From: Allacma fusca | Lineage: Eukaryota > Arthropoda > Collembola > Symphypleona > Sminthuridae | Assembly: GCA_947179485.1 (NCBI GenBank) | Contig: OX359249.1 | Coordinates: 46,079,415-46,143,414, forward strand | Reading direction: 5' to 3' | Length of the DNA: 64,000 nucleotides | Position numbers and translations under genes: made by a program | Shown: piece by piece, positions 1-64,000 of the stretch | Position numbering within the stretch: position 1 is the stretch's first letter | Layout: each line of letters opens with the position of its first letter | Notes under the pieces: model-generated | Databases searched by the model: none | What the model was told of the DNA's origin: nothing | The model's input: the letters and a program-made list of their open reading frames with translations, nothing else

Positions 1-835
1 CCAACTTGTCTGCAGCAATCTCTCAGTCGATTGTTGTCACCAGTCTGAGGACATTGTTTCATTGAGTGAACCGTTTCTACTCCTTAGTTCATAAATTGTA
101 ATAAAGGTCACTAAGAAAGTTTCTCTCCATGCATGGGAATAAAAAGGTTTGTGGACAATCAAACGGCAACATCCCCCTTTTAAAGTCAGCCATCGCTCAA
201 GCCGACGACGGTATTTCTATTTGACATGCAGTGGGTGATCTCAAGATTTCTGACCTTCTCGTCTGGTCCGTAGATTATTTGAATGGTGTCCAAAGTTTTG
301 TGAGACTCAGTTGGGTCACATCATACCTTAGAGAAGGTGAAAGTTACCGAGTGTATTAAAATGTGTCAATTTTTATTGTGATCCACTCAGAAACTGAGAT
401 TTTTAAAGGGCTTGGCGCTGGGCTGACTCCAGTAAGGTTTCCATCCTGGAGTCAATTCTGAAGGTAAGAGTCTCCCTGGACCAAGTCTAAACACATTTAC
501 ATCCCTCATCTCAACTCTCCTGTGTTAGCAACTGTTTACCTTGCGTTCAACATTATTTCTTCATTTGTGACCTCTGTATAGTAAACTTTACCTCTCGTAG
601 TTGTCCATCTTCAGGAAAGTAAAATGAGTGTGTAGCTTCATCCCCTCCCCCCGATTTGTTCCCATCCAGGTTGACAATTGCAAACATGTTGTTGTCACTG
701 TGTCATAGTTGTTGTTATGATTGTTGTTGTTGTCATTTTTCTCGTCACAGTAGCTTCCCCTGCTTGAGTGGTTGTAGTGTGTTATTAGAACTAAAGTAGG
801 TTAATGAAATGGTCATCTTGATTCCCTCATCGCAG
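1..835 (+). other. Intron or upstream part of the RIM-binding protein gene
   Basis: No convincing coding exon is visible here. The first recognisable exon of the RIM-binding protein gene begins at 836, in frame, directly after a CAG acceptor. The amino-terminal exons must therefore lie left of the window, and this stretch is most simply the 3' part of an intron. It is AT-rich and holds short GTT runs near 700-745. Confidence 0.6.
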
Positions 836-3800
836 CAATTACGTGAAGCGTCAGAACAAAGGAAAGAACTCGAGAGACAGCATGCCGAAGCTTTGGCTCA
901 GCTACGAGAGAAGAAAGATGAGGTCAACCGTCTCGCTCGACTCAGTGAAAATGACAAGAAAAAATCTGTGGATACAATCGAAACACTGCAGGTATGATTT
1001 CAACTTTCGTCGTTATTTCAGTGGATACATCGCTTCCCACGCAGCATGAAAAATAAACAATGCACTCAGTCGTCAACAAAAACACAAAAACTGTTTCTAC
1101 CGAATCAAGTGGATTCTGTACCAGCTCTCACTTTGTTTACACCTACCAACACCGACGAAAAATTCCGTGTGAAATCCAAGTGTCACATTTACATTTCATA
1201 ACACCCTTCTCATCATCAGTTAGACCAAATATCTAATACCTTCCGCATTTTTATACCAGCCAATCTGACTGACTATTGCTTACACAACTATCAGCCAAAT
1301 CCTATTCGTACAAACGTAACTTGTCTTGTTTTCATCATCTTGATGAAGGTGCTTACCACCTCTAGTAGCTGTTGAGTCTCACCCTGGAAGATGATCCTTT
1401 GGTCATTCATCCGGATGTGACTTTTAGCAGGAGAACATACAATTGTATGTGTACGGTTCAGTCGAAAACCGGAGACTTGACTATAATGTAATAATGACAT
1501 TTCTCTTCTATAATCCACGTTTCTACTTTCTCTGCCTGGTTACATTTCTATAGACAAGATTATTGTGTCCTTCATATTTTACTTCTCTACTTTTAGTATG
1601 CTCTTTATTGCTCGTTTTACTCAATTGCTTATCTCCCGCAGTCAAAAATCCGCGAGTTGGAAAAGAAGACGGAGTTGCAAAATGTTCGCCATGAGGAGTT
1701 GATGTTAGAGTTGGCAGCCCTGAAGCGAACCCAGCAATCTGTCCGTGCCTCATCTTCTCGTCCCTCTTCCCTGGGTCACTCGCCTCCAGACTCTCCGATT
1801 TGCTCAACTCCAGGTCAGAACATGTTTTCTCCGCAGATGTTTGTTCTTCCTCGTATTTGTCTTACACTTTGCTAAATACAACTTACTCTATATAGAATTT
1901 CCAGCAGAATCTATACTTCAATTTATGCTTACCAAATGTTTTCTAAGTAATCACCTAAATGTACTCTTATATCTATAGGTAGATACCTGAGTAGAAAGTT
2001 CATTTTTAAAGTTCGTCTACCATGTATTATGTAGTGCAGTAGTTCAACTCACTCACTGCCTTAGATCTTCGGTCACCGTTCACTCACACAAGTCACTAAA
2101 TAGTACACCCGTGTAGACCCATGTAACTTCCTATATGTATGAACGGTACAAGTACAATCTTCCACCATGTCCTCAACTGTAGATTCAGGCAGTAGTGATC
2201 TTTCAAATCCATTGTTTAAACAATATAGAATCCTACAAAAATTATTTACAGAACGGCACTGTGGATTAGCTTCTTTTGCAGCCACTCAATGATGTCATTT
2301 ACAGGATACTTTTTCGTTCCATTTCTTTCAGTACTGTTAATATGAGGACTGGATTTTCACTGTTGCTTTTCTTGCTACATATTTTCTATCTTTCAGTCTC
2401 TATACAATTATGAGAGCACCAAGTCTGCATCTGTCAGCACTTGCTATGTAAAATGTCAAAATAGGAATCATTCACTAGCAAAATCACGGCATCTTGATGA
2501 CACTGTAATTTATTTAGTCTGCATTTGGCTACTGGATAAGTACCCTATTTGTATTTGTGTGTAGTTGTAACTACCATGAGCGTACATACATATGTATACA
2601 TATAGAAAGTGTTCTTTTGGAGAGTTCTACATGAAGTTCGTGGATATTATCATGAGTTGCTGCCGCGCAGCTGTTTCCTTAATTTCTGTTCGAATTTTAT
2701 ACTGTAATTTTAAATTCACAACTAGTGTGGTGCTCCTTCTGTCCTGCTACATTCTGCCATTAGGATGACACTCTGCCAACGTTTTACACTCTGCACTTTA
2801 GTACTTAAGAGAAAAGTCTTGTTAGTCATAGTCGTGGCTTTGTGCATTAGTGACCACTTGACTATAGTCAACAAAAAACCACAGTATAACGGCATTGACC
2901 TGATTTCTTTTTCACTGGCCAGTCTAAAAATTCATGAAGTTTAAGTCTAGAATGCATCAGAGGAACCGTAGGGGTAATACCATTAGGGCCCAACATGATC
3001 GCACACAACGACTCCCAATAGCGATTCCTTAAATTTTAATCTCTTCACCCTTGGTTCATATGTACACTCATACATACATACATACTGTCCTGGCATAATA
3101 GAACTCTCATTTCCTCGTAAACTCTCATGAAAGACCAAATGACGTCATTTAAGTCCATAATTTTCCGTCTTGACCTTTTTTTCTTGCTGAACTTCATTTT
3201 CCGAATTTAAATAGTTTGATTTTAACTCATTTAGTTTTTTAAGGACTATTCGGTAGGGATGCCTGTACACAAAGTATCGTGATCTATAAGTTATTTTCAT
3301 TAGGGAGGGATGGTACTAAGGGATACAGATAATGGGACTTAAGGCATATACATGCATCGGGCTTGTTCATTCTGCACATAAGTAATTGAATACCAGGCCT
3401 GGAACAATTCTAAAGCTTATTCAAGTTTCAATTAGAAGCATTCATCATCTTTAGGGCATCCGCGCCGTGTGGTTATCAATATCGTAGACAAGGAGATTTT
3501 CTATTATATTTGATATAGAATGGGCAGACCTTTCATGTCTACTAGTCTGGTGAGCTAACGATTGATGGCATCTGCAGAATTATTATCGTTGAGCAGAGTG
3601 TATAAATGGGAAACAGAATCCCATGGTCCTAGCAAGATGTTGACCGGAGTATGCAGGCATGCAGAAACTGATAAGATTTCCCCAGACATTTTTACTCTGG
3701 TATTGCAAATAATAGGTAGTCAGTTACAAGGATGCAGGCAATCTGAATTCAGAATCGATTTTCGTAACTTACTTGGGCAGTAAATTAAAACCACATTGAG

Positions 3801-6800
3801 AGAGATATTCAGAGTCATATCTGAGTACCTTATGTAGGTTGATGAAAGTAAAGGAAGTCTGGAAAGAGTTGTAGTAAATAGATGTGTGTGTGTGAGTTTC
3901 TTTGACTAACTGAGACAATGACATTAGACTCGGTTCTGAGTCGAGGAGAGAGTACGACGGCACTGTCCACTCCTGTAGTTCCTTCACTGGATGCAATTTT
4001 GGAACAAGAACGACTTTCTCAATATCCCTCGCCTGGAATTTTCTCAAGAGGTATATCGTCATCTATAAAAACTGTTCTTCCCTTGCTCTTAATTCTCTGT
4101 TTTTCTTGTTATTCCTTTCTTTCTCTCGAGCCAGTATCCAATCTTGAGCGTACCGACAAGACAAGTCTAAACCCACAACCACATTTCCTCCAGCTTTGCT
4201 GATATACTCACAATCAGATAAAGCGCTTTCCCATAACCATCAACCATTTTCATGTTTTTTCTCATCAAGAGTGTTGTACCGCGTTTTGTTGGTGTCAAAT
4301 GGGATTTTGTCTGTGATCCTGATTATTTTCGAAATGTGCCTCTGTACAAAGAAATGTTTTTGATACCCCCCCCCCCTTTTTTTGTTTTTCTTTCACATAT
4401 ATATCTGTAACAGCAAAAATATACTGACTATCCGAGTGCTTCTAGTACTTACTTTCACACCTTATTTGAGAAGGACATGCAGCACCGTTGGGTGTTCAAT
4501 TTTTTGCTATGATTGACTGAGTTGACAACAGAATTTGTTTTGTGCGGACGCAGGGTCTTAATGAACTCAAGACTTTGCATTTAATTTTGACGTAATCACA
4601 TATTTTTCACTGACCGAAGTATTAGCTAAATTTTTTGAGTTGCTTGGTTGGTGGGGATGGAGGGAGGAGGCGCCTTTGGATTGATGTGTGTGAAATGGTG
4701 GTGCGTCAGGGCTTGTTCTGTATCACTGTCAATAGGTTCATCTGAACTTGGGAAATCGTTGCATCACGAAAGTATGCTTGAGTTGCATGATTCTTCTTTC
4801 TCGGCAGTGTGCTCCTCCTCGCTTGTCGCAACAGGTGTATTGTCCTACTCGCTTCCGCGGACCCACAAATCCTCCTTCTCCCCCCTGAGACACGGTAGGA
4901 AGCGTCTCAGGCGGAGCACTTCGGTCACCGACTTGACACAGCACAAGCCACTCCTCTCAAAGTCTCTCCAGTTTGATGACCCTATTGCTTCCAGTAATGA
5001 AATCGAACGAATCATAGCAAAAATCCAACAAGATAACAAGATTTTAGCTGAATTAGATAAGAATACTGGTGAGTCTTTCTCTTCTTCCTACTTCTTCTTC
5101 TTCTTCTTCTTCTTTGTTTAAATCTGCTAAAACATTTTGTTATCCATTACTCCTTTTCTTTCATTCCCTGGCACTTACTTTGATTTCACCCCTAAATGGC
5201 CGTTCCATGACCCAATATATTATTTTCTAGTGGTTCTATCTATTTATGAATTTTTCGTGAGCTAGTTTCAAGCTTCCCAATTTAGTACCTATCTCAATTC
5301 AAATAGCACGTTTACAAGATTTATATCCCTTTGCACACATTAGACTCGCTATTAGTTTAAAGTATATTCTAATGATATTTGCAAAAGTATATAAGTAACT
5401 GTTATATTTTTTTTTTGAATTTTCATACTTATGACTGTACCTGTATTAAATTCATTTCCTACACTTCCATAAATTGCATTACTCATGGTATGATTCGTAG
5501 AGATTCTTGCAGTTGCAATTTCGCATAGTGTAAACTCCAAAGCCAATACCTGCCAGAAATGTCAAAATAGTTTTTCAGGGAATATGTTGCTACGCAAGTA
5601 TTTGCATTCCCTCTTTCGTTCCAAAACTTACCAGCGTATGTATTAATAATGCACATGCCACTACATTTAAGTTGACAGCATATTGTAGACATTTGAATGC
5701 TGAAAGCTCATATTGTCAATATTATTATATTCTGTAGAACTACCGCGTATGTCTTTTAAACCTTTACCTATTTTTTTTACTGCCTGCACCTATTTGAATA
5801 TATGAATTCTAATGAGACATTGTACATAAATTGTACACCACAAAAAGCTTTCCCGGGCTAAGGTGGCTACAGCATTTTGAGGCTTTATAGGATAATTATC
5901 ACTAGTCCCTATTTTCTCTCATCCACTTCACTCCTATCGTAGATTGATTCCCTAATTTTGAGAAGAAAGTATCCATAATATGTGGCATATCCAGACTGCA
6001 GTACTGTAGGATTGACGGTAGGAGGATTGTAGTAATGAAAGTACGAGGAATCATAAATTGCTCTAAATTTAATTTTTTTCCCAAGCCAGTAACATTGCGT
6101 ACATTCTCATGTAGGTAACTTTTACGGCCGATTGATAGTGGAGCAAATAAAATAACGATTTTCCTAGCAAAGTAAATTAGACTCTCTCTCTCTCTCTCTT
6201 GTAGATTTCTTTAACCTCGGGTACCCTTTTCAAATTACCAAGACTCGACTGTGTATGATGAGATAAATGTAACCTTTCTCTCCCTCTCTTTCTCTGCACC
6301 ATTTACAAGGAGAAGTGGAAAGAGCACCGTTTGTAACAATTATTGCAGGAAATATGAAATGTATCTACATACATCAAACTACAACTTCCTTTGGAGGTAA
6401 CAGCGTGGCTCGGCGTAGTAGATGCTGTAATAAAATATGAATTTTGAGTTTCTCGAGTTGTTAACTCAATTTTGATTTACTGAGGGAAAATCGATATTTG
6501 TGGGAATTAGCGTGAACAAGGTTGTGAATTAAAAAGGAAATTGAAATGCTAATTGATTCCTCCTTGCTCATGTGGGCTATATATTTAGTGAAGAAAAGCA
6601 CTCAAAGGGACAATCGGTTCTACATTTAAATAATTTATTGCAGCTTTTAGCTTATAATAGTGATACTCATGAGAATTGAATAAAAATGTCTGGGCTCACG
6701 ACTCTCAAGTTTTAACATTTTCTCTCCCGTCATTTTTAGTAATGTAATATCAAAACGGCGAGAGCAGTAGTGTAAGAGTACATTGAATCAAATCCATGTA

Positions 6801-9800
6801 TCTACATAATTACTTATGTATGGTTTGGAAATCGGGCCTTGGGTTATATTTCGTAGGGCTGTAGCCCGCACACAGAAAGCATGTATTAGAAGTAAGTGCA
6901 TTACAAAACTATCTGTGTATGTACTGGGGTGTGCAATTTTGTCTCAATTTCAAAAAGTTATGTGTAGACAAGGGATAGGGGTCGGTGATGAGGCATTGAA
7001 TTGATGTTCTCCACGTTTGATTACCCTTAGTTAAGAAATTCCCGGGCGTACATCTTCAAAGATTTGGGATGAATATTCTCAAACTACTCCTAGTGTTCGT
7101 ATGAAGTGACGTTAATTATTATTTAAAGCTGGTGGCACGGTTAATACTAGGGAAGAGAAACCCTGCAGGAATCTCTATGCATATCGGTTGATGATTCAAA
7201 GGAACAGACAGGTAGTAGCTTAAGTGAGTACTAGGAATTAATGGAGGGAGTTGAGTGTACCCAAGGTGAAAACAGTTCGTTTAATTCTATACCCCTGTAT
7301 ATGTATGTAACAATATGAGTTGAGCGACACAAGTGCCATACGTTTCAATGTCGCAATATTTTTCCTAGGATTAATTGAGCTTGTTGATCCTTCCCCTTCT
7401 CCTGGCTCTAATTTGATTCTGGTTATTTTTTCTGAATCGTGCTTGCATGCAAAGCCGAGTGACTTGACTCGTGTTTTGTTGGGTTTCGCAGTGTGTCAAC
7501 CCCGTTTTCGCACCAATGTGAATCTGCCAGGCCAGAATGTGATTCCAGGGGCACGTAGGCGAACTTTACCCAAAAAACCGACATCAGCGAAACACTACAT
7601 ACCCAAAATTACTATTCACAATGATGCGAAAAGTAAGACATAATTTAGACTAGAAGATCCATGTCGTTATATATAGTTTAACATATATATTATAGTGGCC
7701 GGACGGAATGACAAATAATGTACTTAAATCTATTATGTATAGAACTTATATAGTTGCAAAAACCCAAAGTAGAGAAATACATGCTGCTCTACTTACGCTT
7801 TCTACTCCGTGGAAAAAAAAGATTTCCAGACGTCTCGCTCTCCTTTTCTCTCCCCCCGAAATTCTTATCAATGAAAAGTAGCACTGACGAGGCTTTATCT
7901 CGATCCTACCCTCTCTTCAAGATTCAATGCTTGGATGATTGAGTTAAGGAGTTGAATCATGACAGTGGCTGGGAGTACACATAAGTGCAGTCCATGTGGA
8001 AGGATACAGGGTTGTACTTATGTGATTAATTACTTACATGGAAGAGAAAGCGTGGGTTTTGATACAATTTTAATGCATTCTACCCGCATTTGAAGTCGAG
8101 GAAAGTTAGCTGTAGGTATTTGTAAAGACTTTTAGACGTTTTCAATAAGACTGTAACCTCGTACTGCCTACCTTGGGAAATCTAGACAACTGGCTTCCGC
8201 ACTTGTCGGCAGATTACTATAGGAGACGTCGCTATGTTTTGTTTAGTTTGTGTTTATGAGTACCGTCTCATCTCTATCCTGGTTGTCGTTTGACCTGTGC
8301 CTCTTTGAAGTAGTTGTATGTTACGTTGGTTTCTGACTGTCTGCCAGTCTTGCATTCCGTGAGTGACTGTCGTGTCAGATGTTAGGCTTGAAGCATTTAC
8401 TCTTCCTGGCTAATTGTTCCATATGTGTATGTAAATGTCCTCCCCCACCCCTTCTCTGATTACATGTGCACCACCGCTGCAGGCGACTGATCAAATGAGT
8501 CAATGTAATGTAATGGTTTCTGTACTTATTTATTTGTATGTATGTTTGTAATAATTATTTTAAAGTACACTTGCATTCTCAAAGCTGTATTACTCATCAT
8601 GCTTGGATTGCATGCAATTTAAAGGAATATTCCTCACGTACTTCAGTTCGCGAAAACTGCTGAGCAGTTAAGTAATTATGTATAATTTAATTATATTTAT
8701 GCTTTTGTTCTTCAAATAGTGGACATTTGTTCCAATCGGAGTAGCCGTATTTTTGTTGCTTCCTCTAGTTTCAGGGTGTACTTCGAGGGACTTGGCTGGA
8801 TTGTACGATCAACATCAACAACATCAGCACCATCACCACCAACAACAGCAGCAACAACATCAGCAACAACAACAACAACAAATAGGAGGTAGTCATCAGA
8901 CTACGACAGTGCAAACCCTTCAGAGTCTGGGTTCAGTGCAACCGTTTCAACAAATAGCAACTGTTCTACCAACAAATTTTTTCCCTGTCATTCCTGCGGG
9001 CACTATTTTTCCCTCGGCGGGACCAACTCTTCAGTCCTCTCATAATCAGCAACTTAACCCTCATTCCAATAACCCTGGAAGTAGTCATAATCCTTTGAAT
9101 CTTGTAGCTCATCAGAATCAGCCAATATCCATCCCCACAATTATCACCACTTCACACGTTGATGATCCCAAGAGTAGCAAAACAGGAGGTCGTCAACAAA
9201 ACAATCAAACCAACTACGGCATGGAGTATTCCAATCAAACCCAACAAAACCAAGGAGGAGGTAACGAGCAAGAGGGTGGTTACCTCCTCCTCCTCGGTTC
9301 AGTTCAACATCAGCCTAATCAACCTCAAGTTATTAATGGAAGTAATGTAATTATTGGGAAAAATCCCCATCACCAGCATCACCAAACACATCATTCCTCC
9401 CACTCACATCATCCTCATCAGCATCAGCAATCAATGAATAAAGGAGTAGACGTCCTGGACATCCCTGGAAAGGGACGTTGCTTCGTATATATTGCTAGGT
9501 TAGTAAGTCTATACTGTCTGCTGAGTTCAAAAGAACTGTCAGCATCAAACAAATTACATGCTTACTCGACATGGCTGTAACCACCTGTGCTTAACGAAAC
9601 TGTTTCCACAGGTATTCCTACGATCCTTTTCATCAGTCACCCAATGAGAATCCTGAAGCTGAGCTCTACCTCAATGCTGGAGATTATGTTCTTGTTTGGG
9701 GAACCATGGATGAAGTGAGTAGCGATTTTGTCCTAGTAAATGTCTTCTATTATATTGCTAGTAACTTAATAACTTTCACTTTACTGCCTACTACGGAGCC

Positions 9801-12800
9801 ATTACGTACATATTCTCGACTATTTGGCTCGGATTTGAATGGGTACTTGGTTTGAACTTTACATTGGGGATTCTAGGATGGATTTCTCGACGGTGAGCTA
9901 CTAGATGGACGACGCGGCCTGGTGCCGTCAAATTACGTCGAACGTTTGGTCGGTGAAGACCTGCTTGAGTTTCATCAGCAAGTCGTGTTGGGTATTAAGG
10001 AATCTGATGACTGTCTTTCTACGAGTCTCCATGACTTTGACTATCCTCGAGATGTACAAGATGAGTCCCAGCGTTTGATAATCGGTTAGTAGGAGGATCT
10101 CTAATCATTTTTATTATTCGAGTGAAAGTTTATGTTCAGGTATGGAGTTATAGGCTACGCTGACTTCTGTTATTCAGTTTAATATGGCTATAGTGTCGTT
10201 CGTGGGGTACTATATATAGATACATACGTATTTAGAACTAGAAGCTTCTTGATATTTCTCTCTAACAGTTCATATTCACGTATCTATATATCGTACAATT
10301 GTGATTCTGATTTTCATTGACATAGTCAAAGCTGTAAGTATTTTCTAGAAACTTAATTACTTTTCGTGTGAATAGATTTTGTTTACACTTATTGTATCTA
10401 TCTTCTATTATTTGATTCGGATCTTCAGCAGTATTTTGTGCTTTGGCTGTATTTTGCATTTAAGACAATAATTTTGAGATCAAGTAAGGATGACGAGACA
10501 TTACTTCAGCAGTACAGAATGGCATAGGAGGCAGAAGGGTCAGGATCTGTGGTAGTGTCAACAACAGAGAGGTGTAAATACGTTTACTACATTCATATAA
10601 AATCAGCTAATCTGATGCGAATGTCGATTTTGCAAAGAGATTTTTTAAAGTTTGTCTTGAATCTTCTGGTTTTGATTTGACTTAACCTTGGTTGATACTT
10701 TTATTAAATTGAGCTCTAAAAGCCACAATGCTTGGTCAAGAACCCATAAGTAAATTTTGTGATTTCCAACAAGATATCGTACCATGTGCGTAAAAAGAAA
10801 GGTTCTTCCGATATTTCAAAACTATTTTTTCTTTACAAATATTGGCTTTTGAGATTGGAAAATATTTTAGTAGTTGACTAGGCTGACTGAATTGTGTAAT
10901 GTTGGTGGTTGGTTGGATACTACATATGAATGCATGTTCGATGTTGTCTGCATCTTTATAATTGATTCTAGTCAAGAGCAAGAATCGCATTAAGAGAACC
11001 TTGCCCCCCTTGGTGTGTAATCAACAGGACGTTTTCCGAAATCGAGGTTTGTCTCTCGTTCCTTCCTTCTGACTTACAATCAAAGAATCAGTTGAGTATA
11101 CAGATCGTAAGAGTGCATGTCAATTATAGCCATGCATGCATTTTGGTGTCCTCTTACCCCAACATCTTACAATGTAAAAAGAATTTTTAACCACCAGCTC
11201 CGTCTCATGACTTCTCATATCACAGATGTTCCATGAGGTTCGGTTTTTAAACACTATTTTCCGTGTGCGTAAACCCATACCTCGCCAAAATTCCAACCAC
11301 TGTTCACTCACACACCTTGTTATTTTGTTTACGGTTGCTCTTACAGAAGAACTCATGAACAGACGCCAGGAGGAGTATGGGTACTTGGATTTGGAAGACG
11401 TACTAGATGATGACTCGGATCCCGAAAAACATGGTTAGTTGAAAGTTTCCTTCAAACAACTCATATGCAATGCAATTTAGAGAGAACACGTAGTAAAGAC
11501 CCTGCATGTTTGGCACTGATTGATTCTGATAGACTTATTCTTCTCGGTGCTAGTACCTCCCCCAGTGCAACTCACTCTGGAAAGACAACTTAATAAAAGC
11601 ATCCTTATTGGTTGGAACCCACCCGACTGTCCGCCTGGTACCGTCGAGAGCTACCAAGTTTATGTTAATGGGCTCCTCCGATGCACTGTCAAAGCCAACG
11701 AAAGAACACGGGCTCTTGTAGAGGGCGTTGACTGCAATAGAGTAAGTTTTTCTACCCTCACTGAACGCTTTTTGATGCAATTTAAGCAAACAAAATTATC
11801 TGTACTTGCCTGATTTTGATCATCCAAACCGTCGTGTATGTCAAAGACGAACAGACTACATTAACGGCATGTTCTTGTAAATGACACTCTTAGCCGCACA
11901 GAATAAGTGTTCGGTCTGTGACACCTAACCGCAGAACATCCAGGGATGCAGCATGTACAATGGTAATAGGAAAGGACGCACCCTTGGCTCCTTCTTGTGT
12001 AAGGTAATCAATGAGAATGTGCGATCTTGAAATGCTACTTAAGCCTGTTTCTAGATAAGCACTAACTGAAATGAATTAATTGGTAACTCCAAAGGGCGAC
12101 CAACGTAACCAGCACCTCCGCTGCGATTTCATGGCTTCCAAGCAATAGTAACTATCAGCATGTAGTTTGTGTTAATAATGTGGAAGTTAGAACAGTGAAA
12201 CCAGGGGTTTACAGACATACCATCACGGGTAAGTCAAGTGTAGGGAGTTTCTTTGGGAATTTTTTTTCCTTACATGTTTCGGACTTATACAATAACTTGA
12301 GCTTTCTTTTCTCATTGCCGCTTGAAGGGCTTACACCAAATACAACCTATCGAGTGACAGTTCGTTCAAAGAATATCAAAGCCCCGCATTTCGATGAGAA
12401 GAATTGTAAGCAAATGGAAAAGCTGTCATCTCATACAGAATTCCGAACGTTACCAAAAGGTATTAGTATAATTACTTAAGCGTTTCTGTCGTAGACACAT
12501 GACAAAATATTGACGTAGATGTTCCTATGCTTCATGTTACTTACTGTGGTCTTGTGGTGGTCCTTTGAGCCTTTTCTGTGTGGTTTACTCTTTGAGGTTG
12601 TTTAGGTTTACCGGATCCACCCGTTGACGTTCAAGTTGAAGCTGGGCCACAGGATAATACGATTCTCGTCACATGGCACCCAGTTACAGCAGGCACGTCA
12701 AATGGAGCTGTCGTCACTGGCTATGCAGTTTTTGCGGACGGCAGAAAAATTCTTGAAATTGACAGTCCATCCGGTATGGAAACTTCGTTAATGATCCTGA

Positions 12801-15800
12801 ATGCTAACTATTTGGGGCTATAGCACTGTTGCACTTAGTAAACAATTACTGTTACTTTCAGGAGATCACGCTTTGCTAGACTTAAATCGTTTCCAAGGAG
12901 TGATTCCTAAACAAGTGACAGTACGCACTAAATCTCGTGATAGTCTCTCTTCCGATAGTATTCCCATCTCAATCCCCGCTCAAGTCTTGAAAGGAAAAAG
13001 GCACAACAAGGTATTTTAGATTCTTGTTTTGATAACTTAGGCAATTTTCAGCCATGTGGCATGAGTATACGAAATGCTGAATTTGCATGGGCAACAGCGT
13101 GCACGGTTCGTGGATTACAGATTATCTTCAAATGTTCTCTAAAGTCTTGTCAAAAGTGATAATAATGAACATGACTAATGATTAACCATTATTTAGATAA
13201 ATTCAAACAGCCTACCTAGACGAGGTCGCCACCCAAATATGCTCGAAGGTGAAGAAAGTTTTAGTGACCGCGAGACAGGTGGAGCAGGCTATCACATGAA
13301 CATTCCATCTATAGGTGAGTAAAGCAGCCACAGTTCATTTCATTGTCATAGTAGAGTGGGGAGCATCCCATTCGTGAGAGTGTCAATGCATGCTGATGTT
13401 ACAGAAGTCACTAAAGACACAGATCGTCACGGAAGACTGGCTGGCCATCCTCGAGATTATGGCGCCCGGGGGAGGCCACTTCCGCCGGATCGTCCCGTTA
13501 CTGCCAGAGGTTTTCATGGTCACCCCCCTCCTCCCGGTCCTCACCACAGAGGAACAAGGCCTCCCCACATGGACGAGTATGGCAGGGGTCCCTCAGCAGA
13601 ACCACTGTATGGTCGTGGACGGCCACCCCGCCCTGGTCCACGAGCCGCAGATGTTAGACACCGAGTATTCGTAGCCCTTTTTGATTATGACCCTCCCACA
13701 ATGTCCCCGAATCCCGACGCCTGTGAAGAAGAGTTACCATTTCGAGAGGGACAAATGATCAAGGTACATTTTTCTGCCTTTGGATTCCTAATTATCAATT
13801 CATTGAAACTGCATATCTTGTAACTGAAGCTGCAACAGTTGAGCTTTCGCTGAACTTTCACTTGTTGTATGCTTTCTCCATACTACTTCTGCAAACATTT
13901 ATAAGCTTGCATTTATATGCTAGTTAGACGAGCTGGTTGAATTATCATGTGCCGTTGCGCTTCATTTGGCCTGCTTTTACTCTCTGTTAGTTGATTGATC
14001 GATGTTTTTAGTAGAAGCCTCATCAAAACATGTACTTTGAAAATTTTAAAAACCTTGATGTTTTAATGCAGATTTATGGCGAAAAAGACCCGGATGGATT
14101 TTACTGGGGAGAGGCAGGGGGTAGGAGAGGCTACGTCCCTTGTAATATGGTTTCGGAATGTCAGACAGATGACGATCGTGTCGCACAAGAGATTCTTAAT
14201 GTAAATAGACTATCATAGAATGGTTGATTGACTATAATGCAAAATTAAAGTAAATATCTTGTTTAAAAATTTAAAGGAGATACTTGACCAGAATGTTATT
14301 CTATTTTGTAGGAGAGTGGGGAGCCACTAGTGAGTGGTAGAGAACGTCGCGCGATGGGAAGAGACAGATGGGGGGACATTTATGCCAATATGCCGGTAAA
14401 AAAGATGGTGGCTCTTTACGATTACGATCCTCAGGAGCTATCGCCCAACGTGGACTCGGAGGTGGGTTACCAGTGCTAAGATATTTGTGTATGGTTAGAG
14501 TACACATATATGTACTCTTATTGAACGGGGTTGGATAAAAACATTGTTCTAGGTTGAGTTGTCCTTTCAAACGGGTGATATAATTTACGTATACGGGGAT
14601 ATGGATGACGATGGGTTTTACATGGGGGAATTAAATGGAGTTCGAGGTCTCGTGCCGTCCAACTTCTTAACAGAAGCCCCGCTGGAGTACGATAGCGGTG
14701 GCCGAGGAGGCCGCCGCGGACCACCCCCTCATTTAGGCCCACCTGAGCATCGAAGAGGACCCGGTCCCGGGGCAAGAGGTCCCCCTCCTCCCCCACGTGA
14801 TGGTCCTCCTCCCCACGGGGGTCTCCCTCACCATAGAATGGACGGAAGAAACCCGCGAAAAGGTATGCACTAATGTTCACTCTATGGCATTTTTGTACAC
14901 GCAAGTTGGTAGGTGAAAATTAAAAGGGTCGCACACGAGTCTGGATGTGTCGTTTCACCTCTTTCTCTCTCTCGGTGTGCCTTCGATGTCATTGCGGTGT
15001 GGTCAATGCTTCATTATCTAAATCATAATTCGTACGTGGAGGAAGACATTAATTTGAGTGAGATTGTTGAATAAACATTATTGAATACAATTGGCTTGTT
15101 TATATTGCACTAAACCCTTTAAACCTGGAACTTATTTGATGTTGTGCTCCTCTGAACAAGTTCTCTCTTTTTTATGACTCTCTCTCTGTACGCCGCTGCT
15201 AATCTAGACGCCTCTTATCCTCTCGATCACTCGGAGGTAAGTTCAAAACTCTTTCCACAAACGCTTCCCATTTTGACTAGTTGCTTAAGCAGCCCCGTGC
15301 CCCCTGCCCACCCCTCGTTACTTTTAAGTGTTTACATCAACTCTTTGCAAGTGACAATTCCAAAGCTGGCTTTGATGGATGCTCCTTTGTACTTGACTTG
15401 TGCCCTAACAAATCTGCTCTGGAATTTTCACTGTCTCTCATTGACACTTCTTCATTACTATTTCAGTTGGTTTGCCCCCTGTAACCCTTAATTATTATAA
15501 TATACATACATATTTACACTCTGGTGAGACTTTCACTTTTTTCCAGTCAGCTTTTGTTTACGCATAGCTTTCATTGTTTACTGTACCCCATATATTCCTT
15601 TCTCTTTTTTTCCGACCCTAAAGGCAGATTGGGGACGTTGTCCCTGGGTTTCATAGCTTCTCAGAATAGGAGCATTCGATAGTAAAGAGTATGATCGATA
15701 ATCATGTGGTCAACGTGAAATTCACTGTAATGGTAGAAATTAAAACTATTTATATGCGGTGATCCTCAGTTTGATGACAAGAGTGCCAGTTTGCATGGGG

Positions 15801-16481
15801 GTGTTCACACACTGTTGGGATCACCCCATGGTCTCCACAAGAGGATAAACAATGTAGAGAAAACACACGGCCCGTAGTATGTTCGTCCAATTTTTATTGG
15901 GATTTATAAAAATCTTGCAGTTGAGGAACCACTACGACGGCTCGGCCAACAGTCGGAGAGGTGGTAGGGGAGGTGGTGTAGGTCCAGGTCGTCGTCCAGG
16001 AGTTCCCGGAAGTCACATGCAATCATCCCCAGGACCTCCTGGAAGCAACATGATTGGGTCCGATACCAGTGGAGGGGTAGGTGGAGGAGGAAGTGGTGGA
16101 GGAAGTATGAAGAAAAATGTTCGCGGTGTGCCACAAGTAGTGCCCGAATTCAGTCCTACAACGGAACCTCTTCCACCTCCCCTCGAAAATGTGTCTGGGG
16201 GAGCGACATCTGCTATTCCAAATCCACTTGGTTTGTTCAATAAAGCGAATCCTCTGAGTGGAGCGGGAGCAGCAGGGAATCCTCAAGGTCCGGGAGGAGT
16301 CGGAGCAGCGGGAACAAGTGCCAATACAAATCCCTTGGCAGGCAAACTGCCAGGTGTTTTCTCGGAAACTCCTAACTTTATGCAGAAATTCACTGAGTTC
16401 ACAAATAGCGCGCGAGAAAATACGGGTGACTCTATCTTGTCAAAAGGGAAAGAGTTAATCTTTAAAAAGTTTGGTCTGTGA
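836..16481 (+). CDS. RIMBP: RIM-binding protein (RIMBP/Rbp), 5'-truncated by the window edge, 22 exons
   Basis: This is a presynaptic active-zone scaffold; in the known family the SH3 domains bind RIM and voltage-gated Ca2+ channels. Exons: 836-991, 1642-1813, 3928-4050, 4736-5068, 7492-7632, 8775-9498, 9612-9714, 9877-10084, 11347-11433, 11554-11741, 11894-12003, 12095-12228, 12328-12459, 12606-12773, 12862-13010, 13197-13314, 13405-13763, 14072-14200, 14312-14461, 14553-14862, 15208-15236, 15921-16481. All phases agree and 1527 residues are visible. Domains in order: charged coiled coil (1-110); segment with [14 protein letters not shown] (about 245-262); Gln/His tract (about 320-340); SH3-I with ARYSYDPF and [12 protein letters not shown] (about 545-610); three FN3 domains (about 683-976); Pro/Gly/Arg linker; SH3-II with ALFDYDP and [10 protein letters not shown] (about 1100-1170); SH3-III with [13 protein letters not shown] and GLVPSNFL (about 1205-1270); a Gly/Pro-rich tail ending [10 protein letters not shown]. 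The family is secure. The exon at 3928 (weak acceptor) and the one at 7492 are the least certain. Confidence 0.93.
1814..3927 (+). other. Long intron of the RIM-binding protein gene
   Basis: This 2.1-kb stretch lies between two phase-1 exons. I see no coding sequence of family character. It is AT-rich with scattered CATA/TACA tetranucleotide runs, for example near 3070-3090. Confidence 0.6.
4366..4383. repeat. Poly-C then poly-T homopolymer tract
   Basis: A run of eleven C is followed at once by seven T inside an intron of the RIM-binding protein gene. This is a simple low-complexity tract, liable to length error in sequencing. Confidence 0.8.
5069..7491 (+). other. Longest intron of the RIM-binding protein gene
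   Basis: About 2.4 kb between two phase-1 exons. It starts just before a CTT microsatellite and contains a CT run near 6182-6200. No exon with a compatible frame and splice sites was recognised, but a short alternative exon cannot be excluded. Confidence 0.55.
5091..5114. repeat. (CTT)8 microsatellite
   Basis: Eight CTT units lie just inside the intron, 23 bp after the splice donor at 5069. The pyrimidine-rich tract may affect splicing of this intron, but that is only inference. Confidence 0.85.
8811..8880 (+). repeat. CAA/CAG/CAC trinucleotide tract coding poly-Gln/His in the RIM-binding protein
   Basis: Mixed CAA, CAG, CAT and CAC codons encode a Gln/His-rich segment in the 724-nt exon upstream of SH3-I. 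The codons are mixed rather than pure, which lowers slippage. A second His-rich patch follows at about 9366-9430. Confidence 0.9.
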
Positions 16482-16703
16482 CTTTTGAATCTCGACTAGA
16501 AAGTGACAGAGTACGAACAATTTGACAACCTTAGAACAAAATATTAAACTGTTGGAAAAAACTAAAAATTAGTGACTGTTAAGAAAATTCTTCTCGGTCC
16601 ATTCAAAGTGTTCTCTATCCTTAAAAACTTCAAGAAAAATAACGTGAAGAAAAAACCAAACAAATACATACGTAGAAGAGTACAAGAAGGGTTTACTCTC
16701 ACT
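16482..16703 (+). other. Probable start of the RIM-binding protein 3' UTR
   Basis: This non-coding sequence directly follows the stop codon at 16479-16481. No AATAAA hexamer lies before the mobile element at 16706. The 3' UTR may thus run into or through that element; the first AATAAA I noticed downstream is at 17963-17968. Confidence 0.4.
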
Positions 16704-16705
16704 TA

Positions 16706-17422
16706 CAGTGAGCACAAAAAGTATGTCCGCCGATTATGGGATTTATATTTAATAACTAATCATTTTTTTCAAAATTACTTCAGTACAATTAGAAATGGCT
16801 GCAAATTGGAGCTAATACTTTGGGCAACCTTTACCTCTGCATTGATTTCGGGAAATATGGCATCCGCTGAATTGAACATCACCAAACAGAAGCGCCATAC
16901 AAAAATCAGGGAAAAAATGAGTGTTCCTCCCATAGTTAAGACACCCTGAAAAAGGATAATGATCAGTTCTGGGAAGTATTTGCCTTGCAGAGGCTAAATA
17001 AGAATATAAAAATAATTGTAGAGCAACTCAATTTGAGCAAAAAATCCGGAATTGTAATGATGACTAGTGTTACAAGTGTAACAATACCAATGTGTTCCAA
17101 AGTTGGATCCCCATTTTTCTTTGACAAACATAGAGCCTAGTCTGACCTGGAAGATGGTCAACCAAACAGGATTATTAAAAGGAGGTTCAATTGAACCGCA
17201 GAGTTGCTCTAGAAGATCAAATGATTGTTTTTCCTTCCCTCTGACCTCGCCAAATTAAATTCAGCGGGTGCATCATTTTCATATGGTATTACACAGGTAA
17301 GGGTTGCCCATAATATTGATTCCTTTTTAAGCTATTTTATTGTTCTGTGTCACTTTCGAAAAAAGTTGTTTCTTATTTAAGGTAGAAACCATAAGCGGTG
17401 GCGTTACCTTTTGTGCTCACTG
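16706..17422. mobile_element. Tc1/mariner-type non-autonomous element with about 185-bp imperfect terminal inverted repeats
   Basis: The two ends are inverted copies beginning CAGTGAGCACAAAA. Each is flanked by a TA dinucleotide (16704-16705 and 17423-17424), the target duplication typical of Tc1/mariner. The similarity does not stop at the tip: about 185 bp of the left end (to about 16895) matches the reverse complement of the right end (from about 17235) at roughly two-thirds identity by eye, including shared blocks such as GGGCAACC and CCGCTGAATT. The central 340 bp is unpaired and shows no intact transposase. The long arms resemble the IR/DR build of some Tc1 elements. The divergence between arms suggests an old insertion. 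Confidence 0.85.
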
Positions 17423-19090
17423 TAACTCTAATATTATTGGCCTCCTTCTGAGAGCTCAAAAATATTACAATTACTATCTTTAAAAAAAGGAAAGTATGAC
17501 TAACTATAACGATATGAAACTACCACTAATTAATTTCCAACCTCACTGCCTTCTCCACAAGATTATTTCTTCGTTCTTGTCTTACAAAGCATAATTAATA
17601 ATTACATATCATTTATTAAACTACTCTTGATTGATTCAAAAAAAACATTTTGCCTTCTCTTCTGAATGTCACCAACAATGGTAAAACTTTAAAAAACCAA
17701 TTGAAGCTCACACAACCCACAAGATAAATATACATACAAACATACATACATACTTATTATAACTTGCATGGCCTATTACCCCCTTGAGGATGGATTCAAA
17801 AGACATTCCCTTGTCAGCCTCCTTTCTCGTCGTAACGATTGTCTACGTGTAAATGTCATGAGTCGTATTTGTCAAGTAAGTGTATACTGACCTATAGTTA
17901 GTATATATAATTATATATACTTATATAAAACAACTATGCATAAATAATCATTAAACATAAATAATAAAATAGAGAAAACAACGGATGTGTGTTGATTCAT
18001 GTCGCAGATGTCTGCAGATATGGTGAAACCGTAATACCTTAAGCATGGTGATATCTTCTAATTGGTATCCGCAGATCTCTCTGTGAGTGCACCAACACCC
18101 CGAGAACAGTTATGAAGAAAAATATTAAAAAAGCTTTAAGCTGTATTTATTCCTTGTTGTCGTTATTACGTTACTCGATCTTAAATTAGCAAAAAAAAAA
18201 CACACACACTCACACCAAATAAAAATGAAGTACTGGCTACTACAAAATTGTTAATGTTAAAAATCAGCAGTGTAAAAAAAACAAATGGAAACTGGTATAT
18301 GAATAGTCCTCTCCGTAAAGTTGCAACCCCGAACCTATAACCTTAAAAAGCAGATTATTGTTATTCTAATGATTAATTAAAAAGCCTGTTCGAAATGTTC
18401 TTTGTATATGCAGAAATGAAAATTTTTATCCCCGTGTTGTCCATATATGTATGAGTACATTTAGCTTTAAGTAGTAACCAAATAAGGCTTAAGAATGCTT
18501 AAGCGACGATACATACATGCAGAATATTTCCAGCTAATCATGAAAATCAGAATTAATGTAGCCTAGACAATAGTTCCAGGGATCTTAGTCATATATACAT
18601 AAATACACATACAAGCAAAGTATGGTCTGTACAGTACACTATACTTACATGACATGGTCAATATACTATATATATACCCGTATACATATACATCATTTAG
18701 AAAACAAATAAAAACGAAACCTGCAGTGCATATGAGATAAACAATATATAAGGAAAAAGTAATACATAAGTGTTGAAACGTTACACGATTGCTTGTTAAA
18801 CAAATCCTCCCAGAAATCAATTAATTATAGTGTAAGATAAAGAAATGTTACGTAATATAACGACGAGGTGCACAATAATTGACTCCTCCTTATTCTGTAA
18901 AAGTTATATTATTACTTTGTATTGTTATATTATATTATGCATTCAGTTGTCGCAATCGAATGTCGACTTGAAGGCGCGAAAAACCTTACTTTAATCATAA
19001 ATAAAAAAATGTAACAGTAATTTATAACTCCGAATCCGTTTATTTCGTCTCACTATGCCAGTTCTGGCAGGAATGGTATGTATGACTAAA

Positions 19091-19172
19091 TATCGTCGTT
19101 GAAGGGGCAAAATGATCTGCATGCTTTACGAAAACATAGCACGTACATCCTTCTGCCTCTTCAACGACGATA
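19091..19172. ncRNA. Candidate microRNA precursor-like hairpin (82 nt)
   Basis: The 82 bases fold on themselves without any bulge. Base i pairs with base 83-i for 31 of the first 35 positions, including two G-T wobbles, with single mismatches at positions 20, 23, 27 and 31, and leave a 12-nt loop. The outer 22 bp of each arm form a near-perfect duplex starting TATCGTCGTTGAAG, about the length of a miRNA:miRNA* pair. Pairing drops sharply beyond the ends. The strand is unknown because either transcript folds. The alternative is a tiny palindromic transposon remnant: both ends carry TA, but no longer target duplication is visible. I do not recognise the arms as a known microRNA. Confidence 0.45.
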
Positions 19173-20135
19173 TGCATGTAAACAATCATGAATTATATTG
19201 TTTTTCACCTGTACCTCATAGAAATGTACATATGTTCAACAGAATAAGCTTCCGAGAATTTACTTCAGGTAGGTATTCCCAAAATTTAGATTGCATACTT
19301 AAAGCCTGCCCTATTTGTAGACCAACTCATACATCTACAGGATGTAAAGTAGCGGTTTTTGAGAGTTCAAAGTTGCAAAAAATCTTGTACGTGAACAAAC
19401 TGACATAGCTAGAAAAATCCGATTAGGGTCTAACCACATAAATGCCTAGTAATAAATGTCTAACCCGTAATATGTAGATATATGGGTCTACATAAATATA
19501 AATTTACCGGTTCATTGCCGAGGATAAGTATAGTAAACTCTTGTATAGTTTCTTTTCAGCGTGGTGTAGGTTTATTTAGTTTTTAACCGAGAGATTTACA
19601 TCAAGAGATGCAAGTAGCCATTATGGACTCAGAATCAGTATATTTACATATGCAATGTGACAAATTTTATTAATTATAGTAGGTATTGTTTTATCCTAGG
19701 TAAACGTTAAGTGATTTTGATAAGTCATTGCTTCGCTGTTTGAAAAAAATTATTGTATTATGGCTAAGTGCGTTGAAAAAGTTTGCGGGACCATTTTACA
19801 ATTATTAGCATTCAGTTGAACAAATCGCAACAGCTACTGGAAATAAAAAAACATGCATGTCGTTTGCATTCATATTTTCGTTTTCCATGTGTTGCATACC
19901 AGTTTTAATCTTTTAATTCTTATCTGTTCAAAATGACCTTCCGATTCCCACTTGAGTAATTCAGTTTTTTAAAATCATGGTCCTTTCAATTTAAATTTAT
20001 ACTCTTTTCACTGAAGTGGACATACTGGCACATACAGGTAAGAATTTCAGCTGGTTACCCATGCGTGCTATAAAAGAGGCCTAACTCCTGTGTTTTCTCT
20101 AGATTGGAAACAACGTTTAGGTAAGTACATAGGCG

Positions 20136-20167
20136 TATGGCGTATCTGTATTTACAGATACGCCATA
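20136..20167. repeat. Perfect 15+15 bp palindrome with 2-bp centre
   Basis: TATGGCGTATCTGTA is followed by TT and its exact reverse complement. A second, weaker inverted match outside it (about 20125-20133 against 20172-20180, with wobbles and one mismatch) could extend the hairpin to about 56 nt. It may be a cruciform or hairpin or a remnant of a small foldback element; its function is unknown. Confidence 0.8.
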
Positions 20168-23100
20168 ATATCCCATGTGTAAGTACAAGTACGCATACCC
20201 AAAATTACAAGAGACTTTCATTTTTGAATTATTCCGACAAATTATCTCTTAAATGATTATGATTTATTTATTGTGAAGTTAGAATACGCAACACAGACAC
20301 CATTAGTCGTGATAACACAGGAGGCAGTAAGTATTGAAGATTGCTACGAAATTTAAAGTGGCTATGTAATTAATTTACTACAACCGTTCACATAACCTTA
20401 GTTCATACTACATAATCAAGGAATCAATTTCCGACTTTTCAAGCGTATTATTTTTGTAAGGGTTGAGTATGGCATTGCAGATCTACGGTATTTTTCACAC
20501 CTCCATTTGTTTTCTAATAACGTACTGCACTTTCTAGTTCGACTATATACCAATAGATTGATATTAAATCGTAACTTGAGTATGTATCTAAATCGGGAGG
20601 ATCTGAATGTTGATTTGACAAATCTTATGAACTAATTCTTCAGGCCAGTTATTACAGGCTGAAGTTTTGTAATTTATCCACAAATTGTAAGTAGTTACAT
20701 CTGTTTATATAGTTTCCTGTTATTACACCCAAGCAAATGACGACATCCAAGAGAGGCATTTTTACGGGTGTCATATTTTTAATATGAACATTTTAAATAC
20801 TTAAAATTTTCGTGCTTGTTGTGCTGCTGCAAAACATTTCCAAAGGTTTCCTCAAGTTATACATTTATATGATGGATGATCCTTTACCCTACTACAAACC
20901 TATACGTATTTGAAACACTCATTAACGACAGTTTACTCATTATAATAACGCCTTACAGTGGCCTCTGGTTGCCGGAGCTCTGATAACAAACAGTCAGTCA
21001 GGATTTTGTATGCTGACGAAATTCATGTCTCGGGTTCCTGGACCAATGGCGAACCTCGCTAATTCAACTGGACATCCATCCTCAGAGATGGGCACCTGGT
21101 AACGTCTGATAAACAGTGTCATTAATATACAGCGTCATCATCTCAACTGCGAATTAAGAGAAGACAGGCAAGCACGTTTGAGAAAGATTAAAATGATTGG
21201 CAGTTACTAAATTTAGCATCCTTATGCAGTGGTACAATTAAAGAAATTATTAAAAGTTGATGATGGTTTCGCATTCCTATTTTTCACATGTCAGTGTGTA
21301 GTCCCCTTGCAAGGGAAATGATTAGCGCTAATAACTGCATTGCTTAACTTCCTTTGATTGTGAAAGATGGAAATGGTGCTGTACACTCAAACATTTTCAC
21401 ATTAGCAGCCCATTCGCTGACAAAACCTTTCAAAGTACGCTGTCCCTCAGAATATTTCCCAAGATTAGAAGCCTACTAAACATTCACATACATAATATTT
21501 GCATCAACATTAGTCCAACCAATATCGTACATAGTAACATGCCTTACTTGAGCCAAACTGAATGATAATTCGAAGAGCCTCAGACTTGAGTCATAATTCC
21601 CATTAAAAAATTAATAAATGCACGGAACAAATCATCTCCCCTCTTTATAAACAGTCATAGACACCTGCTGTTTAAAAGGCTGACTGCCACTGCCTTTAAA
21701 TGTAGTATTATTAACATCATATTGTTTCGACCGTCAGAGTGGGAGAGCCGAAGACATACATCCAATTCAAAAGTGCAAAGTGTGATTATGTCACAGAAAT
21801 CCCAACTTGGGATTCCCAAGTACTTCATTCACCGTAATTAATTAAAGTGAAAAGAATGGGGAATATTACTTCTCATCGTATAAGTATCTACATTGATTAA
21901 ACAGAATGCGAGTGAACCTTGAATAAAGCGCAGTGTTTGCCACTGTTCGACGCAAAGGAATTGAGTAAGTCCGTAGTAACAAGGTACTTAACAAATACAC
22001 AAAATATTTCAAAAAAAAGAAACCTGTACTAATTTAATGTCATACTACATACCATGAAGTGAAGAATAAAGTAATCATGAGAAAAAAAATCACAAGGTAA
22101 ATCCGGAATGTAAGCAGAAAAACTTGAAGATTTTGCTGGCCTCACAGCTTTAGGTTTTTGTAAATGCTCGATTACATTCATTTTATTCAATGGTATATAT
22201 CAGAAGTGGAATTAAGTACTGGCTTCAGAATGCTATTCAAATTTTAAACACATTTGCTGGTATTTATGGTTGTTATGTTTTGGCTTATGGATTTGTACAA
22301 GCTATATCTTGAAATACCTTGAGCCTAAATTTGGCTAGTATTGATATTGCGAGGTTTATAAATTATTAGCATTTAGGATTTGAGTTACTATTTAGACTTG
22401 AATTATCGAAATCTAGAGGAATGACAACTGAGATAGGACCGCAGGAGAAACTAGGACTATGGATTTGTATCTGTCCTTCGCCAGATTCAAAGCCTGTCGG
22501 AGAAAATGTTATGGATATTGATGCTGATATTGTTGTACTGTTGTGGTAGAACTATAGGAAGAATTAGGGCTGAAATCATTCCTTCTTGGACAACACTGGC
22601 AAGAAATAGTCCACCTCAGCCTATAGGGAATAACTTATGCGCAAGAAATGCTGTGGTGCTGTAGTATTTGGTGAACAATCTGGTTGAGTATGAGGGAATA
22701 CCGCGCGGGACAACTGGGAAAGGAAGCTTTTTGCTGGATACTCTATCCTAATAGAGAGCCCGCAAAATAAGGCAACAAATGAGTGATGGGTGTTGCCTCC
22801 TGTGTGAAGGCTCGACAGAGTAGATGGACAGCTGGATAGACAGCTCTTTTTTCCCAGAGTAAAAACATGCTCCGCGTTTCGTAATAGAACACAATCCGTG
22901 TGTCTGGATGGTCCCGCCGGGCTTCATCCTATCCTGCATATATTTACCTTATGTAACATAATCCACGTAACCCTTTTTACCCATTTATCCATGTTCTATT
23001 ATAACTACTCCCCTCTTTTATGAAGCCTTATTTATAATAAAAACACTCCCTTGGTTTACAACTCCCACGATTCTTTTTATACGTCCTGGGTTTTTCTCAA

Positions 23101-26100
23101 CTTTAATTTCTACAAGACAATGTAATATTTTGAAACGAATAAATTGAACGAATGAATAATTTAGGAGAGATTATTTTAAGACTCGTATGACAAAAGTCAG
23201 TGCTTTCGGAATTAGCTTTAGACACGAGATATGTTCGCTTTGAGGCTCAAAACACTAAATGAAGAACAACAAAATACATAAGTTTATTGACTGTGTTTGG
23301 AAAATAATTGTGTAGGGGTTTTGTAATAATTATTTTGTTCAAAATTTTAGATATTTTAAAAGTTTGTGGTTATTATTAAGAGTAGGAAAAATTAATTAAG
23401 CCCCACAACATTGAAGTTGTACTTACACAATCCCCTCTGGAATATATAACCCCATACGGATGCTACCATGCTTCTAGATAGAATGTGACTGAAAAAATAA
23501 TGCTGAAGTTGTCAATAGGAATGAGCAGGAAACAAAGTTGGGAATTCTGAACGAAGCAAGGATGGAACTTAACCTTGCATCAATCCCATTCCGTATGAAT
23601 TACATGGTTTTAAGAACAATAAAAGTAGTTGTTCATAGGGCTACCAGTCACGGGAGCAAATACACGTATATTCTGATATTGATGAGTAAAGTAAATGCTG
23701 TCAGTATGCATGCTTAATAATAGTATCCCTCGTCCGCTCACATTCCCAAGCAAAAGTTACTGATGAATGTGTCCACATACTGTGACAATGCACTCCTTGG
23801 GGTAGGCCTTGATTGCACGTACAAACGCAAATTGAAGGATTCATGCTCGAAAGTTGTCTCGCCGGCGAAGTTAACAATTACAACTGGGGAAACCATTCCC
23901 TAGATCCTTACCATTATACCATGGAATTAAATGAAATCAATTCGACATATACTCCAAATATTTGTCTGGGTAAAAATAATGAATTTATAAAAAATCCCTG
24001 CACCTGAAAGAAACTACAGATTTGTTCGCATTGATTAATATAATAGGTAGCTGTCAGAAAAGTACTTCCTCCTTACTGGAAAAGACGCAAGGAACAGGTG
24101 GAATGGGCTTTCCTGTGGTGTGGCTGGGAGAGGCAGAACATCTCAAACGACAAACAGCGAGCACATGGCATGCAGGGAACTTACCGTCCCTTGCTTGTAC
24201 ACGTATACATACGTGATATTGTAATGTGGGATGAAAATATGATACTGGAGATTCTGAATAATATGCATTGTGCTAGAAAATTATATTTGTCCTTATCCGT
24301 TATTGGATGAGAAAAAATTAAGAAAAGCCGTTACAAATATTAAAGTTTCTACAAGAACCGTATCAATTTTATTGAAACCGACAAAATATCAGCATTGCGG
24401 TACAAACCGTCATCACGAGCTAAACAAATAATATGACTTCTGTAATAATTATTTACAATAATTTTAATTTGAATAAGAAATTAAAGGAAATATCTTAATA
24501 AACAAGGAAAAATAAGCTTGCACTGAATGTTTCACCTCGAGTGTTTACATTATTAATTAATAGACGACTTTCACTGGTATTTTGTTTTAATTAAATAGTA
24601 AACGATTCTCCGCGTTCACCTCATTAATATCTTTAAACATTAAATTAAAGTCCACTAATAAACTCTAAACTAATGCACCGTCTTAATAAAGTCTCTTTCA
24701 TATCATATAATAATAATTATTTTCAATACATATCTGGATTACAGGAATAATATGGCAAATATGACGTACGACGTCCGGAATTTCTCTACGTAATAGTAGT
24801 TATTATAAATACATTGCGATATATAGGATACATTCAAACATCTATAATGTATCACTTAGTTCTCACGCATCAGGTATAACAAGTAAAGACTTATTCAGCA
24901 GTATGTAATATTACCGTATGTAATTCCTATTAAATCCTGCAGTAATATTTTAAATGTAACATTTTCTTTCTGTTCAGCAGGGATTTCAATAATAATTGTT
25001 ATCACAAACAACTAATAATGCATTTGAGATATGTCAAATATAAAACTCCACTGCAACAAGGAAATGGCGAGTTTCGCGGAAGGCTTACTTCTACATACAT
25101 AATCATAAAATGGTTACAACTTAATATCTTGATACATTATCGTAATGTAACATTAATGTAACTATTAATACAAATGCTCCACGTTTCATCAAAATATTAA
25201 GTATTTTAAAGTTAATAATAATTACCCCTTCCGTTTTAAGACCATTGGTAATTACGTGAATAGCTCGATTGTCCTCTGATAGAACACAGAAGCACATATC
25301 TTTGATCTACAGATAAAACAATAAATCATGACTAAGTAAATTACGCATGGAAATGCTCAAACATATGGTAATTTCATCAATTTTAAGGACAGAGATCCTA
25401 AGCTTATAATTAATATAATGCAATATGGTTTCAATAACTTCACTGCCCACGAACATCATTCAGCACTGCAGCAGTACCTTAATTCCACGTAACACAAATA
25501 ACAAGTTTATTCTTTATCTGGCACAAAATGTGGACATGGCCTTGCCTTAACTATATTAAAAGCAAGACTACACATTTACTTGAGCTACGATAAGCACATT
25601 GCTATGTATGTATAATGCACGAGTAGTTTGTTGAAGCAGTTTATATTAGCTGATTTTAAAACCCAACATATTGCCTTATTTTTAACAAGTTGCTTAAAAC
25701 TCAGGCGGAGAGCATTTGAAAACTTTTGAGAAAACGGTGATGAGTTATAAAAAGTTGAAACCAATTTCGAGACATTTCCATTATTTCTTGCAAAAGATGT
25801 TCAAAATCACAAAAATTGGAAAATTCAACTGCCTGATCTCTAGTGTTTGCTACGAAATTCAAGACTGGGAATAGAATGTATGTTATTTGTCATCATAATA
25901 ATTAGAGCAAAAGCACAACGGGAAATGCTCTTCAGACTTAGTTGCATTGAATGGCTACCCAATTTCACTTCTACGCATAGCCCCACTACACTTAGATATT
26001 TATAGAGCAGTTTGTAACCCTTCGTAACTTCACAATCCTTTACATTGATTATCATTTGCACTAGAGATACACTACTTCAGCTATTCGACATGGTTCAAAT

Positions 26101-26703
26101 TTGAATTAATCTATTTCAAAAATTACTTATTTTTCAAATATCCATACCGATTAAGCTATCCAAACTTGAAGTTACTAGTAACAGACTGGGATTTAACTGC
26201 ATGTTCTCTGAGTGAGTTCTATAGCATGACTACGATTATCCAATGGTAAACTTTGGTATGGTTTTGTTACTCTTACAATAAACAATAATTGTACGTATAC
26301 GAGCATTGGGGAGAACACTAACATAAGTAGCGTCTAACAATAAGCCTAAATAGCTCAAACTGAGTTTTAATCACTTCGTTTCTTATTAACTGCTAACCAC
26401 TAACTACATTCGCATTCTACTTCCATCCAATCAAATCACACGGGAAAATACAGATTACAACTCAGTTGATCTGTTGATCCTTATGTTACCAGGACCATTA
26501 TTACTCTCACGCAAATAACATAAATTTAAGCAGCAACATCCGAATATATAACAGTTATGGAATTAGAAAATCGTTTCAATTTTTTACGAAGATCTAAAAA
26601 ATAAATTGACTTGAACTTTTCAGTAATTATGTATGTTTGTAGTTCCTCATTTGTCCATTTGCAAAAATGCATGAGGTAAGACCAAGCTTCATTATCTCAG
26701 AAC

Positions 26704-33320
<6,617 letters not shown>

Positions 33321-34884
33321 TGTAAAGATGAAGCTCCAATCCGACCTACTTTAACTGCATATTTTATTAACCCGAATTAGTTTCCAGGTATCTTCAAAAA
33401 GGAACAAGTCACCCAGTAGTAGGTTTACCTTCAAAAAAAAAATCAATTGAAATATTTAGCCGAATTACTTTGAAGTAAGTAGTACTAGTAATAAGTTTCA
33501 ATTTCCAACTTACACCTTCTCCCCAACCACAAACGGATGGAACGTAAAATTAGCTCCAGCACTTACTCCACAATACTGGCCACTGTCCGCTCTACCAAAT
33601 ATCAAATATCATACATAGAAACCAGATTACCTCCGTCTTAACTACTAATTAGTAGCTTAGAAGCTCTCATTAATTCATTTCCGACGAAACGTGACTTTAT
33701 CATCACATATTACGTTATCAGTGAAGCCTTTCATCTTTAGTTCCTTGAATCATTTGACCACCAGTCCATCAGACACTACAGTCAAACCAATCCCTACAAT
33801 ATTAATCTCTCATGTACGAACAGTAATTCCAACACCAAATGACTATAAGAACACAAAACAAAACAACTACGCCCTACTGCCGACCAAAACAATCTCTTAT
33901 CTCTGACATTAGACTTCTCAGGGTGAATGACAAGAACTTAATTATCCTATACTCCAACTTTTCCGCAGGTACACTTTGGACGCTCTCTAAACCTAAGTTG
34001 TAAGTACTACAGCTCCTCAGGCAGGGTATTTCGGTAACACTGACAACACTTCTATGAACCGCTCATATGTACATAACCAAATTATTATTCAGGAAGTCAC
34101 TCGAACATGTCCCACTGTAACAATCCTTCCAGGAGTATAGCCTCTCACGAAATTCCCCCCAGAACCAATTTAAAACTCACCCGGAGACGTCCAACTATTC
34201 CTAAATAACAAAAATAGGATGTCAGTCTCCGGGAAGGTCCGTGATCATCTAACAAAATAACCACACACAGTATTTTCCCCATATCACTGTCATTAAAAAA
34301 AAACATTCCAAATTTCGTTACCACTGACCAGCTTGGCCAAGAGATGAACTTCACTGGATCTCCCATAAACCACATCAAAACCGGGACTTATATTTTTAAA
34401 AAAATAATAAAAGCAATTCAAAATCTCTATTCTCACCGATATTTTAATTACTCAGTCCCTTTACATGTTTAAAAGACTCGGCTCGAGACTTGATCACAAC
34501 ACACACACACTTCACTTAAGATATTACCATAGCTTGATCACTCAATCCCACTTGGGTCGTTTACTGTCAACAATATCATTTAAATCTGGTTCTAATACTT
34601 ATTTGAGTCTATGTACTAGTTATATAATAATTATTATTATTATTAAAGTAACAACAGTGACTTGGACTGTTTGACTATAGTCTTGAATTGAAGACAACTG
34701 ATTCTGTGCCGTGCTGACACTGCTGACCGAGACCGAACAACATGGCTATGTATGTACATGCGTGCTTACCTACCTGACTCTGTATAATACACACACACAC
34801 ACTGTCTATATGTTGTGTTATGTTATAATAATCCCAACCCCAACACACACACACAGAGCACATAGCAGAGCAGAGCAGAGCAGA
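33321..34884 (-). promoter_or_regulatory. 5' flank and likely promoter region of USP32
   Basis: This non-coding sequence lies upstream of the USP32 start codon at 33318-33320. A pre-start splice acceptor was not obvious, so the 5' UTR may be a single short exon. No TATA box or other element stands out enough to place. CA repeats (about 34790-34803 and 34843-34855) and a (GCAGA)n run (34865-34884) lie at the far end, next to a mobile element. Confidence 0.35.
34865..34884. repeat. Short (GCAGA)n array
   Basis: Four imperfect pentamer units directly abut the target duplication of the hAT-like element at 34893. The element may have inserted beside, or within, a small tandem repeat. Confidence 0.7.
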
Positions 34885-34892
34885 CTGTATAC

Positions 34893-35482
34893 CAAAGGTG
34901 TCCACCTATCCTATTTATAGGCCTATATATAGGATAAAAATAGGCAGGATGCAAAATCCAAGTAATTATAGGTAGTAAAATAGGGTGCAGTAATTACCGC
35001 TAAAATTAATCCTATATTGTATGTAGGAGCTGCAAGAGTTCACTTTTTATTTAGGAACAAGGTAGGCAGTTTGCGAAGGTAAAAATAGGCATATTTAATA
35101 ATCTATTGACAAATTTGTCAAGCAATTATTTGATTTAACCTTAAAATAAATCTCAAAAATATTCTTCAAATACGTGAAATTTTAGTAGTTCGATTTTTTT
35201 CATGTGTTACGATTGCACGTACATACATAGATGATTTTTAGTTGAAAAAATAAGCCTTTATAGGCTAAAAATAGATCTTTATAGGTTAAAAAATAGGTCT
35301 TTATAGGCTAAAAATAGGCCTTTATAGGCTAAAATATAGGCAGAAACATTACAGGAGTAAATATGTAGGCAAATAGGTAGGCAATTTATTTTTGATAAAT
35401 AATGTAGGCTAATATGTAGGGAAGGCAAAGCTGCAAAAAATATGTAGTATTTTAGGTAGGCTGAACCTTTTGGACACCTTTG
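34893..35482. mobile_element. hAT-like non-autonomous element (MITE), 590 bp
   Basis: Both ends read inward CAAAGGTGTCC and are flanked by an identical 8-bp duplication, CTGTATAC (34885-34892 and 35483-35490). An 8-bp duplication plus a tip fitting YARNG is the hAT superfamily signature. No transposase is present. The interior is AT-rich and full of TATAGG and TAGGC motifs, including four tandem units of about 21-22 bp (about 35255-35340) each containing CTTTATAGGCTAAAAATAGG or a close variant. The exact target duplication suggests a fairly recent insertion. It lies 1.6 kb upstream of the USP32 start. Confidence 0.9.
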
Positions 35483-35490
35483 CTGTATAC

Positions 35491-38400
35491 AGAATTACGG
35501 AGCTCCTAACTCCTGTCCTAGCTATGAAGCTAAAAAAACATGCGACGTAAGGGGCCATGCATGTATCATGTTGGGAGCTACGGAGGATGAGGAATCGAAG
35601 GTGCCTTGCCCCCAGAAACCCCCATAAAACAATTACTGCATTAATTCTCAATAATTATTCCCTTGCCTTTGCCTAGCGCCTGACTTGCAAGTCCAAAAAA
35701 CCATTCTTGATCCAGGATTTGTCTACATGGTCTATTACCCCCTTCAATTTTAGTCTTCAGTCAGGTTTCAGGTTGTTCCTCTGAAACTCTGAAGCATGCA
35801 TGTACATATAGACCATCTGTGAAGAAGTAACAGGGGTTTGAATAGCTTCAAGTATGTAAGTACATCTGAGTCAAAGGAGTTGAGGCTGTTGTCAAAAAAA
35901 AATCCCGTTCTGTTTCAAGGAGGAAATTGACAAAAATAAACTCAAAATTTAGACATTCAGATTAACTTGCGTGGAAAAATTTTTAATGGTTTTTTTTTTG
36001 CTTCTGTTCTCATCATGATAGATTGCGTAGTGTTTTTACTGTACAAGTTTTGGAGTGAGTTGATTTTGCCTCTTCAAGGAAACTACATGGGCTATATAGA
36101 CATGGGGCATAAATATAGAGACAAAGTTCGTAGTTCTTCAGATCCTATTTTCATGAGAAGCACATATTATGCTCGCCATACATGGCTAATCAGTATACTT
36201 GACTGTGCTTGTTTTTGTTAAATTTTATTGAAGTCAAAAAAAAACGTTTCTATGCAATATAGCGGCTTTTGGCAAGAGAGAGTACACATGCAGTGTGCAT
36301 AGAGGAAGGAAGATTATTGGTGTTATTTTGGCTTGGCACTGGCAGTTCATTCATACGGATTTGATTCGCTGGTTCCGTATTATAGTATCGCACATAAGTA
36401 TAACATACTCACAGCGTATGTACACAATAGTAAGTTGGAGCAATGTGCAAATTGTGTCACGAGGTCTGTACTTTTGCACATCATCTTTCATTGTCAGTAC
36501 CCATTACGCATTTACAGATAACTACTCGATACAGAATACAGTTAATGGGTTAGTGACTGTGGCTGTTCGGAAGGCAGTAGATGCAAGAGCAGACGGGAGG
36601 GACTATATGTTTGGAAGGAGGGAAACTAAGGAAAAAGTTGATTCTGTGTAACTCTCAAAAAAAACACTCGTATTTGAATGAATCAGTACGTAAGTAGTTT
36701 AAGATTAGAGTGTCTCAATCAGATGGTAATGTGATGATAAATGATAATAGGGCTTCAATTACTATTTCAGTAAAGACAAGGGGCTGGAGATAAGTGAATC
36801 CTTGAATTTAATGTTGATGACACCATTGAATTGTAGTGTTTTTGTTCACTTGAATATAGATTCTAGATTTATCTATTATATATATATTATATTATATATA
36901 TATATATATTATATATTATATCTCTTATATTATATGCGTAGGAGATCGTATACATTTTTATTGATATTTTATGACAGGGGATAGGGTGCCTAACATGCAT
37001 GCCAATTTTTAAAATAGTATTGTCATTCTTAAAAAGTATATTTATCTGTAACCTGATGAGAGTCATCCCGCTTTGATCCAAATAATTAGTAGTAAACTCA
37101 AATCTGATTTCGTTGCCCAACACTCTATTCAGGAAAGTTATTTCGAGTGGGTTAATCTTAAATAATTATATTTGCGATGTAATAACCTTGCATTGTATAC
37201 TGGCTGCCGGACTTGAGCGCTGGCTTGGAAAACGCATGACATTTTCGGATTAAAAGTATCAGAAGTTTCAAATAGTTTGTAGGCTTCGCAAATTTGTCTT
37301 GACAAATTCGCCCGGCGATGTCATAGGGGCAAAAAGAGTCGTGGTTTCCTTAGGGGTTATGAAGTATTAGAAACCCTATTGGTGGAATTATTGGAATGAG
37401 TACTGCGACCCATGCATCTGTCCTCCCAATACCTTCTAGAGTTTCTTTAATTTTATAATCCGACATTTTTTATGGAAAGGCTGGATTCTGTAAGGACATA
37501 TGGATGCTTAATGTTGGAACTCAAAAGTATAATAAGGTTATACAGATTTCAAGATGTCGCAAATATTCTTTCAGTATTTTCAAAGGTTCATGAAGTCTAT
37601 GCATACATAATACATAGTGTGTGATACGTAGTTGTGTAAAAAATAATCATAATGAGCTTGACTTCCCAGCTTTTATAATTACTTATATCACGTATATACA
37701 CTGGAAACTGAACAGAAAGCCTCAACTTTCACGAAAATGACTGAGAGGCTTACTCACCCTTGAACATAGATTGTAGAAAAATCTGTAAGAACCTGGAAGA
37801 GTTGATGCTCATACATGACCAATTTTTTATTCAGGTCACGTTTTCTGGGGCAATAGATTTTGTCCTACAATATCAATAAATCCCTCGTTACGAAATAGAA
37901 AATGTCCCAGCATTGCTCGGAAATACTGAAATTTTTAGCATTGAAACACAAGGATTATTACAAGTATGAAAGCTGAGAAGAAATGTAATTTTTCCTTGCA
38001 AGTTAAGTATGTCGATTTTATGTAAATCCTTTTGTAAGTATGTTACACTAATTTGATGGAAGATATTTTAAGTCGCCTCAGTGTCAACGCATATTCCTAT
38101 TTATCAATGAAACGTGAAACTTTCAACGTGAGCTTGACAAAGATGAAATGACCAACGTCACAAAATTAAATTGTAACAGACGATGGAAGTCTAGCTATGT
38201 ATAGATATACATGTGTTGCTCAGAAGCACTATAATAATAATTATTACTAAATCACATGCATTCTAAAGAAAGTCGTGGCAACGGAGCGGTGGCTTAAGAT
38301 AACACTGCAATAAAATAAAATCTAACTGACAGTGATAATAATTGTAATTTGTAATATGCGATCTAGAATGATGAGTGTGCTGATATGATTTTCATTACTT

Positions 38401-41400
38401 TACTTACTAGTGAGAAATACAAGATACATTGGCACAGGTCTACTTACTACTAAACCAGAAACCATGATGGACAAGCATGATGTAAATGCTTCCACTGGAT
38501 TATTTATAATAATAATTATTTTTACTTTGATTTTCAGCTGAGAACGAACCAGTTTGCAATGAAAAGAAAACCACTTGTCACTGGAAGGATGACTCACATG
38601 AGTGTTTATAGTATCGGTTATTGAATTTATGTCTGAGCTTTGTGAACCTTGCATGGAAGCATGGGAGCTGTAGTTCGTGGTTAGCAACAAGTCAAAAAAC
38701 ATCATGACTTTGTTGTGGACTGCAATGCTAAACATGTAAAACGCAGTTAGCTTAAGATAACCGTTCATGATAGTTGGAGCTTGATTAAACGCAAATTAGA
38801 AATCTCAGGTTTCTGCAGTCATAGTTCGAAATGCTAAGCCTTATCAGTCTATGGAATGGTGTCCTTATTACTATTTGAAAATACTGTATCATTGACGATT
38901 TATTACCGTGGAATTCGCGAAGTCATCAGCCATCCCAACCACGTATAGAGAAAGGTGAGAAACAAGGAAGGGAATTAAAATTATGAGCTTTATATAATTA
39001 TGTACATATCAATGTACAAGCAGCATTAGGGGGAAGCCGACACTCTCACAATCTTATCCTTATCTCCAACGTATATATACATAGCATAGCAAGTACTCTA
39101 CTTTTACTTACTAAAAGATGTATCGGTCTTATGTAGTTTTGTCATTTTTTATTATGACATGTCATGATCAATTACGTCTCAAAAACGGTATGCGTACTCA
39201 GCAGCCCAGTGTCAATAATTTTGACAATAAACTGCTACACTGTACAGACACACATACGGAAGAATAATGGATGATGAATGTCGTAACAATCCGCAGACGA
39301 GAAACAACCATTGTTATTTTTCCTTCATTTCAACCCATAGTTCTGAACTGAACAAACAAAACCCTATTGTGGAAGTATATTAATTTTCAGGATGAGTCAC
39401 CCAATTCCAAATTTATTTTAGTGTGCGTGTAAAATAATTATTATACAGTGTTACGTTCATAAATTCATAAAGCTTTCCTGCATGTTTCAGGTTCTAAAAT
39501 TTTGCATAGACCGACCGGTGTGACTCACAATCAGCTTTAAATTGCAATGTGGTAGGACTTTCATATTACATAATTGTTTTCTAATGACGTCCACCAATAA
39601 ACAACGTAATAACATATTTTAATCAAGTATTCATCCATGAACAAGCCATTCGTTTTGAATTGATAATTATTATTGTAGGCTCAATTTCCTTCAGATGATC
39701 GAACTTTATTATTACGTTCTCATAAATGAGGCTTTAGTTTTGCTAGTACCTGCTCAAACTCTTAGATAGTAATAGATTATATCAACTAAAGAATTGGAAT
39801 AAATGGCTTTAGAACGTTCAAAAACTCCCTTTTACTCCCAGTCATACTGTTATATTATATGAAAATTATTATGTCAATTATTTATCAAAAATAATAACAC
39901 AATTGTCATCAGATAGATTAGTGAATCGTATCTACACGCAGTACTGAAATACTTAAGTATATTAGCTTCCTTTCACAATAAACCTTAAATAAGTAAAAAT
40001 ATTACTTATTGTTAGTTGCAATTTCCTAGAAAAGATAATATAGTTTGCACACCTGACGAATGTCCAATCAAAGGTCTAATAAAGGTATTTTAGGTTAGAT
40101 GTCGTCTGTAGTGTTCAGTCATAATTGTTCTTGGTTGCCGTCAAAACAATTACCGTTTCTGGAAATCCGACATCTATAGTCGAAAGTCCAATATCCATGG
40201 CATGAATACACCAACAGCAACTACCAGTAACTACACTGCTAATATAATTATTATAATTTGTTGTGAGCACCGTGTGTGCAATATTATGAGATGAATGATT
40301 AGGACATACATACATAAATAGGGTGCTTGTCCTTTAGTTTCTGGTCAAGACAGACATGACGTGAGTAACGCAAATGTCAATCATGCTACCACACCTATCT
40401 GTATTACTACACATAGAAGCAGGTTATTTCTAGTTTTTCCAGTAAGTAATGTGCATTCTACAAATTTCTTGCACATAGTTTATGTAATTACCATAGATAT
40501 ATCGAATCTCAAATTTAATTTGCAAGATTTAGCAATAACCTATACATTTATAGTATATAAATGATAAATGATTCAATGCCGTGTTCACTTTTCACGGACA
40601 AGTTATGTACAGCCGATTCGAAAGCAATATTAATTAATAACAGATGGGTTTAAACTGCATATGAAATAAAAATTCTCTCAACGAAGATGAAATTATTTAA
40701 TAGAAGGTCCATAGTCATCTTTATTGCACATGATTGTAATAGAAGTATCACGAATTTGGGCGAATACTAGGTTTGATAAATGAACTAAATATTTCTATTT
40801 CGTTCGTTCGTTTCCGTGCCTTCTCACTTCCTCTAACCTTCCACTAATAAATAGTCAATAGCCATCCGCGGCTTTGGATACCTTTCCGGTTCGAAATATT
40901 GTCAAAAATTGTTTTGCATGATTCTGCATGGCATGTTGCATGTTGTGGATACAGGACGTATATTAGCAGTACTTACGCGTAGTCTAAAGCGTCAATTATT
41001 ATAATGTATGCAGGCGGCCTTCTATTTGCTTAATTATACAATCGAAGGACCTCAAATTTTGTAGTTTCAAGCAGAAGTATTCAATCCATGTATATATTAT
41101 TCGATCACATGAGAAGACTCATCTTTGACCGCAACGTTTCATCTGTTATACAATTTATAACCGGACCGAGTAATTTACAGAATGAGCTTGTTTGTAGCAG
41201 TTCCTGTAATATACGTGGATATCAAATTCTAACAAGCAAATTATTAGTGATAACCCCACTAGATTTTCTAAATTGCGTCAAAATAAATTGTACTTAATGT
41301 AAAGGCTTCAAGGAAAAATGTTAGGAATAAGTATAAATATTCTCCTAGTAGCTACCCCAATTACATTACATCATTCGGACTTTCGACTTCGACATCTCTC

Positions 41401-42600
41401 AAAAGATGCAAGGAATTCATACTTTTCAATGCAAATTATGCTTTTACTAAATTGAGCTCCATTAAGTCAGTAAGTACTTAAGCAGTTTGTTTCAACCTGC
41501 CCCTATCCCGTACAGCTCCCCATGATTAATTGAGGGGGCGACTTATTGACGCGCAATCCGCATAGTGACCTTGGTCAATAAGTTCTGAACATGAAATATT
41601 TTTAGCTCGTATGAGGACACATGTGTTTTATATTTATTTATAACAAGGGACAAAGGCAAAGGTGATGACGACTGCACTGCAACCCTCCACACTTTTCTGT
41701 ATACGGAGGAAACAAATTAGGTTTATTTTTCAAATCATTTCGTTGAGTTATTTGAGTATAAGTACATATCATTAAAACTCAGGGAATATATTCCATTGAT
41801 ACGTATATAGGAATGAGTTAATTTTAGACGAACTTGAATGAACATACTGTTAGACATTTGTTTTCAAAACAAGAAGTTGAATTCGAGCCTCTTATCGACC
41901 TTCCGAAATCACAAACATTACAGCGAAAGCTTACTTAACCTTAACTTAAAAGCCCAGTAGGAATATCTCGTACAGAAGTCGCTATTTATGTACGCTTTTA
42001 TATACTATGTACCCAGTTTGGGACAGGACTTTGCGTTAATGCGTTGACTCTGACATCGTAGCTGACCCTGGAGTTCATTCTTCATTCTAACCCAATATCA
42101 CAGTTTACATCCTCACACTGCGTACATCACTGTTTGCTAAACTGATGGTGATCAGAGCAAGTAACCTGCATATACTTGTATCATATATACACACGTACTT
42201 GTACATATGTGGTATTATAAAATATAGTTAGGGATCGACCATGAATGATGCCATCAGTTATATTGGTAGGGCACAACAAGCTGAGCGGGCAGTGACAGGG
42301 TCAGTGGATCCCTTATAACTTGTGTGACATCATCAATTCGTAGCCAATTTACCGCGTAATTGACCTCATCGTGTTATGGGAAAACTTTATGTCGAAACCT
42401 CCTAAATGTAGGTACATATGTCGTGAATGCATTACTGATCAATATAATAGCGAGGATTAAAATCAATTTTATAGATTAATAAATCAGGACGTGCCTCGCC
42501 GTGTCGCCGTAAATCACCATTGGGTCACAGCGATTGACACGGACCAATCCCACGTTTTGAGCTGCCACAGAGTCTAGACGGGTGACAGTAACCATAGCTT
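35491..42600. other. Intergenic sequence without recognised genes
   Basis: About 7.1 kb of AT-rich DNA. Open frames in it are short, of biased composition and without family motifs. An AT microsatellite lies at 36876-36935. A loose inverted match around GGAGCTCC (35498-35510 against about 35574-35586) could form a hairpin. Nothing else is supported. Confidence 0.6.
36876..36935. repeat. (AT)n / (TATTATA)n microsatellite
   Basis: About 60 bp of almost pure AT/TA alternation broken by TTAT steps. Simple sequence. Confidence 0.9.
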
Positions 42601-42830
42601 GCAACCGTAGAGCCCGTAGAGGCTACGGCAGCCATAGCTAGCCTCCGTAAAGCCGTTGGGCGGAGGCAGACTTGGCCGGCCTCCGTACAGCCGTTGGGCT
42701 ACGGCAGACATGACTGGCCTCCGTAAAACCTTTGGGCCACGTAAGCCAGAGCTGGCCTTCGTAAAACCGTTGGGCTAAGGCACCCATTGCTGGACTCCGT
42801 AAAGCCGTTGGACTACGGCAGCCATAACTG
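42601..42830. repeat. GC-rich 38-bp minisatellite, six units
   Basis: One 40-bp unit (42601-42640) is followed by five 38-bp units starting at 42641, 42679, 42717, 42755 and 42793. Each begins near GCCTCCGTAAAGCCGTTGGG and most go on CTACGGCAG. Within a unit CCGTA..GCC pairs with GGGC.TACGG, so each repeat can form a small hairpin of about 8 bp. The block is strikingly GC-rich against its AT-rich surroundings. Open frames on both strands across it are a by-product of the repeat, not genes. Confidence 0.92.
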
Positions 42831-42911
42831 CCAAGCCGTGGACCACTGTGAAACCCACTGGGTGACGGGTCACGGTCACATTGCTGTGGCCAGTCTCGGC
42901 CACACTCCCAT

Positions 42912-42952
42912 GGAGGTCTCCAGAGATCCAAACTCAGGCTCTGGAGATCTCC
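42912..42952. repeat. 14-bp stem inverted repeat (hairpin)
   Basis: GGAGGTCTCCAGAG (42912-42925) is matched by CTCTGGAGATCTCC (42939-42952) with one G-T pair and a 13-nt loop. It lies about 80 bp after the 38-bp minisatellite, in the same GC-rich island. Confidence 0.85.
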
Positions 42953-43084
42953 TCTCTGCAGGTCCTGCTGCCTCGGCATCTCAGGACCGACTGATTTGTT
43001 TTCAGGTTGGGTCTGTCCGTATAGGTGTTACCATATTTGAAACTTTCTTGATCGTTGTTTATAATAGTAAACGAGAACTGCACA

Positions 43085-43101
43085 GCCAGCAAATTGCTGG
43101 C
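43085..43101. repeat. Perfect 8+8 bp palindrome GCCAGCAA-A-TTGCTGGC
   Basis: A one-base-centred perfect inverted repeat. Degenerate copies of the same hairpin recur near 43366-43385 and 43600-43620, inside the duplicated module described separately. Confidence 0.8.
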
Positions 43102-43318
43102 TTAGCGAGGAAAATGTAAAAAGGGTAGACAGTAAATAACAGTTGTATGCAATAGCTAGCTGCACAACCCTAGTAAATGTGTAGAATAATGTACGGTAAA
43201 ACGATTTTTTCATTTAATTTTGCTTTAAATTTTTTAAAATGATTCTTCTAATTTGAAAGAGTGAGTGGGCCGTCTTGGTTGTGGACGGCTGCCCGTGCAA
43301 TGTCGCCGCCCTTGCTAC

Positions 43319-43425
43319 TGTATAATGCTTTTAATTTTTTTAGAATAATTTTCGTAATTTATTTAGTCAGCTATTGCTGGCTCAGCAAATAAAATAAAGC
43401 TCGGTTTTTGAATCTCAAATCCGCA
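43319..43425. repeat. AT-rich module, copy 1 of a direct repeat pair
   Basis: This starts GTATAATGCTTT, runs through T/A tracts to an imperfect GCTATTGCTGGC hairpin and ends near TTTGAATCT. The same order of blocks recurs about 220 bp downstream at 43539-43656, so the pair is a diverged direct duplication. No family assigned. Confidence 0.7.
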
Positions 43426-43538
43426 AAAAAATGTAAAAAAGTTTTTTAATAATTTCGAGTTATTAAGACTTTTTAACATCCTTTTTTCATTTTTGAGCAA
43501 CATTATTTTTATTAAAAAAAAGAAAAAAAGAAAAAGCG

Positions 43539-43656
43539 CAAAACAGTATAATGCTTTAATATTTTTTTTAATTTAAAAAAAATATTTTAATAATTTATTC
43601 AGCCAGTTATTGTTGGCCCAGCCAATAAAAAAAAGCGCGCCAAAATTTGAATCTTA
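43539..43656. repeat. AT-rich module, copy 2 of a direct repeat pair
   Basis: Second copy of the module at 43319-43425: GTATAATGCTTTAA, long A/T tracts, CAGCCAGTTATTGTTGGCC, then AATAAAAAAAAGC and TTTGAATCT. Divergence is moderate by eye. Confidence 0.7.
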
Positions 43657-44829
43657 CCATCACGGACACGGACACGGAGACTATCCACTCTTTCAACTTA
43701 GAAGAGAGGATGTTTGGGGTATTTCCGTGCTTAGACGACGAACCTGAAAGAATTTTTTCCCGGAAACGTATTGTTTCAGAGGTCAAAGGTTTGCTCCGTA
43801 TCTACTGTATTGTGTGGCATACCCCGTGTACACTGATCGCGCTCCTTCATAATTACTTATTTTTGGTGAAACCTTAAACATACTGCTCTTATTATTCCGA
43901 TTTTAAATGTTGCTAAAGTATCTATTCTAGCGGGTCTAATCAGCACCAATCTGCCAGTGAAAGCTTTGATTTTGAAATACCGATGTCATCAATTATGATG
44001 GGTCCCTTACAAATGGAACTGATAACACGATGTCACATGTATCATTGTGTCATAAAATTTTTGTTTGACGTCATATATGGACACTCTTTTACTCATACGA
44101 ACACGATTTTCCCTTGAGCCTTTTCTTTCCCTTAGCCCCAGTACCCACGATACGATATGTTGTATAAAGGGTAGCACGGGCTTCCAAATGATGGAACCGT
44201 TCCTACAACCTGACATCCTTTTGAATAATAAATTCAATAATATGCATTTATTACAGAGCTTAACAGCATAAATACTTTTATCCATGAAAACAACTGACTT
44301 CACCTGAAAACATTGAAACCCCATACTATTTAAAACTACACCTTTGTCTCTTCCTGCAAGCCAGGAAAAAAGGAAATACAAGCCTTTCCTTTTACAAATA
44401 AATCCTGTGAGAAGTCAATGAAAAAATCTTATTCCAAAACTGAAAGATCATATACTCCCAAGTAGTAACTAGTTAGCGAATTAAAATTAAGCAGCACCGG
44501 AAATAGGCTTCACAACGAAAGATCATTTCGGTTTAGGAAAAACATGCTACAGAGAATACATACCAAATAAAAAGTACGTACTTATGTTGTCATATTCAAA
44601 TGGTCGATTAAGTCAGAATGCAAATTATATCTTGTAAAATCAGTGATTCAGTGATTCATTATGATAATATTGTGTTACATATCCACTTATTCATAGAAAT
44701 GCACTATTGACTATTGTCCCTTTTAATTCTTATCTTCAGAACTTTAGGCTAAATGTGTTTATTCTATAGATGATAGACCCGTAGGTTTTATCCCATGATC
44801 ATTCCCAACAGCCACAACTTCGCTCAGGC

Positions 44830-45003
44830 CAGGGGTGGATTCATAAAAGTTTTTACCCTGGCCCTAAGCCTCAAAATAGATATGCTGACCTTTTCACATC
44901 TAATCTCTGGGTCTTCACTAATTTATTTTTACCATGACCCTAAATCTTTTATCCAGAGGGATTATTTACGGGGGTCAGAGTGGTCCCCGTAAATCCACCT
45001 CTG
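44830..45003. mobile_element. hAT-like miniature element, 174 bp
   Basis: The left end is CAGGGGTGGATT and the right end, read inward, CAGAGGTGGATT. The flanking 8 bp match at seven of eight positions (GCTCAGGC at 44822-44829, GCTCAGGG at 45004-45011). The interior has no coding capacity. Near the right end a perfect 10-bp inverted repeat, ATTTACGGGG and its complement, can form a hairpin. The tip resembles those of the elements at 57251 and 58596, suggesting a related group. Confidence 0.75.
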
Positions 45004-45011
45004 GCTCAGGG

Positions 45012-47658
45012 TCAGATTCAACAAAAACTCTATTAAAACCAGCCTACATTTGTGCAACGAACGCACAACAGAACACCGGGGTGGGAATTGGTAAAAATAA
45101 GGACTTTTATAATGTATTTATAAGGAATCACGATATTTGTTTGACGTGTGTATTTTGAACCAACATTTTATTTTCAAGCTTTCAAGTACAATAAATACTC
45201 TTTTCGTAACAATGTTCTAAGCAGTAATAACAATAATAATAATTAGTAATAATATTCATTTAATATATTTTCTATTAATAATAACAATTATTATTATCTA
45301 ATAACGATGACGTCCGCGTCAATCCATCCTTCATTTTGATCTCGCACAAGGTCCAAATTACAAATGATCAATGAATGGATACATTTTGAAACAGGGTCGT
45401 CGTCACTGTCGTCAGAGAAACTATTTTTGTATTTATAAAAAAGATGTGCCTTCAAAATTGTAACGTTCAGAATTCAATGGCCCAATTCCTCCGACCTCCC
45501 AAATACTTATTCGGAAGTGTTTTTTTTACTACGGAGTAGGAACCATTCCCGCGTAGATTTTTGAAAAGTATATGAGTCCGCGTCGGACCAATTGGAATGG
45601 ACTTTGAATGCACTTGAATACATGATAATAAAACGGAGTGTGCAGTAAAAGGCGGATATGTTGCAAATCACTTTCGCAAGATCTCATCACATGACTCCCA
45701 GACGTCACAGCTTTCTCCTGCAAAAGTTCGGCCTAAAAAACTCGTCAAACGAAATAAATGGTGTCTATGTACGATACGTATAAGTATAGTTACTACGTAT
45801 ATAGAGTCCGAGTGTCTTCGTGTTTTTTTTTCGAGTGACTTCATCAAGTTTAAAGTCGTCAGAGTCAAGGAATTTGGAAGGATAGTGAACAATAGTTGAA
45901 TGTGTAGAGATCAGGACGTTGATAGTCTGTACGTTGTCGTTCTGCTGGGACGTTGTAGTGTTGTAGTAGTGCGGTGCAGTTGTTATACGAGTCAAGTTGA
46001 GTCTTAATAGCATTGATGTGCTTTTAGTGTGTACAGTGTACAACTGTACAGTATATAGAGACAGGGTCGGTTCACTCGTTTAGAACATTTTGAGGAAGCC
46101 AGATATAAACATATGAAGTGAGGTTCAGTCTCTGTCTAGTATTTGAAGTACATCTCTGTGTCCTTGAAATTTTCCAGGTTAGTTTCTCCAAAACTGTCAT
46201 CCGAGTCAAGTGTGTTTTCATGTTCAATCTGTGATTTTGTTCCTGTGCGGAAGAACTTGGAGGAGTAGTCAGCCTGTTAAATTAAACGTGATTGAGACAG
46301 GAGACTATGAATCAATTCCTCAGTGTTGTAGTTGAAGGAATACAAACGAAAGGTGGGTCCGAGGTCCGACAAGATGTAAATAAAACTCATGTGTAAGATT
46401 AAGATAGGTGACAGTGGGTACACTAATTGTAATTGATTGAGTGTAGTTAGATTAAAGTTGTGACACTTCGTTGTGATATTTGGTATTAGTAGGTTATTAT
46501 GCCCGACGCTGTCCCTTGATATAGTTGGTTCTCATGCCATTGAGATTTTTTGAAATTAATATTTTCTCGAGCGGGGAGGGGGAGGGAGGGGAATTGTTTA
46601 TTTTCAGTCCAAGTTTTATCAATCCCGAATTGTTGTGCCTGAAATAAACATGATAAGGACGCGGACGCAACGACAAACCCACATGAACATCATGAATCAT
46701 GTGAATATGTATAGAGGAGTTACGTGTGGGGTATAGTGGTATAGGACAGAATAAGTGTAATTATGTGTAGGTGAAAGAACATATTCAACTTGCTCTATTT
46801 GTGTGAAGTTCTGGATATACCTATGGTTGGGAGTTAATATTTTTTATCATTGCGGTTGTCGTTGCTTGATCACGCAGTTCGTTTTGTTTATCTTCACGTG
46901 AAAATGATCTCGAGTGATGTGATGTAAAGTTGTATTTTTTGATGGTACTGACAAATCTTGGGATTGGAAGTATGAGTTGTAGTTTTGACCGTTCAAATTT
47001 TTGTGATAACTTTTTTAAACTTTACATAAATACCTTGTATGTGTTTGTAGTTAAATTACAACGGCTATAATAGCTGTATTTTGGGGTAGCGTGCTTCACT
47101 TTTGGTGTTACTAGTTAATTTAGCGGATGACACCTACTGGGGCGTTGATTTGATTTCTCTGTGGAATGCTTTGCTTTAGAGAGTATAGTGGGTTTGTTTT
47201 ATTATCAGCTATTTAGTGTCTTGACCGTATCAAATAATAATCAGAGTATAGAAATAATATAGAGAGCAGTGAGCACTGCACTGTAAGCAGAGCGCTGTGC
47301 TTGACGTAGCAAATTATTTGTAAGATTTGGTATACGAATTTAGGTTTGTAGGTGTAATTAAGTTTGTTCGAGGGAATATATTCAGTATTGGAGGTGGAAT
47401 TTGTCGGGGAGTTAATTAGGTGGGTGTAAGTTCCCAGTGTGAAATTACTATGTATATATCTTTGATTATTTTTGAAGGAGAATACGTGTGAGCATAGTTA
47501 CAGTAGACTTGTGTGATTAATGTAAGTTAAAAATGATAGTTCAAAGTTGAAGATGCAGCTGATGTGGGATGTTTAGGACAGTGCTAGTGACACTGTAATA
47601 ATCATTTGAATCTTTTTTCCATACAGGGTTGTGAATCTACAAAATCAGGATCTTTGGA
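45012..47658 (+). promoter_or_regulatory. 5' flank, probable 5' UTR and first intron of the RNFT-like gene
   Basis: There is no coding sequence of family character. A polypyrimidine tract and acceptor (TCTTTTTTCCATACAG, ending 47626) lie 32 bp before the start codon. At least one non-coding exon must therefore lie upstream; its donor could not be placed. The sequence from about 45900 on has frequent GT-rich stretches. Simple AAT/ATT runs occur at about 45225-45305. Confidence 0.45.
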
Positions 47659-49996
47659 ATGACAGACGCAAATAATAGCCGAGGGGGATCTGGTGGTACT
47701 GAAGAAAACGGAAATAACAATAACAATACAGAAAATAGACGAGTTAGCCCAAGATGGAGATTCGACCTTGATCTCAACTTTGATCCTAGTTGGTTAGTTC
47801 CTCAAACAGGGTCAGGGCGACAAATAGCCCCTGCTCTAAATATGTTAAATGACTGGATGAGAGCACCGTATAATTTTCGGAGATCAAATTCGGAAACCAA
47901 TGACTTTCGTCCCTCGACAACAAACACAGCTACTTTTGACCAATCAGCACGTACTCGTTCAGCTAATACGATCGGTCGAGGGCAGCAACATCCAACGGCT
48001 GCTTCTATGATGACACCGACTGCACCCGGAGATTCCCCATCAGCTGGTCAAGTGGTCACTCAAACTATGGCTAGTGCTATTCAGGGATATCTTTCACAAT
48101 CCTCAGGAAATCGCCCTAGGTCTGGCTATCAGAATATCACAGTTGAAAACAGTACTTCAGGTAATTATTTCTAAAACTAAACGACAGGTAGAACGTTTCG
48201 TCTCTAAAAAATGTCTTAACAGTAAGAAATAACAAGGAGTGAAGTAAAATTGATCGTGGGGTAGCGAATATTGTCAGAATATCTGCTATGGTACTTTGTG
48301 CTTTTAAGCAATTCCAGCCTTTTAACGACAGCTAATTATATATGTATGTTATAATAGACAGACTTGACAACTAACGTGACTGTTTGGTTTTGTTTCACTA
48401 CTTAAAGGAGGAAATCAGAGTAATTCTGAGTCCTACGTTGTTGACATGGAGTCAGAAAACTGGCCACCGCCGTCTAACGTACATCATCAAGGGGGCCTAA
48501 CTCACGTTCACACACATAATCACAATCACGACCACGGTCCAGAGGAGGAACGAGAACGGCGTCCGCAAGCAGACAACCCTCGGCCTGACCCTGAATCCCC
48601 CACCACGACCCCCGCCGAAATCTTTCGATCGAGTCCTGAGGGTCAAGCGATTATTTCTGTGGCAGAACGATACTCTCCATTTTTGCTTATTCTTCTTATA
48701 AAGGTTGGCAATGTAATTATTAACGCATACCTTGCCACTTTGAACAGGCACATTTATTGTGAAGAGGAGTAAAAATATATACATCGGATTGTGCAAGTCT
48801 GGATAATAATATATTTTGTTTCTACCCCAGGGACTGTTCGATCACGGCAGTGGAATTGTATGCTTCCTCGCACTACTTTTAACCTTTTCTCATGCGAATT
48901 CTCTTTTCAAGAAAGAAGTTAGTAAACAAGGAAAAAGGAAGTTATCCTACTTACTAATGATCACAGCGAATCTTCTTGTCTGCATGGGATTCATTTTTTA
49001 CGTTTACCAAGACGAAAAATTATATTTAGGGTAAGATTTGATGTGATAAACGCTTTCCTCCCCAACATTATCAGTCTGAGTTTTCCTAATCCCGACAAAT
49101 ATGTATAGATACTTGTACTTTTAATTAGCTTTATAGCGATTTCAGTTAGTTTTCATGAAATCATTTATTCACTACAGATTGCTGTTTCTTCCAACTCGAA
49201 CTCCTATTTCATCGATGTGGACTATGTTTTGGGTTACCGGTGTTGTGGATTTCATTGCGAAGTTTATAACCATCATAATTAAAGTTTTTGTATTAATTTG
49301 TCCTGGACGAATATGTCCCTACCAAAAAAGGGTGAGTTTGTCATTGCATTTGGGCTTCACAAGTTTACTAGTACAACTTTCTTAAAAATACTTTTGACGA
49401 GCCAAAAGGCTCCAAAATTCGAAATTTGGGTTGATTATTACAATTGATAATTTTTATAGGGGAAATTTTATCTCTTCGTGGAACGTACATCGCAGCTTTA
49501 TAGAACTGCCATCCCTGTGTACTCTTGGGTTCAGTATATGTCAGGTACCTACGAAGGGCCATCAACGTTGATTGGGGGTGTTTTAGTTCTCCTGTACTGT
49601 GCCCTAAAATTGAGTGATATATCGAAGCGCTATAAGCACTGGAGAGTTGCGTTTCGTAAAATGCTACAACAAGTGGTAATTTCCTTTTTTTCTTATTTTC
49701 CGCATTTTCTCGAATTGAAATCTTAGTATTTAGTAAGTCTAAAACCAGATACTTTGTTACAGCATTATGGTACTACGCCGAACGAAAGTGAACTGAAAGA
49801 AGCTGGGGATGTGTGCCCAATTTGTCATGACAGTTTTCATGACCCTACTAAACTTAACTGCAGCCACATTTTCTGTGAAGAATGCGTAACTACCTGGTTT
49901 GATAGGGAAAGAACTTGTCCTATGTGCCGAGCTCGGGTTGTGGATGATCCTAGTTATCGGGATGGACAGACGACACATTTTATTCAGATATTTTAA
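47659..49996 (+). CDS. RNFT2: RNFT1/RNFT2-type RING finger transmembrane E3 ubiquitin ligase, complete coding region, 6 coding exons
   Basis: A membrane-bound E3 ligase; human RNFT1 and RNFT2 act on the ER and other endomembranes. Coding exons: 47659-48160, 48408-48703, 48831-49030, 49178-49331, 49460-49675, 49763-49996, giving 533 residues with consistent phases. The ATG at 47659 opens a hydrophilic Asn/Ser/Thr-rich N-terminus. A His-rich patch, HVHTHNHNHDHG, follows in exon 2. Several membrane segments follow, for example FLLILLIKGLFDHG, LSYLLMITANLLVCMGFIFY, FITIIIKVFVLICP and STLIGGVLVLLYCALKL. The C-terminal C3HC4 RING (about 474-515) shows CPICHD, NCSHIFCEECVTTWF and CPMCRARV. Human RNFT proteins are about 435-445 residues; the extra length is in the N-terminus. 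The sequence does not decide between RNFT1 and RNFT2; this is probably the single pre-duplication ortholog. Confidence 0.94.
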
Positions 49997-50907
49997 TCCC
50001 GCTACCCTTCCTGCAATATTGTAGTTTTCTTGAATGACAGCTGAATGACTGATTGGGATTGAAAGTAATGCGATTTTCTGTGGTACAAATAGGTAGTCTG
50101 AATTTGTTTTAAGGTTGTTATTATGTTACTCAGGCGATTCCGTTGCAAAAACGATGCGATACGAGATAACTGCAAGCTGTAATTTGTATTATACGTGCGT
50201 ATTTATTAAATGATTGTTGAAACACTCCCCAGGCAAGGAACTACGATTTTATTCAGGGTTTCCCTCGCAAGAACTTTATTTTGTTGTTTTCGGCAGAAAC
50301 GTTCCTTGGTAGGCGTACTCATCTTTTCTAGAGTGATTAAGGTGGTATTAAAATTATTTTATCCGTCCTCCACCCTCAATATTTATATTGACATCGTAAC
50401 ATCGTTTAAACTTTTTCTTTTGATGTAGTATAGTATCAATTCGCAGCCACATTTATTAGTTCTGTGCCACATTAGTCATCGTAGTATTGGAATTGCATTG
50501 ATTTTCTAGCTTGTGTTTTTAGTCATTTAAGACAGTTTGTCAGCCTGGAGAAACTCTTCGATTTAGCAATTAATTCCCAATATTTACATTCGAGCTCTGC
50601 AAACTGGAAGACAATACTTAATTGCTGTAAGTGCTTGCATGCCTGTAAACTTGGAAGTATTGCTCAAGGATATTTTAATCTTTTGCAACTATTTATTTTT
50701 GAATCATGTGACGTCCTAAGACTTCTTAGTTTTAGTAATGCGCTGATTTTCAAACTAAACTTTGTAAAATTAAATCACGTCATCATCAGCTATAGAACAA
50801 TAGTTTGTCAAACGCGTAAGACTTCAGAAAGAATCATTCCGATTGCTGTAATACCACATCTTTTAACCAACTTGTAGCAATCTTAAGCAAGATTTGTTTT
50901 ATTTTCA

Positions 50908-50913
50908 AATAAA
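50908..50913 (+). terminator. Candidate poly(A) signal AATAAA for the RNFT-like gene
   Basis: A canonical hexamer about 910 bp downstream of the RNFT stop on the same strand. It is one of few AATAAA copies in that stretch, so it is plausible but not proved. Confidence 0.35.
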
Positions 50914-51293
50914 TCTCAGTATCTCACCTTTTCTGGTCAGTGTTGTTAATTTAAGTTTCACACGAACGATTTTACTTTCGAATATAGAAAGGAGAACTGG
51001 TTAATGCATCGCGTAAAGATTTGAAAGTTTTTTGGTTTTACATCTGGGTTAAAAAAAGCTCATTACTGGTTCCATATAATAAGCTGGTATTCTTACAAAA
51101 GCAGTACAAATACTTAGCTATGGATAAATCAGTAACTAAGTAACGAAAGCCATTCACAAATTGTGACGACAAAAATATACCAGCCATTTCACATTGCTTA
51201 TAAAATTTATTTCCTCACACTACGTCCATTACAACTTTAATAGGATTATTGTATTTACTGATTGACAGGAACTCGCGTCAGAAAACTACACAT

Positions 51294-51299
51294 TTTATT
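51294..51299 (-). terminator. Candidate poly(A) signal AATAAA for the ARL6IP4-like gene
   Basis: A canonical hexamer on the minus strand 87 bp after the stop codon at 51386-51388. This gives a short 3' UTR, which suits a compact last exon. Another copy lies further on near 51207. Confidence 0.45.
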
Positions 51300-51385
51300 A
51301 TCAGAAACCACATAAATTACATAATAATTTAACACAGTGCATTACTCAAACAACTTATATTAATACACATACATTCAATCATACG

Positions 51386-54300
51386 TTACTTCAACTGGGG
51401 TTTCAGCTGTAACTGAAACTGAAGCCCATCTTCTTTAGTAGCAGCCTTATTGATATTCTTATGTTGTTGCTTCGAAACAATAGACTCAATAACTTCTCCA
51501 GATCCTTTAATGAGCCTAAACAGAAAAATAGAATTAAGCAAATCCAGCATAAATCAGTGCTCGGACTGGGTACGGGTAATACTCGGGTAAATGGGTACGG
51601 GTACTGGTATGGGTACTACCCGGGTACAGAAGTTGCGTACTCGCAAGTACGCGGGTACTACCCGGGTACTCTTGATTTTAGGCAATAAAGTGGGTACAGG
51701 TACGGGTACGGGTATGGGTACTCACTCAGTGGCAATCGGGTAGTACCCAATGGGTACGGGTATCACTATGTAAAATGCCTGTACCCGTGGGTGCTGTACC
51801 CGAGTATTTTTGGGTACTTCGAGGATTCCTGATGGGATGGATTACTATGGCTAACAATAAGACCTACCAACCGTGGAGTTGCTTATTTCGTAGTATACAG
51901 ATACTTGCGATAGTGACAGAGCCAAGTGGCTTCGTCTCATTTATGATTACGTGGTAGTTTTTTACATGGTAGTCTAATAATTCATCCAAGGAATCTAATA
52001 AAGAAATAGAGCGTAGAGTCAAAGAAATCATCTGTTTATCGAATTAAATAGTGAAGCTCATCAACGAAGAATTTCAAGAGGGAGGTTCTTGGGATTCAAT
52101 TTAATTAGCTTCGCGTAACATTACAATTATTTGAAGACGTATTACGAGATAAGATCGGAATAAATTTACATTTATTAGCAGATCCATTTCTTAACGTTAC
52201 AAGTACCCAGGGTTGCCCATTTGAAAACGCCAAGGCATTTTATGCAGGCAATTTGAGCATTTTCAATTCTGGGTATTTATGACACTTTGAGTATTTATTG
52301 GGGTGAATATTTATAACATTTTAGAATGAAAATTTTTCGAAAATCTCCGTCTCGGGCTTCATAAATGTGAAAGACAGTTTACGAATGTTTGTTTTATAAA
52401 GCTGTAATATAAAATGAATATTCAATATTGCCTCCCACATTTATTTCCTGAAACCGCAATATTTGACTTGGAAAAATTATGATCAACTCAATTTTTCCGT
52501 ATAACATTTTCTATACACAGAGTTCGATTAGCCGGAAACAAAATTGTTTCGTGTTCTCCAATTTGAAAAGCAAGTTATGGAGAGTTTAGTATTAAAGAAT
52601 CCGTCCCAATTCCAATTAGCGAGAACACATTTCATTTCATTCAGCAAGTTATTATTTTGGGGTAGTAGGATTTGAATTTGGTCAGTGTTTATTAAAAAAA
52701 TCCCAAAATGCGTTAAATAATTTTTTCAAAAAATTCAAATAGGATGTCTTTAACGCCTAGGGAAAATTCCCAAAATCCCGGGCACGTGGAGGTCAAAAAA
52801 TTGACAAATTAAAATTTTTCAGCTGGGCAGTATAATGTCGTCGGGGATTTTAAATCGGCCAAACTTCCAGTACCCGAGTAATACCCGGGTACAAACAATA
52901 GATACTCGGGTACGGGTGCAGGTTTTGGGTACATTACGGGTACGGGTAAATTTTGGGTACAGGTACTACATTGTATTTTCAGGTACGGGTACGGGTACCG
53001 AAATAATTTACCCGGGTACTTGGGTATGGGTACGGGTATAGGTACAGCATTTTGTAGTACCCGATATTCGGGTACGGGTATGGGTACGGGTACACGGTTT
53101 CTGTACCCAGTCCGAGCACTGGCATAAATACGCATTGCATTATTAATGTAATAGAGTAGTGGCAGTGCCAAGTTACCGGACTCTTCCTGTTTGGTCATCT
53201 ACAACTTTACGGATGACACTCTGCTCTTTCTCCCACTCGTGCTGAGACTTTGGAGCGTACTTTTTGGATTCTTCAATCAACTTTACTGGGTCCGGTCCTA
53301 TTGTTTTACTTTCATCTTGCGCCAAGATTTTAGTTTGCACTGGCGTCGATAAAGGCGTTGAAGTTATTTTCTTCTTGTCTTTACGTTGGGACTTCTTTTT
53401 CAGTTTCCGACTCTCCGACTTCTTGGTTTTCTTGTGTTTTTTCTTCTTTGATTTTTTACTCGACTTCCTTTCTCTAGATTTCTTCTTCTTTTTCCTTACG
53501 TCGGAAGCTGTTGAAGAATCGGAATCTGAAGAAGACGAATCCATACTATCCTTGACTGGTTTAGTCTTTGAATTGCGCAAATCGTTCGATTGAGCTACTG
53601 TAGAATCAGTTCTTGAATCCTTCTTTGTGGGAGTACTACTGTTACTTACTTTCCTGGTTTCACTGTTTTTCTGGGAATCAGAAATGTATTTACCAGGGTA
53701 TGTCTGATCCTTAGAAAATCGAGAACTCTGATTTCCTCGAGTTTTATTATCTCTGTTGAATTTCAAGTCTGAAGTAATTTCATCTTTACTGCCATAAGGA
53801 ACGAGACTGAAATCAGCTTTTCCCTCTCGTCGGTGTCCATGGTGGTTGCTTGACCGTTCATAGTTTGGAGAATTGCAAGAAGTTCGTCTTCTGGAAATAA
53901 CTTCACCAGAGGATTTAGAATTTCTGCTAGACTTTGAGGTTTGGTACGCAGAAAATATTGGTTCCCTGGATCTTGATCTTCCACGTGATGATGTTAGCAT
54001 TTTACTCCGATAATGATAGCTATCACGGCTCCTGGAATTAGACCTTCTTGAACGTCGCTGAGCATACCTCCCACTTGAATTACTTGATTTCATTTCTCTA
54101 TGTCTCGGAGAACGACTTCTGGAGATAGATCTGCGGTGTCTGCCTTGGTTTCTGTAATAATTATCTTTCGACAGTGATGTCCTCCGTCGATGGCCAACCC
54201 TTCTTTCACGTGAAAGCGATCTACTATATGAGCTTCTGTGATTTTTCTCAGCTGAACTAGATCGTTTGTCACGCTTACTATGTTTTCTTTCCATTGACCC

Positions 54301-55793
54301 ATGCTGCTTCCTCTCCTCTCTTATTTTATCATCTCTACGTAAAGTAAATTGACGCTTCGATATTTTTTCCCCCGAGTTGGATCTCGAGCGGCGAGTTTTA
54401 TTTCCTTTTATTCTAGATTCGGTCTTATCGCTGGATGATGATCTACTGCTGTCAGATGGTGACCGGGAACTAGTTTTTTTAGAAAGCAATAGATGCTCTC
54501 TGGATTTCGATTCTTTCTCTCCTGATTTCGACAAAATACGGGTCGAATCATCTTCATTTGTTGCAGACAAGCGTTGGTCCCGACCTCGTCGTTTCGTTTC
54601 TTGCATTTGTGACTTGCTCTTATGATTTGACTTGTCATTCAAACTAGACCCAGTGAGAGATTTCGACAATGCAGCTTTTCTGGATCCCGCGCGACGAGGT
54701 GAATCCCTTGAATCCTCGCTTGAACTTGATGTCGCTTTTGAAGACGTTGATGATGACCTTTTACGCGTTGACTTTTTTTGCGACACACCTTCTGTACGCT
54801 TTACATAACTTGCATTAGCTCTCGAGGGCTCGGAAGAACTGGATTTGCAGCGTGTGCGACTGCTTCTTTCAACAGACCTCGATTTTCTGAATTCCTCGAA
54901 ACGTGCTTCACCTGCAGTTTCAGAATTCAGATTAACTGATAGTATTTCCTTTCCCCCTGATTTCAATAATGTTGTCCCACCCACACAGTCAGCTTTCTCC
55001 TTACTATGTTTCTCATGCAGATAAGTTGATTCACTTGTTTTCACCGCCAAGCCTTCAAGGACTGCTGAATTTTGCACCTTATTCCGCGGATCCAACTTAG
55101 ATGTAGTAGTATTTGACGAAAACTCGTCACCGTTAATCTCAGGTAGCCTTTGGCTAACATTTGAATCATCTTTTGATTCAGAAACGGAAGTTTTCACTAT
55201 ACTTTTAGAAAACTTCCCCAGTTTTTTTAGAGGGGAAAAATCTTCGGAGTCGACTTCACCGCCACGAAACGATCTACGATCATCAGAATCCGACCCAGAC
55301 AATTTCCTCCTCTTCTTTGTCCTCCCGTTCTTCTCGTCACCTGATGAAAACGAGGCCGCACGGTTGGAATGCTCGGTTCCTTTTCCTGCTGAATCATGAA
55401 TATATTCAAAGTAAATATTCAAAAACCCATAATATTTACATCCCACAACCTGCATACACATGTTTACCTTTTTTATTTTGCTCACTCCCTTTACCCTTGA
55501 GATTTCCATCTGAAGATTCCGAGTCAGAGTTGGAGGAACTACTAGTTGACGACTCTGTGGAATAACACATTGCCCAATTACACAGCTTAATAAAATTACA
55601 ACAATAAATTATTACTATTATTGATAACCACGACCAACGGAATACTGGTTTGCAGTTAATTCTTTTCAAATAAATAGTTCAAAGAACAGTCTCTTGAATT
55701 ATTCTAGAAAAAATCATCTGCACCAGCAATCCATTGCGCTAATTTACCCGAGTCTGACGTCGGTGACCGGCGAGACAGTTTTTTCTCACTCAT
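51386..55793 (-). CDS. ARL6IP4: ARL6IP4 (SR-25)-like RS-rich nuclear protein, complete coding region, 4 coding exons
   Basis: The family is serine/arginine/lysine-rich, nuclear/nucleolar and linked to splicing. Exons 5' to 3': 55793-55748, 55554-55468, 55388-53177, 51515-51386, giving 824 residues with consistent phases. The protein starts [11 protein letters not shown]. It runs through a very long low-complexity Ser/Arg/Lys/Asp region with many RS, SRSR and SS repeats, then a Lys block ([15 protein letters not shown]). The identifying part is the conserved C-terminus: [19 protein letters not shown] is followed across the last intron by [29 protein letters not shown] and the stop. Human ARL6IP4 has the closely similar EWEARQSVIRRVVDPETGR, then LIKGDGEVLEEIV. 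At about twice the human length (about 421), the expansion is in the RS region. The last intron is almost entirely a hAT-like element. Exon 3 begins at a CAGCAG acceptor. Confidence 0.88.
51562..51826. repeat. GGGTAC/GGGTA hexamer-rich array, left subterminal zone of the hAT-like element
   Basis: Many GGGTAC, CGGGTA and complementary GTACCC copies, partly as head-to-head pairs such as TACCCGGGTA. Motif density is far above background and is mirrored in the right zone. Subterminal repeats are known transposase-binding sites in hAT elements; here they are unusually amplified. Confidence 0.85.
52866..53110. repeat. GGGTAC/GGGTA hexamer-rich array, right subterminal zone of the hAT-like element
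   Basis: Counterpart of the left array, with runs such as GGTACGGGTACGGGTACC and TACCCGGGTA. It ends in the right terminal inverted repeat at 53121. Confidence 0.85.
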
Positions 55794-55814
55794 TCTGAAC
55801 ACACAAGTCTTGTC

Positions 55815-56030
55815 CCTGTAGTTATCAAGTAATAGTTTTTAGTTTTCTAAAATAATAAATTAAATTATACGTACATAAAGCACGATAGTAATACGACATT
55901 CTATTTACAGTTTCAATACTCCCACATACTCCCCATACACCATTACCACTCTTTAATACTTACCATTTAATTAACAATCTCGACTGTACCGGCGAGCTGA
56001 GACCAAAGGTTGAGGAAAGACACCTAAAAA
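55815..56030 (-). other. 5' UTR exon and first intron of the ARL6IP4-like gene
   Basis: On the minus strand an acceptor (ACTACAG, ending 55816) precedes the coding start by 22 nt. A strong donor (ATG followed by GTAAGT) sits at 55963 after an upstream exon ending at 55964. The implied first exon runs from about 56030 to 55964. The intron is 148 bp. The ATG at that donor reads straight into the junction and would be a short upstream start; the main start at 55793 is preferred because it opens the conserved-phase frame. Confidence 0.55.
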
Positions 56031-57242
56031 TTAAATACAAGTAAATATTAAAATATGTCAAAAAACTTCCATAGTATATTATTATTTTTTGCCTCAACAG
56101 ACAAGTTAAAAAGCGCGAAATCCTTTAATCAACATTGCACTTGATTACTTCAGAGACGGAAAAATATAGACTTATGTAATATTATTTATTTACATAAATT
56201 AGGTGTTATTAGGAGTTAAAAACAGTACCAAAATTAAAGATCCCAGACTCATTGACCAGTTCCATTTTCCATTCAAGATAATAAGAGCACAGGCTTATAG
56301 ATAAATTCATATAAGAATTTGAGATAATTTTATTTATAGGCGAATGTGCTCCGAGTCAAAAGCCAACAACAGACCTATACGAAGGCCTCACGCACAAAAT
56401 GACACAACTCTTTCACATCTCCCTAACAAAATTCCGGGTTCGTATTTATCGGATAAGAATTAGGGAAGAAAATCAAAATATGTGCGGTAAATCTAATATA
56501 CGGCTTCTATTTGCAGTATTTGCACATAGTCGGTCTATGCCAGTCAAATTATTTAGCTGTACGCATGGTGCAGTAGGAAACGTTCAAATATCACGTCATC
56601 ATCTCCTGCACTCTGTTTACACGACCAATTGGGCTGGGCTCACAGCACTGGATGAGGCCGTGTCAAGAATTAATTAGACCCTTAAAAGGTTTTTAAGGGC
56701 GAAGGGAAACGAAAGTCCCTTCTGCGGCAATCATAATGTCTGCTTGTCTGTAAACATACTAACTCCCGAACCAATGACACCACACAAGTCAATTTTTAAA
56801 AATAGTGACAGAGAATTTTTAATTTGTTACACGTTTAATTTGAAATTTAAAACAGGGCTTTATGCATATGCTTCGTTCAATTTTTTGGGGCGAAGTGAAA
56901 TGGAAGTCCCTAATCCGGATTTGAGGCTGTCCGTAAATCTGGTAATTACCGAACCAGTTATTCCAGGCAATTCAGTTTTATATAGGGGAAGAATAGATAC
57001 AAGGGAAGAAGCGTAATGTTATTGAAGGAGATCGGATGAGGTCTGACCTCCGGAAGTCAATTGAGGTCAATATTCAAATACGTGTCTGGAAACAGGGAGA
57101 CAGAGTATGGGCCTTCTAAATTCGTAATTAAATTAATTTGTGGTTTTTCAAGTTTTAGGATCATCAGTCAATAGATGATTCAGTGACTAAATTTTTAAAA
57201 AATGCTGATTTCAGCTTTTCCCATGAATACACCCACGCGAAT
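56031..57242. other. Intergenic sequence upstream of the ARL6IP4-like gene
   Basis: Probable promoter area of the ARL6IP4-like gene at its left end. It holds a loose pair of similar blocks (about 56694-56765 and 56886-56960). Each has GGGCGAAG or GGGGCGAAG, then GAAGTCCCT or GAAAGTCCCT, then CCGAACC, perhaps a diverged duplication. GAGGTCTGACCTC near 57037 is a short palindrome. No gene seen. Confidence 0.45.
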
Positions 57243-57250
57243 GTGAGCGC

Positions 57251-57640
57251 CAGGGTCGGATTTTTGTAGGAAGACGGGAAGATTCTTCCCAGGGAAAAAA
57301 TATTTCTGGCAGGGAAAACCCCAAAGGGAAGGGGTTTATTTTTACGAACAGGGATTTTTTAAATCGCTGACCTTTTTTTTGGCAGGGATTTTCAAATTTG
57401 CTGACGAGTTTCAGAGAAATTTGTTAAGCAAACAGGGATTTTTGGCTTGATTGGCCTAATTTGGCAGCGATTTCACGTCTTGTAAAGGATTTTTTTTGCC
57501 AACAGGGATTTTAAAAATCGTTTACCTTTTTTTCAGCAGGGATTTTTGAAATCGTTGAGGACCTACCAGCAGGGAGATAATAGTCAGCAGCGAAATTTAG
57601 AAATGATCTTCCAGGGAGATTTATAGAAATCCGACCCCTG
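57251..57640. mobile_element. hAT-like miniature element, 390 bp (CAGGGGTCGG group)
   Basis: The ends read inward CAGGGTCGGATTT and CAGGGGTCGGATTT, with exact 8-bp duplications GTGAGCGC at 57243-57250 and 57641-57648. The interior carries about six copies of CAGGGATTTT, several followed by AAATCG and TGACC. There is no coding capacity. The end beginning at 57251, with GATTCTTCCCAGGGAA behind the tip, matches the inverted right end of the element at 58596-58916, so the two belong to one family. Confidence 0.9.
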
Positions 57641-58046
57641 GTGAGCGCATGGAAACAATTTTAGGGGTGAAGCGAAGCTAAAAGACACAATTACGAATGT
57701 ATGAAAGTAAGAAGCCTATTGTTTTTGAAGGACAAAATTAAATTAGGACATGTGTAAACACAGGCAACTACGTATGTATAGATAGCGGGATGTTAAGCTT
57801 GCGCCATTTATGATTTATTGCATTTATTGTTTACATAACATTGTCTTTCATAGCGACCGGCAGAGATCGTACGAACTTGCACATGTGTGAAAAATTTGAG
57901 GGGTAATGGTTTTTCAAAATTTGTTAACGCATGCTGAATGCGATTATGCGAGGGAATTTTAACTAATCAATAACTACAAATATAATACCAACGAAGACAA
58001 ACCTGTATATGAACGTCCATAGATGAGTTCTTAGGTGACCTCACAG

Positions 58047-58541
58047 TAGTGTTTCTGTTCGGTATCGGGAATTCCCGAGGTTCCGGTTCGGTTTCGGTTC
58101 TGGTACGGTTTCGGGTCAACGATTTAAAGAACCGTTAAATTTCGGTCCGGTTTCGGGTCAACGGTTTAAAGAACCGTTACATTCGGTCCGGTTTCGGGTA
58201 CAAAAATCAAAACCGAAAGTTTTCGGGAAGGGTTTGGTAAAGCTGCCTTTTTGGATGAAAACGTGAAACATGCATTTGTCAAGCATTTGTCAACTATCAT
58301 TTGAAAACGCGACACAATTTTGACATCGATGAAAATGAATCCTATGCATTTTCTGCCGGTTCGGGAAGGAACCGGAACTGGTCCGGGAACCGATTTTATT
58401 TTCCGGATCGGTTCCGGGAAGGCAAAAATGTCCCGGACTCGAACATATCGGTTCCGGTTTCGGGAACAGAAAAGGGATTTTTTTCGGTTCGGGAAAACGA
58501 GTCGGGTCGAGTCCATGTTTTTGGACCGTTCAGAAACACTA
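58047..58541. mobile_element. hAT-like miniature element, 495 bp (TAGTGTTTCTG group)
   Basis: Terminal inverted repeats TAGTGTTTCTG are flanked by exact 8-bp duplications CCTCACAG (58039-58046 and 58542-58549). The interior is crowded with CGGTT, TTCGGG and CCGG motifs. It includes a 41-42-bp tandem pair (about 58102-58185) built on CCGGTTTCGGGTCAACG and TTTAAAGAACCGTTA. No transposase. The exact duplications suggest recent insertion. Confidence 0.9.
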
Positions 58542-58595
58542 CCTCACAGTAACCCTTACAATTATTAGCAGATGATTTTTTTCAAATCTTAAACC

Positions 58596-58916
58596 CAGGG
58601 GTCGGTTTTTTCTTAATCTCCCTGAAAGATCATCTCTGATTGTCCCTGCGGAAACTTATGTCCCGAAAGGGTCAACAATTTAAAAAATCCCTATTGGCAA
58701 AACCATGTTGTCAAAACCCTGCCAAATAAGGTCAGCGAATTTTAAAATTCCTGTTTACAAAACAAATTTCCCTGACATACGCCAATAATTTTGAAAATCC
58801 CTGCCAAAATGTCAGTGAATTTGAAAATCCCTGTTCACACAAAAATATCACCCCTTTGTGATTTTCCTGCCATAAATTTGTTCCCATGGGAAGAATCTTG
58901 ACACATCCGACCCCTG
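58596..58916. mobile_element. hAT-like miniature element, 321 bp (CAGGGGTCGG group, second copy)
   Basis: Both ends read inward CAGGGGTCGG. The flanking 8 bp are CTTAAACC (58588-58595) and CTCAAATC (58917-58924), alike at six of eight positions, so this copy looks older than its relative at 57251. The interior has repeated AAAATCCCTG motifs, the same unit as in that relative, in opposite orientation. Only 54 bp separates it from the neighbouring element ending at 58541. Confidence 0.8.
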
Positions 58917-58924
58917 CTCAAATC

Positions 58925-61260
58925 ATGTATACTTACATGTTATGAATTTTCTTGAAGTGCTCCTAATGGCAACTGCAGCATTTTCCATTTCAATAACCAA
59001 TGATTTTTAATAAGTTCCACGTCGAGTACAGTACGTCATTGCTTTGAAACATTTATTATTTACTTTCAGTGCTTTAATATAAAATACAGTGGGACTAACG
59101 ATCAGAGTCCTAAAGTACTAAAAAAAGCAAAAACCACATCACGTATTTTACGTCTTCATTACGCATGCATGCAGATGCAGTCTGCATTTGGATGTAGGTA
59201 CAGACCGTTCGTGGTAGACATGTATGAAAGCTTGACATTCCACTATTAACCGCACGCATTGCTGTACGCCCGTGCCGGTGGATTTTTCAGAGACCGTCTT
59301 TGATATCCAATCGACAGGCGTGAGGACGAGGACCGAGGACTTTGCGGTTGTAGGTTTCTGTACTATAATTCAGTTTACATTCAAGGCTTCCTTCCTTGTT
59401 TATATTTTATTATACTGATGGATGCCCTTCATATGGGGTAAGTTTAATATAAACTTAAGCTCAGTAAACTACACTCTCACTATGACAGAACCCAGCAAAT
59501 ATATTTGGACATATTCCCACGAATAATTCTATGCATAGGAGCATGTTACTATTAGAGCCAAATTTTAATACTTTTGGGGGTTGCTCAGATGAATCAATAT
59601 ATTGTATAAGTATAATACTGGGGCATGGTTTACAATAATATATTTTAATATTATCAATTATAGCAAACTAGATAGGTTATGTAAGAAATATTATACTGTG
59701 TTTAGGGTGTTTTGCAAACAAAACGGACAGTTCTAATTATTTACTAAAACTAACAATTTATTAGGCATGCTATTATTTCAATTGTGTTCTAAATGCGAAT
59801 CCTTTCTCTTTCCCAGTGTGAACGATGTACTGTACATAGGTATGTATGTTGTATGTATTGTACTTTGTACTATTACTGGGTGCAATTCTTTCTTAAGTTT
59901 TCACCGGCTATTTAGCCTGAATTTGTGACTGGGTCGGATGAAATGAAGTTTATCGGATTTTCTCTCAAATTTAGTAGCATTGCATTATAGTATTTTTAAT
60001 TTTTTATAACTGTCAGGTCTTGTATGATAAAATTTCCAAGCTAAAACTTCCTCCTCGCAATCAACTTTCCGTAATTTCTTAAATTTTGCTCCTGAAGTGG
60101 AATTTTTTCAAGCTTTCTCCCTGCATATGCTGATCATACCCAAAATTATCCTTGCAGTTTCCTGGAAACTAACGTTTTAAAAAGCCAATAAATTTTTGTG
60201 TTACAAAGTACATGAATGATGTGAAAACAATCGAGGCGAAATTTATTAATTTGTTGATTTCGAAGCCCTTGGAAATTCCCCCAGGTGCTTCCCGTTATTG
60301 ACCGTTGACGTGACCGCTACTGCTGACCTAGTTCTTTGAAGCAAATAGAAAATTGATATAACGGTGTGGTATTGGGGCTCATTAAGACTGCGTTTTGAAA
60401 GTACTACGTGTCTGTATGGGTGGTGGTTTGGCTCCAAACCTATGCCCCCATTAGTCTACAGTAGGGAGTGATTCGTAACAAATTTGTTTCACCTAATTTG
60501 TAGCTTTACTTCCAGATTTCCTTAAAGTTGTTTCATTGACCTTGGTCAATATTTGGGGTTACTCAGGTCAAAACCCCTGAAGCAAAGTCGGAATTTTTAA
60601 AGGATTTTAAATTATCATTTTTGGATTCGCGTTTAACATTTTTTTGGAAGTTCATTTTGGCAAATTAGTTAAGAAAAAAATTAATTAGGACATCTCCAAA
60701 GAGCTCTCTGATAGGTCCCCAAGTTGGGAATCGTGCTCATGACCCTTAAAAATAGGGATCCAGGTCAAAGAAATTTAAGGAGCCAGAGTTAAGAACATGC
60801 TGGGTTCCGAGATGACAATTTGATTCTAGCGACAGCCGAGAGCCAGCAATTTTTATTTTTACAAGTTTATAAGACAAATTAATCAAATAAAAACATAATA
60901 AAATTTAAAAATTTTACCTGTCCAAACTACATTTTATTTATGTGCAAAATCGAAGGCCAAAAAGGTTGAGATATGAGATAGTAAGCATTTAATTACGTTC
61001 GTTTTTCATTCGTTGCTGTCAATGTCATTGTCAATGAGTGCTGTTTGAGTAAACGGGAATTAAGTGCCCTTTCAATGACCATGGAGGAGTGAATTGAATG
61101 AAATATGGTTTTCATTTTGAAGTTCTAATGGGTGGTATGATTATGAGATGTTTAATCGTATTTAATTTGCGATGATGTACATACAATGAACAATATTTAT
61201 TGCCTCAAGTGGCCACTTAGATCCATTTAATTAATGAAGTTCTGTATACAGGATGCTGAG
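58925..61260. other. Intergenic sequence without recognised genes
   Basis: About 2.3 kb of AT-rich DNA. No open frame shows family character. AGGTCAAA occurs twice within about 190 bp (about 60569 and 60763). Nothing else is supported. Confidence 0.55.
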
Positions 61261-61262
61261 TA

Positions 61263-62071
61263 ACCTTGGGTCCTAGGTTTAAGTTCTCCAAGATCTAACT
61301 TTTGTACACAATTTATTGTAGAAGATGTTTGTTGTGCAAAATGTTCACCTGTTATTTCGTTTTCGAAGTAATCGGTTCATACATACAGAAGAGTCACACG
61401 GAGTTCAGACCCTGCTTAACTCGATTGAACCGTAAGGATATGACGTGGTTTGTGATGAACGATGGTACAGACGGAGGAAGACTTCCTGCACCTTTGCTGT
61501 GGGATTGGAAATGTCATCCTGGGGCAACGTGTGATTCTATACTGTACTCCTGAAGAATTCCGATAAATTTATTCACACCGACAAAGTCACCTTTCTCCAT
61601 GACCATGACCCGTGCATTAAAGCAAAAGTGACCCAAAACCTTCTACTAGACAACAGAATTAACTTTTTTGGGAATTCACAATGGCATGGAAACTCTCCAC
61701 AATTGAATACGTGCGAGTACTTGGGAACCAACTTGAAATTCAATGACGAGGACCTTCTGATTCAGAGATTTACCAACAACGATGCCAAAATACGTGACTT
61801 GCATAAAGCGATAATTCAAGTGCTGGAAGATATGAAACATGACACTGATGGTTTCGAGAAGCTCCTACGGTCATATCCGCGAAGACTGGACGAAGTTCGG
61901 AATGCTGAAGAAGCCCCTTACTTTTTTTAAATTTCCTGGGCATAAGTTCCGTATTGTTGACCGATTATTTTGATTTTTTTTTCTAATATGTATCTAATAA
62001 AATTCTGCACAAACAAAACTACAATATTGTGTAGTATGATTACATCTTGGAGAACCTAGGGATGCGAAGGT
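61263..62071. mobile_element. Relic Tc1/mariner-type element, 809 bp, with D-37-E transposase fragment
   Basis: The ends read inward ACCTTGGGTCCTAGG and ACCTTCGCATCCCTAGG. Both then continue TTCTCCAAGAT (after a 6-bp insertion, TTTAAG, on the left), giving imperfect inverted repeats of about 35 bp. TA flanks both sides (61261-61262 and 62072-62073), the Tc1/mariner target duplication. The interior keeps the 3' half of a transposase gene. At about 0.8 kb it is much shorter than a full Tc1 (about 1.3-1.7 kb) and lacks the DNA-binding domain. Confidence 0.82.
61535..61930 (+). pseudogene. Tc1/mariner transposase fragment, C-terminal catalytic part
   Basis: An open stretch encodes VTFLHDHDPCIKAKVTQ, FFGNSQWHGNSPQLN, CEYLG and a C-terminal SYPRRLDEV. 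It aligns with the second and third catalytic boxes of Tc1/mariner transposases (typical QDxDPxH and PDLNPxENLW). The Asp of HDHDP (codon 61601-61603) and the Glu of CEYLG (codon 61715-61717) are 37 residues apart. That spacing is the one reported for the DD37E group rather than the usual 34 of Tc1. The frame is closed by a stop at 61532-61534, and the N-terminal half is missing or unrecognisable, so it is a dead fragment. A weakly similar stretch may lie upstream (61302-61553) in another frame. Confidence 0.8.
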
Positions 62072-62073
62072 TA

Positions 62074-63916
62074 TTGAGAATCCTGTACATGTAATGTAAA
62101 CAGTTTAAAAACGATTTTAACATTTACAGTAGATTATAATTGGCACAAAACAACCAGTTGAGCTTTTCTTACATCTTGTCAAGGGCAACATTTTTATTTC
62201 TTAACTATTAATGTTTGGACAGCTACTTTTTAAGATTGTTCTGCTAGAGATTCCCATTCGAAGAAACAGTTCAAGGTTTTGGGCTTTGTTGCAGGTTGAG
62301 CAAGCACAAACATATTTTGTTGATGTAGCTGTAGTTGATAGTTCAGATTTCAGATCTATAAATGTTTTTGCGAGATTTTTTATTAGTTAGGAAATCCAAA
62401 GACGTAATCAAAATTTTTGTTGCACGACGAAGACGAATGAGAGATTTTGCAGGTATCAATGAAATATAATTCTGTTGAATTCATTAGAAAATACTTGAAT
62501 TGATAAAAATTCAACGCTCAGATTTTACTGCGGTAATAGAACGTAAGCGTCAAGCGCTCATTTTTCGAAATCATTTTTGAATGCCCTGGCTGATTACTAA
62601 TTCCGTCAACCAGTTTTTTTGTTAGCGTTGATATGGAACAAGAGGATTTACAGCGGTAAAACTATTTTATTACGTTTCCCAGTAAGCACCGTCTGACTTT
62701 GTCTCCCACAGATTTTAATTTTCTTATAGTTTGAAATAAAGAAATGCTTCCAATGCAACCAGTTCTGGGCTATACTACGTTATTCAAACCGGCATCTAGC
62801 ACTTTTTACATGACTTGAGCAAGTAGTTTGCAGGTTTGATACAAAAAAGACAAGTGATCAGTCAAGCAAATTATGTCTATAATAATTATTCGTGTTTTAT
62901 TATTTCGCAACGTAAAAAAGTACAGAAAATACGTTGAAGGAACAAAGAGTATAACTACATTACATTGTACACAGTCACAAAAATGCGACCGAATTTCGAG
63001 CCTTACAATTAGCACATTTTATTGCAGAGATAGTATAGTTCTAAATTAACTAATCATAAGTTATCATTATAATAGAAAGAATCAGTATAGAAATACAATC
63101 TGGAGCAGTTATGATTTCCAGCGATAGACAAAGGCTATAAGTTGTTGAATAATATTTAGCAACACAAACGCAAGGCACCTTAACCGAAACAGCTATCGTT
63201 GTTTACCGATAAAAAACATTCGGCAATTTATAACTCAAAATTTACACAGTAGTACAACCAGTCATGTTTCTTCAAAGGAAGTAAGTTCATTAAATCTAAT
63301 AGCAAGTATTCATAAATAAGATATGTTCATACAACTGACTGCCAGCAGATATCTGCTATGAGATCCAAATCGACAAATTGCCAACTTATCAAATACATTA
63401 TACTTATTTCAACTACTAAACTCTAGTAATTATTACACCGACGTGAACAGGAATCATCAATAAAACTGGTAAACTTAAGTAGAAGTTTAGGATAAGCGAT
63501 AATACCGCAGTCAATATCTAATGTGAAAACCAAAACACACCATTCATCGATGTATCCTGCACCCAGAGCTAAGTGCTTTCCCCCAGGTCACTAGACTAAT
63601 GAGTAACAAATTGACATTTCTACAACTAAAATATTATGTTTCACAAAGCTAACAGTTCATACGACGAAAATTCAAGGAACCGCGTGTCTTCATCTCTGGT
63701 ACCTAGAGGCTAACGATGACAAAATCATTACAACTAACAAACTAAGATGTGCCATGTACTCTGATACGACAAATTTTTGGTCAGTCATAACCGTTGTTAC
63801 TCGAGCGAGAATGTGTCAAGTATCCAGAGTGTGACCTGCGTCTGGGCTAACTTACCGTAAGGATAAAGTTATTACAATTTTTTCGAAATACACACTTATT
63901 AATTAGCATTTAAAAT
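62074..63916. other. Intergenic sequence without recognised genes
   Basis: AT-rich with no supported gene, RNA or mobile element. A GTAAGT donor-like site on the minus strand near 63857 lies downstream of the putative exon at the right edge and may be chance. Confidence 0.5.
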
Positions 63917-64000
63917 TTACAGTCTACAATTCTCAAGTTCAGTATTAAGAGGCTTATCCATGTTTCCAATCGGCCCTTCATTCAACTTTCCCATGGGAAT
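63917..64000 (-). CDS. Possible C-terminal coding end of an unidentified minus-strand gene, cut by the window edge
   Basis: Reading the minus strand from the right edge gives 27 sense codons, with GKLNEGPIGNMDKPLN and ending TELENCRL, then TAA at 63919-63917. The composition is protein-like for so AT-rich a place, with no low-complexity bias. It is short, however, and no family was recognised. It would be the last exon, or part of it, of a gene lying right of the window. Confidence 0.25.
   Translation of the reverse strand: MPMGKLNEGPIGNMDKPLNTELENCRL

Follow-up and report, generated by a model that had tools for sequence, protein, structure and literature searches.

Four neighbouring genes of Allacma fusca (RIMBP, USP32, RNFT-type and ARL6IP4) and their linkage on human 12q24 and 17q22-23

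Introduction

The closest described systems to the locus reported here are of several scales. Simakov et al. (2020; PMC7269912) describe the ancestral linkage groups of bilaterians and chordates, in which linkage is conserved and the order inside the groups is largely scrambled. Holland et al. (2007; PMC2211742) place HNF1A (12q24.31) and HNF1B (17q12) in human regions that were duplicated early in vertebrate evolution, with LHX5 (12q24.13) and LHX1 (17q12) listed alongside them. Metazoan microsyntenic blocks have been defined by a rule of three or more orthologs separated by no more than five other genes (PMC8851819), and the Ran-Stx pair is published as linked with vertebrate Rimbp2 (PMC6177115, PMC7565545). 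The surroundings of Rimbp itself were surveyed by Coppola et al. (2020), who found Rimbp, Rab3gap1 and Chmp2 as a triplet in both Ciona and Phallusia, with Mul1 near Rimbp in Ciona and Halocynthia. Their vertebrate Rimbp2 and Rimbp3 loci are without synteny, TSPOAP1 being put in the Rimbp3 group, and they suggest a local/independent or gnathostome-age duplication, with genome duplication named as a possibility. Statements that rest on these papers, and on others also drawn on (PMC9012598, PMC4256931, PMC6445783, PMC11867633, PMC5607249, PMC2749870, PMC6669545), refer to excerpts of the published texts.

The window analysed here, a stretch of 64,000 bases from the genome of the collembolan Allacma fusca, contains four multi-exon animal genes within positions 836-55793, these being a RIM-binding protein gene (RIMBP, + strand), USP32 (- strand), an RNFT-type RING ligase (+ strand) and ARL6IP4/SR-25 (- strand). 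Like the ancestral linkage groups, it is a case of unrelated genes on one chromosome with scrambled order, but here the comparison covers just four genes in one 64 kb window of a single invertebrate. In the 12q24/17q duplicates, RIMBP and RNFT have copies on both arms; however, the published 17q examples are at 17q12, while the human relatives of the present genes are at 17q22-23, and the RIMBP2 and TSPOAP1 loci are those found to be without synteny by Coppola et al. (2020). As in the metazoan microsyntenic blocks, unrelated genes adjoin each other and collinearity is not required. The Ran-Stx pair near RIMBP2 is a further published case of ancient neighbours, but no Ran or syntaxin family match was found in the Pfam-scanned parts of the window.

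Results and Discussion

The four genes and their order

The orientation of the genes along the block alternates (+ - + -). Their structures are our own splice/codon models trained on exons picked from the window, and as such are an aid rather than independent proof. The outer bounds fit these models, with a RIMBP exon at 836-991 and the ATG of ARL6IP4 at 55793. The preliminary description had put RIMBP, USP32, an RNFT-type gene and ARL6IP4 within 55 kb with no other gene between them, and this holds as far as the window was scanned with Pfam and Rfam. Family-specific support was obtained for RIMBP, USP32 and ARL6IP4, the RNFT-type gene being named tentatively from a RING match and RNFT1/2-like motifs. 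Searches with RIMBP and USP32 pieces found no relatives in viral_contigs, nor did one with RIMBP in genome_contigs, neither of these being collections of animal genomes.

RIMBP (836..16481, + strand) is modelled with about 21 exons, from the coiled-coil exon through to a stop at 16481. The position of the 5′ end is uncertain, possibly outside the window, and the weaker modelled exons at 129-210 and 391-431 are doubtful. Pfam identifies an fn3 domain (12093-12377), an Ig_RIMBP2 domain (PF25523; 12605-12992, E-value 9.5e-24) and two SH3 domains above the curated cut-off (14072-14161 and 14556-14675). The RIMBP architecture of an SH3, three FN3 and two SH3 domains is thus present, with the first SH3 as a partial match only (SH3_9, 9874-9942, just below cut-off). 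A hand-edited model piece of the FN3 region matches the Drosophila RIM-BP structure 6q9m with 391 bits, along residues 8-301 of 6q9m, and further PDB matches of the piece are 4z88, 4z8a and 2csq (RIMBP2). That the best PDB match is from Drosophila suits a protostome without being proof of one. There is also a weak match to Pur_ac_phosph_N over an fn3 repeat, which lies below the Pfam cut-off and was taken as chance or overlap. A CAA/CAT-rich repeat (8810-8881) in a RIMBP exon encodes a run of Gln and His.

The deubiquitinase gene USP32 (26704..33320, - strand) was identified by its Pfam domains and by its Cys box (29636-29701) and His box (26973-27065). It possesses the USP32 architecture of a USP32_N domain (PF25265; 33007-33144), EF-hands (match at 32090-32158), DUSP (30561-30773) and UCH, the last in two parts (28655-29704 and 26967-27749), all on the - strand. 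The nearest PDB match of the catalytic piece is USP15 (6cpm, 276 bits). Its start is most likely the in-frame MGNKES at 33320, and its end most likely at 26704. Because of this start, two extra 5′ exons proposed by the splice/codon model at 34.2-34.4 kb were dropped.

The third gene (47659..49996, + strand) encodes an RNFT-type RING E3 ligase, assigned from Pfam RING families and hydropathy, in which hydrophobic segments precede a C-terminal RING (49811-49930). Two hydrophobic exon candidates (approximately 48927-49025 and 49179-49331) are absent from its splice/codon model. The PDB matches of this RING are generic RINGs and no RNFT-specific Pfam family matched the gene; the RNFT name is therefore tentative, being based on motifs taken to be those of RNFT1/2. 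A weak match to Androglobin_IV in the region, below the Pfam cut-off, was again taken as chance or overlap.

ARL6IP4 (SR-25 family; 51386..55793, - strand) is modelled with four exons coding for 823 residues, with an SR-rich middle and a conserved C-terminus. The SR-25 family (PF10500) matches the last exon (51407-51517, 45.8 bits; cut-off 40) and, below cut-off, 53170-53256, both on the - strand; on a joined piece it scores 110.5 bits, which places the product in the family.

Intergenic regions, assembly and regulation

No further gene was found in the gaps between RIMBP and USP32 (16482..26703) and between USP32 and RNFT (33321..47658), and Pfam at E<=0.1 gave no family in these or in the RNFT-ARL6IP4 gap (49997..51385) beyond those of the four genes. 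The scans covered both strands of the gaps, minus ends of up to 204 bases on one strand, and each gene on its own strand, with 53350-55600 left out on either strand. Rfam and a tRNA search using the bacterial code gave no matches. Codon scores were compared with 100 mononucleotide shuffles of the USP32-RNFT gap (mean 9.1, 95% at 11.4), and the maxima of the RIMBP-USP32 gap (9.0) and RNFT-ARL6IP4 gap (4.7) were at or below the shuffled level. In the USP32-RNFT gap there is one coding-like peak above the shuffles at 42.64-43.11 kb (29.4 on the - strand, 21.2 on the + strand), which partly overlaps a 38-bp tandem array of 5.8 copies (42605-42825). The coding-like stretch extends approximately 280 bases past this array with no Pfam match, and might conceivably be a small open reading frame of no known family.

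Repeats were also observed elsewhere. Short tandem arrays of 17- and 42-bp units (GGTTCCGG-like) lie in the right flank at 58079-58199. The codon scores also peak at 58.0-58.5 kb, but these peaks overlap tandem arrays and were set aside as probably not true coding sequence. Inverted repeats occur as two pairs, 57377-57476/58710-58809 (76% complementary) and 16703-16789/17339-17425 (72%), and are perhaps the ends of old transposons. An open frame at 61535-61930 (+ strand) shows similarity to part of a transposase of the Tc1/mariner type (Sleeping Beauty 5cr4, E-value 4e-4); as it has no Pfam match at E<=0.1, it is probably a decayed remnant.

An assembly misjoin could also bring unrelated genes together. 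This would be a very improbable origin for the neighbourhood, given that the 64,000 bases contain no runs of N and no large direct repeats, G+C is steady at 0.32-0.44 and the gene models are intact.

The spacing of the genes bears on whether regulation could hold them together. RIMBP and USP32 lie tail to tail with 10.2 kb between them, USP32 and RNFT head to head with 14.3 kb between start codons, and RNFT and ARL6IP4 tail to tail with 1.4 kb between stop codons, and therefore no short promoter is shared. A bidirectional promoter was considered for USP32/RNFT, the only head-to-head pair, and rejected as the distance is too long. Constraint could instead be exerted in cis if enhancers of one gene, in the RIMBP introns or in the USP32-RNFT gap, were placed among the others as in genomic regulatory blocks. 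Such a mechanism is known in general, Ciona Rimbp introns are reported to drive neural expression, and the two larger gaps leave room for it. However, the classical target of such blocks, a developmental regulator, is absent by Pfam from the scanned parts of the window, and the alternating orientation, with its sole head-to-head starts so far apart, gives no shared promoter. Cis-regulatory constraint is accordingly considered an improbable explanation.

Human relatives on 17q22-23 and 12q24

The six human positions given in the preliminary description (RNFT1, USP32 and TSPOAP1 at 17q22-23; RNFT2, ARL6IP4 and RIMBP2 at 12q24) are correct according to the excerpts of published papers. A table from an admixture study gives the order BZRAP1 (an older name of TSPOAP1) ... 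RNFT1, HEATR6, CA4, USP32 for a 17q22 region, and a microdeletion case at 17q23.1-q23.2 gives RNFT1 ... HEATR6 ... CA4, USP32. The stretch from BZRAP1 to USP32 comprises 25 listed genes, of which 20 separate BZRAP1 from RNFT1 and two separate RNFT1 from USP32. On chromosome 12, RNFT2 is listed for a locus at chr12:117.3 Mb, ARL6IP4 appears in a gene list for 12q24.23-q24.31, and RIMBP2 is at 12q24.33, in a variant at 130.6-131.1 Mb. What this trio has in common is no more than the 12q24 arm, over approximately 13 Mb, by positions taken from papers whose builds possibly differ. RNFT (RNFT1/RNFT2) and RIMBP (TSPOAP1/RIMBP2) thus each have one copy on 17q and one on 12q24, while among the genes seen USP32 is on 17q only and ARL6IP4 on 12q only, with one copy each.

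The earlier proposal, that one ancestral cluster was split in two by vertebrate duplication, stands in part, in that the positions are right and 12q24 and 17q are published duplicates; that two duplicate human regions derive from one ancestral region is, as a general claim, already in print and not new. The part that called for a tight ancestral cluster of four genes was not borne out, as the linkage on 12q24 is at the level of the arm only, and the 17q trio does not form a microsyntenic block under the published rule, its 20 genes between BZRAP1 and RNFT1 exceeding the limit of five and only RNFT1-USP32 being close. The absence of synteny reported by Coppola et al. (2020) also weakens, without disproving, the idea of one block which was duplicated and then divided; on a larger scale the two arms are published duplicates. 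The four-gene linkage itself was not met among the literature matches listed, which is no proof that it is unpublished. The names of the four genes were not found in PMC7060516, nor were RNFT, USP32 and TBX2 in the available excerpts of a hagfish paper (PMC10972751).

Another reading is that the neighbourhood is young or due to chance, the genes having been joined in this lineage, or being random members of one ancestral chromosome, with the human likeness recognised post hoc. In its favour are the choice of the pattern after the genes had been seen, the wide spacing on 12q24, the position of the 17q trio outside the block rule and the ascidian Rimbp, which in the excerpts of Coppola et al. 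(2020) sits with Rab3gap1, Chmp2 and Mul1. These other ascidian neighbours also count against an inherited neighbourhood, but the ascidian case is weak evidence, because tunicate genomes are reported to be fast evolving and that of Oikopleura extremely scrambled. Against a young or chance origin, human RNFT1 and USP32 are only two genes apart, and random placement across the genome is very unlikely to give the human trio.

This last point was quantified with a null model in which two RIMBP, two RNFT and one USP32 were placed at random among 20,000 genes. Of 20,000,000 trials, 375 brought all three families within 25 genes (approximately 2e-5). A second null assumed one ancestral chromosome and four paralogons of 300, 200 or 150 genes, sizes that are themselves assumed, and gave the trio in 911, 2,106 and 3,432 of 200,000 trials respectively, with three paralogons of 300 genes giving 1,631 of 200,000. 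The odds of the human trio under these same-chromosome nulls are 0.5-1.7%, uncorrected for the after-the-fact choice. RNFT and USP32 with at most two intervening genes occur in 1.2-2.3% of same-chromosome trials and in approximately 6e-4 genome-wide. The models ignore further copies (RIMBP3, USP6) and carry no correction for the pattern having been noticed first; with sizes assumed and post hoc, they clearly favour a shared ancestry of the linkage and weakly favour leftover local proximity. Taken together with the comparisons above, a young or chance neighbourhood is possible but rather unlikely.

Probable inheritance of chromosome linkage

The neighbourhood is probably best explained, if with some reserve, by inherited chromosome linkage with leftover proximity. 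The four genes would descend from one ancestral animal chromosome on which inversions would have gradually changed the gene order in every lineage, leaving some of its genes still close together in A. fusca and, after independent reshuffling, on human 17q22-23 and 12q24. Such linkage would be older than the divergence of protostomes from vertebrates, with perhaps nothing but inertia keeping the genes together. Full scrambling of a shared chromosome, taken alone, sits uncomfortably with the human trio, given its low odds under the same-chromosome nulls, and to this extent argues against the explanation.

The proteins belong to unrelated processes, RIMBP acting at synapses, USP32 in deubiquitination, RNFT in membrane ubiquitination and ARL6IP4 in RNA splicing, and a claim of coordinated function of the four genes is not needed for inherited linkage.

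If confirmed, the neighbourhood would be a further gene set among the known examples of deep chromosome linkage, and the 12q24/17q duplicate pair would gain a small marker that is simple to check. RIMBP is of particular use in this respect, as the published survey argues for a local or independent duplication of RIMBP2 and TSPOAP1. Were RNFT copies linked with them on both arms, this would rather speak for an origin of these two genes by whole-genome duplication.
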